64,000 bases of DNA. Source: Terrabacter sp. Ter38 (GTDB lineage: Bacteria > Actinomycetota > Actinomycetes > Actinomycetales > Dermatophilaceae). The DNA lies in assembly GCF_024519435.1 (NCBI RefSeq), contig NZ_JALJRZ010000003.1, positions 434,001 to 498,000 of the forward strand, read 5' to 3'. The position numbers and the translations under genes are program-made. A model generated the notes under the pieces. The model was not told the DNA's origin, did not search any database, and worked only from the letters and a program-made list of their open reading frames with translations. Shown piece by piece: positions 1 through 64,000 of the stretch. Each line of letters opens with the position of its first letter. The first letter of the stretch is position 1.

Positions 1-1
1 C

Positions 2-1576
2 CGCGTGCTGCGGGAGGCGGCCGAGCGTGACGCCGTCGTCCTCGACGGCCACGGCGGCGACGAGACGTTGGCCGGCTTCGGTCCGCACCACCTGATCCAC
101 CTGCGCGAGCTGCGCCACCGCAGCGCGGTGAGCGCCGCCTCGGAGCTCGGGCGCTCCCTCGACGTGCTCTACCGCCGGGGCCGGCCGCTCATCGGCGACC
201 GGCTGCACGGCCGCAAGGACGTGCCGGTGGCGTCGCTGCTCGACGCGGACTTCGCGCGAGCCCATGCCGCCGAGGGCTACGACGTCGAGACGGCCGACCT
301 GCGGGCCCGTCTCGTCGACGACGTCTTCACCGGTTCGCTGCCGGCCCGTCTGCGCTACACCGACAAGAACGCCCGCCGCTTCGGCGTCGCCGTGCGGATG
401 CCGTTCGTCGACCGCGACCTCGTGCGGTTCGTCTTCGGCCTCGCCGACGACGCCCTCGTCAAGGACGGCGTCGGCAAGCGCGTGCTCCGCGACGCGATGC
501 GGGGACTGCTGCCGGACTCCGTCCTCGACCGCCGCGACAAGGTCGGCGCGACGACGCCGCAGGGCGAGTGGTTCATGCGCCTCAAGAACCACATCTACGG
601 CGAGTTCCTCTCCGAGTCCTTCGCCAACCGGCCCTACTTCGACCAGACGGCGGTGCTGCACGCCTTCGAGGGCTGGATCAAGGGCACGAACTCGATCGAC
701 TCGATGACCGTGTGGCGCATGCTCAACCTCGAGCTCTGGCTCCAGGAGTTCTTCGACGAGCGTGAGCCGGAGGACCCGGGCCAGCGTGAGCACGTCAAGA
801 CCGACTACGAGCCGAACGCCCGCAAGCGGCTCGACCTCGTCACGGACGACGGCACCGCGGTCCGCCGCTACCCGTTGCGCACCGAGCTCTACGCCCGCGA
901 GGACGACCTCGAGGCCAAGACGCTCGGCTACATCGAGCGCTTCTTCTCCGGCCTGCCCGACGCCGGCCCCGAGCACGCGGCCGCCACGAGCGGTCGGTGG
1001 TACTTCTTCATCTCCGAGAAGATCGTCGCCATCACCCAAGGCCGCTCGTACTTCATCTGGGACATCAAGGTCGGCCGCCCGGCCCGGGTGCTCAGCCGCT
1101 ACGTCACGCGCACCCCGGCCGGCATCGGCCTCGGCTCGCCCTTCACCATGCAGCTCGCCATCGAGGAGGCGGGGCTGCCGCGGGTGCTCTTCGCCTCCGC
1201 GGGAGGTGCCGTCGGCAAGGTGCTCGGCAAGCGGGGCCTCTTCTACGACCTCGTCGGCGGCGACATCCGTGCCATCGACGGTCCGACCGAGTACTCCGTC
1301 TACCCGGCCAACGTGTCGGCCAAGCTCGGACCCAAGGACCCCGACGACGTGGCCGCACACCTGTCGGCGGCCATCCGCGCGCGGGTGCCCGAGGCCTACC
1401 GCGACACCTTCGGCGGCACGGTCGTCATGGACGCCAACGACATCGGGCGCAACGTCCTCGGCAAGGACGCGCCGGGAGCCAAGGAGCGCTACGAGCTGAT
1501 GTTCGCCGACAACCCGCTGGGACAAGGATCCGAGCAGACGCCGATGGCTGTCGTCTTCGAGACGCCCTCTGCCTGA
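2..1576 (+). CDS. Asparagine synthase-like domain fused to F420-0:gamma-glutamyl ligase-like domain (5' partial)
   Basis: The reading frame is already open at the window edge, so the N-terminal part (glutaminase domain and PP-loop, if present) is missing. The first ~255 visible residues match the C-terminal half of asparagine synthetase B-type enzymes: the GHGGDET motif (about nt 50-68) followed by the helical region with YTDKNARRFGVAVRMPF. From about nt 780 the protein continues into a second region of about 260 residues that asparagine synthases lack. It has FISEKIVAITQGR, RAIDGPTEYSVYPAN, VVMDANDIGRNVLG and ADNPLGQGSEQTP, which I recognise as the CofE/F420-0:gamma-glutamyl ligase-like fold. 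The fusion suggests linked amide and gamma-glutamyl ligation on one substrate, which is inference. The next gene is convergent. Confidence 0.7.
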   Translation, partial: RVLREAAERDAVVLDGHGGDETLAGFGPHHLIHLRELRHRSAVSAASELGRSLDVLYRRGRPLIGDRLHGRKDVPVASLLDADFARAHAAEGYDVETADLRARLVDDVFTGSLPARLRYTDKNARRFGVAVRMPFVDRDLVRFVFGLADDALVKDGVGKRVLRDAMRGLLPDSVLDRRDKVGATTPQGEWFMRLKNHIYGEFLSESFANRPYFDQTAVLHAFEGWIKGTNSIDSMTVWRMLNLELWLQEFFDEREPEDPGQREHVKTDYEPNARKRLDLVTDDGTAVRRYPLRTELYAREDDLEAKTLGYIERFFSGLPDAGPEHAAATSGRWYFFISEKIVAITQGRSYFIWDIKVGRPARVLSRYVTRTPAGIGLGSPFTMQLAIEEAGLPRVLFASAGGAVGKVLGKRGLFYDLVGGDIRAIDGPTEYSVYPANVSAKLGPKDPDDVAAHLSAAIRARVPEAYRDTFGGTVVMDANDIGRNVLGKDAPGAKERYELMFADNPLGQGSEQTPMAVVFETPSA

Positions 1577-1715
1577 AGGCGGCCCGCCGTGACGAAGACC
1601 GCTGGGGAGCGGTCGGTCACGTCTCCATGATCCGACGCCCCCGGACCCGCGGACCGCGACGGGGCGGGGCAACACCGGGGTGCGCGGACGGCATACGCCG
1701 CCGTGGCAGGGCGGG

Positions 1716-2543
1716 TCAGGCGAGCCCGTCGAAGACGTCGCGGCGGATCGGGTCACCGGGGCGCGCCGAGCGGTCGACGAACCACTCGCGACCGAAGACG
1801 AGGTCGTAGAGGGGGCGGGGGATCCGCAGGAAGGCGGCCAGGGTGCGGTCGGCGCCCCCGTCGGCGCTCGCCTGCGAGGCGTGGGCGCGCATCGAGGCGC
1901 GCTTGGCCGCGATGTGCCGGCGGACGCTGATCCGGTGGGTGATCTCGCTGCGCGCCGAGAAGGCGCGGTCGAAGCTCGACCGGTCGAACTCCGGCGGGAA
2001 GCGGTAGACCTTCGCCGCGAGGTCGATGGCGCGGCAGATCGTGTCGCGCGGGACGGTCGCCTCGAGCACCTTCGGGGTGCCTGCGAGCTCGGCGGCGCGC
2101 GTGCCGACGACGTGGACCTGCTTGTGGTCAGGGTGTCCGTAGCCGCCGTTGGGCTCGTAGTGGAGCAGGACGTCGACGCGCTCCTCGCGGAGGATCGCGG
2201 CGAGGCGCTGGGCCGCCTCCTCGACGTCGGCGCGGACGAAGCGCGTCGCGCCCGGCGGGTCGGGCGCCACCTCGGGGCCGAGGCCGCTGTCGGCGTAGCC
2301 GAGGTGCTCGACGCGGGCGACCCCGAGGGCCTGGGCGCTCGCGCGCAGCTCGTCCATCCGGGTGGCGGCGAGCGTCCCGTCCCCGGTGAAGTCGGTGGAG
2401 GCCAGGCCGAGCTCGCCGTCGGTCGCGACGACGACGACGACCCGGTGGCCCTCCGCGGCGGCGCGCGCCATCGTCCCCGAGGTCAGCAGGGCCTCGTCGT
2501 CGGGGTGCGCGTGGAAGGCGAGGAGCGTGTGCGGCACAGTCAC
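1716..2543 (-). CDS. PIG-L/LmbE family N-deacetylase
   Basis: 275 residues starting at GTG (2543). The zinc-binding HPDDE motif is at residues 13-17 and a second metal motif, GHPDHKQVH, near residue 135. This is the family of MshB, Mca and GlcNAc-PI de-N-acetylase, which remove acyl groups from sugar- or cysteine-linked amines. Length is normal for the family. It is transcribed divergently from the glycosyltransferase at 2573 with about 30 bp between starts, so the two probably share a promoter region and may act on the same glycoconjugate. The exact substrate cannot be read from sequence; mycothiol metabolism and glycolipid modification are both possible. Confidence 0.85.
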   Translation of the reverse strand: MTVPHTLLAFHAHPDDEALLTSGTMARAAAEGHRVVVVVATDGELGLASTDFTGDGTLAATRMDELRASAQALGVARVEHLGYADSGLGPEVAPDPPGATRFVRADVEEAAQRLAAILREERVDVLLHYEPNGGYGHPDHKQVHVVGTRAAELAGTPKVLEATVPRDTICRAIDLAAKVYRFPPEFDRSSFDRAFSARSEITHRISVRRHIAAKRASMRAHASQASADGGADRTLAAFLRIPRPLYDLVFGREWFVDRSARPGDPIRRDVFDGLA

Positions 2544-2572
2544 CCATCTTGGCCCATGGCACAGTGTCTTCC

Positions 2573-3697
2573 GTGAAGGTGGCGCTCCTGTCCGACTGTT
2601 ACCTGCCCCGACTGGGCGGGATCGAGGTCCAGACGCACGATCTCGCGCAGCACCTGCAGGCGGCCGGTCACGAGGTCGAGGTGTTCACGGCGACCCGCGG
2701 CGCCGGGGGTGAGATGCACGGCGCCGTCACAGTCGTCGACGGCGTGCGCGTGCACCGGCTCGCGGCCCGCATGCCGTGGGAGCTGCCGATCAACCCGTTC
2801 GCCCCCGCGGAGCTGCGACGACGGCTCGTGGCCGGGGCCTTCGACGTGGCCCACGTGCAGACCGGTGTCGTCTCGCCCTTCGCGTGGGACTGCACCCGGG
2901 TCACCGTGGGCCTGGGACTGCCGACCGCGATGACGTGGCACTGCATGCTCGCCGGGATGGCACCGGTCTTCGACGCGGCCGGCTTCGTGCGCCGCTGGGC
3001 CGCACGAGGGGTCGCGATGTCGGCCGTGTCCGACGTGGCCGCCCAGCCACTGCGTCGGCTCGTCGGACCCGACGCGACGGTGGGGGTGCTGCCGAACGGC
3101 ATCGACGTGGCGCGCTGGGCCGTCGGTCCCGTCATGCGCGAGCCGGGCCCGCTGCGTCTCGTGACCGCGATGCGCCTCGCAGCCCGCAAGCGTCCTGCGG
3201 CACTCGTCGAGCTCGTCGCGGAGGCCGAGCGGGTGTCGGGTCCGGGCTCGGTGTCTCTGACGGTACTGGGGGAGGGCCCCGACCGGCGCAAGGTCGAGGC
3301 CCTGGTGCGAGACCGTGGGCTCGACTGGGTGTCGCTGCCGGGGCGTGTGTCGCGCGACGAGCTGCGCGAGAGGTATGCCGCCGCGGACGTCTACCTGTCG
3401 CCCGCCCGTCTCGAGTCGTTCGGGATCGCAGCCCTCGAGGCGCGCACGGTGGGCTTGCCGGTCATCGGGCGATCCGGTTCCGGGGTGGGCGAGTTCGTCG
3501 CCGATGGGGTGAACGGCCTTGTCGTGTCGAGCGACTCGGAGATGTCTGGTGCGATCGCCCGACTGGCCAGGGACGTCAGCGAGGTCGACCGCCTGCGACG
3601 GTGGAATGTCGAGCACCCTCCCGAGCAGGGGTGGACCCGTGTCGCGGCGCTCGCCGTGTCGGAGTACGAGCGGGCCGTCGGGCTGGTGCGGCGATGA
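2573..3697 (+). CDS. Glycosyltransferase family 4 (GT-B fold)
   Basis: 374 residues from GTG at 2573, giving MKVALLSDCYLPRLGGIEV, the usual N-terminus of GT4 enzymes with its glycine-rich acceptor loop. In-frame TTG (2549) and GTG (2564) lie upstream, but 2549 almost abuts the divergent PIG-L start, so the later start is preferred. The C-terminal donor-binding half has LGEGPDRRKVEALV, and YLSPARLESFGIAALEA with the E-x7-E pattern of retaining GT4 enzymes. It probably transfers a sugar from a nucleotide donor to a lipid or small acceptor at the cytoplasmic membrane face. The stop overlaps the next gene (ATGA at 3694-3697), indicating translational coupling to the Nudix hydrolase. Confidence 0.88.
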   Translation: MKVALLSDCYLPRLGGIEVQTHDLAQHLQAAGHEVEVFTATRGAGGEMHGAVTVVDGVRVHRLAARMPWELPINPFAPAELRRRLVAGAFDVAHVQTGVVSPFAWDCTRVTVGLGLPTAMTWHCMLAGMAPVFDAAGFVRRWAARGVAMSAVSDVAAQPLRRLVGPDATVGVLPNGIDVARWAVGPVMREPGPLRLVTAMRLAARKRPAALVELVAEAERVSGPGSVSLTVLGEGPDRRKVEALVRDRGLDWVSLPGRVSRDELRERYAAADVYLSPARLESFGIAALEARTVGLPVIGRSGSGVGEFVADGVNGLVVSSDSEMSGAIARLARDVSEVDRLRRWNVEHPPEQGWTRVAALAVSEYERAVGLVRR

Positions 3698-4404
3698 GGA
3701 CCAACGTGCCGGGTGGGCTCCGTGTCGTCGGGGTCCGGGGCGACGGCACGCGGGTCGCCGACGCCCGGCTGGGCCACGGCGAGCACCCCGACGTCGTGCT
3801 CGGCGCCGCAGGCTGGCTCGTCGAGGCCCCGGTCTTCGCGACGGTGGCGGACGACGGGGCGCTCGAGGTCGGATACCGCGTGCGCGAGCTGGACGGCATA
3901 CGCCCTCGGGCCGGAGCGGTGCGCCGGGACGCAGGGGTCGGCGACGACGAGGTGGGCGAGCCGTACCAGCGGGTCGCGGCGTACGCCGTCGTGACGAGCG
4001 GACGCGGCCTGCTCCTGACGCAGTTCAACGCGCAGACCCACGTCTCGGGGGACTGGGGGCTGCCCGGCGGTGGCCTCGACGACGGAGAGTCGCCGGTCGA
4101 GGGTGTCCACCGTGAGGTGTGGGAGGAGACGGGGCAGCGCATCGAGCTCGGCGAGCTGCTCACGGTCCAGTCGCAGCACTGGGTCGGGCGTGCGCCGTCG
4201 GGTGTGCTCGAGGACTTCCACGCCGTCCGGATCGTCTATGCCGCAACGTGTCCCGTGCCGACGGACATCGTCATCCACGACGTCGGGGGCACGACGTCCG
4301 ACGCCCGATGGGTGCCGTACGACCGCATCGGCGACTACCGCCTGACGTCCTCGTGGCGGCAGCTGGCCGCCTTGCACGGGCTGGTCGGTGAGCCGGGGTC
4401 CTAG
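3694..4404 (+). CDS. Nudix hydrolase
   Basis: 236 residues from ATG at 3694, overlapping the glycosyltransferase stop by 4 nt. The Nudix box (G-x5-E-x7-REVWEETG) is complete, about residues 125-147: GGGLDDGESPVEGVHREV, then WEETG. About 95 residues precede the Nudix domain (VVGVRGDGTRVADARLGHGEH and following) and match no domain I know. Nudix enzymes hydrolyse nucleoside diphosphate-X compounds. Coupling to a glycosyltransferase makes an NDP-sugar a reasonable but unproven substrate. Confidence 0.9.
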   Translation: MRTNVPGGLRVVGVRGDGTRVADARLGHGEHPDVVLGAAGWLVEAPVFATVADDGALEVGYRVRELDGIRPRAGAVRRDAGVGDDEVGEPYQRVAAYAVVTSGRGLLLTQFNAQTHVSGDWGLPGGGLDDGESPVEGVHREVWEETGQRIELGELLTVQSQHWVGRAPSGVLEDFHAVRIVYAATCPVPTDIVIHDVGGTTSDARWVPYDRIGDYRLTSSWRQLAALHGLVGEPGS

Positions 4405-4442
4405 CCGGGGAGGGGCGGGGTCTCGCGACGTACGACGCTCCG

Positions 4443-4448
4443 TAGGAT
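4443..4448 (+). promoter_or_regulatory. Candidate -10 element of a leaderless gene
   Basis: TAGGAT lies 7 nt before the ATG at 4456, the spacing expected if transcription starts at the ATG itself. An ATG at 4447 would lie inside this element, which argues for the 4456 start. No clear -35 is visible. Confidence 0.4.
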
Positions 4449-4455
4449 GTCGGCC

Positions 4456-4809
4456 ATGGACCTCGTCTACAACCTCCTCGTCGCCCTCCACCTGCTCGGC
4501 ATGGCCGCGGTCGTCGGAGGCTGGATCGCCGTGCGCAGCGGCCGCACGGTCATCGCGCCGATCGTCTGGGGTGCCCGCGCGCAGCTCGTCACCGGCCTCG
4601 CGCTCGTCGGCATCGCCTCGGCGATCAAGGACGACGACCACACGGTCAACAACACGAAGATCGCCGTCAAGCTCGTCATCGCCCTCGTCGTGCTCGTCGC
4701 CGCCGAGATCGGCGCCGCCCGCGGCCGCAAGGGCCAGGACACCGGCAACCTGCTCGACATCGCGGGCGGCGCAGCGGTCGTCAACGTGCTCGTCGCCGTC
4801 CTCTGGTGA
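4456..4809 (+). CDS. Small integral membrane protein, four predicted helices
   Basis: 117 residues, almost all hydrophobic, with four likely transmembrane segments: LLVALHLLGMAAVVGGWIAV, IVWGARAQLVTGLALVGIAS, IAVKLVIALVVLVAAEIGA and a C-terminal AVVNVLVAVLW. A short DDDH-containing loop joins helices two and three. There is no recognised catalytic motif; the layout resembles small CopD/DUF2269-like membrane proteins, but I would not assign a function. ATG 4456 is preferred over 4447 because of the -10 element. The next gene, also a small membrane protein, starts 30 nt downstream and may be co-transcribed. Confidence 0.7.
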   Translation: MDLVYNLLVALHLLGMAAVVGGWIAVRSGRTVIAPIVWGARAQLVTGLALVGIASAIKDDDHTVNNTKIAVKLVIALVVLVAAEIGAARGRKGQDTGNLLDIAGGAAVVNVLVAVLW

Positions 4810-4839
4810 CCAGGGTTCCGCACCCGGAGGGCTGCTGAG

Positions 4840-5049
4840 ATGCGTTGGAACGCAGGGGTTCTCGCTGGTCTGCTCATCGGCCTCGTCTGGCTGATGGTGG
4901 GTGTCGTGCTCGTGGTCGTCGGGCGTCGACGCGCCCGCGAGTCCCGGGCCGAGGGCGCAGGCAACATGGCCGTCATCGGCTTCTTCCTGCTCGCCGTCGG
5001 TGGCCTGACCTGGTTCGCCACCCTGCTGCTGGCCGTCGTGCCCGGTTGA
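4840..5049 (+). CDS. Small two-helix membrane protein
   Basis: 69 residues with two hydrophobic helices (about residues 5-28 and 42-66) joined by a charged loop GRRRARESRAEGAG. A GGAGG ribosome binding site lies about 9 nt before the ATG. The family is not recognised. Short length, a good ribosome binding site and typical third-position GC support a real gene. It ends just before the first copy of the ~92-bp inverted-repeat element. Confidence 0.6.
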   Translation: MRWNAGVLAGLLIGLVWLMVGVVLVVVGRRRARESRAEGAGNMAVIGFFLLAVGGLTWFATLLLAVVPG

Positions 5050-5074
5050 CCCGACGCGTCACGGCCGACCGACG

Positions 5075-5166
5075 CCGGCGGACGACCATCGGTCGCGGCT
5101 GACGGGCCGTCGCGGCGTGTCGTTCGGCGTGTCGCGGGTTTTCGGTGACCATGGGTCGTCCGTCGG
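5075..5166. repeat. ~92-bp inverted-repeat element, copy A
   Basis: Terminal arms of 20 nt (5075-5094 and 5147-5166) are complementary at 16 of 20 positions around GACGACCATCGGTC and GACCATGGGTCGTC. The interior has two GCGTGTCG words (near 5116 and 5128). The same layout recurs at 6118-6210 and 34478-34569. This copy lies about 50 bp upstream of the AbiEi/DUF559 gene and in the same orientation as copy B. One frame of the left arm reads RTTIGRG-stop, mirroring the C-terminus of that gene (TTVGRD-stop). Confidence 0.75.
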
Positions 5167-5215
5167 CTGTGGATGAGCGCGGCGACGGCGGCCCCGCCCC
5201 GGGCACGCTGCCGCG

Positions 5216-6145
5216 ATGGACATCATCACGGCCATGCACCGACACGGAGGGGTGGCGACCCACGGCCAGCTCAAGGCGGCCGCCGGACGTCCGGCGCTCG
5301 ACCAGGCGCTCCGCGCAGGCGTGGTCCGGAGGGTGGCGCGCGGGCGCTACATCCTGCCCGACGTGGTCGACGGCGCCCGGGTCGAGGCCCATCGCCTCTC
5401 CGCCGTTGCCGGACTGCGCAGTGCCGCAGCCTCCTACGGCTGGTCGCTCAAGACGCCTCCCGACCGTCCGGAGCTCGTCGTGCCGCGGGGGCGCAAGGTG
5501 GGCGCCGGCGACCAGTCGACGGCCAGGATCAGGTGGCAGCGGCTCGATCCCTCGGAGGTCGACGTCTGGCGCACCAGCCCGGTGCGCACGGTGACGGACT
5601 GTGCGACGACGCTCCCCTTCGACGAGGCGCTGGCCGTCGCCGACTCGGCTCTCAGGTCGCGGCTGGTCACCCAGACGGACCTGCTGAGGGCAGCCGAGGA
5701 ACTGCCCGGACGCGGCCGCGACGCGGCGCTCGAGGTGGCCTGGTTTGCCAGGGAGCAGCCTGCCAACGCCTTCGAGTCGGTGGTCAGGGCGGTCTCGCTC
5801 GACGTCCCCGGTCTGCGGCTCGTGCCTCAGGTGCGACTGCGCGTGGGCGGCCGGCGGATCCGACCGGACCTCGTAGACCGGGAGCTGCGGCTCGTCGTCG
5901 AGGGCGACAGCCACGAGTTCCACACCAGTGAGCGCGCCATCGACGCCGACTGCTGGCGCTACGACGAGCTGGTCCTCGACGACTGGCTCGTCATCCGGGT
6001 CTCGTGGGTGCAGGCCATGTTCCAGCAGGCGTGGGTCGCGTCCGTGCTGCACCGGGCGGCGACCCGCCAGGACCTCCGGCTCGGCGGAGACCTGCTGCGT
6101 CGCCGTGGACCTCTCCGCCGACCGACGACCGTTGGTCGCGACTGA
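5216..6145 (+). CDS. Orphan AbiEi-type winged-helix / DUF559 (Vsr-like nuclease fold) protein
   Basis: 309 residues from ATG 5216. Residues 1-60 (MHRHGGVATHGQLKAAAGRP, then VVRRVARGRYILPD) look like the AbiEi antitoxin N-terminal helix-turn-helix. The last ~100 residues (RIRPDLVDRELRLVVEGDSH and WLVIRVSW) match the DUF559/Vsr-like PD-(D/E)xK fold with an acidic D...E pair and a histidine after E. No AbiEii nucleotidyltransferase toxin is adjacent, so a classical type IV toxin-antitoxin pair is not supported. The gene lies between two copies of the ~92-bp element and its last codons and stop are inside copy B. That suggests gene and repeats form one unit. Function is unknown; DNA binding or cleavage is plausible. 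Confidence 0.8.
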   Translation: MDIITAMHRHGGVATHGQLKAAAGRPALDQALRAGVVRRVARGRYILPDVVDGARVEAHRLSAVAGLRSAAASYGWSLKTPPDRPELVVPRGRKVGAGDQSTARIRWQRLDPSEVDVWRTSPVRTVTDCATTLPFDEALAVADSALRSRLVTQTDLLRAAEELPGRGRDAALEVAWFAREQPANAFESVVRAVSLDVPGLRLVPQVRLRVGGRRIRPDLVDRELRLVVEGDSHEFHTSERAIDADCWRYDELVLDDWLVIRVSWVQAMFQQAWVASVLHRAATRQDLRLGGDLLRRRGPLRRPTTVGRD

Positions 6146-6210
6146 CGGCCTGTCGCCGCGTGTCGCGACGGGGTGTCGCGGGCAGCCGGTGACCAACGGT
6201 CGTCCCTCGG
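6118..6210. repeat. ~92-bp inverted-repeat element, copy B
   Basis: Arms 6118-6137 and 6191-6210 are complementary at 18 of 20 positions (core GACGACCGTTGGTC / GACCAACGGTCGTC). The interior again carries CGTGTCGCG and GTGTCGCGGG. The arm supplies the final codons (TTVGRD) and TGA of the AbiEi/DUF559 gene. It has the same orientation as copy A. It could also act as a terminator between the convergent genes here. Confidence 0.8.
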
Positions 6211-6247
6211 CACCACCGCTCACGGCCGATGGCGTATGCCGGGTGGC

Positions 6248-7819
6248 TCAGCCGCGCTCGTGGGCGAGGTCGCCGCCCACCCACGTCTGCAGCACCACGG
6301 TGTCACGGATCTCGGCCGGCGCCGACTCCTCGAGCGCCCACAGGTCGCGGTCGACGGCGACGAGGTCGGCGAGCTGGCCCGGCACGAGGCGGCCCACATC
6401 GGTGCGCCCGACCGACTCGTGGGCGGCGACCGTGAAGGCGTGCACGGCCTCGGTCAGCGTGACCCGCTCCTCGGGGCGCCAGCCGCCGAGCGGCTGACCG
6501 TCGGGCCGTTGCCTGGTGACGGCGGCATGCAGGCCGTAGAACGGGTTCGGGTCCTCGACCGGCGCGTCCGATCCGAACGCGACGCGCACCCCGGCGTCGA
6601 GGAAGCTGCGCCACGCGTACGACGCGAGCCGCCGCGGGCCGATGATCTCGTCGGCGAGCTCGAGGTCGGCCGTGCAGTGGCTGGGCTGCATCGAGGCCAC
6701 GACGTCGAGCGCGCGGAAGCGCGGGATGTCGACGGGCAGCACGTGCTGGGCGTGCTCGATGCGCAGGCTCCGCTCCAGTCCTTCGGCCCGCACGGCCTCG
6801 AAGGTGTTGAGGACGAGTCGGTTGGCCTCGTCGCCGATGGCGTGCGTGACGACGTCGAGGCCGGCGCGGGCGGCGGTCAACGTGCGCTCCAGCAGCATCT
6901 CGTAGGGCATCGCGGCGATGCCGCAGCCCTCGTGGCCGATGAACGGTTCGGTCATGTGGGCCGTGTGCGATCCGAGGGCGCCGTCGCTGAAGAACTTGAC
7001 CGGCCCGACGCGGAAGACGTCGTCACCCTGGCCCGAGCGTCGCCCCTCGGCGATCGCGAGCTCGAGGTCGGGGTCACGCGTGCACTTCGTGACCCGCAGC
7101 CGCAGGGCGCCGTCCGCGTGCAGCTCGGCGTAGGCGGCGCGGGCGTCCTCGCCGTCGATGTCGGTGATGCTCGTGAGGCCGACGGAGAGGAGCCAGTCCT
7201 GGCACCGCTCGAGCCACGGCCGCAGTGGCGTCTCCTCCTGCGGGATGACGGCGAGCAGCTGCTGCGCGGACTCACGGAGGATCCCGGTGGGCTCGCCCGA
7301 CGCGTCGCGCACGATCTCGCCGCCGGCCGGGTCGGGAGTGTCGCGCGTGATGCCGGCCCGTTGCAGCGCAAGCGAGTTGGCCCAGATCGTGTGACCGTCG
7401 ACGCTCGACAGCGCGGCCACGCGGTCGCCGGAGACCGAGTCGAGCGCGTGTCGATCGGGCTGCTCGGGGACGGCCCAGCGGTTGTGGTTCCAGCGTCCGC
7501 TGTGCAGCGACTCGCCCTCGGGCAGCGTCTCGGCGTGCGCCCGGACGAGCTCGAGCGTCTCCTCGAGCGACCGGGCCTCGCGCAGGTCGACGGACGACAG
7601 GTCGCGCGCGAGCCACTCGGTGTGGATGTGGGCGTCGTGGAGCCCGGGCATGACGAGTGCTCCCGGGAGGTCGACGGTGTCGGTGGCCGCACCCGCCGCC
7701 TCGACGGCGTCGCCACCGACCGCGACGACACGGCCGTCCTCGACGAGCAGCGCGGTCGTCCAGGGGACACCGGCGTCGCCGGTCCAGATGCGGTCGTGCC
7801 GGAAGAGCGTGCGGCTCAT
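6248..7819 (-). CDS. Metal-dependent amidohydrolase, YtcJ-like (Amidohydro_3)
   Basis: 523 residues. The small beta-domain is followed by PGLHDAHIH with the metal-binding HxH at residues 64-66. Later come VTHAIGDEAN, RIEHAQHVLP and GSDAPVEDPNPF, the histidines and aspartate of the amidohydrolase barrel. Length and motif order match the YtcJ family, whose substrates are mostly unassigned amides or esters. Its start overlaps the stop of the upstream oxidoreductase (7816-7819), so the two are a translationally coupled pair. Confidence 0.88.
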   Translation of the reverse strand: MSRTLFRHDRIWTGDAGVPWTTALLVEDGRVVAVGGDAVEAAGAATDTVDLPGALVMPGLHDAHIHTEWLARDLSSVDLREARSLEETLELVRAHAETLPEGESLHSGRWNHNRWAVPEQPDRHALDSVSGDRVAALSSVDGHTIWANSLALQRAGITRDTPDPAGGEIVRDASGEPTGILRESAQQLLAVIPQEETPLRPWLERCQDWLLSVGLTSITDIDGEDARAAYAELHADGALRLRVTKCTRDPDLELAIAEGRRSGQGDDVFRVGPVKFFSDGALGSHTAHMTEPFIGHEGCGIAAMPYEMLLERTLTAARAGLDVVTHAIGDEANRLVLNTFEAVRAEGLERSLRIEHAQHVLPVDIPRFRALDVVASMQPSHCTADLELADEIIGPRRLASYAWRSFLDAGVRVAFGSDAPVEDPNPFYGLHAAVTRQRPDGQPLGGWRPEERVTLTEAVHAFTVAAHESVGRTDVGRLVPGQLADLVAVDRDLWALEESAPAEIRDTVVLQTWVGGDLAHERG

Positions 7820-8808
7820 GCGGTGGGTACCAGGATGAGCTTGCCCGTCGTGCGCCGACCCTCGAGGGCCTCGTAGGCCGCAGCCGCCTCGGTCATCGGG
7901 TAGCGGCCGCCGACGTCGATCTTCAGCGAGCCGTCGGCCACGGCGCCGAGCACCTCACCGGCCCGCCACTCGTACTCGTCGCGCTCGGCGACGTAGTGCG
8001 CCAGCGTCGGACGCGTCAGGAAGAGGGACCCTCCGCTGTTGAGGCGCTGGATGTCGAAGGGAGGCACCTGCCCGCTCGCCCCACCGAACAGGACCATCGT
8101 CCCGCGCGGGCGCAGCGAGGCGAGCGACGCGTCGAACGTCGACTTCCCGACGCCGTCGTAGGCCACGTCGACGCCGCGTCCGGCAGCCGCGCGGACGGCG
8201 GCGGCGAGGTCGTCGACGGTCGAGTAGTTGATGAGGTGCCGGGCGCCGAGCGCCTCGGCGATCTCGAGCTTCTCGTCGGAGCCGGCCGTCGCGACCACGG
8301 TGCCGCCCCGGGCCGTCACCATCTGCACGAGGAGCTGCCCGACCCCACCGGCCGCGGCGTGCACGAGGGCGACGGTGCCCGGCCCGACGGCATACGTGCT
8401 CGTGACGAGGTAGTGGGCCGTGAGTCCCTGGAGCATGGCGGCGGCCGCGACCTCGAGGTCGACGCCGTCAGGGACGGGGACGAGGAGGTGGGCGGGCTTG
8501 TTGACGAGCGTGGACTCGCTCCCGGACGACTGGCACCAGGCCACCCGGTCACCGACGGCCAGGTCGGTCACCCCCGCGCCGAGCGCGGTCACGGTGCCGG
8601 CGCCCTCCTCGCCGAGGACGAACGGAGTCGGCACGGGGTAGACGCCCTGGCGCTTGTAGACGTCGATGAAGTTGACGCCCGCGGCGGCCACCTCGACCTG
8701 GACCTCACCGTCGGAGGGGTCGGGGATCTCGTGGTCGCGGACCCGCAGGACACTGCGGTCGCCGGGCTCGGAGACGAAGACGCTGGTCGCTCGGTTCATG
8801 CTCGCCAC
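7816..8808 (-). CDS. NADPH:quinone reductase-type MDR oxidoreductase
   Basis: 330 residues. GroES-like N-terminal domain with AAAGVNFIDVYKRQGVYPVP and LGEEGAGTV, then a Rossmann domain with VHAAAGGVGQLLVQM. These are signatures of zinc-free quinone oxidoreductases (Qor) of the medium-chain dehydrogenase superfamily, which reduce quinones or enones with NADPH in the cytoplasm. MNRATSVF three codons downstream is an alternative start. It is the first gene of a two-gene unit with the amidohydrolase. Confidence 0.88.
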   Translation of the reverse strand: MASMNRATSVFVSEPGDRSVLRVRDHEIPDPSDGEVQVEVAAAGVNFIDVYKRQGVYPVPTPFVLGEEGAGTVTALGAGVTDLAVGDRVAWCQSSGSESTLVNKPAHLLVPVPDGVDLEVAAAAMLQGLTAHYLVTSTYAVGPGTVALVHAAAGGVGQLLVQMVTARGGTVVATAGSDEKLEIAEALGARHLINYSTVDDLAAAVRAAAGRGVDVAYDGVGKSTFDASLASLRPRGTMVLFGGASGQVPPFDIQRLNSGGSLFLTRPTLAHYVAERDEYEWRAGEVLGAVADGSLKIDVGGRYPMTEAAAAYEALEGRRTTGKLILVPTA

Positions 8809-8809
8809 C

Positions 8810-10282
8810 CTACGACTGCGCCGGCCTCCTCCTCGGGCCGGTGGGCCCCGCGGACCCGGCCTCGCCGATGCGCACGAGGAGCGCCAGCTCGTCCTCGAGT
8901 GCCGCGAGGAGCGACTCGGGGTCGGGGACGACGGACTCGTCGGCCATGATCCCGATGCGCACGGCGTCGGCGTACGTGACGATGCAGAAGCCGAGCGTGT
9001 GCCGCCCCGACCCGGGCACCCAACCGAGCACGCCTGTCACGGCGACGCCCCCGAGGTAGCGGACCTCCCGCGGTCCGGCGACGTTCGTCGTCACGCCGAT
9101 CGCCTTGTCCGCGAAGAAGTCCACGACCCGGCGCTCCAGCTCCGCCGGGAAGCGGCCGATGACGGAGATGAGGGCGAAGGTGAGCGCTGCCTCGGGCGAC
9201 GCCTTGAGCCAGTCCATCCGCGCCTTCGACAGCACGAGGCGCCCGAGGGGCGTGGCGTCGCGGCTCGGGAAGCGCAGGAAGACGAGCGCGAAGCGGTTGC
9301 CGAGCTCGCGCGGGAGCGGCTCGTCGAGCGGTCGGACGTTGACCGGCACCATCGTCACGAGGTCGACCGGCGCGTGGCCGCGCCCGTCCTGGTAGGTGTG
9401 CAGGGCGCCGGCGACAGCGCTCAGCAGCACGTCGTTGAGCGTCGCGCCGACGAGCCGCCCGGCCTGCTTGAGCCCGGGAAGCGGCAGCGGCTCGGTCCAC
9501 ACGAGGCGCTTGCGGTGCCCGGGGACGCCGCCGACGGCACTCCTCGGGTTCGTCGTCAGGAGCAGGTCGGAGACGACCTGTCCGGTACGGAGGGTGAGCC
9601 CGGCGGCATCCGCCACGGCGGCGCGGGCGCCCTTGGAGCGCAGGCGCTCCCAGCCCGAACGCGTCGTGGCCCGGGCGAGCCGGAGCCCGGATGCGGCGAC
9701 GCCTTGGCCGGTGCCGCCGTCGCCGCCGGACGGGGGAGCGAGCGGCAGGGTCGCGAGGTCGGTCGTCGCCGGTGGGCCGACGAGGTCGCCGGGCCGCCCC
9801 TCGGCGTCCTCCGTCAGACCGAGCAGCACCCGGGTCAGGGCGATGCCGTCGGCGAGCGCGTGGTGGATGCGGAAGACGAGGGCGGCGCCGGCTCCGTGGC
9901 CGTCGACGAGGTGGACCTCCCAGAGCGGGCGCGAACGGTCGAAGGGCCGCGGGAGGTGCTCCTCGACGTACGCCTGCAGCTCGGCGTCCGCCTCGGCGGC
10001 GGTCCCCTCGCCGGAGAGCGTCACCCGGGTCACGTGCCGGGCCAGGTCGAAGTCGGGGTCGTCCTCCCAGCGGTGTCCGGACAGTCCCTGGGGTCGACTC
10101 GCGCGCTGGCTGAAGACGGGATACGGCTCGATGATCCGCTCCCGGACCACGTCGAGCACGCGGTCCCAGTCGGGTCGCGACTCGAGGAGGACGACCGAGA
10201 CGATGACCATGAGGTTGGTGGGGCGGTCCATGTTGAGCCAGAGGACGTCGGCCGACCCCATCGGCCGCGGCGGGCGTGCCAC
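8810..10282 (-). CDS. Wax ester synthase/diacylglycerol acyltransferase (WS/DGAT)
   Basis: 490 residues. The catalytic HHxxxDG motif is HHALADG at residues 140-146. The C-terminal half has NDVLLSAVAGAL and VTNVAGP-like segments typical of bacterial WS/DGATs (DUF1298 region). These enzymes esterify acyl-CoA with fatty alcohols or diacylglycerol for storage lipid. The ORF starts at GTG 10282, directly beside the stop of the GNAT gene; ATG 10261 (MGSADVLWLNMDRPT) aligns better with family N-termini and is an alternative. The gene ends 2 nt before the start of the Qor-like gene, so it may lie in the same transcript. Confidence 0.88.
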   Translation of the reverse strand: MARPPRPMGSADVLWLNMDRPTNLMVIVSVVLLESRPDWDRVLDVVRERIIEPYPVFSQRASRPQGLSGHRWEDDPDFDLARHVTRVTLSGEGTAAEADAELQAYVEEHLPRPFDRSRPLWEVHLVDGHGAGAALVFRIHHALADGIALTRVLLGLTEDAEGRPGDLVGPPATTDLATLPLAPPSGGDGGTGQGVAASGLRLARATTRSGWERLRSKGARAAVADAAGLTLRTGQVVSDLLLTTNPRSAVGGVPGHRKRLVWTEPLPLPGLKQAGRLVGATLNDVLLSAVAGALHTYQDGRGHAPVDLVTMVPVNVRPLDEPLPRELGNRFALVFLRFPSRDATPLGRLVLSKARMDWLKASPEAALTFALISVIGRFPAELERRVVDFFADKAIGVTTNVAGPREVRYLGGVAVTGVLGWVPGSGRHTLGFCIVTYADAVRIGIMADESVVPDPESLLAALEDELALLVRIGEAGSAGPTGPRRRPAQS

Positions 10283-10771
10283 CTACGGGCCCGCCAGTCG
10301 CGAGAGCGCGTCGCCGTCGAGACGGAAGGTCGTCCAGTCGTCGAGCGAACGGGCGCCGTGGGCGCGGTAGAAGTCGATGGACGGCGTGTTCCAGTCGAGC
10401 ACCGACCACTCGAGGCGTGTCCAGCCGCGCTCGACGCAGATGGCGGCGAGGCGCGACAGCAGGGCCGTGCCGAGCCCGTGGCCGCGCTGCTCGGGGTCGA
10501 CGAAGAGGTCCTCGAGCCAGATCCCGGCCCGGCCGGTCCACGTCGAGAAGCTCCGGAACCAGATCGCCATGGCGACGACCGTGCCGTCCCGCAGCCCCAC
10601 GAGGGCGTATGCCGTGGGGTCGCCCTGCGAGGGGAAGAGTGCCTCGCGGAACTGCTCGGGTGTCGCCGTCGCGGAGTCGGGCTCCTTCTCGTAGGCCGCG
10701 AGCCCCTGGACGAGGCGGATGAGGTCGGGGACGTCGTCGGCCGAGGCCTCACGGATCTGGAAGTCGCTCAC
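10283..10771 (-). CDS. GNAT family N-acetyltransferase
   Basis: 162 residues from GTG 10771 (VSDFQIREASADDVPDL). The longer in-frame form reaching 10879 would run through the pcrA start region and its extra N-terminus does not look like protein, so the GTG is preferred. The acetyl-CoA motif A is LEDLFVDPEQRGHGLGTALL, followed by CVERGWTRLEWSVLDWN and FYRAHGA. This arrangement resembles spermidine/spermine or thialysine acetyltransferases, but the substrate is not certain. It is adjacent to and co-directional with the WS/DGAT gene. Confidence 0.85.
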   Translation of the reverse strand: MSDFQIREASADDVPDLIRLVQGLAAYEKEPDSATATPEQFREALFPSQGDPTAYALVGLRDGTVVAMAIWFRSFSTWTGRAGIWLEDLFVDPEQRGHGLGTALLSRLAAICVERGWTRLEWSVLDWNTPSIDFYRAHGARSLDDWTTFRLDGDALSRLAGP

Positions 10772-10835
10772 TCCGCCATCCTCTCCCGACCCGCGTGGCT
10801 GTGCGTCGTGGTCCGGCGCTGTGGGTGGTTCGACG

Positions 10836-10841
10836 TAGGCT
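10836..10841 (+). promoter_or_regulatory. Candidate -10 element for pcrA
   Basis: TAGGCT lies 9 nt upstream of the pcrA ATG at 10851, so the transcript would be leaderless or nearly so. No convincing -35 hexamer was seen. Confidence 0.35.
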
Positions 10842-10850
10842 GGGTCGATC

Positions 10851-13340
10851 ATGAGCACGCTCTTCGACGACCTCCCCATCCCCGGTTTCGAGCGCGGTCA
10901 GGGCGCGGCCTCCGGCGGGTCCGGGCGTCCCGGGCGCGGCGCGGACGTCACCGAGCAGGGCGTCCCCACCTGGGCCGAGGCCGCGGCCCGCGGCGGTGTC
11001 GAGACCGCCCCGCAGGGGCGCGCCGACCTCGACCCGACGGTGCTGCTCGAGGGTCTCAACCCCCAGCAGCGCGAGGCCGTCGTCCACGAGGGCACCCCGC
11101 TGCTCATCGTGGCCGGTGCGGGCTCGGGCAAGACCCGCGTGCTGACCCACCGCATCGCGTGGCTGCTCGGCGAGCGTGGTGCCCAGCCGGGACAGATCCT
11201 CGCCATCACCTTCACCAACAAGGCGGCGGCCGAGATGCGTGAGCGGGTCGCCGCCCTCGTCGGCCCCCGCGCCCGTGCCATGTGGGTCATGACCTTCCAC
11301 TCCGCCTGCGTGCGCATCCTGCGCCGCGAGGCGGCCAAGGTGGGCATGAAGTCGACGTTCTCGATCTACGACGCCGCCGACAGTCAACGGCTCATGAGCC
11401 TCGTCCTGCGAGACCTCGACCTCGATCCGAAGCGCTACCCGCCTCGGGGCTTCTCGGCGCAGGTCAGCAACCTCAAGAACGACCTCATCGACGAGGAGAC
11501 CTACGCCGGTCAGGTCACCGAGGGCAACCACTACGAGCGCACCGTCTCCGACGCGTACACCCAGTACCAGCGCCGTCTGCGTCAGGCCAACGCTCTCGAC
11601 TTCGACGACATCATCATGATGACCGTCAACATCCTGCAGGCCTTCCCGGACGTCGCGGAGTACTACCGGCGTCGGTTCAGGCACGTGCTCGTCGACGAGT
11701 ACCAGGACACCAACCAGGCGCAGTACCAGCTCATCAAGGAGCTCGTCGGCGAGGTCAAGGGGCCCGAGGGCGCGTATGCCGTGCCGCCCGCCGAGCTGTG
11801 CGTCGTCGGCGACTCCGACCAGTCGATCTACGCCTTCCGCGGAGCGACGATCCGCAACATCCTCGAGTTCGAGAACGACTACCCCGACGCGCGCACGATC
11901 CTGCTCGAGCAGAACTACCGCTCGACCCAGCGCATCCTGCGGGCCGCCAACTCCGTCATCGCCCGCAACGAGGGGCGCCGCGCCAAGAACCTCTGGACCG
12001 ACTCCGGCGACGGCGCGATGATCACCGGCTACGTCGGTGACAACGAGCACGACGAGGCCGCCTTCGTGGCCAAGGAGATCGACGACCTCGCCGACCGGGG
12101 CGTCAAGCCCGGTGACGTGGCCGTCTTCTACCGCACCAACGCCCAGAGCCGCGCCATCGAGGAGGTGCTCGTGCGGGTCGGCCTGCCCTACAAGGTGGTC
12201 GGCGGCACGCGCTTCTACGAGCGACGCGAGGTCAAGGACGCCCTGGCCTACCTCCGGGTCGTCTCCAACCCCACCGACACCGTCAACCTGCGCCGCATCC
12301 TCAACACGCCCAAGCGTGGCATCGGTGATCGTGCCGAGGCGTGCGTCGCGGCCCTCGCCGAGCGCGAGCGCATCCCGTTCGTCGCCGCGCTCGGTCGGGC
12401 CGAGGACGCGCCGGGCATCGCGACGCGCTCGGTCGCGGCGATCCAGGGCTTCACGGCGCTGCTCGAGAAGCTCCGTACCTCCTACGAGGCCGACGACAGC
12501 GTCGCCGCGCTGCTCGAGATGACGCTCGAGGAGAGCGGCTACCTCGCCGAGCTGCGCGCGAGCCACGACCCGCAGGACGAGACCCGCGTCGAGAACCTCG
12601 CCGAGCTCGTCGCCGTCGCGCAGGAGTACGACGACCGCCGCGCCACCGAGCTCGCGGAGTCGGGTGGCGAGCTGCAACCCGGCGTCGAGCCCGAGGACGT
12701 CGGTCCCGCAGGCGCGCTCGAGGAGTTCCTCGAGCAGGTCTCGCTCGTCGCCGACGTCGACGAGATCCCCGACGAGCCCGAGGCCAAGGCGCAGGGCGTC
12801 GTCACCCTCATGACGCTCCACACGGCCAAGGGCCTCGAGTTCCCCGTCGTCTTCCTCACCGGCATGGAGGACGGCACGTTCCCGCACATGCGCGCCCTCG
12901 GCGACCCCAAGGAGCTCGAGGAGGAGCGCCGTCTGGCCTACGTCGGCATCACGCGCGCGCGTGAGCGGCTCTACCTCTCGCGCGCCGCCGTCCGGTCCGC
13001 CTGGGGGGCGCCGCAGTACAACCCGCCGTCGCGCTTCCTCGACGAGATCCCGGGCGACCTGCTCGACTGGCAGCGCCTCGGCCCGTCGTTCAGCGGGGCC
13101 CGTGGCTCCGACCGTCCGGCGGTGGCGACGCTGGCGGCCCGGCCGGGCGTCCGCAGCGCCGGCAAGCGTCCGGTCATCGCGCTCCAGTCGGGCGACCGCG
13201 TCAGCCACGACTCCTTCGGCCTCGGCACCGTCGTGCGCGTCGAGGGCGACGGCGACAAGTCGATGGCGCACGTCGACTTCGGCGCCGAGACCGGCACGAA
13301 ACGCCTCCTCCTGCGCTACGCCCCGCTCGTCAAGCTCTGA
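10851..13340 (+). CDS. pcrA: UvrD/PcrA-type ATP-dependent 3'-5' DNA helicase
   Basis: 829 residues. After a ~65-residue low-complexity N-terminus come all SF1A motifs: NPQQREAVV (Q motif), AGAGSGKT (Walker A, residues 88-95), TFTNKAAAEMRERV, VDEYQDTN (near residue 280), GDSDQSIYAFRGA, LEQNYRST, TLHTAKGLEFPVVF and RRLAYVGITRA. The C-terminal ~60 residues (GDRVSHDSFGLGTVVRVEGD) form the Tudor-like domain that binds RNA polymerase in PcrA. It acts in nucleotide excision repair, replication-transcription conflict resolution and RecA filament removal. A hairpin terminator lies about 150 bp downstream. Confidence 0.97.
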   Translation: MSTLFDDLPIPGFERGQGAASGGSGRPGRGADVTEQGVPTWAEAAARGGVETAPQGRADLDPTVLLEGLNPQQREAVVHEGTPLLIVAGAGSGKTRVLTHRIAWLLGERGAQPGQILAITFTNKAAAEMRERVAALVGPRARAMWVMTFHSACVRILRREAAKVGMKSTFSIYDAADSQRLMSLVLRDLDLDPKRYPPRGFSAQVSNLKNDLIDEETYAGQVTEGNHYERTVSDAYTQYQRRLRQANALDFDDIIMMTVNILQAFPDVAEYYRRRFRHVLVDEYQDTNQAQYQLIKELVGEVKGPEGAYAVPPAELCVVGDSDQSIYAFRGATIRNILEFENDYPDARTILLEQNYRSTQRILRAANSVIARNEGRRAKNLWTDSGDGAMITGYVGDNEHDEAAFVAKEIDDLADRGVKPGDVAVFYRTNAQSRAIEEVLVRVGLPYKVVGGTRFYERREVKDALAYLRVVSNPTDTVNLRRILNTPKRGIGDRAEACVAALAERERIPFVAALGRAEDAPGIATRSVAAIQGFTALLEKLRTSYEADDSVAALLEMTLEESGYLAELRASHDPQDETRVENLAELVAVAQEYDDRRATELAESGGELQPGVEPEDVGPAGALEEFLEQVSLVADVDEIPDEPEAKAQGVVTLMTLHTAKGLEFPVVFLTGMEDGTFPHMRALGDPKELEEERRLAYVGITRARERLYLSRAAVRSAWGAPQYNPPSRFLDEIPGDLLDWQRLGPSFSGARGSDRPAVATLAARPGVRSAGKRPVIALQSGDRVSHDSFGLGTVVRVEGDGDKSMAHVDFGAETGTKRLLLRYAPLVKL

Positions 13341-13490
13341 TCCTCGCGACCCCGGGCGCGGCCTGACCTGCCGTCACAGCCGATGGCGTATGCCGTCTGC
13401 CCGGGCGCCAGGGTCAGCCGGGTTCCGTTGCGGCACAGTGGCATACGGCATACACCCGCGGGTTGAGGCTGCGGCGGGCCTGCACATGTG

Positions 13491-13524
13491 ACGAGGCCCG
13501 TCCCCCGAAGAGGACGGGCCTCGT
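13491..13524. terminator. Bidirectional hairpin terminator
   Basis: ACGAGGCCCGTCC (13491-13503) pairs perfectly with GGACGGGCCTCGT (13512-13524) across an 8-nt loop. It sits between the convergent pcrA and M23 peptidase genes, as expected for a shared terminator. There is no U-tract, which is common in high-GC actinobacteria. Confidence 0.8.
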
Positions 13525-13541
13525 GACGTGAGAGGCCTCGG

Positions 13542-14378
13542 TCAGAGGTGGACGCCGTGGTCGGCGAGCCAGGTGCGAGGTACGACGGCCGAACCGTCGC
13601 CGGGGTGGATCTCGAGGTGCACGTGAGGCCCGGTCGAGTTGCCGGTGCTGCCGCTGTAGGCGACGCGCTGCCCGGGGGAGACCTCGTCGCCGACGGACAC
13701 GAGCAGGCGGCTGTTGTGGGCCATCCACGAGACGGTGCCGTCCCAGTAGCGGATCTTCACCATGTTGCCGTAGCCCTCGTTGGACCAGCCGGCGAAGACG
13801 ACGGTGCCGCTCGAGAGGGCCCGGACCGTGCTCCCCGTGGGGCACGCGAGGTCCTGTGCCGGGTGCATCTTGCCCCAGCGGAAGCCGAAGCCGGAGGTCA
13901 GGGTGTAGCCGGCGACCGGGGAGACCCAGCGGTGTGCCATGGCGAGGGCACGCTGGCGAGCCGCCGCCTTGGCCTTGGCGGCGGCGTCGGCCTTCGCCTT
14001 CACCGCGGCGGCCTGGACGGCAGCGGCCCGGTCGGCAGCGGCCTGGGCCTCCGTGGCCGTCTGCTGGGCAGAGGCGGTCGCGCTGACGATGAGTGTCTTG
14101 GCGTCGCGGGCCATGTCACGCGAGGAGCGGGCGCCGGAGCGGCTCGCGGCAGCGGCTGCGACGACGTCGGGGTCCGCGGTGAGACCGAGACCTGCGACCG
14201 AGTTGGAGACGTTCTTCATGGCAGCCGCCTCGGGGCTCAGCTCGCTGGCGCCGGCATCGCGGATGACGAGGCCGCCGGCGACGGTCGAGGAGAGCAGCGC
14301 GACGGGGACGACGAACTGTCGACCCCGCGAAGGCTTGGCTGCCGGCCTGTGCCGGCCGGCGTAACTGGTTTTGGGCAC
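13542..14378 (-). CDS. Secreted M23 family metallopeptidase (LytM/NlpD-like)
   Basis: 278 residues from GTG 14378. The basic N-terminus and hydrophobic VVPVALLSSTVAGGLVI (about residues 23-39) form a signal anchor. An alanine-rich, probably coiled-coil stretch follows (about residues 85-145, ATASAQQTATEAQAAADRAA). The C-terminal M23 domain has MHPAQDLACPTGS (H and D zinc ligands, near residue 170) and GPHVHLEIH (near residue 251). It likely cleaves peptidoglycan cross-bridges outside the cell or activates another hydrolase. The upstream region carries a small palindrome. Confidence 0.92.
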   Translation of the reverse strand: MPKTSYAGRHRPAAKPSRGRQFVVPVALLSSTVAGGLVIRDAGASELSPEAAAMKNVSNSVAGLGLTADPDVVAAAAASRSGARSSRDMARDAKTLIVSATASAQQTATEAQAAADRAAAVQAAAVKAKADAAAKAKAAARQRALAMAHRWVSPVAGYTLTSGFGFRWGKMHPAQDLACPTGSTVRALSSGTVVFAGWSNEGYGNMVKIRYWDGTVSWMAHNSRLLVSVGDEVSPGQRVAYSGSTGNSTGPHVHLEIHPGDGSAVVPRTWLADHGVHL

Positions 14379-14423
14379 GAAAGCGATACCTATCGGTCAC
14401 AGATTGCGAGACATCAGCCTAAC

Positions 14424-14450
14424 GTGACCATTTCGTGATCCAAAATCACG
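14424..14450 (-). promoter_or_regulatory. Candidate promoter/operator of the M23 peptidase
   Basis: A perfect inverted repeat CGTGAT-CCAAA-ATCACG spans 14434-14450, and GTGACC at 14424 makes a second GTGA half-site 11 nt away. On the coding strand this reads as two (G)GTCACG-like words followed by TAGGCT, a fair -10. Spaced GTCAC repeats are the type of site bound by the cell-wall regulator MtrA, but the assignment is speculative. Confidence 0.35.
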
Positions 14451-14590
14451 CCACGTCTCTGGACGTCCCCGCGTCGCGGTGGAGGGTCGCGACTCCGCAC
14501 GACACTAGGGCATGCCGAGGCCCTGGAGCGGGATGTCCACAGGAGGATCTGCGCGAATTCGCAGCCTCGCGCGACAGTGCGTCGGCCGGT

Positions 14591-15583
14591 TCAGCGCGAG
14601 GGCGCGACGCGACCCGAGGTGCCACCCCGACGGGTCGTCGACGTGCTGGTGCGCCGGCTCCCCAGTGAGCTGACCCCGGGGGTGACGGTCGCCCCCGAGG
14701 TGTCGAGGTGGGCGAGGGCCGTGGAGATCCCGTGCACGACGCTGCTCGTGATCGGCAGGCTCATGTGGCCGACGCCGTGCAGGGCGACGTTGTGCACCGT
14801 GAGGTCGTCGTGGTGGAGGGCGGCATTGCGCTGGGGCACGACGACCTGGTCGAGGTCGGACCAGTAGACGAGGAACCGGGTCTGGCACTCCTTGACCGGG
14901 GCGGCGAGCTCGTCCATGAGGGCACTGCCGGGGCGCAGCTGACGGGTCAGCCCGTTGTTCCACGTGTAGGCGAGGTAGCTGCCCTGGTGCGGGGTGCCGA
15001 GCGTGACGAGCGTGTGCACGTGCTGGTCGCCGCCGAGCCGGGTCACGTAGTAGCGGGCGATGAGGCCGCCCATCGAGTGGCCGATGACGTGGATCCGCTC
15101 GTAGCCGGTCTCCTCGACGATGCGCTCGACCTCGGCGCCGAGGGCGGCCGCAGCAGCGCGGACGTCGCCGGTGAAGATCGAGTAGTTGATCGTCTCGATG
15201 CGCCCGAAGCCGCGGCGCACGAGGCCGCGCCGCAGGACGGTGAAGATCGAGCGGTTGTCGACCATGCCGTGCACGAGCAGGATCGGGGTCTCGGCCGCCT
15301 CGACGTTCTGGATCGCGAGTCCCCGCTGGCTCGGTGGCAGGTGACCGAGGCGGTAGCCCTGGCGGCGGTCGCTGGCGCGCGAGCCGAGCAGCCCGAGCGG
15401 GTAGAGCCCGAGGTGCAGCCCCATCCACGTCGCCTCGAGGGCCGCGCCCGCGATCCCGGTGGGGGTCAGGAGCGCACCGGCCAGCTCCCCGACGGTCGCC
15501 ACGAAGCCCCGAGGGCACGCTGCGCCACCCTTCGGGGTGTCGGCCGGTCGCGGCGTCGTCGCCGCCCGTGCTGCCACTGCCAC
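14591..15583 (-). CDS. Alpha/beta-hydrolase, lipase class 2 (EstA/LipB-like)
   Basis: 330 residues from GTG 15583. [14 protein letters not shown] carries the oxyanion-hole HG, and [14 protein letters not shown] (near residue 171) holds the nucleophile serine. [16 protein letters not shown] supplies the acid and GVGHMSLP the histidine. These are features of bacterial lipases related to triacylglycerol lipase EstA. No cleavable signal peptide is obvious, although residues 35-60 are hydrophobic. The C-terminal 30 residues are serine/arginine/threonine-rich and probably disordered. The gene stands alone, with the B12-domain gene divergent upstream. Confidence 0.85.
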
Positions 15584-15649
15584 CTGCCGAACGTACCCTG
15601 ACCGGTGGGCGATGCATCACTATTGCGCGTCGCGTCTCGCGGGGCTGGC

Positions 15650-15655
15650 TAGAGT
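15650..15655 (+). promoter_or_regulatory. Candidate -10 element, leaderless B12-domain gene
   Basis: TAGAGT ends 7 nt before the ATG at 15663, the spacing of leaderless actinobacterial promoters. Confidence 0.4.
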
Positions 15656-15662
15656 GCCCGGC

Positions 15663-16133
15663 ATGAGCGAGTCCCTGGGCGCCGACGCCGTTGCCGTGAC
15701 CGACGACGAGACCGCGACCGGAGCGGGTGCGGCGTCGACCGACGTCATCCGCGTCGTCGTGGCCAAGCCGGGTCTGGACGGCCACGACCGGGGCGCCAAG
15801 GTCGTGGCCCGGGCGCTGCGCGACGCCGGCATGGAGGTCATCTACACCGGCCTGCACCAGACGCCCGAGCAGATCGTCGAGGCGGCGATCCAGGAGGACG
15901 CCGACGTCGTCGGGCTCTCCGTCCTCTCGGGCGCCCACATGACCCTCTTCGCCCGCGTCGTCGAGCTCCTCGCCGAGCGCGACGCGAGCGACATCGTCGT
16001 CTTCGGTGGCGGGATCATCCCGGAGGACGACATCGCCGAGCTCGAGAAGCTCGGCGTGGCCAAGGTGTTCACTCCGGGCGCGACGACGATGGAGATCGTC
16101 GGCTGGGTCCGCGAGCACGTCCACGCCGCCTGA
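15663..16133 (+). CDS. Stand-alone cobalamin-binding domain protein (methylmalonyl-CoA mutase small-domain type)
   Basis: 156 residues from ATG 15663. The base-off/His-on B12 motif DxHxxG is present as [10 protein letters not shown] (H41), with later GLSVLSGAH and [12 protein letters not shown], as in the C-terminal domain of methylmalonyl-CoA mutase and the small subunit of isobutyryl-CoA mutase. No catalytic large subunit is in the window, so the protein must pair with one encoded elsewhere. Its position directly before sucCD fits carbon flow into succinyl-CoA. The first ~28 residues are acidic and low complexity. Confidence 0.85.
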
Positions 16134-16223
16134 CGCGACGCAAGGGGAGACGCAAGGGGAGACGTCGGTGTGATCTTCGTCCGGTCCGGCGCACCCGATG
16201 GGGTCGCCGCAGGTCGCAGCCAC

Positions 16224-16229
16224 TAGAGT
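16224..16229 (+). promoter_or_regulatory. Candidate -10 for sucCD with long leader
   Basis: TAGAGT, about 137 nt upstream of the sucC GTG start. The leader between contains a perfect 12-bp palindrome CGATTCGAATCG at 16332-16343 flanked by repeated ATCGACGACGA words, which could be an operator or RNA hairpin. No known riboswitch was recognised in it. Confidence 0.35.
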
Positions 16230-16365
16230 CCGAGGGACAGCCTGATTCGGTTGCGCCTCGGCGCAGGGCCCGTCCGAGCGCGAGAGCGTGAGCACGTGGG
16301 CCCCGGGACGCCGCAGCGACGCGATCGACGACGATTCGAATCGACGACGAGGACGGACCCCACCC

Positions 16366-17544
16366 GTGGATCTCTTCGAGTACCAAGCCCGCGACATGTT
16401 CGAGAAGCACGGGGTGCCCGTGCTGGCCGGCGCCATCGCCACCACCCCTGAGCAGGCCCGAGCGGCCGCTGAGCAGATCGGACCGAAGTCGGGCGGTGTC
16501 ACCGTCGTCAAGGCGCAGGTCAAGACCGGCGGCCGCGGCAAGGCCGGTGGCGTCAAGGTCACGAAGAGCCCCGACGAGGCCCAGGCCGCCGCCGAGGCCA
16601 TCCTCGGGATGGACATCAAGGGCCACACCGTGGGCACCGTGATGATCGCCCAGGGCGCCCGCATCGCCGAGGAGTACTACTTCTCGATCCTGCTCGACCG
16701 TGCCAACCGCACCTACCTCGCCATGTGCTCCAAGGAGGGCGGCATGGAGATCGAGCAGCTCGCCGTGGAGCGCCCCGAGGCCCTCGCCCGCGTCGCCGTC
16801 GACCCCAACACGGGCATCGACGCCGCCAAGGCGCAGGAGATCGTCGACGCCGCCGGCTTCGACGAGGGCGACAAGGCCGCCATCGCCGACGTCATCCAGA
16901 AGCTGTGGACCGTCTACCGCGAGGAGGACGCGACGCTCGTCGAGGTCAACCCGCTCGTCAAGACCGAGGACGGCGACATCGTCGCCCTCGACGGCAAGGT
17001 CAGCCTCGACCTGAACGCCGACTTCCGCCACGCGGACCACGCGGCGCTCGAGGACAAGGCCGCGGCCGACCCGCTCGAGGCGGCGGCCAAGGAGAAGGGC
17101 CTCAACTACGTCAAGCTCGACGGCTCCGTCGGCATCATCGGCAACGGCGCCGGCCTCGTCATGAGCACGCTCGACGTCGTCGCGTACGCCGGCGAGGAGT
17201 TCGGCGTCCAGAAGCCGGCCAACTTCCTCGACATCGGTGGCGGCGCCAGCGCCGAGGTCATGGCCAACGGCCTGCACATCATCCTCGGTGACGAGCAGGT
17301 CAAGAGCGTCTTCGTCAACGTGTTCGGCGGCATCACCTCGTGTGACGCGGTGGCCAACGGCATCGTCGGCGCGCTCGACAAGCTCGGCGACGAGGCGACC
17401 AAGCCGCTCGTCGTGCGCCTCGACGGCAACAACGTCGAGGAGGGCCGCCGCATCCTCCAGGAGCGCAACCACCCGCTCGTGACGATCGAGCCGACGATGG
17501 ACGGCGCCGCGCGCCGTGCCGCCGAGCTGGCCTCGCAGGCCTGA
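16366..17544 (+). CDS. sucC: Succinyl-CoA ligase (ADP-forming) beta subunit
   Basis: 392 residues from GTG 16366 ([20 protein letters not shown]), the conserved SucC N-terminus; longer in-frame starts upstream are not protein-like. ATP-grasp features include [18 protein letters not shown] and the C-terminal flavodoxin-like domain with [19 protein letters not shown]. With SucD it makes the TCA-cycle enzyme that interconverts succinyl-CoA and succinate with ADP/ATP. sucD follows after 31 nt with an AGAGAGAGA-type ribosome binding region, so the two form an operon. Confidence 0.97.
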
Positions 17545-17575
17545 CCCCAGAGTCCGAGAGAGAGAACGATCAACC

Positions 17576-18469
17576 ATGGCAATCTTCCTCAACGCTGACT
17601 CCAAGGTCATCGTCCAGGGCATGACCGGCTCCGAGGGCATGAAGCACACCCAGCGCATGCTCAAGTCGGGCACCGACATCGTCGGCGGCGTCAACCCCCG
17701 CAAGGCCGGCACCACGGTCGACTTCGAGGGCGGCGTCTCCGTCCCCGTCTACGGCACGGTCAAGGAGGCCATCGAGGCCACCGGCGCCAACGTGTCCGTG
17801 ATCTTCGTGCCCGCGCAGTTCACGAAGGCCGCGGCCGTCGAGGCGATCGACGCCGAGATCCCCCTCGCCGTCGTCATCACCGAGGGCGTCGCGGTCAAGG
17901 ACACCGCGGAGTTCTACAACTACGCCAAGGACAAGGGCACGACGCGCATCGTCGGCCCGAACTGCCCCGGCCTCATCACCCCGGGCGTCAGCAACGCCGG
18001 CATCATCCCGGCCGACATCTCGGGCACCGGCCGCATCGGCCTCGTCTCGAAGTCGGGCACGCTGACCTACCAGATGATGTACGAGCTGCGTGACTTCGGC
18101 TTCAGCTCGGCCGTCGGCATCGGTGGCGACCCGATCATCGGCACGACGCACATCGACTGCCTCGAGGCGTTCCAGAACGACCCCGACACCGACGCGATCG
18201 TCATGATCGGCGAGATCGGTGGCGACGCGGAGGAGCGCGCGGCCGCCTACATCAAGGAGCACGTCACGAAGCCCGTGGTCGGCTACGTCGCCGGCTTCAC
18301 CGCCCCGGAGGGCAAGACGATGGGCCACGCCGGCGCCATCGTCTCCGGCTCCTCGGGCACGGCGCAGGCGAAGAAGGAGGCCCTCGAGGCCGCGGGTGTC
18401 AGGGTCGGCAAGACGCCGTCCGAGACGGCCGACCTCATGCGCGAGATCATGAAGGACCTCGCGAAGTAG
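17576..18469 (+). CDS. sucD: Succinyl-CoA ligase alpha subunit
   Basis: 297 residues from ATG 17576. CoA-binding Rossmann domain with [19 protein letters not shown] and VNPRKAGT. The phosphorylated active-site histidine lies in [18 protein letters not shown] near residue 250. Length and motifs are canonical. It is the second gene of the sucCD operon, followed by a strong hairpin terminator. Confidence 0.97.
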
Positions 18470-18489
18470 CCTGCGTCAGCAGCCTTTCC

Positions 18490-18522
18490 GAGCGGGCGGT
18501 CACCTCCGGGTGGCCGCCCGCT
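18490..18522 (+). terminator. Hairpin terminator of sucCD
   Basis: GAGCGGGCGGTCACC pairs with GGTGGCCGCCCGCTC (15-bp stem with one wobble) around a short TCCG-type loop, 21 nt after the sucD stop. Confidence 0.8.
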
Positions 18523-18703
18523 CTGCTGTCTCCCGAGGGCGTATGCCGTGTGGCCGGCCCTCGTCGACCCGGCGACCGGGCGCGTGGCCAGCGGGACGGC
18601 ATACGCGATGCGTCCTGTCCGGGGCCACGCCGCGGTGCCTCGCGTCGGCGCTCTCGGCTTCCATCGGCGTGGGCGCTCGCTCCGTGGCGGGGATCTTGTG
18701 ACC

Positions 18704-20068
18704 ATGGGAGCGACCACGCACGAGTCCGCAAGCCCCCGCAGCGCAGGAGTGAGACCACTGGCCCCGCCGAGCACGACCACGACGTCGACGACCACGTCGG
18801 CGACCTCGTCGACCAGCCCCTCGACGGCGATGCCGGCCGCCCTACGTGCCGGGGCCCTCGCCGCCGTGGGCACGTGGTCGGTCGTCGTCCTGCCCGCGCT
18901 CATCGGCTGGGTGGCCGCGCCCGAGAGCTCGGTCGGGTGGTTCTCGGCGGTCTCGGTCGCCAGCGCCGTGTGGTTCCTCGGCCACGGACAGTCCGTCGGC
19001 GCCGGCAGCGTGGCGATCTCCATGACGCCGCTGCTGCTCCTGCTCGTCTTCGTCCTCATCGCCTACCGCTTCGCCCGTCGCCTCGCGGCGACGGAGCGGC
19101 TGCGGGTCGGTGCGGCTGACTGGAGCCGCGTCGCGCAGTGGGGCGTCGTGCCGGGCTTCGTCATCGGGTACGGCCTCGTGTCGGCCGTCTTCGCGCTCTT
19201 CACCCTCGGGGGGCCGGCGACGCCCGGTGTCGCCGCCGTCGTGGGGTCCCTGCTCGTGCCGCTCGCGGCGCTCGGCTTCGTCATGCTCCGGCCCGACGAC
19301 GAGACCGCTCCGGCCTTCGTGCGCACGTGGTTCCGGCGCGGCCCGACGTGGCTGCCGACGGTGTGGCGCACCGGCTGGCGCGGGGCGGGCGTGCTGCTCG
19401 CCCTGGGGTTCGTCGTCGTCGTGGTGAGGCTCGTCCTGTCGTGGTCGACCATCGCCGACATCCAGGACCAGTACGGTGCCAACCTCGGCGCGGTCGCCAT
19501 CATCGCGCTCGCCCAGGTCGCCCTCCTCGGCAACGCGGCCACGTGGGCACTCTCGTTCCTCGCGGGTCCGGGCTTCCAGGTCGCCCTCGGCTCGACGATC
19601 TCCGCCGGCGCGGCCCAGCCCGGGCTGCTGCCCCTCGTGCCCGTCCTCGGCGCCCTGCCGCAGGCCAGCGACTACCCGGCGACGATGTATGCCGTCGTGC
19701 TCGCTCCGGTGCTCGTCGGCGCGTGGCTCGGTCGTCGGGTCGATGCCGAGCTCGAGTTCTTCGGCAACGTGCGGGCCCGGCTGTCTGCCACAGCGGTCGC
19801 GGCGCTCGTCGCGGTCGCCGTCGTCGTCGCACTGACGGCCCTCGGCAACGGTGCGGTCGGTGTCGAGCGGCTCTCGGCCGTGGGGGCGCACCTCTGGTCG
19901 TTCGCGGCCGCCCTGACGGCGGAGGTCGTCGGTGGCGCGCTGCTCTTCACCGGCGTGCTCGTGCTCCGCGACCGTCGCGCCGAGCAGCGCGAGCGCGAGT
20001 CGGGAGTCGCGCCGGAGGCCGGTGCGGAAGCGGAGACCTCAGTCCCGATGAGGACTGACGAGGACTGA
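18704..20068 (+). CDS. PerM-like multi-pass membrane protein (DUF6350)
   Basis: 454 residues from ATG 18704 (MGATTHESASPRS). A longer frame back to 18548 crosses the intergenic GGCATAC motifs and is not favoured. A Thr/Ser-rich cytoplasmic N-terminus precedes about ten hydrophobic segments. The sequence and the position between sucCD and purN-purH match the actinobacterial DUF6350 family, whose mycobacterial member PerM supports cell division under stress. The C-terminal tail is charged (RDRRAEQRERESG). No enzymatic motif is visible. Confidence 0.8.
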   Translation: MGATTHESASPRSAGVRPLAPPSTTTTSTTTSATSSTSPSTAMPAALRAGALAAVGTWSVVVLPALIGWVAAPESSVGWFSAVSVASAVWFLGHGQSVGAGSVAISMTPLLLLLVFVLIAYRFARRLAATERLRVGAADWSRVAQWGVVPGFVIGYGLVSAVFALFTLGGPATPGVAAVVGSLLVPLAALGFVMLRPDDETAPAFVRTWFRRGPTWLPTVWRTGWRGAGVLLALGFVVVVVRLVLSWSTIADIQDQYGANLGAVAIIALAQVALLGNAATWALSFLAGPGFQVALGSTISAGAAQPGLLPLVPVLGALPQASDYPATMYAVVLAPVLVGAWLGRRVDAELEFFGNVRARLSATAVAALVAVAVVVALTALGNGAVGVERLSAVGAHLWSFAAALTAEVVGGALLFTGVLVLRDRRAEQRERESGVAPEAGAEAETSVPMRTDED

Positions 20069-20105
20069 CGACGGGGGACTGACGGGGGGACGGTCGCGGC
20101 GGCTC

Positions 20106-20498
20106 TCAGCGGACGACGAGGCCGATCATCCCGGCGTCCTTCAGTGGCGCGCACTCGCCCTCGGCGATGCTCGTCTGCGCCCCGGCGACGCACTCCTCGT
20201 AGGCCTGGACCGAGTCGTAGAAGGCGATCTGGAGCGCCAGCGACGACAGCAGCATGCCGGAGATGACGAGGGTCACGACGGGCCAGATCTTCTCCTTGCC
20301 GCCGCGCGTCGACAGGAAGCGCAGCAGGCGCACGGTGAGGACGATCGCGAGCACGAGCGGCAGGACGGCGACGAAGCGCTTCGGCAGCGGGAGGTACATC
20401 GCCACGAGGCCGAGCAGCACGAGGAGCGCGACGGGCAGCGTGCGCTTCGCCTTCTCCCGGGCGAACGCGATCTCCTGCTCCTGCAGCGGCTCGGTCAT
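20106..20498 (-). CDS. Small membrane protein, unknown function
   Basis: 130 residues from ATG 20498 (MTEPLQEQEIAFAREKAKR); a longer frame from 20537 would overlap the purN promoter. Three hydrophobic segments are visible (LPVALLVLLGLVAMYL, FVAVLPLVLAIVLTVRLL, VVTLVISGMLLSSLALQIAF). An exposed C-terminal part has two cysteines (YEECVAGAQTSIAEGECAPL) that could form a disulfide outside the membrane. The family is not recognised. It is divergent from purN and convergent with the PerM-like gene. Confidence 0.65.
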   Translation of the reverse strand: MTEPLQEQEIAFAREKAKRTLPVALLVLLGLVAMYLPLPKRFVAVLPLVLAIVLTVRLLRFLSTRGGKEKIWPVVTLVISGMLLSSLALQIAFYDSVQAYEECVAGAQTSIAEGECAPLKDAGMIGLVVR

Positions 20499-20550
20499 GC
20501 GGTCCATCCTCGCCCATGGATGAGCCCGAACCCGCATCGGGCCGCAGCGC

Positions 20551-20556
20551 TACACT
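20551..20556 (+). promoter_or_regulatory. Candidate -10 element of leaderless purN
   Basis: TACACT, 7 nt before the GTG start at 20564, consistent with a leaderless transcript. Confidence 0.4.
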
Positions 20557-20563
20557 CCGGCGC

Positions 20564-21208
20564 GTGACGACCGACGCCCTCGCCAGCACGTCCGTGACGA
20601 CCGACGGCGCGGTGCCCGTCGTCGTCCTCGTGTCGGGCTCCGGCACCCTGCTCCAGGCCCTCGTCGACGCCTCGTCCGACCCGGACTACGGCGTGCGGAT
20701 CGCCGCGGTGGGAGCCGACCGCCCGTGCCCGGGGCTCGAGCGGGCCGAGCGAGCCGGCATACCGACGTTCGTCGTGCGGCCCACCGACTTCGAGGACCGG
20801 GCCGCCTGGGACGTCGCGCTCGCGGAGCAGGTCGCCGTGGCCGGACCGCGTTTCGTGGTCACGGCGGGCTTCATGCGGATCCTCGGGCCGGCGACCCTCG
20901 GCGGGCAGCCCGTCGTCAACACCCACCCGGCCCTGCTGCCGAGCTTCCCCGGCGCGCACGGCGTGCGCGACGCCCTCGCCTACGGCGTCAAGGTGACCGG
21001 CACGACGTGCCACGTCGTCGATGCCGGCGTCGACACCGGTCCGATCATCGAGCAGCGGGTCGTGGTGGTCGAGGACGACGACACCGAGGAGAGCCTGCAC
21101 GAGCGGATCAAGGTCCAGGAGCGTGACCTGCTCGTCGACGTCGTGAGCCGACTGGCCCGTGAGGGCTTCGCCGTCGACGGGCGACGAGTTCGGATCGGGC
21201 GGCCCTGA
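20564..21208 (+). CDS. purN: Phosphoribosylglycinamide formyltransferase
   Basis: 214 residues from GTG 20564. [15 protein letters not shown] is the N-terminal phosphate loop. [17 protein letters not shown] contains the catalytic Asn and His, and [15 protein letters not shown] the catalytic Asp. PurN transfers a formyl group from 10-formyl-THF to GAR in purine synthesis. A leader with a ZTP riboswitch separates it from purH, so purH has its own control. folD elsewhere in the window makes the formyl donor. Confidence 0.96.
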
Positions 21209-21212
21209 CCGC

Positions 21213-21218
21213 TACGCT
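21213..21218 (+). promoter_or_regulatory. Candidate -10 for the purH transcript
   Basis: TACGCT immediately after the purN stop would place the transcript start just before the ZTP riboswitch aptamer. Confidence 0.35.
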
Positions 21219-21227
21219 GGTCGCACA

Positions 21228-21295
21228 CGACTGGCGCGGGTGGGACACCACCGGGGAGTGACGTCGGGAGCATCGACCGCCTGGGTGCCTCGCGA
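21228..21295 (+). ncRNA. ZTP (pfl) riboswitch
   Basis: The leader has the two conserved pfl-motif blocks: the helix-junction block around GCGGGTGGGACACCACCGGG followed by GAGTGAC, and the downstream pseudoknot block CCGCCTGGGT. This RNA senses ZTP/ZMP, which build up when 10-formyl-THF is short, and raises expression of purine and one-carbon genes. Its position directly upstream of purH, the enzyme that consumes ZMP, is the typical actinobacterial arrangement. The expression-platform sequence to the ATG (21296-21365) is GC-rich and can form hairpins (GGTCCGACCGACCGG). Exact ends are approximate. Confidence 0.82.
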
Positions 21296-21365
21296 GAACG
21301 GACGCCGTCCGGTCCGACCGACCGGACGCGCCGCGACCGATGTCACCGAACCAGGAGTGCGCCCC

Positions 21366-23000
21366 ATGACTGCTGCCCCGTCCGCTGCGACGTCCACCGA
21401 CACCGACGGCCGCCGCCCGATCAAGCGGGCCCTCGTCTCCGTCTACGACAAGTCCGGCCTCGACGAGCTGGCCCGGGCGCTCGACGCCGCCGGGGTCGCC
21501 ATCGTCTCGACCGGTTCGACGGCCAAGACGATCGCCGCCGCGGGGGTGCCCGTGACGCAGGTCGAGGAGCTGACGGGCTTCCCCGAGTGCCTCGACGGCC
21601 GAGTCAAGACGCTGCACCCGAAGGTGCACGCCGGGATCCTCGCCGACACGCGCAACGAGGACCACATGCAGCAGCTCGCCGACCTCGGCGTCGAGGCCTT
21701 CGACCTCGTCGTCGTCAACCTCTACCCGTTCCGGGAGACCGTCGCGTCGGGCGCGAGCGAGGACGAGTGCGTCGAGCAGATCGACATCGGCGGACCGTCG
21801 ATGGTGCGCGCCTCGGCCAAGAACCACGCCAGCGTCGCCATCGTGACGAGCCCGGCGGCATACGCCCACGTCACGGAGGCGCTGGGCGCAGGCGGCTTCA
21901 CGCTGGCCGAGCGCCGTCGCCTCGCCGCCGAGGCGTTCGTCCACACCGCGAGCTACGACAACGCCGTCGCGAACTGGATGGGCAACGTCGTCGCCGACAC
22001 GAGCGACGGCACCGGCTTCCCGGCGTGGACGGGCGCGACCTTCGACCGTGCGGCCGCCCTGCGCTACGGCGAGAACCCGCACCAGAGCGCCGCGCTCTAC
22101 CGCCACTGGCGACCCGGTGTCGCGAGTGCGGAGCAGCTGCACGGCAAGGAGATGTCGTACAACAACTACGTCGACACCGACGCCGCCGTGCGTGCCGCGC
22201 ACGACCACGGGGACCAGCCGACCGTCGCCATCATCAAGCACGCCAACCCGTGCGGCATCGCCATCGGGGACAGCATCGAGGAAGCCTACGAACGGGCCCA
22301 CGCGACCGACCCGGTGAGCGCCTACGGCGGCATCATCGCGGCGAACCGCACCGTCACCGCTGCGATGGCGGCTGCTGCGAAGCCAGTCTTCACCGAGGTG
22401 ATCATCGCGCCCGACTACGAGCCCGAAGCCCTCGAGATCCTCACGGCCAAGAAGAACCTCCGGGTCCTGCGCCTGCCCGCCGGCATGGCCGCGGCGGCCG
22501 ACCCGATCGAGACGCGCGCCATCAGTGGCGGTTTGCTCGTGCAGACCGTCGACAAGGTCGACGCCGTCGTGCGCGGTGAGGGTGACGCGGTGACCGGTGG
22601 CGACGACGCCGCGAACTGGCGGCTCGTCGCCGGCGAGGCTGCGGACGATGCCACGGTCGCCGACCTCCAGTTCGCCTGGCGCGCGATCCGCGCCGTGAAG
22701 TCCAACGCGATCCTGCTCGCCAAGGACGGCGCCGCGGTCGGTGTCGGAATGGGCCAGGTCAACCGTGTCGACTCGTGCTACCTCGCCGTGCGACGCGCGG
22801 GGGAGGAGCGGGCCCGCGGCTCCGTCGCCGCGTCCGATGCGTTCTTCCCGTTCGCCGACGGGCTGCAGATCCTGCTCGACGCCGGCGTCCGCGCGGTCGT
22901 GGCCCCCGGCGGCTCGATCCGCGACGAGGAGATCATCGAGGCCGCGAAGGCCGCCGGCGTGACGATGTACTTCACGGGCACCCGCCACTTCGCCCACTGA
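21366..23000 (+). CDS. purH: Bifunctional AICAR transformylase/IMP cyclohydrolase
   Basis: 544 residues from ATG 21366. The N-terminal IMP cyclohydrolase domain has [26 protein letters not shown] and [15 protein letters not shown]. The C-terminal transformylase has [13 protein letters not shown] with the catalytic Lys-His, [11 protein letters not shown] and [16 protein letters not shown]. It carries out the last two steps to IMP. The riboswitch upstream senses its substrate. A 19-bp terminator and a 32-bp tandem repeat follow. Confidence 0.97.
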
Positions 23001-23036
23001 CACCGTCGAGAGGCCACCTGCTGCCGCCTCGTGCAC

Positions 23037-23079
23037 GTCGAGAGGCCAGTTCTCAGGATGAGAACTGGCCTCTCGACGG
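23037..23079. terminator. Long perfect hairpin terminator after purH
   Basis: CGTCGAGAGGCCAGTTCTC pairs perfectly over 19 bp with GAGAACTGGCCTCTCGACG, with a 5-nt AGGAT loop. It separates the convergent purH and ring-opening amidohydrolase genes. The right arm also forms the start of the tandem repeat, so other pairings with a CCGTCGAGAGGCCA copy near 23003 are possible. Confidence 0.85.
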
Positions 23080-23149
23080 TTGAGGAGCGGCCGGTCGTGG
23101 CCTCTCGACGGTTGAGGAGCGGCCGGTCGTGGCCTCTCGACGGATGAGG
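23067..23149. repeat. 32-bp tandem direct repeat, ~2.6 copies
   Basis: Units begin at 23067, 23099 and 23131; the first two are identical 32-mers beginning GGCCTCTCGACGGTTGAGGA and the third diverges after about 14 nt. Each unit carries the right arm of the purH terminator hairpin, so the array offers several partners for the left arm. It lies between convergent genes and is non-coding. Confidence 0.85.
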
Positions 23150-23158
23150 TGCTGCGGG

Positions 23159-24304
23159 TCAGCGGGTCCAGCGGTAGCCGGTGGGCTCCCCCTCGCCGAG
23201 GTCGACGATCGCGGCAACCGGACCGCCTCCGTCGGGGCCCTGGTGCGCCGCCGACACGGACACGAAGACGGCGGGGTCACCCGTCACCGAGGCGGTGACG
23301 CCGCCGACCGCCGACTTGATCTGGCGGTGCCAGTGCACGTCGGAGTCGTCGAGCATCGCGTTGCGTCGACCGTGCACGGTGCCGTCCTGGCTCACCTCGC
23401 ACTTGAGGAAGACGTTGACGAGCCGGCCCTGGAGGTCGCTGGTGTGCGGGCGCTCCGGCAGGTCGAGGCCGGCGTCCTTGATCGCACCCCAGACGCCGTC
23501 GGCGTCGAGCGCGTCCTGCATGACCGAATGGCCGATGCGGTAGCGGCCGCCGATGCCCTTGGTGTTGCCGACGACGACGACCTGCGCCTGGTCGAGCTCG
23601 ACGCCCGAGCTGCAGGAGGCGACCGACGAGAAGAGCGACCGGTCGTGCATGATGTCGGCGTCGGTCGGCATCTCGATCTCACCGAGGGCGACGGCGATGC
23701 CGAGGCCGGTCGTGCCGTTCGAGAGGTCCATCGACTCGTGCGTGTGCTCGGTCCAGACCTCGTGCCCGCGGGACTTCGCGTCACGGATCGTGTGGATCGT
23801 CAGCAGCGGTGTCTTGGTCTGGACGTAGTGGACGTCCGCCGGGTCCGTGATGCCGGCGCGCTCCATGGCGACCTTCACGGCGTCGGCGACCTTCTGGACC
23901 ATCGCGACGTAGCCGATCTCCTCGGGTTTGATCGGCTCGCTCATCGCGAAGCCGACGGTCAGCCGGGGCTCGTCGGACTGCTCGGCCTTCTCGGCCGGGA
24001 CGGTGGCGAAGATCGTCGCGTGCGGACTGATGATGCCGTCCGTGCCGCCGGACCACACGATCGGGACCTGCTTGACCTGGTCGGCCGGGGCGCCCTTCTC
24101 GACGAGGACTTCGCGGAAGGCGCGGTCGGCGATGATGCGCGTGTAGTCGTTGACGCCGCCGTTGCCCTCGGTCTTGCCGATGATGGCGATGACGCGGCTC
24201 GCCTCCATGACACCGTCGTCGATGAGCTTCGCGAGCTCCGACGCGTCGGCGACCGAGTGGATGGGGACCTTGCGCACCTCAATGGCTTCGGGCACGTGAA
24301 TCAC
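23159..24304 (-). CDS. Ring-opening amidohydrolase, barbiturase/cyanuric acid hydrolase (AtzD/TrzD) family
   Basis: 381 residues from GTG 24304. The three-repeat architecture of this small family is visible through its Ser/Lys regions: [16 protein letters not shown] and [13 protein letters not shown] (repeat A), QTKTPLLT and [17 protein letters not shown] (B), and [20 protein letters not shown] (C). Known members open the ring of barbiturate (oxidative pyrimidine pathway) or cyanuric acid. With a RutG-like permease, a molybdenum hydroxylase, carbamate kinase and FdrA in the same region, barbiturase is the better guess. The start overlaps the carbamate kinase stop (GTGA at 24301-24304), so the two are translationally coupled. 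Confidence 0.88.
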
Positions 24305-25248
24305 CTTTCTCTTTCAGGGTTTTCGATGACGGTGCCGACGTGGCCGTCGACGGCGGTGGCGAGCTGGTCGAGGGCCGTGATGATCGATCGCGACCCGCCC
24401 GACCGGACGAAGCGCAGGGCGGCCTCGACCTTGGGGCCCATCGAGCCGGACGCGAAGTGGCCGGCGGCGGCATACGCCTCCATCTGCTCGAGCGTGACGC
24501 GCCCGATGTCGTGGGCCTCGGGGGTGCCCCAGCCGGCGACCGCGTGCGCGACGTCGGTGGCGATCACGAGGACGTCGGCGTCGACGGCGCGCGCGAGCAG
24601 CGCCGCGGTGAGGTCCTTGTCGATGACGGCCTCGACGCCGTGGACGCTGCCGTCGTCGGCGCGGACAACGGGGATGCCACCGCCCCCGGCGGTGACGACG
24701 ACGTAACCGGCGGCGAGGAGCGTGTGGAGCGTGTGCGTCTCGAGGACCTCGACGGGCTCGGGCGAGGCGACGACGCGACGCCAGCCCTTCTCGCCGCGGT
24801 CCTCCCAGCGCTCGCCGTGGTCGATGAGGGTCTGCGCCTGGTCGCGGGGGAGGAAGCGTCCGATCGGCTTCGTCGGGTGCGTGAAACCCGGGTCGTCGGC
24901 GTCGACGAGGGTGCGCGTGATGATGGCGGCCAGGCGGCGCTCGATGCCGCGGGCGGCGAAGGCGGCCTCGAGGGTGTCGAGCAGCGTGAAGCCGATGGTC
25001 CCCTGCGTCTGCGCGCCGCACCAGTCGAGCGGGACCGGCGGCACGACGCTCGCGGCGAGCTCGTTCTTGACGAGGAGGTTGCCGACCTGGGGCCCGTTGC
25101 CGTGGGTGATGACGACCTCGTGATCGGCGGCGACGAGCTCGGCGAGGTGGTGGCTCGCGGTGGCGATGGCCTCGCGCTGGGCCTGGGGTGTCGCGCTGCC
25201 GTCGGGCCCGGTCATGGCGTTGCCACCCAGCGCCACGAGCACCCTCAC
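24301..25248 (-). CDS. arcC: Carbamate kinase
   Basis: 315 residues from GTG 25248, preceded by AAGGA at 6-nt spacing. [12 protein letters not shown] is the phosphate-binding start, [17 protein letters not shown] and [10 protein letters not shown] follow, and the C-terminal half has [12 protein letters not shown] and [14 protein letters not shown]. It converts carbamoyl phosphate and ADP to carbamate and ATP, capturing energy from ureido compounds. Its coupling to a barbiturase-family enzyme rather than to arginine deiminase genes points to a role in N-heterocycle breakdown. The gene symbol refers to the family. Confidence 0.93.
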
Positions 25249-25465
25249 GGCGCGTCCTTGCTTGTCGGGGCGGTCGTCATGGCGTGAGCCTAGGGAGCGC
25301 GGCCGAGCAGGCGCGTTGTCACCTCCTGCCCAACGCGGGCCCCCACATTGGCAGATGTATGCCGTCGGGTGCCGTGCGCGAGCGTGCCGCGCGCGAGCGT
25401 GCCGAGCCGGCGGCGGTGGGCGGCACGGATCACGCACGGCATACCGGCCGGCCGGGTACGAGGAA

Positions 25466-25471
25466 GATAAT
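25466..25471 (+). promoter_or_regulatory. Candidate -10 element for the DUF6458 gene
   Basis: GATAAT, one of the few AT-rich words in the 276-bp divergent region, lies about 53 nt before the GTG at 25525. A GGGCGCC/GGCGCCC hairpin is possible between them. Confidence 0.35.
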
Positions 25472-25524
25472 GTCCGAGGGGGCGCCGTCCGGGGCGCCCC
25501 GACCGAGCCGAGAGGTGGGGGACC

Positions 25525-25770
25525 GTGGGAGTCGGAGTACTGCTCGCCGTCGTGGGGGCCATCCTGACCTTCGCGGTGCGGGCCAACACGTCCGTCATCA
25601 GCCTGCCCGTCGTCGGCGTCATCCTCATGATCGCGGGCGCCGCGCTCATCTGGCACGGGAGCAAGGGGACCCGGCGCAAGCGCATCATCACGCGTGAGGA
25701 GCGCCCCAGCGGCGCGACGACCCCGACGAGCACCGTGCGACAGACGATCGAGGAACGCGACATCGACTGA
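25525..25770 (+). CDS. DUF6458-like small membrane protein
   Basis: 81 residues from GTG 25525. Two hydrophobic helices (VGVLLAVVGAILTFAV and VISLPVVGVILMIAGAALIW) are followed by a basic tail, HGSKGTRRKRIITREE. This is the usual look of the actinobacterial DUF6458 family: two-helix inner-membrane proteins of unknown role. It is divergent from the carbamate kinase gene and has no evident functional link to it. Confidence 0.75.
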   Translation: MGVGVLLAVVGAILTFAVRANTSVISLPVVGVILMIAGAALIWHGSKGTRRKRIITREERPSGATTPTSTVRQTIEERDID

Positions 25771-25791
25771 GCCGCGGACGGTCCACGACGG

Positions 25792-26628
25792 TCAAGCGCG
25801 CGTGAGGACGTCGGCCCACGAGCGCGGCTCGCGGCCGAGCAGCCGACGAAGGGGAGCGGCCTCGCCCACGAGACCACCGCGGTCGTAGGACGCGAACATC
25901 GCCAGCAGGTCGTCTCGCGCCTGGGCGGTGAGCGGGGCGCCTGGTCCGGCCACCCACTGCGCGAGGTCGACGCGGACGGCCAGGACGGGATGTCCGAGCA
26001 CGTCCGCCGCGATGGCGGCCTGGTCGCGGACCGACAGCACCTCGGGTCCGGCGAGGTCGAAGGTCACGCCCTCGTGGCCCGGTCGGGTCAGCACCGTCGC
26101 CGCGACCTCGGCCACGTCGTCGAGGTCGACGTCCGTGAACGGGGCGTCGAGCGAGTAGGGGACCGGGAGCCGGCCGGCGTGGGCCGCGTCGCGGAGGTTC
26201 TGGTGGTATGCCGCCGGGCGCAGCACCGTGGCTCCCGGCAGATGGGTGCGCACGACCTGCTCGGCTTCCGCCTTGCGCAGATGGTGCGGCATCGACGGGT
26301 CGTGCGGATGCAGCACCGAGTGGAAGGCGAAGCGGGTCACGCCGGCCCGCACTGCAGCACGGGCCACGCGGTCGGCGATGGCGACCTCGTCGGGGTGGAC
26401 GTTGGGTGCGAGGTGGTAGACCCCGTCGACCCCGTCGACGGCGTCGTCGAGCCCGAGCCCGGTCTCGAGGTCAACGACCGAGATCGACCGGGCCCCAGCG
26501 GCATACGCTGTCCCGGCGCGCGCCGGCGATCGCACGGCAGCGCGCACGGTGACGCCGTGTGACGTGAGGGAGCGCGTGACGGCGCGGCCGGTCTTGCCGG
26601 CCGCGCCGATCACGAGGACCGTCGTCAC
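25792..26628 (-). CDS. NmrA-like NAD(P)-binding protein (atypical SDR)
   Basis: 278 residues from GTG 26628. The N-terminal dinucleotide motif is VLVIGAAGKTGRAV; VYHLAPNVHPDE and FHSVLHPHD follow. There is no catalytic YxxxK, as in NmrA/azoreductase-like sensor or ether-reductase relatives. It ends with GLVGEAAPLRRLLGREPRSW, common in this group. It sits 2 nt after the hydantoinase B gene and may be co-transcribed with hyuAB. Whether it takes part in the same catabolism is unknown. Confidence 0.85.
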   Translation of the reverse strand: MTTVLVIGAAGKTGRAVTRSLTSHGVTVRAAVRSPARAGTAYAAGARSISVVDLETGLGLDDAVDGVDGVYHLAPNVHPDEVAIADRVARAAVRAGVTRFAFHSVLHPHDPSMPHHLRKAEAEQVVRTHLPGATVLRPAAYHQNLRDAAHAGRLPVPYSLDAPFTDVDLDDVAEVAATVLTRPGHEGVTFDLAGPEVLSVRDQAAIAADVLGHPVLAVRVDLAQWVAGPGAPLTAQARDDLLAMFASYDRGGLVGEAAPLRRLLGREPRSWADVLTRA

Positions 26629-26630
26629 GC

Positions 26631-28661
26631 TCAGACCCAGTCGACATCCGCCGCAGTCTGTCCTGCGGCGAGCGTCGCGTAGCCGGGGCCCCGGTCGAAG
26701 AAGGGCTGCTCGTCCGCGCGGTCGCCGCGCAGCTGCTCACGCAACGCGTCCGACGCGGCGGTGTCGATGACGGGTTCGTCGAGGTCGCCGGCGGCGACGA
26801 CGCCGTAGTCGCGGCGGGCGCCGTCGAAGGAGACCTTGCCCCAGCGCAGGTCGCGCTCGACCTCGTCATAGGGCCGGTCGAGCGGGTCGCCCCAGCCGCC
26901 GCCACCCGTGGTGCGGATGCGGATGACCTGGCCGGCCTTGACGACCTCGGCGTCGGCGAGGGCGTCGACGGTGCGCTCCTCCGGACCGCCCACGTCGACG
27001 GTGACCTCGAAGGGACGACCGGCCTTGCCGCCCTTGACGCCCCAGCAGGCGAGGATCGACCGGTCGGCGATCGACATGAAGTGGGCGTCCTTGAGCATCC
27101 GGATGTGCTTCTCGTAGCCGAGGCCGCCGCGGTGCCGCCCGGCGCCTCCCGAGTCGACGGCCAGACCGAGGCGCTCGACGATGAACGGGAAGCGGCTCTC
27201 GGTGAACTCGGTCGGCAGGTTGCGGCTGTCGGGGACGACGTGGATCGTGTCCTCGCCGTCGGCGTAGTAGCGCCCGCCGGAGCCGCCGCCGAGCACCTCG
27301 CGCATGAGGTAGTCGTTGCCGTCGCGGTCCTTGCCGTAGACGCCGGTGTAGCGGATCGTCTCCTGGTCGGCCGGCATCTTGCCGTCGACGGCCTTGGCGA
27401 CGACGCCGGCGAGGACGCCGAGCAGGCGCAGGATGACGAAGGTGCGGGCGTTCGTCGGCGCGGGGTAGATCGGCGTGAGGAGCGTGCCCTTCTCGGGGAA
27501 CTTCATCTCGATGAGCGGCACGATGCCCTCGTTGACGTCGAGCTCGGCCATCCGCTCGGGGGTGTCGGCGAGGTTGCGCAGGACGGGCGCGAGCCACTTC
27601 TTGAGGAAGTTTCCGCCGACGTAGTCGCCGCAGTGGTTGATCGGGCCCTTGGCCTGCGGCGCGGTGCCGGTGAAGTCGATGACGAGCTTGGGACCGCCGT
27701 CGCCGGGGCCGGGGCCGCCGGTCGACTGCTTGGTCAAGGTGATCCGCTGGGTGTGCAGCTTCGGCTCGTCGACGCCGTCGTGCTCGGCGTAGTCCTCCCA
27801 GACGTACGTGCCGTCGGGGATCTTGCTGAGGATCTCGCGGCGGTAGGTCTCCGTCGTCTTGTCGAGGATCGCGTCGAAGGCCGCCTCGATCGTGTCGCGG
27901 CCGTAGCGCTCGAAGAGCTCGCCGAGGCGCCGGGCGCCCATGAGGCAGGCCGAGCACTCGGCGTCGAGGTCCGCGGCGAGGCTGTCGGGCATGCGGCTGT
28001 TGCGTGTCATGATGCGCAGCGCCGCCTGGTTGGGAACTCCCTTGTCCCACAGCTTGATCGGCGGGACCGAGAGGCCCTCCTCGAAGACCGTCTGCGCGTT
28101 GCTCGGCATCGACCCGGGGACCGCGCCACCGATGTCGTCGTGGTGACCGAACGCCTGGACGAACGCGACGACCTCGCCGCCGGAGAAGACCGGCACGGTG
28201 ACGCAGAGGTCGGGCAGGTGGCCGATGCCGCCCTCGGACTCGTAGACGTCGTTGTGGAAGAAGACGTCGCCCTCGGCCATCTCGGCGAGCGGGAAGTCGC
28301 GGGCGATCGGGTGCACGAGCGCGCTGTACGAGCGACCCGTCAGCTTGCGCAGCTGGCGGTCGTGGATGCCGGCGCGGAAGTCGTGCGCGTCGCGGATCAT
28401 GGGGGAGCGCGACGTGCGCGCGATGGCCGTCTCGACCTCCGTCTCGACGCTCGCGAGCGTGCCCTCGACGATCTCGACGAGGATCGGGTCGACCGTCGTG
28501 CCCTCGGCCGTCAGCCGGTTGCCGTGCTCGTATGCCGTGGGGAGCCCCGCAGGGTTCGGCACCGGCCCGTCGTGGGTGACCGAGGCGTCAGGGTGCTGCG
28601 ACCCCGTGGCGGCGTCGACGGGGGCGAGACGGGTGGCCGCGGTCTGGCAGGAGAAACACAT
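26631..28661 (-). CDS. Hydantoinase B/oxoprolinase subunit (HyuB)
   Basis: 676 residues from ATG 28661 (MCFSCQTAATRLAPVD), one nt after the HyuA stop. Family features include VEIVEGTLASVETEVETAI, ARTSRSPMIRDAHDF, FGHHDDIGGAVPGSMP, VIDFTGTAPQAKGPIN and TTGGGGWGDPLDRPYDEV at the C-terminus. With HyuA it forms the ATP-dependent complex of N-methylhydantoinase, 5-oxoprolinase and caprolactamase type, which opens cyclic amides or imides after phosphorylation. The N-terminal ~50 residues with CFSC are unusual and might bind metal. The substrate is unknown; the setting suggests a hydantoin, uracil-derived or other cyclic ureide. Confidence 0.9.
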   Translation of the reverse strand: MCFSCQTAATRLAPVDAATGSQHPDASVTHDGPVPNPAGLPTAYEHGNRLTAEGTTVDPILVEIVEGTLASVETEVETAIARTSRSPMIRDAHDFRAGIHDRQLRKLTGRSYSALVHPIARDFPLAEMAEGDVFFHNDVYESEGGIGHLPDLCVTVPVFSGGEVVAFVQAFGHHDDIGGAVPGSMPSNAQTVFEEGLSVPPIKLWDKGVPNQAALRIMTRNSRMPDSLAADLDAECSACLMGARRLGELFERYGRDTIEAAFDAILDKTTETYRREILSKIPDGTYVWEDYAEHDGVDEPKLHTQRITLTKQSTGGPGPGDGGPKLVIDFTGTAPQAKGPINHCGDYVGGNFLKKWLAPVLRNLADTPERMAELDVNEGIVPLIEMKFPEKGTLLTPIYPAPTNARTFVILRLLGVLAGVVAKAVDGKMPADQETIRYTGVYGKDRDGNDYLMREVLGGGSGGRYYADGEDTIHVVPDSRNLPTEFTESRFPFIVERLGLAVDSGGAGRHRGGLGYEKHIRMLKDAHFMSIADRSILACWGVKGGKAGRPFEVTVDVGGPEERTVDALADAEVVKAGQVIRIRTTGGGGWGDPLDRPYDEVERDLRWGKVSFDGARRDYGVVAAGDLDEPVIDTAASDALREQLRGDRADEQPFFDRGPGYATLAAGQTAADVDWV

Positions 28662-28662
28662 G

Positions 28663-30834
28663 TCAGGCCTCCGGGGTGGTCGTCGTGGCGGTCGTCGGGG
28701 TGGTCGTCGGGGTGCTCGCCGCCGCGGCGGTGGACCGGGTGATGACGAGGTTGCCGAGCGTGTCGACACGGACGACGAAGCCGGGGTGCACCGGGACCGT
28801 CGACCCGAACTCCTCGATGACCGCAGGGCCCTCCACCGTGTCGCCCGCGAGCAGGTCGGGTCGCCACCAGACGTCCGTGTCGACGTAGCCGGCGTCGGCG
28901 TCGAAGCACACGGGGCGGACGCTGCGGTGGGCCCGCTCGCGGACGTCGGCCGCGCCCTCCGACGGGGCGAGGTCACGCAGCTCCGGGCGGGTGATGGGGC
29001 CGACACCCGTGACGCGGAGGTTGACCCACTCGACCTGCTGGGTCGGGTCGCCCCGGAAGTCGTAGCCGTAGAGCGCGCGGTGCTCGTCGTGGAAGCGCGA
29101 GGCGACGCCCGCGGCATACGCCTCGTCGACGTCTCCCGCGGGCGCAGCGACGCGGACCTCGTAGGCCTGGCCGAAGTAGCGCAGGTCGACGGTGCGCGTG
29201 TACCGGTGGCTCTCGCGCGCGAAGCCCTCGCCGTCGAGGGCGCTCGCGGCCTTCGCGGTGAGGTCGTCGAACGTCTTCTGCACGGCGGCGTGGTCGAGCG
29301 CGTGGTGGCGCGCGACGGACGTCTGGACGTAGTCGTTCTTGACGTCGACGGTGAGCAGGCCGAAGGCGGAGACGTTGCCGGGGTTCTGCGGGACGACGAC
29401 GCCGGCGAGGCCGAGGATGTCGACGAGACGGCAGGCGAGCAGCGATCCCGAGCCACCGAAGGTCGCGAGCATGAAGTCGCGGACATCGAGGCCGCGCTTG
29501 ACCGACACCTGGCGCAGCGCGTTGGCCTGGTTCCACGCGGAGATCTCGAGGATCCCGGTCGCGCAGCGCTCGAAGTCGAGCCCGAGACGGTCCGCGAGCG
29601 CGGCGACGCCCGCGCGGGCCGCCTCGACGTCGAGGGGGATCTCGCCGCCGAGCAGGTGCGGGGGGATGCGTCCGAGCGTCACGTGGGCGTCGGTGATCGT
29701 CGGCTCGGTGCCGCCCTTGGCGTAGCAGAGGGGGCCGGGGTCGGCGCCCGCGGACTGCGGGCCCACCTTGAGCGAGCCCTCGGGGGAGATCCAGGCGATG
29801 GAGCCGCCGCCCGCCCCGACGGTGACGACGTCGATCATCGGGATCTTGCTCGGGTAGGCACCCACGGTGCCCTCGGTCGTCAGGGTCGGCTCACCCGCGA
29901 GGACGACGGACACGTCGGTCGACGTGCCGCCGCCGTCGCACGTGAGGACCTGGTCGAAGCCGGCGCGACCGGCGATGAGACCGGCACCGAGCGCCCCGGC
30001 GGCCGGACCCGAGAGGACCGTCGTGATCGGCTGGTGCACGACCTCGTCGGCCGAGAGCACGCCGCCGTTGGACTTCATGATGTAGAAGGGCAGCTTCGCG
30101 GTGCTGCCGACGAACTCGTCGAGCCGGTGGTGGATGTTCGCGACGTAGCGGGACACGTTGGGCTTGACCGCGGCGTCGACGAGGGTCGTCATCGACCGCT
30201 CGTACTCGCGGTACTCGCGCAGCACCTCCGAGCTGATCGAGACGACGGCGTCCGGGTGCTCGCGACGGAGCACCTCACGCATCGCGAGCTCGTGGCTGTC
30301 ATCGGCGTAGGAGTGCAGGAAGCACACGCCGATCGTCGTGATGCCGCGGTCCTTGAACCAGCGGGCGACCGTGACGGCACGTTCCTCGTCGAAGGGGCGG
30401 ATCTCGTTGCCCTCGAAGTCGAACCGGCCCCCGACCGTCTTGACGTAGTCGGCCGGCACGATGCGGGCGGGCTTGACCCAGAAGTAGGAGTTGCCGTAGC
30501 CGTCGGGGACGGCCTGGCGGGCGATCTCGAGGATGAACTCGTAGCCCTCCGTCGTGATGAAGCCGAGCGCCTCGACCTTGCCCTCGAGGAGCTTGTTCGT
30601 CGCGACGGTCGTGCCGTGCGAGACGGCGCTGATGTCGTCACCGCTCGCGTCCATGAGGTCGAGGACCTTGCGGACGCCGGCGAGGAAGCCGTCGGCGGGG
30701 TTGCTCGGTGTCGAGGGCGTCTTCGTCGTGACGAGCTCGCCCGTGTCCTCGTCGAGCGCGACGACGTCGGTGAACGTGCCACCGGTGTCGATGCCGATGC
30801 GGATCCGGCGGCGTGCGGAGGTGCCTGCTGTCAT
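28663..30834 (-). CDS. Hydantoinase A/oxoprolinase subunit (HyuA), ATP-binding
   Basis: 723 residues from ATG 30834. RIRIGIDTGGTFTDVVALDE is the actin-like ATPase phosphate-1 motif; SHGTTVATNKLLEGK, VLSGPAAGALGAGLI, TCDGGGTSTDVSVV and TFGGSGSLLACRLVDILG follow in family order. The C-terminal ~45 residues are a Thr/Ala/Pro tail. It phosphorylates the amide oxygen of the substrate so the HyuB partner can hydrolyse the ring. It is the first gene of hyuA-hyuB and perhaps the NmrA-like gene. A perfect GTTGGCA-N5-TGCCAAC palindrome lies 35 bp upstream. Confidence 0.92.
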   Translation of the reverse strand: MTAGTSARRRIRIGIDTGGTFTDVVALDEDTGELVTTKTPSTPSNPADGFLAGVRKVLDLMDASGDDISAVSHGTTVATNKLLEGKVEALGFITTEGYEFILEIARQAVPDGYGNSYFWVKPARIVPADYVKTVGGRFDFEGNEIRPFDEERAVTVARWFKDRGITTIGVCFLHSYADDSHELAMREVLRREHPDAVVSISSEVLREYREYERSMTTLVDAAVKPNVSRYVANIHHRLDEFVGSTAKLPFYIMKSNGGVLSADEVVHQPITTVLSGPAAGALGAGLIAGRAGFDQVLTCDGGGTSTDVSVVLAGEPTLTTEGTVGAYPSKIPMIDVVTVGAGGGSIAWISPEGSLKVGPQSAGADPGPLCYAKGGTEPTITDAHVTLGRIPPHLLGGEIPLDVEAARAGVAALADRLGLDFERCATGILEISAWNQANALRQVSVKRGLDVRDFMLATFGGSGSLLACRLVDILGLAGVVVPQNPGNVSAFGLLTVDVKNDYVQTSVARHHALDHAAVQKTFDDLTAKAASALDGEGFARESHRYTRTVDLRYFGQAYEVRVAAPAGDVDEAYAAGVASRFHDEHRALYGYDFRGDPTQQVEWVNLRVTGVGPITRPELRDLAPSEGAADVRERAHRSVRPVCFDADAGYVDTDVWWRPDLLAGDTVEGPAVIEEFGSTVPVHPGFVVRVDTLGNLVITRSTAAAASTPTTTPTTATTTTPEA

Positions 30835-30868
30835 GGTGAGGATTCAACCGGTGGGACGCCTCCCGGGC

Positions 30869-30887
30869 GTTGGCACATGCTGCCAAC
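30869..30887. promoter_or_regulatory. Palindromic operator candidate upstream of hyuA
   Basis: GTTGGCA-CATGC-TGCCAAC is a perfect 7-bp inverted repeat with 5-nt spacer. Related sites occur before the uracil permease (41677), before the molybdenum hydroxylase operon (40098) and at the pucR start (44697). It is a likely binding site for the locus regulator, plausibly the PucR-family protein. Confidence 0.55.
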
Positions 30888-31020
30888 ACCTGACCGTTTC
30901 CGCGCCAACCCTCGCCAGAACCGACGAGGGGGCCGTGTCGATGTCGAGGGCGAGCCGTCCGCTCCGTCCCCCGGGTGAGCGTGCCACGCTGGCACGACGC
31001 GACGAAGGAGCGAGTGAGAC

Positions 31021-31461
31021 ATGGCGAAGTACCTCATCGGCGTGGACTTCCAGGCCGGCGACGACCCGGCCCCGATGTCCGACTGGACCCCGGAGGAGGT
31101 CCAGGCCCACCTCGACTACTACGAGAGGCTCGTCGGCGAGCTCGAGGCCAACGGCGAGCTCGTCTCCTCGACGATCCTCACGGGCCCCGACCTCGCCAAG
31201 ATCGTCCGGTCCGACGGTGCCGCGCCGGTCGTCACCGACGGACCGTTCCAGGAGTTCAAGGAGTGGCTCGCCGGCTTCCAGGTCGTCGAGGTCGACTCGC
31301 AGGAGCGCGCCCTCGAGATCGCGTCGCTCATGTCCGCGGTGCCGGGTCGGGGCGGCGTGCCCACCCGGCAGCCGATCCACGTGCGCCAGGTCATGGAGCA
31401 GGCGCCCGCGAACACCGACGAGATGGACGCCTTCCTGCGTACCGCGGGTGGCACCCGCTGA
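31021..31461 (+). CDS. YciI/DGPF-family protein
   Basis: 146 residues. The N-terminal MAKYLIGVDFQAGDDPAPMS and the central VVTDGPFQEFKEWLAGFQVV (the DGPF signature, DGPF-x-E-x-KE) identify the family. These small proteins are nearly always encoded beside ECF42-type sigma factors and probably act in their signalling or output. The stop codon overlaps the apparent start of the sigma factor gene. Confidence 0.88.
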   Translation: MAKYLIGVDFQAGDDPAPMSDWTPEEVQAHLDYYERLVGELEANGELVSSTILTGPDLAKIVRSDGAAPVVTDGPFQEFKEWLAGFQVVEVDSQERALEIASLMSAVPGRGGVPTRQPIHVRQVMEQAPANTDEMDAFLRTAGGTR

Positions 31462-32678
31462 CCTCGGCACCCGGAGTCGACGACCTGCTGCGCACGCTCG
31501 CGCCGCAGGTCGTCGGCATCGTCAGTCGCCGGTTCGGCGACTTCGACTCAGCCGAGGACGCTGTCCAGGAGGCCCTGATCGCGGCAGCCCGGCGCTGGCC
31601 CGTCGACGGGCTTCCCGACGAGCCGCGGGCGTGGCTCGTGACGACCGCCTCGCGGCGGCTCGTCGACCTGTGGCGCAGTGACGCGGCCCGGCGCGAGCGC
31701 GAGGCGCGCGTCATCGCCTGGGAGGTCCCGGCGCGCGACCCCGTCGACCACGACGACAGCCTCACGGTCCTCTTCCTCTGCTGCCACCCGTCGTTGACCC
31801 CGGCCTCGGCGATCGCGCTGACGCTGCGCGCCGTCGGCGGCCTGACGACCGCGGAGATCGCCCGGGCCTTCCTCGTGCCGGAGTCGACGATGGCGCAGCG
31901 GATCAGCCGCGCCAAGGCGACGATCCGCGCCTCCGGCGCAGGCTTACGTATGCCGTCCGGCGCCGACCGCGAGGAGCGTGCCCGCTCCGTGCTCCACGTC
32001 CTCTACCTCGTCTTCAACGAGGGCTATGCGAGCACGCACGGTGACAGGGTGCAGCGCACCTCGCTGTCCCGCGAGGCGATCCGCCTGACCCGGATGCTCA
32101 TCGACGGCTCACCCGACCACCCCGAGGCCCTCGGCCTGCTGTCGCTCATGCTGCTGCTCGAGGCCCGCACTCCGTCGCGCAGTGACGCCTCGGGGGCGCT
32201 CGTGCCGTTGCCCGACCAGGACCGCTCGAGGTGGGACGTCTCGCTCGTGGCCGAGGGTCTCGACCTGCTCGGCCGGGCCCTGGCGCTCGGCGCCGTGGGG
32301 GACTACCAGCTCCAGGCCGCCATCGCCGCGGTCCACGACCGGGCGCCCACGGCCGCGGACACCGACTGGGACGAGATCCTCTCGCTCTACGGGCTGCTCG
32401 AGCAGGTCACCGGCAACCCGGTGGTCACGCTCAACCGGGCCGTGGCGGTGGCCATGGCCCAGGGCCCGGAGGCCGCCCTCGAGGTCGTCGACGAGGTCGA
32501 GGACCGGCTCGGCACGACGCACCGCTGGCTCGCGGTGCGCGGGCAGCTGCTCGAGATGGCGGGCGACACGGCCCCGGCTGCCGACCTGCTCGACCGCGCG
32601 GCGGCGACCGCGACGAACGAGGCGGAGCGTCGGCATCTCGCCGCCCGGGCCGCTCGACTGCGCTCGCCCCGGCCCTGA
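31458..32678 (+). CDS. ECF42-like RNA polymerase sigma factor with C-terminal TPR-like extension
   Basis: About 406 residues. Sigma region 2 (FGDFDSAEDAVQEALIAAA, DEPRAWLVTTASRRLVD) and region 4 (ALTLRAVGGLTTAEIARAFL, STMAQRISRAKATI) are followed by a ~230-residue helical extension with FNEGYASTHGDR and DWDEILSLYGLLEQ, typical of ECF42. The frame has no ATG, GTG or TTG near its proper N-terminus. The only candidate is CTG at 31458, whose bases overlap the TGA of the YciI gene. Translation may therefore start at CTG or depend on coupling or frameshifting from the YciI gene. The true start is uncertain. Confidence 0.85.
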   Translation: MTSAPGVDDLLRTLAPQVVGIVSRRFGDFDSAEDAVQEALIAAARRWPVDGLPDEPRAWLVTTASRRLVDLWRSDAARREREARVIAWEVPARDPVDHDDSLTVLFLCCHPSLTPASAIALTLRAVGGLTTAEIARAFLVPESTMAQRISRAKATIRASGAGLRMPSGADREERARSVLHVLYLVFNEGYASTHGDRVQRTSLSREAIRLTRMLIDGSPDHPEALGLLSLMLLLEARTPSRSDASGALVPLPDQDRSRWDVSLVAEGLDLLGRALALGAVGDYQLQAAIAAVHDRAPTAADTDWDEILSLYGLLEQVTGNPVVTLNRAVAVAMAQGPEAALEVVDEVEDRLGTTHRWLAVRGQLLEMAGDTAPAADLLDRAAATATNEAERRHLAARAARLRSPRP

Positions 32679-32691
32679 GCCACCCGGGCCG

Positions 32692-32752
32692 GGGACCGGG
32701 GCCGGGGACCGGGGCTGGGACCGTGGCTGGGACCGGGGCTGGGACCGGGGCG
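32692..32752. repeat. G-rich 12-bp tandem repeat
   Basis: Five near-identical units GGGACCGGGGC(T/C) start at 32692, 32705, 32717, 32729 and 32741, just downstream of the sigma factor stop. The G-runs could form a quadruplex on the + strand, or the array could act in termination. No coding role is apparent. Confidence 0.8.
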
Positions 32753-32871
32753 GCGGCCTTCACTCGTCGGGGGTGATGTCCCGGCCGGGCGCGCGGACGC
32801 ATGCTGGACACGGAACGAGTCAGCGGCGCCGGCCGCGCGGGTCACGGCGCACCGAGGCGTGAGGACGAGGC

Positions 32872-33891
32872 ATGGACGAGACCACGGCAGCCGGGACGGA
32901 CGAGACCGTCACGCGCTTCGAGCCGCTGACGGCCTCGGACCTCGCCGAGGTCGTGCTCGGGCTGGCCGCGGTAGGGGTCGAGACCGCCGGCCGCGTCGTC
33001 GAGCGGATCCGGCCACCGACGCTGGTCACGGCGGTCGTGACCGCTCCGCTGAGGACGGCCGTGACCGGCCTGGGATCCCGGCTTCGACGCGCGGACTGGT
33101 CCCAGGAGCTGCTCCGTCGTGGGCACTCGCGACGGGGTGAGCTCGGTCGACGCGTCGAGGTGACGGCCCAACGGGTGGCCGCCGTCGTCGTCGAGGCCGT
33201 CCTCGACGTCGTGGACCTCACCGACATCGTCGTCGACCACGTCGACCTCGATGCGGTCGTGAGCACGGTGGACCTCGACCGCGCCGTCGCCCGGGTCGAC
33301 ATCGACGCGATCGTCGCCCGGGTCGACATCGACGCGATCGTCTCGCGGGTCGACGTCGACGCCATCGTCGAGCGGCTCGACATCGACGGGATCGTCGCCC
33401 GGGTGGACCTCGACCGGGCCGTGTCCAGGGTCGACATCGGGGCGGTCATCGAGCGGCTCGACATCGACGGGATCGTCGCCCGGGTGGACCTCGACCGGGC
33501 CGTCTCGGGTGTGGACATCGATGCGATCGTCAGCCGGGTCGACATCGACGCCATTGCCGCCCGCATCGACCTCGACGCGATCCTGGACCGGGTCGACGTC
33601 AACGCCGTCGCGCAGCGGCTGGACCTCGACGCCGTCGTGGGCAGACTCGACCTCATCGGCCTCGCCGAGTACGTCGTCGAGGAGATCGACCTCCCCGGCA
33701 TCATCCAGAGCTCGTCCGGGGCCATGGCCTCAGAGGGGATGCGCGAGGTCCGTTGGCAGGGCGTCGGGGCCGACGAGCGCGTCGCGCACGTCGTCGACCG
33801 GATGCTCCGGCGCCGGCCGCGGACGCCGGGTCCGGCCCTCCCCGCCGCCGAGGTCGCCACGCGTCCCGTGCTCCCCGGGACCGCCGGATGA
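32872..33891 (+). CDS. Nonapeptide-repeat protein of unknown function
   Basis: 339 residues. Residues 124-267 (nt 33241-33672) are 16 perfect-phase 9-residue repeats with consensus [VL]-D-[IL]-D-[ARG]-[IV]-V-x-R, for example VDIDAIVAR. The N-terminal 120 residues are amphipathic (LAEVVLGLAAVGVETAGRVV) and the C-terminus is basic. The regular D-hydrophobic pattern suggests an elongated solenoid or amphipathic helix array, perhaps at the membrane. Two exact ~53-bp blocks 81 bp apart (33370 and 33451) show recent expansion by three units. An RDD membrane protein gene follows after 13 nt and is probably its partner. No enzymatic motif is seen. Confidence 0.8.
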   Translation: MDETTAAGTDETVTRFEPLTASDLAEVVLGLAAVGVETAGRVVERIRPPTLVTAVVTAPLRTAVTGLGSRLRRADWSQELLRRGHSRRGELGRRVEVTAQRVAAVVVEAVLDVVDLTDIVVDHVDLDAVVSTVDLDRAVARVDIDAIVARVDIDAIVSRVDVDAIVERLDIDGIVARVDLDRAVSRVDIGAVIERLDIDGIVARVDLDRAVSGVDIDAIVSRVDIDAIAARIDLDAILDRVDVNAVAQRLDLDAVVGRLDLIGLAEYVVEEIDLPGIIQSSSGAMASEGMREVRWQGVGADERVAHVVDRMLRRRPRTPGPALPAAEVATRPVLPGTAG

Positions 33892-33904
33892 ACGGCGCGA
33901 CGTC

Positions 33905-34462
33905 ATGACGTCACCGTCGCGACCCGGACGTGACCCGGTCTCGCGGATCGTCCTGCCCGGCCCGGCGCGTTCGGTCCAGGGGCACCGCGCCGGCATCGTC
34001 ACCCGGGTGGCCGCCGGAGCCGTCGACCTCGTCGTCGCGCTCCTCGGCGTCGCCCTCATGTATGCCGCGTGGGCGGGGACGATCTTCCTGCTCGGTCCGC
34101 AGTCCTTCCGCTTTCCCGACCCGGGCGGCCTGCGACTGCTCCTGCTCGTGCTCGGGCTGCTCACGGCATACCTCACGGTGGCGTGGGCCACGACGGGCCG
34201 CACCTTCGGCAACCGCCTGCTCGGCCTCCGGGTCGTCGACGACGGCGGGGGCACGATCGGTCTCACGCGGGCGTTCCTGCGTGCCGCCGCGTGCGTCATG
34301 TTCCCGGTCGTCCTCTTCTGGGTCGTCGTCAGCCGCGAGAACCGGTCGCTGCCCGACGTGCTGCTGCGCACGTCCGTCGTCTACGACTGGACGTCGAAGG
34401 GCGGTCGCGGCGACGAGCCGACGTCGACGCCGCGGGCGATCGTGCTGCCCCAGGACGACTGA
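33905..34462 (+). CDS. RDD family integral membrane protein
   Basis: 185 residues from ATG 33905. GIVTRVAAGAVDLVVALLGV is the RDD-motif first helix (R and D conserved). A long loop with FRFPDPGG precedes the second helix LRLLLLVLGLLTAYLTVAWA; TTGRTFGNRLLGLRVVDDGG and the third helix AACVMFPVVLFWVVVS complete the family pattern. RDD proteins are poorly understood membrane proteins, some implicated in ion transport. Tight linkage to the nonapeptide-repeat gene suggests a joint role. Confidence 0.88.
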   Translation: MTSPSRPGRDPVSRIVLPGPARSVQGHRAGIVTRVAAGAVDLVVALLGVALMYAAWAGTIFLLGPQSFRFPDPGGLRLLLLVLGLLTAYLTVAWATTGRTFGNRLLGLRVVDDGGGTIGLTRAFLRAAACVMFPVVLFWVVVSRENRSLPDVLLRTSVVYDWTSKGGRGDEPTSTPRAIVLPQDD

Positions 34463-34477
34463 GCGACGGCGCCCCCG

Positions 34478-34569
34478 CCGACGGACGACCGTTGGTGGTC
34501 CGTGCGTGGCGACACGCGGGACGACACGCCGACTCGGCGAGGTGGTCCTGACCAACGGTCGTCGGTCGG
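34478..34569. repeat. ~92-bp inverted-repeat element, copy C (solo, inverted)
   Basis: Arms 34478-34496 and 34551-34569 are complementary at 18 of 19 positions and contain the same GACGACCGTTGGT / ACCAACGGTCGTC core as copies A and B. Read on the - strand, its interior has GCGTGTCGTCCCGCGTGTCG, matching copy A's interior. No AbiEi-like gene is attached. It lies between the convergent RDD and amidase genes and may also serve as a terminator. Confidence 0.8.
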
Positions 34570-34582
34570 CTGCGGCCACGCG

Positions 34583-35506
34583 TCAGCCGGCGTCGCCGCG
34601 GTGGATCGGGGCGTGCGGGAACGACGTCTCGGCCGGCCCCTCGAGCTCGGCCCGGTGGTTGCGGATGAGGTCGAGGTTGCGGTCGCGCAGGTGGTCGAAG
34701 GCCTGCCCGACGTTGGACCCCGGGGTCAGCGACGCGAGCGCGTCGGCGGGGTCGAGCCGCGCCGAGACCCAGCCCGGGTGCGTCGCCGCCTTGGCGACGA
34801 TGTGCCCGATCGGCGTCACGATGTGCGAGTTGCCGAAGTAGAGCACGCCCGCGGGGTCGGCACCGACGGCGTTGGCCCCGATGACGTAGACGTGGTTGTC
34901 GTAGGCACGCGCGCGCGACGTGAGGTCCCAGATGTCGGCGGAGCGCAGCAGGGCCGACGGCCGGCAGATGACCTCGGCGCCCTGGACCGCCTGGATCCGC
35001 GAGAGCTCGGGGTAGTCGCCGTCGAAACAGATGATCATGCCGATGCGGCCGAGCTCGGTGTCGCACACCGTCACGGTGTCGCCCGGGGTGACCCAGCCGC
35101 CGCCGCTGACGATCTCGGAGCAGAACGGGTGCGTCTTGCGGTAGGTCCCGAGCACGTCACCCGCCGGGCCGACGAGCACCGAGGAGTTGTAGACGACCCC
35201 GCGCTCGGGCCCGCGCTCGTAGGTGCCGACGCAGACGTGCACGCCGAGCTCACGGGCCACGGCGCGGATCGGCTCGACCATGGGTCCGGGCAGCTCGGTG
35301 ACGAGGTCCCAGAGCTCCTCCTTGGAGCAGCCGGGGGTGAAGCCCGTCGTCGCGGTCTCGGGCAGCACGACGAGCTCGGCCCCGGTGGCGGCGACACACT
35401 GCCGCGTCATGTCGACGCACGTGTCGAGGTTGGCTCGGATGGTCTCGGCGCTGAGGGGGGCCGGGACGGGGGCGACCTGGACGGCCGCGGCGGTGAAGGC
35501 GCGCAT
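34583..35506 (-). CDS. Nitrilase-superfamily carbon-nitrogen hydrolase (amidase)
   Basis: 307 residues from ATG 35506. The Glu-Lys-Cys triad is visible: LVVLPETATTGF (E), GTYRKTHPFC (K) and GMIICFDGDYPELSR (C). Family members hydrolyse amides, carbamoyl amino acids or nitriles. It is the last gene of a five-gene operon with the molybdenum hydroxylase, starting 3 nt after the CoxG-like stop. In the proposed pathway it would hydrolyse malonamate or ureidomalonate; beta-ureidopropionase-like activity is another option. The assignment to a specific substrate is inference. Confidence 0.88.
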   Translation of the reverse strand: MRAFTAAAVQVAPVPAPLSAETIRANLDTCVDMTRQCVAATGAELVVLPETATTGFTPGCSKEELWDLVTELPGPMVEPIRAVARELGVHVCVGTYERGPERGVVYNSSVLVGPAGDVLGTYRKTHPFCSEIVSGGGWVTPGDTVTVCDTELGRIGMIICFDGDYPELSRIQAVQGAEVICRPSALLRSADIWDLTSRARAYDNHVYVIGANAVGADPAGVLYFGNSHIVTPIGHIVAKAATHPGWVSARLDPADALASLTPGSNVGQAFDHLRDRNLDLIRNHRAELEGPAETSFPHAPIHRGDAG

Positions 35507-35508
35507 CG

Positions 35509-36165
35509 TCAGCTCCTCCGACCGATCGCCCAGCCGACGAGGACACCGACGAGCGCGACGGCCCCGCCGGTGACGACGCCGAGGGCGTACTCGCGCCCGG
35601 CGAACGACCCCGTGGGAGCCGACCGACCGGCATACGACACCGTGCCGGGCGCAGCAGAACCAGCAGCTATGCCGGGTGCCGCGGTCGGGGCGAGGGCTGC
35701 GGGGGCGCTCGGGGTGGCCGCACGGACGCCCGAGATGTCGGCGTCGACGGCCGAGAAGAACTGTCCCGCCATCTTCTTCGTGACGCCGGCGAGCATGCGC
35801 TGGCCGACACCGCCGATGACGCCGCCCACGGATGCGTCCGCGTCGTAGGTCAGGTCGGTGCCTCCGGCGCTCGACGGGGCGAGCCGCACGACGACGTCGG
35901 CGTCGACGGTGCCCGGGGCTCCCGCGCCCGAGGCCTTCATCGTGAAGGAACCGGGGTGCTGCGGGTCGCGCAGCGACACCTCGCCGTCGTAGGTGCCCTT
36001 GATGGCGGCGACACCTGCCGTCACGGTCATGGCGTAGTGGTCGGGGCCGAGCTCGGTGAGGCGCTCGCAGCCCGGCAGGCAGCGCGCGAGCACGGCCGGG
36101 TCGTGGAAGGCGTCCCACACCTGCTGCGGGTCGGCCGCGAGGGTGGCGGATCCGGTGATCTTCAT
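35509..36165 (-). CDS. CoxG-like SRPBCC protein with C-terminal membrane anchor
   Basis: 218 residues from ATG 36165. MKITGSATLAADPQQVWDAF, then DPAVLARCLPGCERLTELGP, is the CoxG signature of the SRPBCC lipid-binding fold (to about residue 150). An Ala/Pro-rich linker follows, then a membrane helix YALGVVTGGAVALVGVLVGW ending in RRS. CoxG proteins tether molybdenum hydroxylases such as CO dehydrogenase to the membrane and assist quinone reduction. Here it overlaps the large-subunit gene by 4 nt, so this hydroxylase probably passes electrons to menaquinone rather than to NAD. Confidence 0.88.
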   Translation of the reverse strand: MKITGSATLAADPQQVWDAFHDPAVLARCLPGCERLTELGPDHYAMTVTAGVAAIKGTYDGEVSLRDPQHPGSFTMKASGAGAPGTVDADVVVRLAPSSAGGTDLTYDADASVGGVIGGVGQRMLAGVTKKMAGQFFSAVDADISGVRAATPSAPAALAPTAAPGIAAGSAAPGTVSYAGRSAPTGSFAGREYALGVVTGGAVALVGVLVGWAIGRRS

Positions 36166-38612
36166 GCGGTCGGCTCCTTCGATGACGGGCTCGGCGTGCT
36201 GGTCGTTCTGCTCGTGCGGTGCAGGGACGGGATCTCGCCGTCCGCGTGGCGGCGGCGCAGCTCCCAGAGGTCGTAGGGCGAGATCGGCATCCGGGTGATC
36301 GGGAAGCCCTCGGCGTCCTCGATGGCCGACGCGATGACGGCCGACACGGGGATGCAGCCCGCCTCGCCGGCGCCCTTGATGCCCAAGGGGTTCAGCGGCG
36401 ACGGGGTCTCGAGGTGGTCGGCCTCGATGGTGGGCACCTCGGACGCGTAGGGCATGAGGAAGTCCATGAAGCTCGCGTTGAGCAGCTGGCCCGACTCGTC
36501 GTAGGCCATTCGCTCGTAGAGTGCGCCGCCCACGCCCTGCGCGACGCCGCCGTGGACCTGGCCCTCGACGATCATCGGGTTGATCATCGTGCCGCAGTCG
36601 TGGATGACGCAGTAGCGCAGGATGCGGATCTCGGCCGTGACGGGGTCGGTCTCGACGATCGCCGCGTGCATGCCGTTGGCGAAGGTCGCCTGGGTGGGGG
36701 AGTAGAAGTCCTTGCCCTCGAGGCCCGGCTCCTCGTCCTCGGCCACCGGGGGCTTGTCGGGGTCGAAGGTGCCGGCGAACTGGGTCGCGGCCTTGGCCGC
36801 CTCGTCGAACGCGTAGCGGAGCGGGTTGGAGAGCACCGACACGGTGCCGAGGGTCATCGACGTCGCCGGAGCGCCCTTGACCCGCACCGTGCCCTCGACG
36901 ATCTCGAGGTCCTCGGGCGACACCTCGAGGGCGTCGGCGGCGATGCGCAGCGCCTTGGCCCGCACGTTGCGGGCGGCGAGGGCGATGGCGCTGCCGCTCA
37001 TGACCGCGGCGCGCGACGCGAAGGTGCCCACGGCATACGCCATCTTGCGGGTGTCGCCCGTGGTGACGAAGACGTCCTCCATCCGGACGCCGAGCTCCTG
37101 GGCGACGATCTGGGCGAAGACGGTCTCGTGGCCCTGGCCCTGTGACGTCAGGCCCGTCGAGACGTTGACCCGACCGCTCGTCTCGATCTGGATGTGACCC
37201 CCCTCGTAGGGGCCGACGCCGGTGCCCTCGACGTAGCAGCCGATCCCGAGCCCGACCTTGCGTCCCTCGGACTCGGCCTGGCGCCGGTAGTCGGCGAAGT
37301 CGTCCCAGCCGACGAGGTCCTTGAGCTTGGCGAGGCTCGCCGGGAAGTCGCCCGAGTCGTACTTGAGCGGGCGGCCGTCCTGGAAGAGCAGGCCGTGGTC
37401 CCACGGCATCTCGGTCGGGAGGATGAAGTTGCGCGACCGCACCTCGGCCCGGTCGAGACCGAGCTCGTCGGCGATGGCATCCATCGTGCGCTCCATCGCG
37501 AAGCAGCCCTGTGGGCGGCCGGCGCCCCGATAGGGCGTCACGAGAACGGTGTTCGTGTAGAGCGACCAGAACTCGCAGCGGTAGGTCCCGGGCTTGTAGG
37601 GGCCGAGCAGCTGGGTCGAGGTGATGATCGGGACGATGATGCCGTAGGGGGTGTAGGCGCCGTTGTCGTGCCAGAGCTTGACGTCGAGCGCGAGCAGGTG
37701 GCCGTCGTCGTCGAAGCCGACGGTGACCTGCTGGAGCTGGCCGCGCTCGTGCGCCGCGCTGATGAAGTGCTCGCGCCGGTCCTCGGCCCACTTGACCGGG
37801 CGGCCGAGGAGGATCGCGGCCCACGGGACGAGGACCTCCTCGGGCCACGGGTGCACGATCTTGACGCCGAAGCCGCCGCCCACGTCGGGGGCGATGCACT
37901 CGACCTTCGCGAGCGGCAGGTCGAGCTTGGCCGCGACAGCGGCACGCACGCCGGTCGAGGTCTGGGTCGAGGAGTACATCCGCAGCTCGCCGCGGTCACG
38001 GTCCCAGCGGGCGTAGACGCCCTTGCCCTCCATCGGCATGCAGGCGCTGCGCTCGATGTCGAGGTCGAGGGTCAGGGTGTGCGGCGCCGCGGCCATGGCG
38101 GCCTCGACGTCGCCCACCTCCTGCAGCATGTGGGCCGCGACGTTGTCGGGCACGTCGTCGTGCACGAGCAGCTCGCCGGAGCGGGCGGCCTCGATGCCGA
38201 CGACGACGGGCAGCTGGTCGTAGGTGACGCGGATGCGCTGGCAGGCGTCCTCGGCGACGTAGCGGTCGGTCGCGACGACCATGACGATCGGCTCGCCGAC
38301 GTGGTTGACCTCGTCCTTGGCCAGGGCGTAGCCGGTGCGGCCGTGGGTCAGCGTCGGGTGCGGGATGAGCAGGGGCAGCGGCTCACCGACCCGGCCCGGG
38401 AGGTCCTCGTGGACGTAGATGCCGACGACGCCCTCGACCTCGGTGGCCTCGGAGGCGTCGATGTCGACGATGCGGGCGTGGGCGTGCGGGCTGCGGACGA
38501 ACGCCGCGGCGAGGGCGTCGTGCCCGAGGTCGTCGAGGTAGCGGCCGCCGCCCGTGACGAGACGGGGGTCCTCCTTGCGCCTGATCGGCGCGCCGAACAT
38601 CTGGGTCGTCAC
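36162..38612 (-). CDS. Molybdenum hydroxylase large subunit (CoxL form II/xanthine dehydrogenase family)
   Basis: 816 residues from GTG 38612 (VTTQMFGAPIRRKEDPRL); ATG 38600 is an alternative. Mo-cofactor motifs include GGGFGVKIVHPWPEE, and LGIKGAGEAGCIPVSAVIAS with the catalytic Glu near residue 748. The active-site loop reads PYRGAGRPQGCF (about residue 360), the AYRGAGR form II signature, not the AYxCSFR of true CO dehydrogenase. It therefore hydroxylates an organic substrate, for which an N-heterocycle such as uracil/thymine is the best guess from the neighbours. It overlaps both neighbours in the operon by 4 nt. Confidence 0.92.
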   Translation of the reverse strand: MTTQMFGAPIRRKEDPRLVTGGGRYLDDLGHDALAAAFVRSPHAHARIVDIDASEATEVEGVVGIYVHEDLPGRVGEPLPLLIPHPTLTHGRTGYALAKDEVNHVGEPIVMVVATDRYVAEDACQRIRVTYDQLPVVVGIEAARSGELLVHDDVPDNVAAHMLQEVGDVEAAMAAAPHTLTLDLDIERSACMPMEGKGVYARWDRDRGELRMYSSTQTSTGVRAAVAAKLDLPLAKVECIAPDVGGGFGVKIVHPWPEEVLVPWAAILLGRPVKWAEDRREHFISAAHERGQLQQVTVGFDDDGHLLALDVKLWHDNGAYTPYGIIVPIITSTQLLGPYKPGTYRCEFWSLYTNTVLVTPYRGAGRPQGCFAMERTMDAIADELGLDRAEVRSRNFILPTEMPWDHGLLFQDGRPLKYDSGDFPASLAKLKDLVGWDDFADYRRQAESEGRKVGLGIGCYVEGTGVGPYEGGHIQIETSGRVNVSTGLTSQGQGHETVFAQIVAQELGVRMEDVFVTTGDTRKMAYAVGTFASRAAVMSGSAIALAARNVRAKALRIAADALEVSPEDLEIVEGTVRVKGAPATSMTLGTVSVLSNPLRYAFDEAAKAATQFAGTFDPDKPPVAEDEEPGLEGKDFYSPTQATFANGMHAAIVETDPVTAEIRILRYCVIHDCGTMINPMIVEGQVHGGVAQGVGGALYERMAYDESGQLLNASFMDFLMPYASEVPTIEADHLETPSPLNPLGIKGAGEAGCIPVSAVIASAIEDAEGFPITRMPISPYDLWELRRRHADGEIPSLHRTSRTTSTPSPSSKEPTA

Positions 38613-39151
38613 GCGCGCTCCTCCGCCCGCTCGGCCTTGATCTCGGCGGCGCGCAGGACGCTCTTGACGATGTTCTGGTAGCCGGTGCAGCGGCAGAGGT
38701 TGCCCGAGATCGCCTCGCGCGCCTCCTCGCTCGTCGGTGAGGGGTTCTCCTCGAGATAGGCCGTGACGGTCGTGAGGAAGCCCGGGGTGCAGAAGCCGCA
38801 CTGGAGCCCGTGGCACTCGGCGAAGGCCTGCTGGACCGGGTTCATCGACTCGCCGGTCGGGGCGGTGCGGGCGTCGGGCGCCGAGCAGAGCCCCTCGACG
38901 GTGGTGATCGCGTGGTCCTGCGCCGTGACGGCGAACATGAGGCACGAGCGCATCGGCTGCCCGTCGACGAGGACCGTGCAGGCGCCACACACCCCGTGCT
39001 CGCAGCCGACGTGGGTGCCGGTCAGCTCGAGGTCGTGGCGCAGGAAGTCCGAGAGCAGGCGTCGGGCGGGCACGGCGGCGGAGTGGCGTACGCCGTTCAC
39101 GGAGACGGTCACGTCGTGGAGGGTCTCGGTGGCGGGGGTCGTGTCGGTCAT
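38609..39151 (-). CDS. Molybdenum hydroxylase [2Fe-2S] small subunit (CoxS-like)
   Basis: 180 residues from ATG 39151. The plant-type [2Fe-2S] cluster is bound by CEHGVCGACTVLVDGQPMRSC and the second cluster by CGFCTPG and CRCTGY. It carries electrons from the Mo centre to FAD. The N-terminus is about 15 residues longer than typical. It is the second gene of the operon and overlaps both neighbours by 4 nt. Confidence 0.95.
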   Translation of the reverse strand: MTDTTPATETLHDVTVSVNGVRHSAAVPARRLLSDFLRHDLELTGTHVGCEHGVCGACTVLVDGQPMRSCLMFAVTAQDHAITTVEGLCSAPDARTAPTGESMNPVQQAFAECHGLQCGFCTPGFLTTVTAYLEENPSPTSEEAREAISGNLCRCTGYQNIVKSVLRAAEIKAERAEERA

Positions 39152-40029
39152 GCGATGGCTCCTGCACGGTCGGCGGCCTGGGGGAGGACCCGTCGGGTCA
39201 GCTCGGTGACGAGCATGCGGCGGTAGTCGGCGCTCGCGTGGATGTCGCCCTCGGGCTCGACGTGCCCGCGCACCGCCTCGGCAACGGTGTCGAGCGCAGC
39301 GTCCCACTCGCCCGAGCCCGGCTCGACCCCGTCGAGGGCCGGCCCGAGGTCGAGGACCGAGGGCACGTCGGTGACGGAGACGAAGGAGGCGCGAGCGCCG
39401 GAGACGACGCCGTCGGCGACCGTCAGGGCCACCCCGACGCCGGCCATGGCGTAGTCGCCGTGCCGGCGGGCCGCCTCGGTGAAGGCCGTGCCGGTCCCGG
39501 CCGGGAAGCGGCCGAAACGCACCGCGACGGCGAGCTCCTCGGCCGCGAGCGACGTCTCGAGGGCGCCGAGGAAGAAGTCGGACCACGCGACCTCGCGCGA
39601 CCCGGACGGACCTGCCACCTCGACGACTCCGTCGGTCAGGGCCAGGATCGCAGGCATCTCACCGGCCGCGTCGGCGTGGGCGATGGAGCCGACCGTCGTG
39701 CCGCGGTTGCGGATGGCCGGGTGGGCGACGTTGACGAGCGCCTGGCGCAGGAGGGGGAGGGCGGCATACGCCTCCGCGGAGCGCTCGAGACCGGCGTGGC
39801 GCACGAGGGCACCGACGCGTACGGCCTCGGGTGTCACCTCGACGGTGTCGAGGCCGGCGACGCGGTTGATGTCGACGAGGTGCGCCGGCGAGGCCAGGCG
39901 CATGTTGAGGATCGGGATGAGACTCTGGCCGCCCGCGAGGACCTTGCCGTCGTGCCCGACCTCGGTGAGGACGGAGACGGCCTGCTCGACGGTGAGCGGT
40001 GCGTGGTGCTCGAAGGGGGCGGGCTTCAC
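39148..40029 (-). CDS. Molybdenum hydroxylase FAD-binding medium subunit (CoxM-like)
   Basis: 293 residues from GTG 40029 (VKPAPFEHHAPLTVEQAVSVL), which matches family N-termini; the longer frame to 40104 would cover the candidate operator. FAD-binding motifs LAGGQSLIPILNMRL and RGTTVGSIAHADAAGE are clear. It is the first gene of the operon coxM-coxS-coxL-coxG-amidase (40029 to 34583). A TTGGCA-N5-TGCC operator candidate lies about 70 bp upstream. Confidence 0.94.
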   Translation of the reverse strand: MKPAPFEHHAPLTVEQAVSVLTEVGHDGKVLAGGQSLIPILNMRLASPAHLVDINRVAGLDTVEVTPEAVRVGALVRHAGLERSAEAYAALPLLRQALVNVAHPAIRNRGTTVGSIAHADAAGEMPAILALTDGVVEVAGPSGSREVAWSDFFLGALETSLAAEELAVAVRFGRFPAGTGTAFTEAARRHGDYAMAGVGVALTVADGVVSGARASFVSVTDVPSVLDLGPALDGVEPGSGEWDAALDTVAEAVRGHVEPEGDIHASADYRRMLVTELTRRVLPQAADRAGAIA

Positions 40030-40097
40030 CGAACTGATCCTGCCTTCCGACCCCCGGTGGGGACTAGTGACGGTTGTGCATCGCTGCCCGTGGGCTT

Positions 40098-40112
40098 TTG
40101 GCAACTTCTGCC
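40098..40112. promoter_or_regulatory. Operator candidate upstream of the molybdenum hydroxylase operon
   Basis: TTGGCA-ACTTC-TGCC has the same half-sites and 5-nt spacing as the hyuA palindrome (the right half lacks the final AA). It lies about 70 bp before the coxM-like start. Confidence 0.45.
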
Positions 40113-40123
40113 CTGAACGGGCC

Positions 40124-40154
40124 GTGGGCCCCCGATCCGAGATCGGGAGCCCAC
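40124..40154 (-). terminator. Hairpin terminator of the uracil permease gene
   Basis: GTGGGCCCCCGATC pairs with GATCGGGAGCCCAC (14-bp stem, one mismatch, CGA loop), about 20 nt beyond the permease stop. Confidence 0.75.
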
Positions 40155-40175
40155 GGGCCGGTGGTGCGTGAGGCG

Positions 40176-41663
40176 TCAGCGGCGGCGCAGGTCAGGCCCG
40201 TTGGGCTCGTCCTGGTAGAGGTCGTCGATGCCGTCACTGTCGCCGTACTCCGCCTTGCCCAGTGCGATCATCGTGCCTCCCGTGGCATCGGCCCGGTCAC
40301 GCAGGTCGGCGGGGGCCACGGCGCGGGCGACGTGGTAGGCCACGATGGTCACGATCGTGCCGAGCGCGATGCCACCGAGCGTGAAGTCCGACGTGAAGAC
40401 GAGCGAGACGCCGCCGATGCCGATGATGATGCCGGCCGCGATCGGCACGAGGTTGATCGGGTTGCCGAAGTCGACCCCGTTCTCCTTCCAGATCTTCGCG
40501 CCGAGCAGGCCGATCATGCCGTAGAGCACGACGGTGATGCCGCCGAGTACGCCGCCCGGCACGGAGGCCACGAGCGCCCCGAACTTCGGCGAGAGGCCGA
40601 AGATGATCGCGACGACCGCGGCGACGTAGTAGGCCGCCGTGGAGTAGACGCGGGTGGCCGCCATGACGCCGATGTTCTCGGCATACGTCGTCGTCGGCGA
40701 GCCGCCGACCGAGCTGGCGATGACGGTGCCGATGCCGTCGGCCGCGATGGCGCGCCCCATGTAGGGGTCGAGGTTCGACTTCGTCATCTCGGCGACGGCC
40801 TTGACGTGGCCGGTGTTCTCCGCGATGAGCGCGATGACGGCCGGGAGGACGAGCAGGATGGCGGCGACCGAGAACGACGGTGCGTGGATGCCGACGATCT
40901 CCTTGCCGTCAGCGCCTGTCGTCGACGTCGGCGGGAGGCCGAACCAGGGCTGGCTCGCGAGGTTGTCGAAGTTCGTGCGGAAGTGCGTCGTGACCTTGCC
41001 GGCGCCGGCGTCGAAGGACGTGATCTGGCCGAACATCTTGTCGAAGAGCCACGAGATGATGTAGCCGAAGATCAGGGCGAGAAAGACCGCGATGCGCGAC
41101 GCGAAGCCCTTGAAGGCGACCGCGCAGATGATCGTGAACGCCATGACGAGCAGCGCGACCCACTGGTCCTGGGGCCAGTAGATGCTGGCGACGACCGGCG
41201 CGAGGTTGAAGCCGATGAGCATGACGACGGCGCCCGTCACGACCGGCGGCAGCACCTTGTGCAGCACCGCGGACCCGGCGAAGTGGATCGCCACACCGAC
41301 GAGTGCGAGCACGACACCGGCGACGAGGATCGCGCCTGTCACGTCGGCGGACGTGCCCCCTTGCGCCCGGATGGCCGCGACGGCGCCGACGAAGCTCGCC
41401 GACGTGCCGAGGTAGCTCGGGACCTTCCCGTTGACGATCAGCAGGAAGCAGATCGTCGCGATCCCGCTCATCATGATCGCGAGCTGGGCGTTGAGACCCA
41501 TGACCAGCGGGAAGACGAAGGTCGCCCCGAACATCGCGACGACGTGCTGCGCACCGAGACCGATCGTCCTGCCCCACGCGAGTCGTTCGTCAGGTGCCAC
41601 GACGTCGTCGGGGCCCATCGTCTTGCCGTCCCCGTGCAGTTTCCAGCCCAAGCCCAAAGCCAT
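40176..41663 (-). CDS. NCS2 uracil/pyrimidine permease (RutG/UraA-like)
   Basis: 495 residues from ATG 41663, preceded by AGGAG at 6-nt spacing; an in-frame start at 41684 is less well placed. About 14 hydrophobic segments. The substrate-site helix reads IALIAENTGHVKAV and a second signature SSVGGSPTTTYAENIGVMAA is very close to RutG-type pyrimidine permeases, so uracil or a related pyrimidine is favoured over xanthine. It should bring the substrate of the catabolic locus into the cell by proton symport. A GTTGCCACATGC motif related to the hyuA palindrome lies about 15-25 bp upstream of the start. Confidence 0.9.
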   Translation of the reverse strand: MALGLGWKLHGDGKTMGPDDVVAPDERLAWGRTIGLGAQHVVAMFGATFVFPLVMGLNAQLAIMMSGIATICFLLIVNGKVPSYLGTSASFVGAVAAIRAQGGTSADVTGAILVAGVVLALVGVAIHFAGSAVLHKVLPPVVTGAVVMLIGFNLAPVVASIYWPQDQWVALLVMAFTIICAVAFKGFASRIAVFLALIFGYIISWLFDKMFGQITSFDAGAGKVTTHFRTNFDNLASQPWFGLPPTSTTGADGKEIVGIHAPSFSVAAILLVLPAVIALIAENTGHVKAVAEMTKSNLDPYMGRAIAADGIGTVIASSVGGSPTTTYAENIGVMAATRVYSTAAYYVAAVVAIIFGLSPKFGALVASVPGGVLGGITVVLYGMIGLLGAKIWKENGVDFGNPINLVPIAAGIIIGIGGVSLVFTSDFTLGGIALGTIVTIVAYHVARAVAPADLRDRADATGGTMIALGKAEYGDSDGIDDLYQDEPNGPDLRRR

Positions 41664-41676
41664 TCCGACTCCTATG

Positions 41677-41689
41677 GTTGCCACATGCG
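41677..41689. promoter_or_regulatory. Operator candidate upstream of the uracil permease
   Basis: GGTTGCCACATGC matches the left half plus spacer of the hyuA palindrome (GTTGGCACATGC) at 11 of 12 positions; the right half is degenerate (GGTGA). Confidence 0.4.
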
Positions 41690-41884
41690 GTGATGTGGGT
41701 CACGTCCCACTCCGGGATGGGCGAAAACTACTCCCACCGCACGGGATTGCGTTCGTCAAACGTTGATACACGCCGAGGGAGCCCCTCTGGCAGGAGATGA
41801 CGTATGCCGGGCGCCCGCCTAGTCGGGTCCCGCCGGGTGCTCCTGCAATCGTCGGACGATCGGTCAGTGGAGGTTCGCACCCCC

Positions 41885-42847
41885 TCATGGGGGTCCGAAG
41901 TTCCACGACGGGGCAGCCAAGCCCACGGGGCAGGTACGGCCGCAGCCGCGGGGCCGGCCGTCCCAGCCCTTGGCCCGCAGGACCTGGGCGACCTCCAGCG
42001 CGAGGGCACAGGCCGTCGGGACGAGGTCGCTCCAGTAGCAGCGCAGCGTGGTGCGCCCGGCGACCGCGGCGGCTCGGTCACGGCGCCCGTCGCGCTGGAC
42101 GTCGAGCCAGCCGCCGTGACCGAGGCGGCCATCGATCTCCGCAACGACGCCGTGGTCGTACTCACGGTCGCGGCGCCCGGCCTTGCCGAACGGTGACTGC
42201 GACGTCCCGCACGGCAGGCCGTGGGCACGCTCCACGTCACGGATGAAGCGCCGCTCGGCCGGGCTCTCGCAGCCCTCGGCGACCTCGGCGAAGATCTCGA
42301 GGAGCAGGGCCCGGTCGCTCTGCTGCGGGCGCCCGGCCAAGGCTGCCCTGAGTCGGTCGGTGCTCGTGAGCTCGAGTCCGATCGCCTTGGCTGCCACGGC
42401 GACCGCGCGGTCGGGGCGGCGACGGTCGGACAGGTCGAGGACGGTGTGCTCGACGGTGGTGCGGTGCGGCCAGCTCACGGGGTCGACCCGATCCAAGGCG
42501 TGGCGACTCCGCGAGATGACCACCCCGGGCACGTCGCGGACGCGGCGGGTGGCCGGCACGACGACGCGGATCTGGTCCGGCGCCGCCCGGACGAGCCCCC
42601 AGAGGTAGCCGGCGCTGCTGCCGCACAGGGCCGAGCCGCGGCCGGCGTGGAGCAGCGCCGCCACGGCGAGGGTCTCCCAGTCCTGACGGCCGGGCATCGT
42701 CTGGTAGACCCCTGGGTGCACGGCGATCCAGCGCCCGCTCGTCAGCCGGCACTCGACGGCCTTGCGGGTCATGCCCCCGCTGAGGGCCTGGGCGCGGCTC
42801 ACCAGACCCGACTGCCCCGCGGCTCGGGCTCGGAGCAGCGCGTCCAT
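41885..42847 (-). CDS. Second orphan AbiEi/DUF559-type protein
   Basis: 320 residues from ATG 42847 (MDALLRARAAGQSGLVSRAQ); the frame is open further upstream, through the upstream repeat, to 43000. Residues 1-60 (LVSRAQALSGGMTRKAVECR, ... IAVHPGVYQT) are the AbiEi-like winged helix. The C-terminal third has DREYDHGVVAEIDGRLGHGG and TTLRCYWSDLV, the DUF559/Vsr-like acidic core. Domain order matches the protein at 5216-6145 with low sequence identity. No toxin partner is present. A 20-bp sequence encoding its C-terminus (SWNFGPP-stop) recurs upstream of its start, paralleling the first gene. It interrupts the catabolic locus between permease and pucR. Confidence 0.8.
   Translation of the reverse strand: MDALLRARAAGQSGLVSRAQALSGGMTRKAVECRLTSGRWIAVHPGVYQTMPGRQDWETLAVAALLHAGRGSALCGSSAGYLWGLVRAAPDQIRVVVPATRRVRDVPGVVISRSRHALDRVDPVSWPHRTTVEHTVLDLSDRRRPDRAVAVAAKAIGLELTSTDRLRAALAGRPQQSDRALLLEIFAEVAEGCESPAERRFIRDVERAHGLPCGTSQSPFGKAGRRDREYDHGVVAEIDGRLGHGGWLDVQRDGRRDRAAAVAGRTTLRCYWSDLVPTACALALEVAQVLRAKGWDGRPRGCGRTCPVGLAAPSWNFGPP
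41890..41909. repeat. Flanking direct repeat, downstream copy (gene-2 element)
   Basis: GGGGGTCCGA-A-GTTCCACGA. On the - strand it encodes the last residues SWNFGPP and leads into the TGA of the second AbiEi/DUF559 gene. It matches 42930-42949 at 19 of 20 positions in the same orientation. Confidence 0.75.
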
Positions 42848-42929
42848 CCGCCGATGGTGGCGGCGCCGGACGGAGCGCCACGGCGGCCGTCCACAGGCTC
42901 GAGCCGTGTGGAAGATCAGGCCCTGAACA

Positions 42930-42949
42930 GGGGGTCCGATGTTCCACGA
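42930..42949. repeat. Flanking direct repeat, upstream copy (gene-2 element)
   Basis: GGGGGTCCGA-T-GTTCCACGA, 19 of 20 identical to the copy at 41890-41909. It lies about 80 bp upstream of the gene's ATG and in the same frame, reading SWNIGPP without the stop. Confidence 0.75.
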
Positions 42950-42989
42950 ACCGCGCGACACGGCATACGCGAGCACGTGGGTGCGGCGG

Positions 42990-44714
42990 TCAGATGCCAC
43001 GCATCTGGTGGATCTTGAGCGCGAGGGCGAGGGTGAGGCGCAGGTCGGGGTCGGTCGTGAAGGGGCCGAGGATCTTCTCGAGCTTGCCGATGCGGTAGCG
43101 CAGCGTGTTGTAGTGGAAGAAGAGCAGACGCGCCGTCTCGGCGACGTTCATGTTGGTGTCGATGAGGATGCTCAGGGTCTGGCGCAGGCCGGCGTACTCC
43201 GCTGAGTCGTCGGTGGCCAGCTCGCGCAGCGACTCGGTGACGAAGCGGCGGAGGTCGGCGCCGTCGGGGATGAGCGCGAGCAGGCGGTAGATGCCGAGGC
43301 CGTCGACGTGGGTCGTGGCGCCGTCGCCGTGCATCTGGCGTCCGACGGTGACCGCCGAGAGCGCCTCGTCGTATGCGTGGGGCAGCCCGGCGACCGAGGT
43401 GATGGGCCGTGAGACTCCGGCCGAGAAGCTGCGCCGACCGCCGCCGCCGTCGCCCCGCACGACCCGGACGTACTCGCCGACGATCCGCATGACCTGATCG
43501 GTCTCGGCGCCGGAGGGGACGCCGATGAGGGCGACCACCTCGCGGCTGAACCCCATGACGGGAGAACGGGCGTCGCGCACCGCCACGGCGTGCGTCCAGG
43601 CGCGGGCGAAGCGCTGCTGGAGGAAGCGCACCTCGTCGGCGTCGCGCGTCGAGCGGTCGTCGTCCTCGTCGGTCTCGGCCACGACGACGACCATGGGCCG
43701 GTCGATGTCCCAGCCGAGCGAGCTGGCGTGGGCGACGGCGTCGACGGGGGAGCCGGCACGGCCGGCGAGGGCGTCGCGGAGGAACTCGGCGCGGTACTTG
43801 CTCTCGACCGCCGAGACGGCCTGGTCCTTGGTGATGGCGAGCGCGGCGACCGTCGCGGCCCGCTCGAGCAGGCGCACGTCGTCGACCGTCAGGTGACGGT
43901 GGCTGCAGAACGCCATGAGCACGCCGTGGTCGAGGTGGCCGGCGACGATGCGCACGGCGGAGCGGTTGGCGGTCGGGCCGTCGGGTCGGGGTCCCATCGG
44001 CTCGGCCTCGGTGAGCAGACGCCCCGTGCGGTCGAAGCACTCGAGGGACAGCGCGTGGTCGAGCTCGCGCTGCGAACCGGCACGGGCGATGACGCGGCCG
44101 TCGGTCGTCGTGACCATCACGGCGCCGTCGAGGAAGCCGACCACCTGCTCGCACAGGTCGTCCAGAGAGCCGCCGGCGAGCACGATCTGCACGAGGGCCC
44201 GGTCGGCGTCCTCGAGCCGGCGCAGGATCGCGGTCTGGTGCTCGAGCATCGCGCTCAGCACGTCGGTCGTGAAGGTCGCGATGTGGTCGAGCGGGACGTC
44301 GATGAGCGGCAGCCCCGTCGAGTCGGCGGCCCTGACGAGGGCGGTGAGCGGCTTGCCCGACAGCCCGGAGACGACGAGCCCTGCGGCTCCGGCCCGGTCG
44401 AGGGCGGCGACGGTGTCGGCGAGCGACGCTGCGTCACCGTCCTGCTCCGCGAGGGCCGCCGCGTCGGCGAGGACGAGCCGGTGGGTCAGCCGGGCCGGGG
44501 CGTCGTCGCGCAGGGCGGAGCGGAGCGGCGTCGTGCTGTCGACGCTGACGTCGAGGCGTGCGGCCTCGGCACGGACGACGCCGTGCGCCGTCGCGGCGAG
44601 GCCGGCGATGAGCCGGAGCGAGATGCCGGACACCTCGGGCTCGGGCACGCCGGAGCCCCCCGCGGCTGGCAAGTCACCCTCGGGGAGGGCCGGATCGTTG
44701 GCAACTTTCACCAT
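42990..44714 (-). CDS. PucR-family transcriptional regulator
   Basis: 574 residues from ATG 44714. An N-terminal PucR-type sensing region (residues ~30-165, with VVSGLSGKPLTALVRAAD) is followed by a GAF-like middle (VTTTDGRVIARAG) and a C-terminal CdaR/PucR helix-turn-helix, LFFHYNTLRYRIGKLEKILG, near residue 540. PucR proteins control purine, pyrimidine and amino-acid catabolism in response to pathway metabolites. It is divergent from the DUF2877-FdrA genes. A TTGGCA-containing operator candidate overlaps its first codons, suggesting autoregulation. Most likely the regulator of this locus. Confidence 0.92.
   Translation of the reverse strand: MVKVANDPALPEGDLPAAGGSGVPEPEVSGISLRLIAGLAATAHGVVRAEAARLDVSVDSTTPLRSALRDDAPARLTHRLVLADAAALAEQDGDAASLADTVAALDRAGAAGLVVSGLSGKPLTALVRAADSTGLPLIDVPLDHIATFTTDVLSAMLEHQTAILRRLEDADRALVQIVLAGGSLDDLCEQVVGFLDGAVMVTTTDGRVIARAGSQRELDHALSLECFDRTGRLLTEAEPMGPRPDGPTANRSAVRIVAGHLDHGVLMAFCSHRHLTVDDVRLLERAATVAALAITKDQAVSAVESKYRAEFLRDALAGRAGSPVDAVAHASSLGWDIDRPMVVVVAETDEDDDRSTRDADEVRFLQQRFARAWTHAVAVRDARSPVMGFSREVVALIGVPSGAETDQVMRIVGEYVRVVRGDGGGGRRSFSAGVSRPITSVAGLPHAYDEALSAVTVGRQMHGDGATTHVDGLGIYRLLALIPDGADLRRFVTESLRELATDDSAEYAGLRQTLSILIDTNMNVAETARLLFFHYNTLRYRIGKLEKILGPFTTDPDLRLTLALALKIHQMRGI
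44697..44712. promoter_or_regulatory. Operator candidate at the pucR start
   Basis: GTTGGCA-ACTTT-CACC has the left half-site and spacing of the hyuA palindrome and overlaps pucR codons 1-6. Further upstream a CTACC-N7-GGTAG inverted repeat (44724-44740) lies in the divergent pucR/DUF2877 promoter region. Confidence 0.4.
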
Positions 44715-44837
44715 GAGCGCACCCTACCCACCGTCGGTAGCGTCACGTCAGCGGTCCGCGGCAGGCGGAGCGCCACGGGGCCGGTCCGGGCTGGACGGCA
44801 CGGACGGAAGCGGCTGACGGCGGAGGTGCGCGCGGGC

Positions 44838-45818
44838 ATGGACGACGGTCTCGACCTGACGCTGCTGCCCGCCGCCGTGTCGCCTCTCGTGGCGGGCGAG
44901 CTGGCCGGCGCCCCGCGGCGCTGCCGGGTGCTCGCCGCCTTCCCGACGTGCGTCTACCTCGATCTCGGGGCACACGAGCGCGTCCTCGCCGTGCTCGCCT
45001 CCGACGCCGTCGCCCTGCCCATCGGCGTCCGCCTCACGCTGCCGTCGACCGAGGTCCGCTGGGGTGTGGAGCCCGGCGGGCACGTCGTCGTGGGGGAGGG
45101 GCGGGTGCGTCTGCCGCGCGCCGACGTCGTCGCGGCCCGGCTGCTGCGGCCGGCGCGAGTGCGCCCCGCGCCGCGCAGATCCGCTGGTGACGGCTGGCTC
45201 CCCGAGCCCGGTGTCCTCGGCGACCTCGCCCACGACCTCGCCGCCTCGGCCCTCGCCGGACGCTCGACCGACCCGGGGGTCCGCGGACTCGTCGGTGTCG
45301 GGCGCGGCCTGACCCCGAGCGGCGACGACGCGATCTGCGGCGTCCTGCTCACCCTTGCTGCGGTGGACGCTCCGCAGGCCCGGCGAGCCGTGTCGGCCCT
45401 GCGCACTGCCGTCCGCACGGTGCTCCCGTGGACGACGAGCCTCTCGGCCGCACTCCTCGTCGCCGCGGGGGCGGGGTATGCCGTCCCGGACGTCGCGCGC
45501 CTCGTGACTCGTCTGGTCTCCGGACCCGGCTCGACCAACAGGTCGGCCGTCGCCACCACGGGCCCGATCCGCGCCGGTGCACCGTCGAGCCTGTCGGTTG
45601 ACCCGCCGGGGGGGAGCGACCGCACCGACCTCAGCGACCGCGCCGACCTCAGCGACCTCGTCGACCGGGTGCTCGCCATCGGCCACACGTCCGGTCGCGA
45701 CCTCCTGTCGGGAGTCAGCGGTGCGCTGCGTGCCGTCGACGCGCTCGAGCCCGTCCCCCGCCCCGCACCCCGAGATGCCCCACGACCCGAATCCCAGGAA
45801 GGACTCCACCGTGGCTGA
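44838..45818 (+). CDS. DUF2877 protein (YlbF-like, FdrA-associated)
   Basis: 326 residues from ATG 44838 with GGAGG about 10 nt upstream. LVGVGRGLTPSGDDAICGVLL is the DUF2877 signature, with SLSAALLVAAGAGYAVPDVA and RVLAIGHTSGRDLLSGV later. In E. coli the homologue YlbF is encoded with FdrA, YlbE (DUF1116) and a carbamate kinase-like protein, a set linked to oxamate carbamoyltransferase activity as I recall. The next gene overlaps it by 8 nt. A 27-residue stretch before the C-terminal domain (SDRTDLSDRADLSDLVDR) is repetitive. Confidence 0.85.
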   Translation: MDDGLDLTLLPAAVSPLVAGELAGAPRRCRVLAAFPTCVYLDLGAHERVLAVLASDAVALPIGVRLTLPSTEVRWGVEPGGHVVVGEGRVRLPRADVVAARLLRPARVRPAPRRSAGDGWLPEPGVLGDLAHDLAASALAGRSTDPGVRGLVGVGRGLTPSGDDAICGVLLTLAAVDAPQARRAVSALRTAVRTVLPWTTSLSAALLVAAGAGYAVPDVARLVTRLVSGPGSTNRSAVATTGPIRAGAPSSLSVDPPGGSDRTDLSDRADLSDLVDRVLAIGHTSGRDLLSGVSGALRAVDALEPVPRPAPRDAPRPESQEGLHRG

Positions 45819-48792
45819 CCACGTCGAGCTGAGAACCGGCACCTACCTCGACTCCGTGACCCTCATGCAGGTCTCGCGCACCGTCGCCGCCGCTCCCGGC
45901 GTCGAGGCCGCGCAGGTCGCGATGGCGACCGAGCTCAACCTCGAGGTCATCCGGGGCATGGGCTTCGCCGTGCCCGACTCGGCGCCCAACGACCTCGTCG
46001 TCGCCATCCGCGGTGACGAGGCCGGCATCGCTGCCGGGCAGGCTGCGCTGGAGTCCGCGCTCACCCAGAGCCGTTCTGCCGCAGGCGCGTCCACCGGTTT
46101 CGGTGAGCCGCCGACGGCTCGCACGCTCGGTGGCGCGATCCGCCTCTCGGGCGCCGACCTCGCGCTCGTCTCGGTGCCGGGGGAGCACGCCGTCACCGAG
46201 GCGCTCGACGCCGTCCGCGCAGGGGTGTCGGTCATGGTCTTCTCCGACAACGTCCCGGTCGAGGACGAGGTGCGCCTCAAGGACGCCGCCGCCGCTGCCG
46301 ACGTGCTCGTCATGGGGCCCGACTGCGGCACCGCCGTCGTCGGCGGCGTCGCCCTCGGCTTCGCCAACGTCGTGCGACCCGGCTCCGTCGGCCTCGTCGC
46401 GGCGTCGGGCACGGGCGCCCAGCAGGTCATGTGCCTCCTGGACGCCGCGGGCGTCGGCATCAGCCACTGCCTCGGTGTCGGTGGCCGCGACCTGTCGTCC
46501 GCCGTCGCCGCCCGCTCGACGAAGCAGGCCCTCGCCGCGCTCGCGGCCGACCCGGACACCACGTCGGTCGTCGTCGTCTCCAAGCCACCCGCTCCCGAGG
46601 TGCTCGCCGACCTGGAGGCGTATGCCGCCGGGCTGGGCAAGCCGGTCCACTGGGCCACGCTCGGTGCCGGGCGACCGGACCTCACGGCGGCCGTCGAGTC
46701 GGTGCTGACCGCCGTCGGCGCGGACGCGCCGGTCTGGCCGACGTGGGAGGCTGCGGGCGACCGGTCGGCCACCACGTCCTCCGGGTCCCTGCGTGGCCTC
46801 TTCTGCGGCGGCACCCTCGCCGACGAGGCGATGCTCGTGGCCGGCGAGGTGCTGGGTGACATCAAGTCGAACACCCCGCTGCGCCCAGAGCTGGCCCTCG
46901 GCCATGACCTGCGCGACCCTGGTCACGTCGTCATCGACTTCGGCGACGACACGATGACCCGCGGGCGCGCCCACCCGATGATCGACCCGTCACTGCGCCT
47001 CGACCGCATCACCGTCGAGGCCGCCGACCCGACGTGCGGCGTGCTCCTCCTCGACCTCGTGCTCGGCCACGGCGCGCACGCCGATCCCGCTCCCGAGCTC
47101 GCTGCCGCCGTCCGTGCTGCCCGCGAGACCGCCGCCGCGAGCGGCCGTGAGCTGCCCGTCGTCGTCTCGGTCACCGGCACGACCTCCGACCCCCAGGGGC
47201 TCGACCGGTCGGCGCAGGCTCTCGTGGACGCCGGCGCGGACGTCCTGCTCTCCAACGCAGCAGCCACGCGCCGCGCCCTGCAGCTGCTCGGCCACGACGG
47301 GACGGCACCGGAGCGTGCGACGGGCGACACGGCATACGCCCTCGTGGCCGGGACGGCCACCGACGTCGGTGCCGAGCCGCTCCACGGACTGCTCGCTGCG
47401 GACGTCACGGTCGCGGCCGCCGGGGTCTCGCTCTTCGCAGACGCCCTCCGGGCGCAGGCGGTGTCGGTGACCGAGGCCTCGTGGCAGCCGCCGATGGCAG
47501 GCACGGCGGCCGATCTCGGTCGGGTCCTGGCCGCCCCCCGCCGCGACGCCGCCAACGCCGAGGCCCTGCGCCGGATGACCGCGGCAGGTGCCGACCTCGT
47601 CGACGTCCGCCCCGCGCACGAGGTGCTCGGGCTCGAACGTGGCACCTTCCTGCACGCGGGGCCTCCCATCGAGTTCGCCCGAGCCTCAGGGCCGCTCAAG
47701 GGTGCGCTCATCGGCGCGATGCTCTTCGAGGGGCTCGCCGACACGGCCGAGGAGGCCGAGGCCACGCTCGAGAAGGGCGACGGCATCACGCTCGAGCCGT
47801 GCCACCACCGTGACGCGGTCGGCCCGATGGCCGGCGTCATCAGCCCGTCGATGTGGGTCTACGAGCTGCGCGACGAGGTGCACGACAACACGTCGTGGTG
47901 CTCGCTCAACGAGGGCCTCGGCAAGGTGCTGCGCTACGGCGCCTACGGTCCCGAGGTCATCGACCGGCTGCGGTGGATGAACTCCGTCCTCGGTCCGATC
48001 CTCCAGCAGGCCGTCCGGGCCCGCGTGGAGCAGCAGGGCTCCATCGACGTCAAGGCGATCACCGCCCAGATGCTCCAGATGGGCGACGAGGGCCACAACC
48101 GCAACCGCGCGGGCTCGCTCATGCTCCTGCGCGAGCTGCTCCCGACGATGATCACCGCCGACGCGTCCTCCGCAGACATCGCCGAGGCGGTCCGCTTCTC
48201 GGGTGCCAACGAGCACTTCTTCCTCAACCTCGGTATGCCGGCGTGCAAGCTGAGCACCCTTGCGGCCCATGGCATCCCGGGATCCTCGGTCGTGACGACG
48301 ATGGCGCGCAACGGCACGGACTTCGGCATCCGCGTGTCGGGGACGGGCGACGCGTGGTTCACAGGTCCGGCCAACACGCCCGAGGGCCTCTTCCTCGGGT
48401 CCTACGGCCCGGACGACGCGAACCCCGACATCGGTGACTCCGCGATCACCGAGACGGCGGGCATCGGCGGCTTCGCGATGGCCGCCGCGCCGGCGATCGT
48501 GAAGTTCGTCGGCGGCGACGTGCCGTTCGCGCTGCGGGCCACGCAGACGATGTACGAGATCACCGTCGGCGAGCACACGGCCTACCAGGTGCCGATCCTC
48601 GAGTTCCGTGGCACGCCGACCGGCATCGACGTGGCAGCCGTCGCGCGCACCGGCATCCTGCCGCAGATCAACACCGGCATGGCGGGACGCGTCGCGGGCA
48701 CGGGCCAGGTCGGCGCGGGTCTTGTGAACCCGCCCGAGCAGTGCTTCACCCAGGCTCTGACCGCTCTCGCGGCGGCCGTGGGCGAGGGCTGA
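45811..48792 (+). CDS. FdrA-DUF1116 (YlbE) fusion protein, candidate carbamoyltransferase
   Basis: 993 residues from GTG 45811, with AGGAAGGA before it. Residues ~1-550 match FdrA, a protein with succinyl-CoA-synthetase-like domains: VMGPDCGTAVVGGVALGFAN, VGLVAASGTGAQQVMCLLD and VIDFGDDTMTRGRAHPMIDP. Residues ~560-993 match DUF1116/YlbE: IEFARASGPLKGALIGAMLF, DTSWCSLNEGLG-like segments and GEHTAYQVPILEFRGTPTGID. In E. coli these are two separate genes. The reaction expected by analogy is reversible carbamoyl transfer between a ureido acid and phosphate. It overlaps DUF2877 and shares the locus with carbamate kinase. A hairpin terminator follows. Confidence 0.88.
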   Translation: MADHVELRTGTYLDSVTLMQVSRTVAAAPGVEAAQVAMATELNLEVIRGMGFAVPDSAPNDLVVAIRGDEAGIAAGQAALESALTQSRSAAGASTGFGEPPTARTLGGAIRLSGADLALVSVPGEHAVTEALDAVRAGVSVMVFSDNVPVEDEVRLKDAAAAADVLVMGPDCGTAVVGGVALGFANVVRPGSVGLVAASGTGAQQVMCLLDAAGVGISHCLGVGGRDLSSAVAARSTKQALAALAADPDTTSVVVVSKPPAPEVLADLEAYAAGLGKPVHWATLGAGRPDLTAAVESVLTAVGADAPVWPTWEAAGDRSATTSSGSLRGLFCGGTLADEAMLVAGEVLGDIKSNTPLRPELALGHDLRDPGHVVIDFGDDTMTRGRAHPMIDPSLRLDRITVEAADPTCGVLLLDLVLGHGAHADPAPELAAAVRAARETAAASGRELPVVVSVTGTTSDPQGLDRSAQALVDAGADVLLSNAAATRRALQLLGHDGTAPERATGDTAYALVAGTATDVGAEPLHGLLAADVTVAAAGVSLFADALRAQAVSVTEASWQPPMAGTAADLGRVLAAPRRDAANAEALRRMTAAGADLVDVRPAHEVLGLERGTFLHAGPPIEFARASGPLKGALIGAMLFEGLADTAEEAEATLEKGDGITLEPCHHRDAVGPMAGVISPSMWVYELRDEVHDNTSWCSLNEGLGKVLRYGAYGPEVIDRLRWMNSVLGPILQQAVRARVEQQGSIDVKAITAQMLQMGDEGHNRNRAGSLMLLRELLPTMITADASSADIAEAVRFSGANEHFFLNLGMPACKLSTLAAHGIPGSSVVTTMARNGTDFGIRVSGTGDAWFTGPANTPEGLFLGSYGPDDANPDIGDSAITETAGIGGFAMAAAPAIVKFVGGDVPFALRATQTMYEITVGEHTAYQVPILEFRGTPTGIDVAAVARTGILPQINTGMAGRVAGTGQVGAGLVNPPEQCFTQALTALAAAVGEG

Positions 48793-48812
48793 CGGAGCTG
48801 GCCCCTCAGCTC

Positions 48813-48844
48813 GGGCCGCGCGGTCGTCGTCGGCCGCGCGGCCC
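48813..48844 (+). terminator. Hairpin terminator after the FdrA fusion gene
   Basis: GGGCCGCGCGG (48813-48823) pairs perfectly with CCGCGCGGCCC (48834-48844) across a 10-nt loop. Confidence 0.75.
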
Positions 48845-48912
48845 GACATCCCCCGACCCGACACGCGTCTGCCGAGGGAGAAAAGAAGTAGGGCGCTGTC
48901 GGTGGCGCGACC

Positions 48913-48918
48913 TAGGGT
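48913..48918 (+). promoter_or_regulatory. Candidate -10 element for the ABC exporter operon
   Basis: TAGGGT, 9 nt before the ATG at 48928, downstream of a short A-rich GAGAAAAGAAG stretch. Confidence 0.3.
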
Positions 48919-48927
48919 GGACAGGCC

Positions 48928-50826
48928 ATGCGAGACTTTCCGCCCGAGATCCGGGCCTACACCGACCGAGGCGCCGAGACGCCCGACACCCGCTCGCCGC
49001 GGGCCTTCCTCTGGTGGATGGTGCGGCAGAACGGCAGGCTGTTCTGGGCCGGCCTGCTCGCCGCCCTCATCTGGATGGTGCCGCAGACGGTCGGGCCCTG
49101 GATCGTGGGTCGGGCCATCGACACCGGCATCGTCGCGGGCGACCCCGCGGCCACGATGCAGTGGGTCCTCGTGCTCGCCGCCGTCACCGTCTTCGGCGCG
49201 TGCAGCGGCATCCTCTTCCACACGGTCATCGTCCGCGAGTGGCTCATCGCCCTCTACGGCACGACGAAGCTCGTCACCCGCAAGGCGCTCCAGCTCGGCC
49301 ACGTCCTGACCCGGCGCACGCCGACCGGTGAGGTGCTGTCGGTCTCGGGCAGCGACGGCGACCAGTTCGGCGCCCTCATGGAGATCGGCACGCGGGCCAT
49401 CTCGCAGCTCGCCGCCTACCTCGTCGTGGCCGCCATCGTGCTCAGCACGTCGGTGCGCATGGGCGTCCTCGTGCTCGTCTCGGCGCCGCTGCTCGTCGTC
49501 CTCGGGACGCCGCTGCTGCGGCCGATGCAGCGGTGGCAGGGCGTCGAGCGCTCCCGCAACTCCGAGCTGACGTCGATGGCGACCGACATCGTCGGCGGCC
49601 TGCGCATCCTGCGCGGCATCGGCGGCGAGGGGACCTTCGGCGGCAACTACGCCGGGCAGTCCCAGCGCGTGCGCCAGTCCGGCGTCTCGGCCGGTCGCTG
49701 GCTCGCCGCCGTCGAGTCCGTCGGCGTCCTGCTCTCAGGGGGCTTCGTCGTCGCCCTGATGTGGCTCGGCACGCGCGAGGTCGCACAGGGCCGGCTCACG
49801 GTGGGCCAGCTCGTCAGCTTCCTCGGCTACGGCCTCTTCCTCGTCCAGCCCATGCGCACCTTCGTCGAGTTCGCCCAGAAGTGGACCCGCTCGGTCGTCT
49901 CCGCACGCAAGGCCGTCGCCGTGCTGTCCCAGCGCCCGCCGTGGGTGCAGCCCGACGAGCCTGCCGACCTCGACACGACCGCCGAGATCGTCGACGGCAA
50001 CTCCGGCGCGACCATCCGACCCGGCATCCTCACGATGGTCGTCTCGGCCGCGCCCGACGACTCCGCGGCCCTCGCCGACCGGCTCGGCCGGTACCTGCCG
50101 AGCGACGAAGGTGCGCTCGTCAGCGACGAGATCCCCGAGGAGCTCAAGGGCCGCGCCGCCAAGCGGGAGCGCTCGGCGCGCGCCAGGGCCCGGGAGGCGC
50201 AGGCCCGCCGCGACGAGGAGAGGGCTCGACAGCCGTGGGGCGTCACGATCGGTGGCATCGACCTCTCCCGCGTCGAGCTCGACGAGATGCGCCGTCACGT
50301 CCTCGTGAGCGACACCTCACCCCAGGTGTTCGCGGGGACCCTGCGCTCGGCCGTCGACCCTCTCGGCCGGCTGACGCGGGAGCAGGCCGAGCGAGCGCTG
50401 CACACCGCAGCCGCCGACGACGTCTTCGACGCCCTCCCGGGCGGGTGGCAGGGCGAGCTCGAGGAGCGCGGTCGCGGGCTCTCCGGTGGCCAGCGCCAAC
50501 GGCTCGTGCTGATGCGCGCTCTCGCCGCCGACCCTGACATCCTGGTGCTCGTCGAGCCCACGTCAGCCGTCGACGCCCACACCGAGGCCCGCATCGCCGC
50601 TCGTCTCGGGAAGCACCGGGCCGGACGCACCACGGTCGTCATGACCGCCTCACCGCTGCTGCTCCACCACGCCGACGAGGTCATCCTCCTCGAGGGTGGG
50701 CTCGCTACCGCCCAGGGCCGGCACGCCGACCTGCTCGCCGACTCGCCGGCATACCGCTCGGTCGTCGTCCGCGGCGGCGACGCCGACCCGTCCGTCCTCT
50801 CCCACCTCGCCGAGGAGTCCCGATGA
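48928..50826 (+). CDS. ABC exporter half-transporter with degenerate ATPase motifs
   Basis: 632 residues. Six membrane segments (residues ~25-310), then a nucleotide-binding domain that has lost key residues. The Walker A position (about residue 372) reads VVSAAPDDSAALA with no GxxGxGKS, and Walker B (about 540) reads ILVLVEPTSAVD with Val in place of Asp. The signature LSGGQRQR (about 517) is intact. A ~25-residue basic helix (KRERSARARAREAQARRDEE, about 405-430) is inserted in the domain. It must work with the next gene product, with which it overlaps by 4 nt. The substrate is unknown; lipid, peptide and drug export are all possible. Confidence 0.88.
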   Translation: MRDFPPEIRAYTDRGAETPDTRSPRAFLWWMVRQNGRLFWAGLLAALIWMVPQTVGPWIVGRAIDTGIVAGDPAATMQWVLVLAAVTVFGACSGILFHTVIVREWLIALYGTTKLVTRKALQLGHVLTRRTPTGEVLSVSGSDGDQFGALMEIGTRAISQLAAYLVVAAIVLSTSVRMGVLVLVSAPLLVVLGTPLLRPMQRWQGVERSRNSELTSMATDIVGGLRILRGIGGEGTFGGNYAGQSQRVRQSGVSAGRWLAAVESVGVLLSGGFVVALMWLGTREVAQGRLTVGQLVSFLGYGLFLVQPMRTFVEFAQKWTRSVVSARKAVAVLSQRPPWVQPDEPADLDTTAEIVDGNSGATIRPGILTMVVSAAPDDSAALADRLGRYLPSDEGALVSDEIPEELKGRAAKRERSARARAREAQARRDEERARQPWGVTIGGIDLSRVELDEMRRHVLVSDTSPQVFAGTLRSAVDPLGRLTREQAERALHTAAADDVFDALPGGWQGELEERGRGLSGGQRQRLVLMRALAADPDILVLVEPTSAVDAHTEARIAARLGKHRAGRTTVVMTASPLLLHHADEVILLEGGLATAQGRHADLLADSPAYRSVVVRGGDADPSVLSHLAEESR

Positions 50827-52880
50827 GCCGCGCCGACAGCACGGTCGCGACGACCGGTGCCCCGGACGCCCCGGACGCCCCGGCGGCCACCGGCCTCGCT
50901 GAGAGCACGTACGTCACGGACGCCACGTGGGTCTCGCCGCTGCCTGACGAGCTCGCCGCCGAGTCCGCCCGCACGTGGGACTCCGCCATCCACGCACCCG
51001 CCGTGCCCGACGAGCTGCGGCCGCCGCAGTCCGCCTCGGTCGGGGAGCGGCTCAGCGCCCTGCACCGGCGCCACCTGCTGCGCGAGCGGCGGGCCCAGGA
51101 GTTCGTCGCCGACACGATGAACGCCCGTACCGGCCTGCCCATCGCCGACAACGCGCGCGTCGTGCGCTTCATCGGCGGGCTCCTCTCGCAGGAGCGGCTG
51201 CTCGTCGTCGCCGTCGTCCTCGCCAACGCGCTCGCGGCCACGGCGGGTCTGCTCGTGCCGCGGCTGCTCGGTGAGCTCGTCGACTCGACGGTCGCCGACG
51301 TCGAGGCCGGCCGGGTCGACGCGGCACTGGCCGGGGCCAACTCCGCGGCGCTCGTCGTCGCCGGGCTCGTGGTCGTGCAGAGCGCGTTCACGTTCGCGGC
51401 CAAGATCTCCTCGACGGTGCTCGGCCAGAGCGTCCTCGCGACGGCTCGCGAGTACATCGTGCGCGCGATCCTGCGGCTGCCGCTCTCGCGCGTCGAGAGC
51501 GCGAGCTCCGGCGACCTCGTCACGCGGGTCACCCGCGACGTCGGCACGATGAGCGAGAGCGTGCGCTGGGCGCTGCCCGAGGCCATCATCGCGAGCATCA
51601 CCGTCGTGCTGACCCTCGTCGCCATGGTGAGCAATTCGCCCCTGCTCTCCCTGCCGTCGATCGTCCTCATGTCGCTCGCGCTCTTCCAGGTGCGCCGCTA
51701 CCTCGGGCGCGCGCCGAAGGGCTATCTCACCGAGGGCGGCACCTACTCGCGCATCAACACCACGCTCACCGAGACCGTGGAGGGCGCCCGCACCGTCGAG
51801 GCCCTGGGCCTGACGCGTCACCGGCTGCGTCGTGGCGACGAGGACATCGAGGTGTCCGGGCAGGCAGAGCGCTACACCATGACGCTGCGCAACCTGCTCT
51901 TCGCCGTCATGGACATCGCCTTCAGCCTGCCGCGGGTGATCGTGCTGCTCCTCGGCGCCATCGGCTACGCCCAGGGCTGGGCCACCCTCGGTCAGATCAC
52001 CACGGCCATCCTCTACACCGAGGCGCTGTGGGGGCCGTTCGACATGCTCGTGCACACGGTCGACCGGGTCCAGGTCGGCATCGCCTCGACGACCCGACTG
52101 CTCGGCATCGCGACCGTTCCGCCGGACCGCGAGGCGGGCGTCGACCGGCCCACCGGGCCCGAGCTCGTCGGCAGCGACCTGCGCTACGCCTACCGCGCCG
52201 GTCACGACGTGCTGCACGGCATCGACCTCGACCTGAGCACGGGGGAGCGCCTCGCCATCGTCGGTCCGAGCGGGTCCGGCAAGTCGACGCTGGGTCGCCT
52301 GCTGTCGGGCATCCACGGCCCCCGCACGGGGTCGGTGACGGTCGGTGGCGTCGAGCTGACGTCGCTCCCGCTCGACCAGCTGCGCACCGAGGTCGCCCTC
52401 GTCACCCAGGAGCACCACGTCTTCATCGGGTCGGTGCGCGACAACGTCGTGCTGGCGCGCGAGGGCTCGACCGACGACGAGGTCCGCGAGGCCCTGCGCG
52501 CCGTCGACGCCCTCGACTGGGTCGAGCACCTGCCGGAGGGCCTCGACACCAAGCTCGGCTCGGGCCACCAGGTGCTGACTCCGGGCCGGGCCCAGCAGAT
52601 CGCCCTGGCCCGACTCATCCTCGCCGACCCGCACACCATCGTCCTCGACGAGGCGACCTCGCTCATCGACCCGCGCACGGCCCGGCACCTCGAGGGTTCG
52701 ATGAACGCCCTGCTCACCGGGCGCACCGTCGTCGCGATCGCGCACCGCCTCCACACGGCGCACGACGCCGACCGCATCGCGGTCGTCATCGACGGGCGGG
52801 TCGCCGAGCTCGGCAGCCACGACGAGCTCGTCGAGCAGGACGGGGAGTACGCCGCCCTCTGGCGCGCCTGGACCTCCTGA
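50823..52880 (+). CDS. ABC exporter half-transporter, catalytic partner
   Basis: 685 residues, starting inside the previous gene (ATGA). A long ~90-residue cytoplasmic N-terminus precedes six membrane segments. The nucleotide-binding domain has good Walker A GPSGSGKST (about residue 480) and Walker B IVLDEATSLID (about 606). Its signature is LTPGRAQQ instead of LSGGQ (about 584). Together with the upstream protein this leaves one complete composite ATP site, made from this protein's Walker motifs and the partner's LSGGQ. It is a clear heterodimeric type IV ABC exporter. Confidence 0.9.
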   Translation: MSRADSTVATTGAPDAPDAPAATGLAESTYVTDATWVSPLPDELAAESARTWDSAIHAPAVPDELRPPQSASVGERLSALHRRHLLRERRAQEFVADTMNARTGLPIADNARVVRFIGGLLSQERLLVVAVVLANALAATAGLLVPRLLGELVDSTVADVEAGRVDAALAGANSAALVVAGLVVVQSAFTFAAKISSTVLGQSVLATAREYIVRAILRLPLSRVESASSGDLVTRVTRDVGTMSESVRWALPEAIIASITVVLTLVAMVSNSPLLSLPSIVLMSLALFQVRRYLGRAPKGYLTEGGTYSRINTTLTETVEGARTVEALGLTRHRLRRGDEDIEVSGQAERYTMTLRNLLFAVMDIAFSLPRVIVLLLGAIGYAQGWATLGQITTAILYTEALWGPFDMLVHTVDRVQVGIASTTRLLGIATVPPDREAGVDRPTGPELVGSDLRYAYRAGHDVLHGIDLDLSTGERLAIVGPSGSGKSTLGRLLSGIHGPRTGSVTVGGVELTSLPLDQLRTEVALVTQEHHVFIGSVRDNVVLAREGSTDDEVREALRAVDALDWVEHLPEGLDTKLGSGHQVLTPGRAQQIALARLILADPHTIVLDEATSLIDPRTARHLEGSMNALLTGRTVVAIAHRLHTAHDADRIAVVIDGRVAELGSHDELVEQDGEYAALWRAWTS

Positions 52881-52890
52881 CCCCGGGAGG

Positions 52891-54033
52891 TCAGGCGTCC
52901 ACGCGGGCCAGCCGGCGGCGTACGACCGGAGCGGTGAGGTCGAGCATGGCGCGGGTCAGGGCCACCCGTTCGCGCACCGCCCGGCGGAGCGACTCCGAGT
53001 CGGGGCCGCGCAGCTCGACGGTCGGCAGCGCCGTGAAGAGCGAGCGCGCGAAGAGTGACCCGAGGTAGCCGAAGCGCACGTCCTCCGGGTCGGCGGCGTA
53101 GCCCTCGTCAGCGAGGCCACCCAGGTAGGCGTCGAAGATCGCGGCGTCGATGGGCGCGACGTCGGACGCCGGGGTCAGCCCCGCATGCATGGGTCCGACG
53201 AGCAGCTGGCCGAGGTCGAAGCCCACGGCGAGCGGCGAGCCGAAGCCCCAGTCGATGACGACGAGGTCGTCCTCGCCGTGGCAGATGAGGATGTTCTGGA
53301 TGCTCGCGTCACCGTGGGCATAGGTCTGGGGGAGGGCCTCGAGCTCGGCGAGGACGTCCAGGACCAGCGGGAGGAGCCCCCGCAGCTCGTCCCGTAGACC
53401 GGTGTCCCCCGAGTCACGGAGGGCCTCGGCGAGAGCGGGCCGCGACCAGAGGTCGTCGTCGGCGAGGTCGCCGCCGGCCCCAATCAGGACGCGGCCCTCG
53501 ACGAGGTAGCGCAGCGCCGCACCGTCGGGGAGTCGGCACGTCTCCGGGAGACGGTCGTTGACGGGTGCGCCCGACCGGCGACGGGCGGCCAGCCGCCCGA
53601 GCAGCCTTGCCGCACGGGCGAGCTCGTCGATCGTCCACGGGCCGCGGCGCTCGTCCATGAACTCCCACCAGAGCCCGATGTGGTCATCGTCGAAGACCTC
53701 GTGATGGTGCAGGGCGGGCATCCGCATGCCGGGTGGCAGCACCTCGTCGATCCCCGACAGCGTCATGTCGAGCTCGAAGCGCCACGGGAAGAAGTCGACG
53801 AACGAGTCGCGGAGGGGCCCCTCGGGGACGTGGACGAGACCGGGCCACAGGCGCGGGTGACGCAGCAGCTTGACGAACCACACCGCCTCGCGGCCGTCCG
53901 GACCCGCGGCCGAGGCGTGCCACAGCCCCGCCGTCGCGGGCGAGCCCCAGTCGTAGTCGAAGGGCGAGAGGGTGACGGCGTCGACGGGCACCCCAGCGAG
54001 CCGTGCCGTCACACCGGTGATGTCGACAGCCAT
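52891..54033 (-). CDS. Aminoglycoside phosphotransferase-like kinase (APH fold)
   Basis: 380 residues. The catalytic loop is TYAHGDASIQNILI (HGD-x4-N) and the metal-binding segment LVVIDWGFGSPLAVGFDLGQ. The N-terminal nucleotide-binding half is divergent. Such proteins phosphorylate small molecules or act as hydroxyl kinases; antibiotic resistance cannot be inferred. It is convergent with the ABC operon (10 nt gap) and divergent from the MarR gene with about 54 bp between starts, so the MarR protein may regulate it. Confidence 0.85.
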   Translation of the reverse strand: MAVDITGVTARLAGVPVDAVTLSPFDYDWGSPATAGLWHASAAGPDGREAVWFVKLLRHPRLWPGLVHVPEGPLRDSFVDFFPWRFELDMTLSGIDEVLPPGMRMPALHHHEVFDDDHIGLWWEFMDERRGPWTIDELARAARLLGRLAARRRSGAPVNDRLPETCRLPDGAALRYLVEGRVLIGAGGDLADDDLWSRPALAEALRDSGDTGLRDELRGLLPLVLDVLAELEALPQTYAHGDASIQNILICHGEDDLVVIDWGFGSPLAVGFDLGQLLVGPMHAGLTPASDVAPIDAAIFDAYLGGLADEGYAADPEDVRFGYLGSLFARSLFTALPTVELRGPDSESLRRAVRERVALTRAMLDLTAPVVRRRLARVDA

Positions 54034-54087
54034 GCTTCCCCCTCAGAAAGTAAAGCAACTTGACCAATTCGAGGATAGGGTCGGTCC
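54034..54087. promoter_or_regulatory. Divergent promoter region between APH-like and MarR genes
   Basis: A 54-bp unusually AT-rich stretch holds AAGT-AAAGCA-ACTT (an imperfect palindrome, 54047-54060) and a -10-like TAGGGT at 54076-54081, 6 nt before the MarR ATG. This is a plausible MarR autoregulatory site. Confidence 0.35.
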
Positions 54088-54564
54088 ATGGCACGAGGCA
54101 AGAGCTTGGGTATGCCGGCCGATCCCGTGGGTGCGGACGACGACCTCCCCGACCACCTCTTTCGCTGGTCGGATGCCTTGGGGCGCAGGCTGTCCCGGGA
54201 GATGAAGGCCATCGCCTCGCCGGACCTCGAGGCGATCGGTGGACGCCGGGCCCGGCTGCTCCAGATCATCCCGGTCGACGGCATGCGGGTCACCGACCTC
54301 GCGTCCCGTGCCGGCGTCACGAAGCAGGCCATCGGTCAGCTCGTCGACACCCTCGAGGAGCTGGGCCTCGTGCAGAGCACCCCGAGCACGTCGGACCGAC
54401 GGGTCCGCTGGGTGGCACGCACCCCGGCCGGGGACGCCGTCGTCGACCAGACGCTCGCGCTCATCGCGGAGGCCGAGGACCGGCTCCGGGCCGAGGTCGG
54501 TCGGGCCCGCTTCGACGCGATGCTCGCCACGATGCGGGAGTTGGGCCGCGACGTCACCTGGTGA
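54088..54564 (+). CDS. MarR-family transcriptional regulator
   Basis: 158 residues. The winged helix reads ARLLQIIPVDGMRVTDLASR, then AGVTKQAIGQLVDTLEELGL and the wing STSDRRVRWVARTPAG. The C-terminal dimerisation helix ends at MLATMRELGRDVTW. MarR proteins usually bind a palindrome near their own promoter and release it with a small ligand. Candidate targets are itself and the divergent APH-like kinase. The ferredoxin reductase gene follows 58 nt downstream. Confidence 0.88.
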   Translation: MARGKSLGMPADPVGADDDLPDHLFRWSDALGRRLSREMKAIASPDLEAIGGRRARLLQIIPVDGMRVTDLASRAGVTKQAIGQLVDTLEELGLVQSTPSTSDRRVRWVARTPAGDAVVDQTLALIAEAEDRLRAEVGRARFDAMLATMRELGRDVTW

Positions 54565-54622
54565 ACCGAGCGGACGTGGCGTGGGTCTCGACGGGCACGG
54601 GCTCGCATGTGAGGGTGTGGAC

Positions 54623-55882
54623 ATGACCACTGACACGACCGGACAGCAGGGGCGCACGGCCTACGTCATCGTCGGCGGAGGGCTCGCCGCGGCCAAGGCC
54701 ATCGAGGGGATCCGCGAGAGCGACACGGACGGCGCGATCGTCCTCGTCACGGAGGAGGACCGCCTGCCCTACGAGCGGCCACCGCTGTCGAAAGCCGTGC
54801 TCAAGGGCGAGGACGAGATGGAGACGGCGTTCACCCACGACCGGGACTGGTACGACGAGCAGGGAGTCGAGCTGCGGCTCGGAAGCCCCGCCACGTCCCT
54901 CGACGCCGAGCAGCACCTGCTGACGCTCGCCGACGGTGACGTGCTCTCCTACGAGCGGCTCCTCATCGCGACGGGCTCGTCGGCTCGCGCCCTCGACGTG
55001 CCCGGCGCGGACCTCGACGGCGTGCTCTACCTCCGGGAGATGCAGGAGTCCGAGGCGCTCAAGGCGCGCCTCACCGACGGTGCGCGCATCGTCATCGTGG
55101 GGGCCGGGTGGATCGGCCTCGAGGTCGCCGCGGCGGCCCGCGACGCCGGCTGCAGCGTGACCGTCGTCGAGCCCCAGGCCGCGCCGCTCCTCGGGGTCAT
55201 GGGCGAGCAGGTCGGTGGCTGGTTCGCGCAGCTGCACCGGGGCCACGGGGTCGAGTTCCGGTTCGGTGAGGGCGTCGAGCGCATCGAGGGCGACACCTCG
55301 GTGACCGGGGTCGTCACCACCTCCGGCGAGACCCTCCCGGCCGATGCCGTCGTCGTCGGTGTCGGCATCACCCCGAACACCGGCCTCGCCGAGGGCGCCG
55401 GCATCCCGGCAGAGAACGGCATCGTCACGGACTCCTCGTTGCGCACCTTCGTGGACGGCGTGTGGGCCGCCGGCGACGTCGCGAACTGGCGCAGCGTCAC
55501 CCTCGGCACCAACGTCCGCGTCGAGCACTGGGCCAACGCCCACGACGGCGGGCTCGCGGCGGGTCGCTCGATGGCGGGCCAGGACGTCACCTACGACCCG
55601 ATCCCGTTCTTCTTCTCCGACCAGTACGACATCGGCCTCGAGTACGCCGGCTACGTCCCGCGCGGGTCCGACGCCGAGGTGCTGCTGCGCGGCGAGCCGT
55701 CGAGCAACGAGTTCATGGCGTTCTGGGTCGTGCCCGAGGGCGACGGTGTGCGCGTGCTGGCGGGCATGCACGTCAACGTCTGGGACACGATCGACGACGT
55801 CCAGCGGCTCGTGCGCGACCGCACCGTCGTCGACCGCGCCCGGCTCACCGACCCCGACGTCCCCCTCGCCGACCTGACGTGA
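54623..55882 (+). CDS. Ferredoxin/rubredoxin reductase-like FAD-dependent NAD(P)H oxidoreductase
   Basis: 419 residues from ATG 54623. FAD motif [20 protein letters not shown], then [17 protein letters not shown](P) motif [20 protein letters not shown] and the second FAD motif [13 protein letters not shown]. The C-terminal reductase domain ([20 protein letters not shown]) is typical of the class that supplies electrons to Rieske oxygenases or P450s through a ferredoxin. No ferredoxin gene is adjacent. Confidence 0.92.
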
Positions 55883-55907
55883 CCTGCCCCCGGTCGGGGG
55901 TGGCAGG

Positions 55908-56771
55908 ATGTCCACCGTGACGGCACAGATCCTCGACGGCAAGGCCACCCTCAAGGCGATCAAGGTCGAGCTGACCCAGCGGGTCGCTCGACTGCGCGAG
56001 CAGGGGGTCGTGCCCGGCCTCGGCACGGTGCTCGTCGGCGACGACCCGGGCAGCCACTGGTACGTCAACGCCAAGCACAAGGACTGCGCCGAGATCGGCA
56101 TCACGAGCCTGCGCCGTGACCTGCCCGCGACGGCCAGCCAGGCCGAGGTCGAGGCCGTCATCGACGAGCTCAACGCCGACCCCACGTGCACCGGCTTCCT
56201 CGTCCAGCAGCCGACCGGCCTCGACGAGATGGCGCTCCTCTCGCGCGTCGACCCGACCAAGGACGTCGACGGCCTGCACCCGATGAACCTCGGCTGGCTC
56301 GCGCTCGGCAAGCCGGCCCCGCTCCCGTGCACGCCGATGGGTTGCATCGAGCTGCTCCGCCGTCACGACGTGCCGATCGCCGGCGCCAAGGTCGTCGTCA
56401 TCGGGCGAGGCCTCACCGTGGGCCGCCCGCTCGGCCTCATCCTGACCCGCAAGAGCGAGAACGCCACCGTGACGCTCTGCCACACCGGCACGAAGGACCT
56501 CGCCGCCGAGGTGCGCCAGGCCGACATCGTCATCGCCGCGGCCGGCGTGCCCGGCATCGTCACCCGGGAGATGGTCAAGCCCGGTGCCGCCGTGCTCGAC
56601 GTGGGTGTCAGCCGCGTCGACGGCAAGATCGCCGGTGACGTCGCCCTCGACGTCGCCGAGGTCGCCGGCTGGGTGAGCCCCAACCCGGGCGGCGTCGGCC
56701 CGATGACCCGGGCGCTGCTGCTCACCAACATCGTCGAGGCGGCCGAGTCCTCGGTCACGTCCGGCGCCTGA
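55908..56771 (+). CDS. folD: Methylenetetrahydrofolate dehydrogenase/cyclohydrolase
   Basis: 287 residues from ATG 55908; GTG 55917 ([15 protein letters not shown]) with AGGA 8 nt upstream is an equally likely start. Signatures: [20 protein letters not shown] with the catalytic Lys in the Y-x3-K context, QQPTGLDE and [24 protein letters not shown] (NADP), and [19 protein letters not shown]. It makes 10-formyl-THF, the donor used by PurN and PurH in this window. DUF3017 follows 9 nt downstream, the normal actinobacterial pairing. Confidence 0.96.
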
Positions 56772-56780
56772 GCAGCCCCG

Positions 56781-57101
56781 ATGCAGTGGCGGGGTAGCGG
56801 CTTCGTCGTCCTCGGCTGGTGGTACCTCGTCGCAGGGCTGGCCGCCGTCGGTGTCCTCCTCATGGCCTTCCTCGACGTGCGGTGGGGTGGGCGCATCATG
56901 GCCGGGGCGTTCTTCCTCGGCGCGCTGATCCGGTTCGTGGCCAGGCCCTCGCGCAAGGCGGGCGGGCTCACCGTCCGCTCCCGCACCCTCGACGTCGTCA
57001 TCCTGCTGACGCTGGGCATCGGCGTGCTCATCGCGTCAGCCACCGTCAACGTCCGTGCCGACGTGTCGGGCCGCACCTCCATCGGCAGCCACCTCCGCTG
57101 A
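56781..57101 (+). CDS. DUF3017 family membrane protein
   Basis: 106 residues with three hydrophobic helices (WWYLVAGLAAVGVLLMAFL; MAGAFFLGALIRFVA; LDVVILLTLGIGVLIASATV). The pattern and location directly after folD match DUF3017. Function unknown. Confidence 0.82.
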   Translation: MQWRGSGFVVLGWWYLVAGLAAVGVLLMAFLDVRWGGRIMAGAFFLGALIRFVARPSRKAGGLTVRSRTLDVVILLTLGIGVLIASATVNVRADVSGRTSIGSHLR

Positions 57102-57187
57102 TCCCCGTCCGGGTCCGCGGGCTGCGTCACCGCCGCGCGTGGCACCCGGCCCCATCGCGTATGCCGTGTGCCGCGTCCCTGCCGACG

Positions 57188-57227
57188 CGAAGGGCGCCGC
57201 CCACCTCACGGTGGACGGCGCCCTTCG
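57188..57227. terminator. Bidirectional hairpin terminator
   Basis: CGAAGGGCGCCGCCCACC pairs with GGTGGACGGCGCCCTTCG (18-bp stem, one mismatch, TCAC loop) between the convergent DUF3017 and mdh genes. Confidence 0.85.
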
Positions 57228-57242
57228 ACGTGCACGGTCGGC

Positions 57243-58232
57243 TCAGATGAGGCCGAGACCCTTGACGGCGTCGCGCTCCTCGGCGAGCTCTGCGACCGAG
57301 GCGTCGATCTTGCCGCGCGAGAAGTCGTCGATGTCGAGGCCCTGGACGATGCTCCACGCGCCGTCCTTGACGGTGACGGGGAACGAGGAGATCAGGCCTT
57401 CCTGCACGCCGTAGGAGCCGTCGGAGCGCACGGCCATCGACACCCAGTCACCATCGGGCGTGCCCTGCACCCACGTGCGGGCGTGGTCGATGGTCGCGGA
57501 GGCAGCCGATGCGGCCGAGCTGGCGCCCCGCGCCTCGATGATCGCCGCGCCGCGCTTGGCGACGGTCGGGATGAACGTGCCGGCGAGCCAGTCCTGGTCG
57601 CCGACGGTCTCGGCGGCGTTGCGGCCACCGACCTCGGCGTGGAACAGGTCGGGGTACTGGGTCGCGGAGTGGTTGCCCCAGATCGTCATCTTCTTGATCT
57701 CGGTGACCGGCACGCCGAGCTTGGCGGCGAGCTGGCTGATCGCGCGGTTGTGGTCCAGACGCGTCAGGGCCGAGAAGCGCTCGGTCGGGATGTCGGGGGC
57801 GTTGCTCATCGCGATGAGTGCGTTGGTGTTGGCCGGGTTGCCGGTCACCGTGATGCGGATGTCGTCGGCCGCGACCTCGTTGAGGGCCTTGCCCTGCGGC
57901 GCGAAGATGCCGCCGTTGGCCTCGAGGAGGTCACCGCGCTCCATGCCGGGTCCGCGGGGACGCGCGCCGACGAGGAGGGCGTGGTTGACGCCGTCGAAGA
58001 CCTTCGCCGCGTCGTCGCCGATCTGGACGCCGGCGAGGGTCGGGAAGGCGCAGTCGTCGAGCTCCATGACGACACCCTCGAGCGCCTTGAGCGCGGGGGT
58101 GATCTCGAGCAGGCGCAGCTCCACCGGGGTGTCGGGCCCGAGCAGGGCACCGCTCGCGATGCGGAACAGGAGGCTGTAGCCGATCTGGCCGGCGGCGCCG
58201 GTGACGGCGACCTTGACGGGGGTAGTGCTCAC
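57243..58232 (-). CDS. mdh: Malate dehydrogenase
   Basis: 329 residues from GTG 58232 ([20 protein letters not shown]), the family's usual length; GTG 58247 (MKGLPVST) is less likely. NAD motif [18 protein letters not shown], substrate arginines in [29 protein letters not shown], catalytic Asp/Arg in [12 protein letters not shown] and His in [12 protein letters not shown]. It oxidises malate to oxaloacetate in the TCA cycle. It stands alone with its own terminator. Confidence 0.97.
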
Positions 58233-58386
58233 AGGTAGGCCCTTCACATCGGTGTGGCGCTGGACGTTCCGACGCTATCAGTGGCCACGTGTCTGCCCGG
58301 ACGGGCGCCCGGGCTCAGCGCGAGCCCGCCGCATGCGTACGCAACGGGCGTGACGACGATCACGCGCGGTGGCGCGGCGTGGTGCT

Positions 58387-59229
58387 TCAGACGGTGAGGG
58401 CGAGTGAGCCGAGGGCGATGAGCCAGCTGACGAAGCTGCCCACGAGGAAGTACTCGGTGACGTCGTCGATGCCGGCGGGGCCGCCCGGGTAGGAGCCCGT
58501 CCCCGTGGGGTCGCCGCTCGCCGAGCGGGCGGCCGCCTGGATCTCGGGGAAACGGAGCAGTCCCTTGGCGGCGATGACGAGACCGGCGGCGCCGAACTCC
58601 CCGGCCACGCCGAGGCCGAGGATGACGAGGCGCTCCATGGGTCCGAGCAGGCGCCCGCCCTTGAGGCGGTCGGCCGGCTGTCCGCTGGTCGGGGGAGCGG
58701 CGCGTCCGGTGAGGGACGCAGCGGCCGCGGCGGCGGCGTTGGCGTTGGTGACGTCGGACGGGCGCAGGGCCCCGATGGTGAGCAGGACGAGGCGCACGAT
58801 GACGTTGGCGGTCGCGACGTTGAAGAGGACGAGCCCGGCGAGGAGCAGGACGCGCCCGACAGGGAGTGGACCGGTGCCCGGGAGGTCGGCCCAGGCGAGC
58901 CACGTCGCGAGGGCGCCGCCCGCGGGTGACGCTGCCCCGGAGAACGCGAGAAGTCCGACGACGAGGGCCGCGAAGACCGCCAGCGGCGCGAGAGCACCCC
59001 GTCCCGTCATCTGGGTGCGGCGTGAGAGCTCGGCCCATGCCGCGCCGGCAGCCGCGGCGAGCGCGAGAGCGAGGAGGTCGGCCCACCCGTGCAGCCCGGC
59101 GACGAGCGCGAGCGCGAGGATGACGACGGGGGCGGCCACGTGACCGAGGGCGCGGCCCGGTCGCCACGACGTCGACCGGATGATGTCGCCGACGCCGATG
59201 CCGGCCAGGACGATCGACAGCCATGTCAC
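58387..59229 (-). CDS. SatE-like multi-pass membrane protein, coupled to SatD
   Basis: 280 residues from ATG 59229, overlapping the SatD-family gene by 4 nt. At least six hydrophobic segments; the first two (WLSIVLAGIGVGDIIRST, APVVILALALVAGLHGWADLL) resemble DUF3307/SatE-like proteins only loosely. A cytoplasmic loop of about 50 residues is Ala/Pro-rich, and the C-terminal half has GPMERLVILGLGVAGEFGAA and DVTEYFLVGSFVSWLIALGS. The pairing with SatD parallels streptococcal satD-satE, so a joint stress-related role is possible. A short GCGTGA/TCACGC hairpin lies at 58348-58365. Confidence 0.7.
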   Translation of the reverse strand: MTWLSIVLAGIGVGDIIRSTSWRPGRALGHVAAPVVILALALVAGLHGWADLLALALAAAAGAAWAELSRRTQMTGRGALAPLAVFAALVVGLLAFSGAASPAGGALATWLAWADLPGTGPLPVGRVLLLAGLVLFNVATANVIVRLVLLTIGALRPSDVTNANAAAAAAASLTGRAAPPTSGQPADRLKGGRLLGPMERLVILGLGVAGEFGAAGLVIAAKGLLRFPEIQAAARSASGDPTGTGSYPGGPAGIDDVTEYFLVGSFVSWLIALGSLALTV

Positions 59230-59876
59230 GGCAGGCCGCCGAGCGTCGTCATCGCCTCGAGCGCGACCCCGATGCCGTCACGTCGCACCCGCTGCGAGAC
59301 CGCGGACGGGCTGATGCCGACCCGGTCGGCGACGTCGTGCTGGGCGTGGCCGTGCATGAGTCCTCCGAGGATCTCGCGTGAGGTGGTCGACATGGAGCCA
59401 ACCATGAAGTCCAGACAGTCCAGGGCGGCGCGCAGGGCCGCGACCGTCTCCGCCGGCTCGTCGGGGGCGACGTATGCCGTCCGGGACGTGCGCGTCTGCG
59501 CGTGCTGCGCGCGGTCCTCCGCCGCCGTGATCGCCTCACGAGCGGCCCAGTAGGCCGGCCCGTCGTGGATGCCGCGCACGGGGTCGAGGGTCGTGACGGC
59601 GCCCCGGCCGAGACCGAAGCGGACGTCCGCCCGGGGGAAGAGCTCGCTGCGCACGACGAAGCTGGCGCGCAGCGCCGCTCCCAGGGTGGGGTAGACCCCC
59701 TGGAACTCGTCGCCGACGGTGATGACGGCGGGGTCGTCGATCGGCACCTCGGCGTTGGCCCGGGCGACGGCCGCCTCGAAGGCGTCGTGCAGGGCCTGGC
59801 GCTCGCGGTGGGTGCGGGACTCGACGATGTCGCCGATGAGCGCCACCGGTGAAGGTTCAGCCTTCAGATCTGACAT
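59226..59876 (-). CDS. SatD family protein with C-terminal helix-turn-helix
   Basis: 216 residues. The SatD core reads VALIGDIVESRTHRERQALH, ITVGDEFQGVYPTLGAALRA and DVRFGLGRGAV, resembling nucleotide-cyclase-like folds. The C-terminus has a sigma-4/LuxR-like helix-turn-helix, HDVADRVGISPSAVSQRVRR. A perfect palindrome TGAAGAT-CAT-ATCTTCA lies 2 nt before the ATG, so autoregulation is likely. It is translationally coupled to the membrane protein gene that follows. The biochemical role of SatD is not established. Confidence 0.85.
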   Translation of the reverse strand: MSDLKAEPSPVALIGDIVESRTHRERQALHDAFEAAVARANAEVPIDDPAVITVGDEFQGVYPTLGAALRASFVVRSELFPRADVRFGLGRGAVTTLDPVRGIHDGPAYWAAREAITAAEDRAQHAQTRTSRTAYVAPDEPAETVAALRAALDCLDFMVGSMSTTSREILGGLMHGHAQHDVADRVGISPSAVSQRVRRDGIGVALEAMTTLGGLP

Positions 59877-59877
59877 G

Positions 59878-59894
59878 TGAAGATCATATCTTCA
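59878..59894. promoter_or_regulatory. Palindromic operator candidate of the satD operon
   Basis: TGAAGAT-CAT-ATCTTCA, a perfect 7-bp inverted repeat in an AT-rich patch between the aquaporin stop and the SatD ATG. It would overlap the promoter or leader of satD. Confidence 0.6.
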
Positions 59895-59897
59895 TAT

Positions 59898-60740
59898 TCA
59901 GGAAATGGAGCGTTGACCTTCATCCGAGTCGACATCGAGGACAGGTCGGCCCTTGTCGTCGACCGCGGCGTTCTCGACCACGTCGGTCGAGCCGCTGATG
60001 TCCATGTCGTCGCGGCGCTCGCCGGTGATCCACGCGTAGGTGCTCCCGGCGATGAGGCCACCGACGATCGGCGCCACCCAGAACGCCCACAGCTGCCCGG
60101 GGGCACCGTTGCCGTTGAAGAAGGCGACGGCGGTCGAGCGGGCCGGGTTGATCGAGGCGTTGCTGATCGGGATGGCCACGAGGTGAGCGAGGAGCAGGCC
60201 GAAGCCGATCGCGAGCGGGGCGAAGCCCTTGGGGGCGTCGTCCTTCGTCGCGCCGAGGATGATGTAGACGAAGAAGGCGGTCACCAGGGCCTCGACGATG
60301 AGCACCCCACCGAGCGCGAACCCGCCGGGGGAGTGGACGCCGAAGCCGTTGGCGGCGAGGTTGCCGGTGACCGGGCGTCCCGTCGAGGAGAGCAGTCCGG
60401 CGAGGGCACCGCCGGCGAGCAGGCCGCCGACGAGCTGGGCGCCGACGTAGGCCGGCACCTCGCGCCACTCGAAGCGCTTCGCGACGGCGATGCCGATCGT
60501 GACCGCGGGGTTGAAGTGCGCCCCGGAGACGTGCCCCACGGCATACGCCATCGTCGTGACCGCCAGGCCGAAGGCGATGGCGACGCCGAGGTACCCGATG
60601 CCGTAGTCGATGATCTGTCCGTCGAGGGTCCGGACGGTGAACCTCGCGTTGAAGATGGCCGAGCCGCAGCCGATGAAGACGAGCCAGAAGGTCCCGAGCG
60701 CCTCGACCGCGAGGCGCGAGCTCATCTTGGGGGTGTACAT
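59898..60740 (-). CDS. MIP family aquaporin (AqpZ-like)
   Basis: 280 residues, six membrane segments with the two pore NPA motifs, GAHFNPAVTIGIAV and ASINPARSTAVAFF. The serine/threonine-rich N-terminus is short, and an acidic C-terminal tail (TDVVENAAVDDKGRPVLD) is probably cytoplasmic. Pore residues look like a water channel rather than a glycerol facilitator (no long loop after NPA and no D after NPAR), but this is only a reading by eye. It ends 4 nt before the satD operator. Confidence 0.92.
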   Translation of the reverse strand: MYTPKMSSRLAVEALGTFWLVFIGCGSAIFNARFTVRTLDGQIIDYGIGYLGVAIAFGLAVTTMAYAVGHVSGAHFNPAVTIGIAVAKRFEWREVPAYVGAQLVGGLLAGGALAGLLSSTGRPVTGNLAANGFGVHSPGGFALGGVLIVEALVTAFFVYIILGATKDDAPKGFAPLAIGFGLLLAHLVAIPISNASINPARSTAVAFFNGNGAPGQLWAFWVAPIVGGLIAGSTYAWITGERRDDMDISGSTDVVENAAVDDKGRPVLDVDSDEGQRSIS

Positions 60741-61059
60741 CGGGCTCCTCCAGCAGAGACGTCGGGGCCGAACCGCCCGGGGGGCTCCCGGTGCACGCAG
60801 CGTAGTGGACGGTCACCTCCACGACGGGGTAGGCGCGATGGAGGCGGTGGACTCTGCGCACCGCGGCCCGACGTGTCCACGATCCCGACATGTCCGGCGA
60901 TCGCGCGATGGGCCGCTATCATTCGGCATGCGCGTGGTTTGACCGATCGGTGCACAAAGTCGCCAGTCACGTCGGGCTCTCGGACGAGGTCATGATCCGT
61001 TGCAGACCCATTGACGCGTACGTGAATCAGGGCACGTCAGGGATTGTGGTGAGTGCAGA
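60741..61059. other. 319-bp intergenic region, promoter region of divergent genes
   Basis: No convincing gene. It holds the divergent starts of the aquaporin and CapD-like genes. A -10-like TATCAT lies at 60917-60922 and a perfect palindrome ACCGATCGGT at 60942-60951 within a TTTGACC context, so regulated transcription of the polysaccharide genes is possible. No terminator or RNA motif was recognised. Confidence 0.5.
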
Positions 61060-62880
61060 GTGACAGCGCAGGTACGCAGGGCTCGGTGGGTGCGGTTCGG
61101 CTGGGCAGCCGTCGACGCCTTGATCTGGGTCGTCATGCTCTTCGCCGCGCTCTGGATCCGCCTCGATTTCGGTCTCGACGACACCTATCTCAAGGGTACG
61201 GCGTACTTCGCCCTGGCGGCCATGGCCGGGCAGATTTTCGTCGGCTACCTCGTCGGGCCCTACTCGATCAGCCACGTCATGGGCTCGTTCGAGGAGGTCG
61301 CCGAGCTGATGACGACGACGGCCATCGTCGGCGCCCTGCTCTTCATCTGGTCCCTCATGGTTCAGCCTCCGGTCATCCCGCGCGGTGTGCCGCTCACGGC
61401 CGGCGCGTTGGCCATCGGCCTGATGTTTGCGCTCCGCTTCGTCGTGCGCACCGTCCGGTCGCACCGCGCGATGCAGACCGCCGCCGAGCGTCGCGCCATC
61501 ATCCTCGGCGCCGGAGAAGCCGGCCGCCGTCTCCTGCGGAGCATGAAGTACGACGGCGCCGGGCACTTCGTGCCCGTGGCCCTCCTCGACGACGACCCGT
61601 CGAAGCACCGCCTGCGGCTGGAAGGGCTGCGCGTGCGCGGCACGAGGGCCGACCTGGCAGCCGTCGCCGAGCGCTACGAGGCCGACACCCTCGTCGTCGC
61701 CCTGCCGAACGCCGAGGCAGCCACGTTGCGTGACCTCGCGGCCCGTGCCGCCGACGCAGGCCTCGACGTCGTCAGCCTGCCGCCGCTCAAGGACATCATC
61801 GGCGGCCGACCGACGCCGAACGACCTGAGGGACCTCGACGTCGCCGACCTGCTCGGACGTCGCCCCGTGCAGCTCGACACGACCGCCATCGCCGACCAGA
61901 TCTCGGGGCGGCGCGTGCTCGTCACGGGTGCCGGGGGCTCCATCGGGTCAGAGCTGTGCCGACAGATCGCCCGGTTCGGCCCCTCCCGCCTCTACATGCT
62001 CGACCGAGACGAGTCCGGCCTGCAGGCCACCGAGATGACCCTGTCAGGGCACGGGCTCCTCGACTCGGACGATCTCATCCTGGCCGACATCCGGGACCCG
62101 AAGGCCTTGGCCGACGCGTTCGAACGGGCGCGCCCCGAGGTCGTCTTCCACGCGGCCGCCCTCAAGCACCTGCCGCTGCTCGAGGCCCACCCGCTCGAGG
62201 CGTGGAAGAGCAACGTCGTGGGCACCCTCAACGTCCTGACGGCAGCGGAGGCGGCCGGCGTCTCGACCTTCGTCAACATCTCGACCGACAAGGCCGCCAA
62301 CCCGACCTGCGTGCTCGGGTACAGCAAGCGCCTCGCCGAGCGACTGACCGCTGACTTCGCCCGTCGAGCCGATGGGCGCTACGTCTCTGTGCGCTTCGGC
62401 AACGTGCTCGGGTCGCGCGGCTCGGTGGTCCACGCCTTCACGGCACAGATCGAGCGCGGCGGCCCCATCACCGTCACCCACCCCGACGTGTGCCGCTACT
62501 TCATGCTCATTCCCGAGGCCTGCCAGCTCGTGCTCGAGGCCGCGTCCATCGGCGTCGACGGCGAGGTCATGGTGCTCGAGATGGGGGAGCAGGTGAAGAT
62601 CCTCGAGGTGGCCAACACGCTGATCCGCATGAGCGGACGCCGCGACATCGACGTCGTCTTCACCGGTCTGCGACCGGGAGAGAAGCTCGGCGAGGAGCTC
62701 TTCTCTCCCAACGAGCGGCGACGGACCACGGGGCATCCCCTGGTCGACAGCGTCGACGTTCCTTCGATCCAGCCCGAGACCGTCCTGGGAACCACCTTCG
62801 CCGGTGCCGAGAGCGGTCGCGAGTGGATGCGTCATGAGGCCTTGATCGACGCCCAGCTCACCACGGAATCGGCCCGATGA
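61060..62880 (+). CDS. CapD/FlaA1-type UDP-sugar 4,6-dehydratase membrane protein
   Basis: 606 residues from GTG 61060. Four N-terminal membrane helices (residues ~10-130), a CoA-binding-like Rossmann domain (RAIILGAGEAGRRLL) and the C-terminal SDR dehydratase domain: GRRVLVTGAGGSIGSELCRQ (NAD), FHAAALKHLPLLE, ISTDKAANPTCVLGYSK (the family's catalytic region) and RFGNVLGSRGSV. This is the long PglF/WbpM class that turns UDP-GlcNAc into the 4-keto-6-deoxy sugar. Together with the overlapping aminotransferase it starts a surface-glycan or diamino-sugar pathway. Confidence 0.93.
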   Translation: MTAQVRRARWVRFGWAAVDALIWVVMLFAALWIRLDFGLDDTYLKGTAYFALAAMAGQIFVGYLVGPYSISHVMGSFEEVAELMTTTAIVGALLFIWSLMVQPPVIPRGVPLTAGALAIGLMFALRFVVRTVRSHRAMQTAAERRAIILGAGEAGRRLLRSMKYDGAGHFVPVALLDDDPSKHRLRLEGLRVRGTRADLAAVAERYEADTLVVALPNAEAATLRDLAARAADAGLDVVSLPPLKDIIGGRPTPNDLRDLDVADLLGRRPVQLDTTAIADQISGRRVLVTGAGGSIGSELCRQIARFGPSRLYMLDRDESGLQATEMTLSGHGLLDSDDLILADIRDPKALADAFERARPEVVFHAAALKHLPLLEAHPLEAWKSNVVGTLNVLTAAEAAGVSTFVNISTDKAANPTCVLGYSKRLAERLTADFARRADGRYVSVRFGNVLGSRGSVVHAFTAQIERGGPITVTHPDVCRYFMLIPEACQLVLEAASIGVDGEVMVLEMGEQVKILEVANTLIRMSGRRDIDVVFTGLRPGEKLGEELFSPNERRRTTGHPLVDSVDVPSIQPETVLGTTFAGAESGREWMRHEALIDAQLTTESAR

Positions 62881-64000
62881 TGAGTCGCATCTACTTGTCG
62901 AAGGCCGAGGTCACCGAGGTCGAGGAGACATACGTCCTGGACGCGCTGCGCTCGGGGTGGATCGCACCTCTGGGCCCGCACGTCGACGCCTTCGAGGCCT
63001 CGATCGCCGAACGGGTGGGCGTCGCCGGGGCGCTGGCCCTGTCCTCCGGTACGGCCGCCCTGCACCTGGCACTCCTCGACGCCGGTGTCGGCCCGGGCAC
63101 GCACGTCCCCGTCTCCAGCCTGACGTTCGCCGCGACAGTCAACGCGATCCTCTACACGGGCGCCGAGCCGGTCCTCGTCGATGCGCAGCCCAGCGACGGC
63201 AACGTCGACGTTGACCTCATGGTCCACGCCGTCGACACGCTGCAGGCGGAGGGCAAGACGGTGCCTGCTGTCGTGCCCGTCGACCTTTTCGGGCGCTGCG
63301 TCGACTACTCCCGTCTGCTGCCCGAGCTCGAGGCGCGAGGCGTCCTCGTCGTCGAGGACGCGGCCGAGGCTCTGGGCGCGTCGCACGCAGGGCGGGCCGC
63401 TGGCTCCTTCGGCCGGTCTGCCGCCCTGTCCTTCAACGGCAACAAGATCATGACCACCTCGGGGGGTGGCATGCTGCTGAGCAACGACCTCGACCTGCTG
63501 GACCGAGCGCGTTACCTCTCCACCCAGGCGCGCCAGCCTGTGCCCTGGTACGAGCACACCGACGTCGGCTACAACTACCGGATGTCCAACATCCTCGCGG
63601 CACTGGGTCGAGGACAGCTTGAACGGCTTGACGCCATGATCGCCCGACGCCGCGAGATCCGCGACCGGTACGCCAAGGCGCTAGCGCCCCACGGAGACGT
63701 GCGGCTGCTGGGTCGCTCCGGCGCCGACACCGATGACGAAGACAACTGTTGGCTCACGACGATCATCATCGACCGTGAGGGCACCGACGTGGCGAACAAG
63801 GCCGTGTCGGCTCTCAACGGCGCAGACATCGAGGCGCGCCACGTCTGGAAACCGATGCACCTGCAACCGGTCTATGCGCCGCACCGCTCGTTCGTCAACG
63901 GAGTGTCCGACGACCTCTTCCGCACGGGGGTGACGCTTCCGAGTGGTGCAGGTCTGAGCAATGACGAGCTCGACAGGGTCATCGTCGCGCTGGTCGCGCA
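62877..64000 (+). CDS. DegT/DnrJ/EryC1/StrS aminotransferase (3' partial)
   Basis: Open to the window end, with at least 374 codons from ATG 62877 (MMSRIYLSKAEVTEVEETYV), which overlaps the dehydratase stop by 4 nt. IAPLGPHVDAFEASIAERVG and ALSSGTAALHLALLDAGVGP are typical of the PglE/LegC/WecE group. The PLP lysine is in LSFNGNKIMTTSGGGML, and VEDAAEALGASHAG precedes it. It probably aminates the 4-keto-6-deoxy sugar made by the preceding enzyme. Confidence 0.93.
   Translation, partial: MMSRIYLSKAEVTEVEETYVLDALRSGWIAPLGPHVDAFEASIAERVGVAGALALSSGTAALHLALLDAGVGPGTHVPVSSLTFAATVNAILYTGAEPVLVDAQPSDGNVDVDLMVHAVDTLQAEGKTVPAVVPVDLFGRCVDYSRLLPELEARGVLVVEDAAEALGASHAGRAAGSFGRSAALSFNGNKIMTTSGGGMLLSNDLDLLDRARYLSTQARQPVPWYEHTDVGYNYRMSNILAALGRGQLERLDAMIARRREIRDRYAKALAPHGDVRLLGRSGADTDDEDNCWLTTIIIDREGTDVANKAVSALNGADIEARHVWKPMHLQPVYAPHRSFVNGVSDDLFRTGVTLPSGAGLSNDELDRVIVALVA

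Follow-up and report, generated by a model that had tools for sequence, protein, structure and literature searches.

Gene content of the locus

Open reading frames of the window (the whole 64-kb stretch of DNA that was analysed) were searched with Pfam and NCBIfam profiles. The minus strand carries genes for a member of the AtzD/TrzD/barbiturase family (23159–24304; PF09663, 474.6 bits) and a carbamate kinase (24301–25248), the stop of the latter and the start of the former overlapping by 4 bases. The kinase scores 327 bits against PRK12352 (cut-off 266) and 352 bits against arcC (under its cut-off of 358). Further along the same strand lie an NmrA-like NAD(P)-binding protein (25792–26628; PF05368), the hydantoinase B/oxoprolinase-type subunit HyuB (26631 to about 28514, start codon approximate; PF02538, 455 bits), its A-type partner HyuA (28663–30834; PF01968 and PF05378), a nitrilase-type (CN_hydrolase) amidase (34583–35506; PF00795, 163 bits) and a CoxG-like protein (35509–36165; PF06240, 87 bits) with a hydrophobic C-terminal segment visible by eye. 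All three subunits of a molybdenum hydroxylase of the xanthine oxidase family are present on this strand: large (36162–38612), 2Fe-2S small (38609–39151; an open frame with cysteine motifs and with homologues at the equivalent place in related loci) and FAD-binding medium (39148–40029; PF00941 and PF03450). An NCS2 nucleobase permease resembling uracil permeases (40176–41684; PF00860) and a PucR-family regulator (42990–44714; PF13556 and PF17853 over cut-off, PF07905 under) complete the series.

The regulator is divergent from allH (DUF2877; 44838–45818, plus strand; PF11392, 69.6 bits), followed on the plus strand by an FdrA-AllG fusion (45811–48792), which we divided, at a point of our own choice, into an AllF (FdrA) half (45811–47577; PF00549; NF004760 417 bits, under the cut-off of 433) and an AllG (DUF1116) half (47575–48792; PF06545, 320 bits). 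The sequence-only reading had listed the barbiturase-family enzyme, carbamate kinase, amidase, CoxG, hydroxylase, permease, PucR, DUF2877 and FdrA-DUF1116, each of which was found where it had been placed; HyuA, HyuB and the NmrA-like protein had been omitted.

Related loci are represented below by 80 named loci, the best 80 of at least 565 confirmed, with counts taking in only matches within the locus DNA examined, and by 47 named genomes that we selected from these 80. The NmrA-like gene recurs in 37 of these best 80 loci. The segment at 30.9–34.5 kb holds genes for a YCII protein, a sigma factor and a repetitive protein, all of which we took as passengers; the YCII and repetitive proteins, the two frames compared, had no relative among loci L058–L097.

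Barbiturase and permease

Among solved structures, the product of 23159–24304 is matched best by a barbiturase (5hwe, 674 bits), with cyanuric acid hydrolases reaching at most 318 bits. Its residues N196, H326, K330, V350 and S351 correspond to the barbiturase signature Asn195, His321, Lys325, Val345 and Ser/Ala346 (AtzD numbering) given in PMC3758960, and PMC4051656 and PMC3758960 describe the substrate of barbiturase as barbiturate, not cyanuric acid. The ring-opening enzyme is thus predicted, from family membership and signature, to be a barbiturase. NCBIfam labels it otherwise: NF052395, named for cyanuric acid amidohydrolase, gives 470 bits against a cut-off of 360, and by that label the region would be an s-triazine or cyanuric acid locus. 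A neighbour in one related locus (L087, family f39) points the same way, as an enzyme resembling cytosine deaminase and AtzC, with AtzC scoring slightly higher, adjoins barbiturase there. AtzC is an enzyme of the cyanuric acid pathway; the likeness of this neighbour to cytosine deaminase we count in favour of pyrimidine breakdown. However, both the structural match and the signature are of barbiturase type, for which we dropped the cyanuric acid hydrolase reading, and no biuret or allophanate hydrolase was seen among the subset of window frames scanned, making an s-triazine locus extremely improbable.

The permease had been described as RutG-like, which holds as a resemblance (344 bits) and fails as membership, the score being far under the RutG cut-off of 758. 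Among solved structures it matches UraA with 186 bits, compared to 61 bits for the uric acid-xanthine permease; the permease of L078, the only f16-type permease searched, is nearest to SLC23A1 and not UraA. The substrate motif is ENIG or ENMG in all permeases read but one, the second permease of L086, which has Q (L073 and L208 were left out). We dropped this motif as evidence of substrate because the aligned uric acid-xanthine chains also carry E.

A molybdenum hydroxylase labelled as CO dehydrogenase

By score (1541 bits, cut-off 950) the large subunit is a full-length member of NF040766, aerobic CO dehydrogenase large subunit group 5. Taken with the presence of CoxG, this label would make the enzyme an aerobic CO dehydrogenase unrelated to ring breakdown. 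The active-site loop speaks against CO as substrate, as PYRGAGR is aligned to the YRCSFR of CO dehydrogenase (1n5w; YACSFR in the solved CoxL 8uem), and quinoline 2-oxidoreductase and 6-hydroxypseudooxynicotine dehydrogenase score higher than CO dehydrogenase among solved structures. The genomic context is also at odds with it: in a sample of 396 Actinomycetota genomes, 29 of the 30 with NF040766 over cut-off also have an AtzD-family enzyme or AllG (five have AllG without the AtzD family, three a non-barbiturase AtzD enzyme without AllG, and one has neither), and NF040766 is found in 68 of 69 barbiturase genomes; G304 has only a diverged molybdenum subunit. The CO dehydrogenase reading was therefore dropped, and we regard it as very unlikely.

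We infer that the NF040766 large subunit is the best candidate for a uracil hydroxylase. We know of no paper that names genes for the conversion of uracil to barbiturate, an old enzyme activity, and there was none in the literature searched; candidate genes for it are offered here. The same observations suggest that CO oxidation in Actinomycetota may be misjudged where it is estimated from the label "aerobic CO dehydrogenase group 5".

Association of AllFGH with barbiturase in Actinomycetota

All three AllFGH subunits are recognised in the window by Pfam and pairwise matches: the AllF half is 36% identical to E. coli FdrA over 581 residues, the AllG half 48% to YlbE over 400 residues, and AllH 32% to YlbF over 174 residues. 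The carbamate kinase, 42% identical to E. coli YbcF/AllK, lies in the same locus about 20 kb from allFGH. The E. coli enzyme is described in PMC11326118 as a proven carbamoyltransferase acting on oxalurate, a similar acylurea, and resembles the window in having three subunits and a carbamate kinase (AllK) in one locus; it differs in that F and G are fused in the window, the window AllG belongs to another clade, and the genes are linked to barbiturase.

In the 396 genomes, the AtzD family was found in 27, AllG in 49 and both in 22 (Fisher p 7e-23, which overstates independence as the genomes are related). These 22 are exactly the genomes with the barbiturase signature, so that AllG is present in 22/22 of them, compared to 0/5 of those with other AtzD-family enzymes. 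Six families in the sample have linked barbiturase and AllG (f1, f3, f16, f33, f39 and f47), and three have other AtzD enzymes without AllG (f6, f50 and f57). AllG was likewise found in 45 of the 47 named barbiturase genomes chosen from the best 80 of at least 565 loci; 42 of these carry it on the contig of barbiturase, 40 within 41 kb and 42/42 on the opposite strand, while the two genes are 2 Mb apart in G416 and G432 and on separate contigs in G411, G426 and G428. The sequence-only reading had proposed a check of whether barbiturase and FdrA co-occur across Actinomycetota; they are linked in several families and are not neighbours only here. Carbamate kinase follows a similar pattern: it occurs near barbiturase in 77 of the best 80 loci (of at least 565), and at E ≤1e-93 in 66/67 AllG-bearing barbiturase genomes (G279 has AllG and barbiturase without a clear kinase), compared to 0/2 Rhodococcus.

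The relation of these AllG proteins to that of E. coli was examined in a tree of 33 of the 52 AllG places of the 396-genome sample, the 30 best places from named barbiturase genomes and E. coli. The omitted sample places score lower, one of them being a second copy from G386, a barbiturase genome; from the named genomes, 15 of the 45 first copies were left out, as was every second copy (e.g., those of G406, G412, G418, G424, G427 and G435). Barbiturase-linked AllG (n=52 in the tree) form a single clade that includes the window AllG and excludes that of E. coli, with support 96/88. Owing to this separation, we did not file the window AllFGH as an oxalurate enzyme.

The opposite assignment would make AllFGH an ordinary oxalurate carbamoyltransferase of purine or allantoin breakdown, merely situated near barbiturase. 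It draws on the clear homology to all three E. coli subunits, on the PucR-family regulator, and on the current Pfam names of DUF2877 and DUF1116, which are AllH and AllG, oxamate carbamoyltransferase subunits. Set against it are the steady company of AllG and carbamate kinase with barbiturase, the position of E. coli AllG outside the linked clade, and the result for AllD-type ureidoglycolate dehydrogenase, which was over cut-off in 0/69 barbiturase genomes (E. coli control positive), with weaker matches in 14/69 and no match in the genome of the window. We consider this assignment improbable. In E. coli, ureidoglycolate dehydrogenase is the source of oxalurate.

Another known case of allFGHK near genes for other ureide substrates comes from nitrifiers, where the set stands beside triuret/biuret genes; no cyanuric acid hydrolase was found there by the authors, who interpreted the genes as serving the use of oxalurate (PMC12625717).

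Rhodococcus and the HyuAB genes

The Rhodococcus-type oxidative pyrimidine route converts uracil to barbiturate, followed by the action of barbiturase and ureidomalonase. The two of 47 named barbiturase genomes (from the best 80 of at least 565 loci) that are devoid of AllG are both Rhodococcus. Neither has a clear carbamate kinase, and in each an amidase directly follows barbiturase, an arrangement not seen in the window. Barbiturase, permease and hydroxylase are retained, and the Rhodococcoides fascians locus shares with the window barbiturase, permease, molybdenum hydroxylase, CoxG and HyuAB genes. The joint absence of AllG and carbamate kinase, with an amidase adjoining barbiturase, is what one would expect if AllFGH plus carbamate kinase, both found in the window, replace a hydrolytic ureidomalonase; the Rhodococcus genes match the known urea-producing route.

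Urease was over the family cut-off in 15/67 AllG-bearing barbiturase genomes and gave no such hit in the genome of the window. Its absence was dropped as support, since 5/22 compared to 86/396 overall (396-genome sample) gives no discrimination.

HyuA and HyuB are relatives of ATP-dependent hydantoinases and recur in related loci, with HyuB in 60 of the best 80 (of at least 565); among solved structures, HyuA is closest to N-methylhydantoinase (479 bits). The pair is found with the molybdenum enzyme in loci that have AllFGH, in R. fascians, where AllFGH is missing, and in three f9 genomes that have no AtzD-family gene. Their presence with the molybdenum enzyme where AllFGH or AtzD is missing leaves an apparently ATP-using step unexplained by the scheme proposed below, and raises the possibility that the true substrate is something other than plain uracil; our guess is that HyuAB carry out a second ring-opening reaction. 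This distribution, as well as the kinship of HyuA, would suit a pathway for another heterocycle, such as a hydantoin, a purine or a pyrimidine substituted at position 5. There the molybdenum enzyme and HyuAB would take the first steps, a ring further down the pathway would fall to barbiturase, and AllFGH would still phosphorolyse the final acylurea. The substrate described for barbiturase and the proximity of the window permease to the uracil permease argue against such a pathway, which we see as rather unlikely.

A candidate route of oxidative pyrimidine breakdown

We conclude, with a probability of about two in three, that the locus is a conserved one in actinobacteria and serves to break down pyrimidine bases oxidatively, with ureidomalonate split by AllFGH and ATP gained via carbamate kinase. 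Evidence to the contrary comes from HyuAB, from the NF040766 genomes that lack AllG or a barbiturase, from G279 and G304, and from the genomes in which AllG and barbiturase lie far apart or on separate contigs. The base would be imported by the permease and, as the gene content suggests, converted to barbiturate by the three-subunit molybdenum hydroxylase with CoxG. Barbiturase, as predicted from its family and signature, would open the ring to ureidomalonate, and AllF-AllG-AllH, judging by homology, linkage and the apparent replacement in Rhodococcus, would turn ureidomalonate and phosphate into malonamate and carbamoyl phosphate, the latter yielding ATP through carbamate kinase. The nitrilase-type amidase is a candidate malonamate amidohydrolase, and malonamate would be converted to malonate and ammonia by this type of amidase here and by an amidase-signature type in some other loci, where a PF01425-type amidase occupies the slot after CoxG.

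Many soil Actinomycetota carry this set, which probably converts uracil-type bases to barbiturate, opens the ring and recovers ATP. The broader proposal, that an AllFGH-type ureidomalonate:phosphate carbamoyltransferase replaces ureidomalonase in an energy-conserving manner in much of Actinomycetota and that "CO dehydrogenase group 5" represents the missing uracil/thymine hydroxylase genes, seems to us evenly poised. The scheme put forward by the sequence-only reading, in which CoxG would route electrons from the hydroxylase to quinone, is supported in part: the linkage of barbiturase with AllFG is borne out across families, and HyuAB are left outside.

To our knowledge, AllFGH-type enzymes have so far been known only from allantoin fermentation. 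If the proposed route is true, it would extend the AllFGH family, whose genes became known in 2024, to a second biological role, and would mean that bacteria can use barbiturate with a gain of ATP and without urea formation. The literature on FdrA and that on barbiturase and ureidomalonate showed no overlap, and no description of the locus was found in the literature searched; a comment on the gene neighbourhood may already stand in the papers on barbiturase from 2001 and 2002 or in that of 2012 on the family.

Ligase genes occur in some of the related loci. In favour of the proposed route, a ligase adjoins barbiturase in L091, its best NCBIfam match being malonyl-CoA synthase (446 bits, under the cut-off of 558). 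Against it, the closest matches are crotonobetaine/carnitine-CoA ligase for the ligase of L064, an f9 locus, and an unspecified acyl-CoA synthetase for that of L074.

Gene content of the locus

Open frames on both strands of the window were scanned against Pfam and NCBIfam, and the gene list of the sequence-only reading was borne out. A minus-strand run has the regulator PucR (42990–44714) at its right end and comprises an NCS2 permease (40176–41684), the FAD (39148–40029), 2Fe-2S (38609–39151) and large (36162–38612) subunits of a molybdenum hydroxylase, CoxG (35509–36165) directly followed by a nitrilase-type amidase (34583–35506), HyuA (28663–30834), HyuB (from 26631), NmrA (25792–26628), carbamate kinase (24301–25248) and a ring-opening hydrolase (23159–24304). 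Divergent from PucR, on the plus strand, lie the carbamoyltransferase genes AllH (44838–45818) and an FdrA-AllG fusion (45811–48792). At 41885–43000, between the permease and PucR, is an open frame that matched nothing in Pfam or NCBIfam. Also inside the locus, on the opposite strand, is a sigma factor with DUF6596 and a YCII protein upstream (30975–32678); a protein at 32872–33891 contains numerous short RVDIDAIV-type repeats and has no Pfam match. A ZMP/ZTP riboswitch (21217–21293, 44.7 bits) is flanked by a formyl transferase gene (PF00551) and a gene of the purH type.

Two database labels appear misleading for this locus. NCBIfam names the hydrolase a cyanuric acid amidohydrolase (NF052395), but its closest solved structure is 5hwe, "Barbiturase" (674 bits), and the other six solved matches, each either a cyanuric acid hydrolase or a ring-opening amidohydrolase of unspecified type, reach at most 318 bits. 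According to Peat and colleagues (PMC3758960), five positions tell the two enzymes apart, the fifth being Ser or Ala in the barbiturase set; the residues at these positions in the window enzyme are N, H, K, V and S, i.e. the barbiturase set. We conclude that, judged by solved-structure match and signature, the ring-opening enzyme is a barbiturase. The other label, aerobic CO dehydrogenase group 5 (NF040766), falls on the hydroxylase large subunit, where PYRGAGR aligns to YRCSFR of the solved CoxL 1n5w, and quinoline 2-oxidoreductase and 6-hydroxypseudooxynicotine dehydrogenase score above CO dehydrogenase among solved chains.

Co-occurrence of barbiturase and AllG

The sequence-only reading had proposed a check of whether barbiturase and FdrA occur together across Actinomycetota, and the association proved strong. 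In a single sample of 396 Actinomycetota genomes, the AtzD/barbiturase family was found in 27, AllG in 49 and both in 22, and these 22 are exactly the genomes whose AtzD-family enzyme has N, H, K and V (22 of 22). The five with other AtzD-family enzymes (RTRGG, N-GGG or a truncated copy) all lacked AllG. At the fifth position the 22 enzymes have S (5), A (7) or G (10), so that the last ten match the published Ser/Ala set at four of five positions only. Both genes share a contig in 17 of the 22, with ~2.7 to 43 kb between them; in the other five they lie on separate contigs of assemblies of ~80 to 590 contigs.

Scanning named genomes yielded 80 loci (the best 80 of 565 confirmed among the matches listed) from taxa including Intrasporangiaceae, Nocardioidaceae, Propionibacteriaceae, Pseudonocardiaceae and Jiangellaceae, all 80 with N, H, K, V and S. 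Within the available DNA, up to 10 kb on each side, barbiturase was accompanied by carbamate kinase in 77, HyuB in 60 and HyuA in 48. AllG was present in 45 of 47 genomes chosen from these for searching, on the barbiturase contig in 42 (always on the opposite strand) and within 41 kb in 40.

NF040766 was over its cut-off in 68 of the 69 barbiturase genomes of the two sets, including both Rhodococcus; the exception is G304. Among the 30 sample genomes with it, 21 have barbiturase and AllG, five AllG only (G013, G028, G032, G135, G157), three another AtzD-family enzyme (G181, G192, G297) and one neither (G378, 80% complete). We suggest this hydroxylase as the strongest candidate for oxidising uracil in this pathway.

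Two loci of family f50, L074 and L075, hold a separate AtzD-family clade (signature N-GGG) adjoining an amidase; in L074 its neighbours also include a member of this hydroxylase family and an acyl-CoA synthetase. AllG was not found in either genome.

Proposed reaction of AllFGH

Barbiturase forms ureidomalonate, an acylurea that differs from oxalurate by one additional carbon. As described in PMC11326118, E. coli AllFGH converts oxalurate to carbamoyl phosphate and oxamate, and ureidoglycolate dehydrogenase is the step before oxalurate. This dehydrogenase was over cut-off in none of the 69 barbiturase genomes (14 weaker matches; E. coli control positive). In a tree of 33 of the 52 AllG places from the 396-genome sample, the best 30 from named genomes and E. 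coli, the included AllG sequences of barbiturase genomes form one clade of 52 rows (support 96/88), and membership of a barbiturase genome changes once on the tree, compared with 11.3 times on average after shuffling. E. coli AllG, in contrast, groups with two other Actinomycetota sequences outside this clade. Given the clade, the lack of the dehydrogenase over cut-off and the oxalurate-like substrate, the most likely AllFGH reaction is phosphorolysis, in which ureidomalonate and phosphate would give malonamate and carbamoyl phosphate.

An energy-conserving mechanism, with AllFGH acting on the barbiturase product and carbamate kinase on the carbamoyl phosphate formed, is our best reading from these comparisons, with a probability of roughly two in three. 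The locus is a variant, so far undescribed in the literature searched, of a known pathway type: our search found no description of it, the original barbiturase papers being outside its reach.

HyuAB and the Rhodococcus exceptions

HyuA and HyuB, which the sequence-only reading did not mention, do not fit the scheme. The pair (26631–30834) recurs in barbiturase loci and resembles ATP-dependent N-methylhydantoinase, 5-oxoprolinase and caprolactamase. A simple uracil route has no need of such an enzyme, and here the scheme is at its weakest; there is either a second substrate (e.g. a 5-substituted barbiturate or hydantoin) or a pathway start from another compound. HyuAB occur together with the molybdenum enzyme in loci that carry AllFGH, in Rhodococcoides fascians and in three genomes of family f9 (L063, L064, L065), where no AtzD-family gene was found and an operon-like run reads MoM-MoS-MoL-HyuA-HyuB-AllF-AllG (MoM, MoS and MoL being the FAD, 2Fe-2S and large subunits). 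In L065 a PF04199 cyclase-family gene then follows AllG.

AllG was not found in two of the 47 named genomes searched, Rhodococcus sp. IEGM 1409 and R. fascians, and these exceptions are instructive. Rhodococcus erythropolis JCM3132 is the source strain of the characterised barbiturase. PMC3758960 places that strain in the group of the characterised enzyme. Carbamate kinase gave only weak matches in both AllG-lacking genomes (E about 1e-9) and a strong one in 66 of the 67 AllG-bearing barbiturase genomes, so both functions are absent together, with upstream genes kept. The R. fascians order is barbiturase, amidase (PF01425), PucR, second amidase, XdhC, PucR, permease, MoM, MoS, MoL, CoxG, HyuA, HyuB, NmrA; in IEGM 1409 an amidase 77% identical to that of R. 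fascians follows barbiturase, and the hydroxylase is on another contig. In a barbiturase tree (quick method, midpoint root), all 19 sequences outside the Rhodococcus-containing clade come from AllG-bearing genomes, which makes loss of AllG in Rhodococcus the simpler reading of the tree.

Amidase and end product

Around CoxG, 24 short loci (that of the window included; hydroxylase at least 1387 bits) were mapped. A nitrilase-type or PF01425-type match lies near CoxG in 15; the other nine have neither within the available DNA. In NCBIfam, the gene adjoining barbiturase in L091 matches malonyl-CoA synthase best, with a score under the cut-off, and the same family comes second for the acyl-CoA synthetase close to the AtzD-family enzyme of L074, which is not a barbiturase; ligases in L064 and L073 are nearest to ones for other acids. 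A CoA-transferase family III gene adjoins barbiturase in L159 and follows HyuB in L082. Such ligase and CoA-transferase neighbours would be consistent with a pathway that ends in an acid, malonate being one example.
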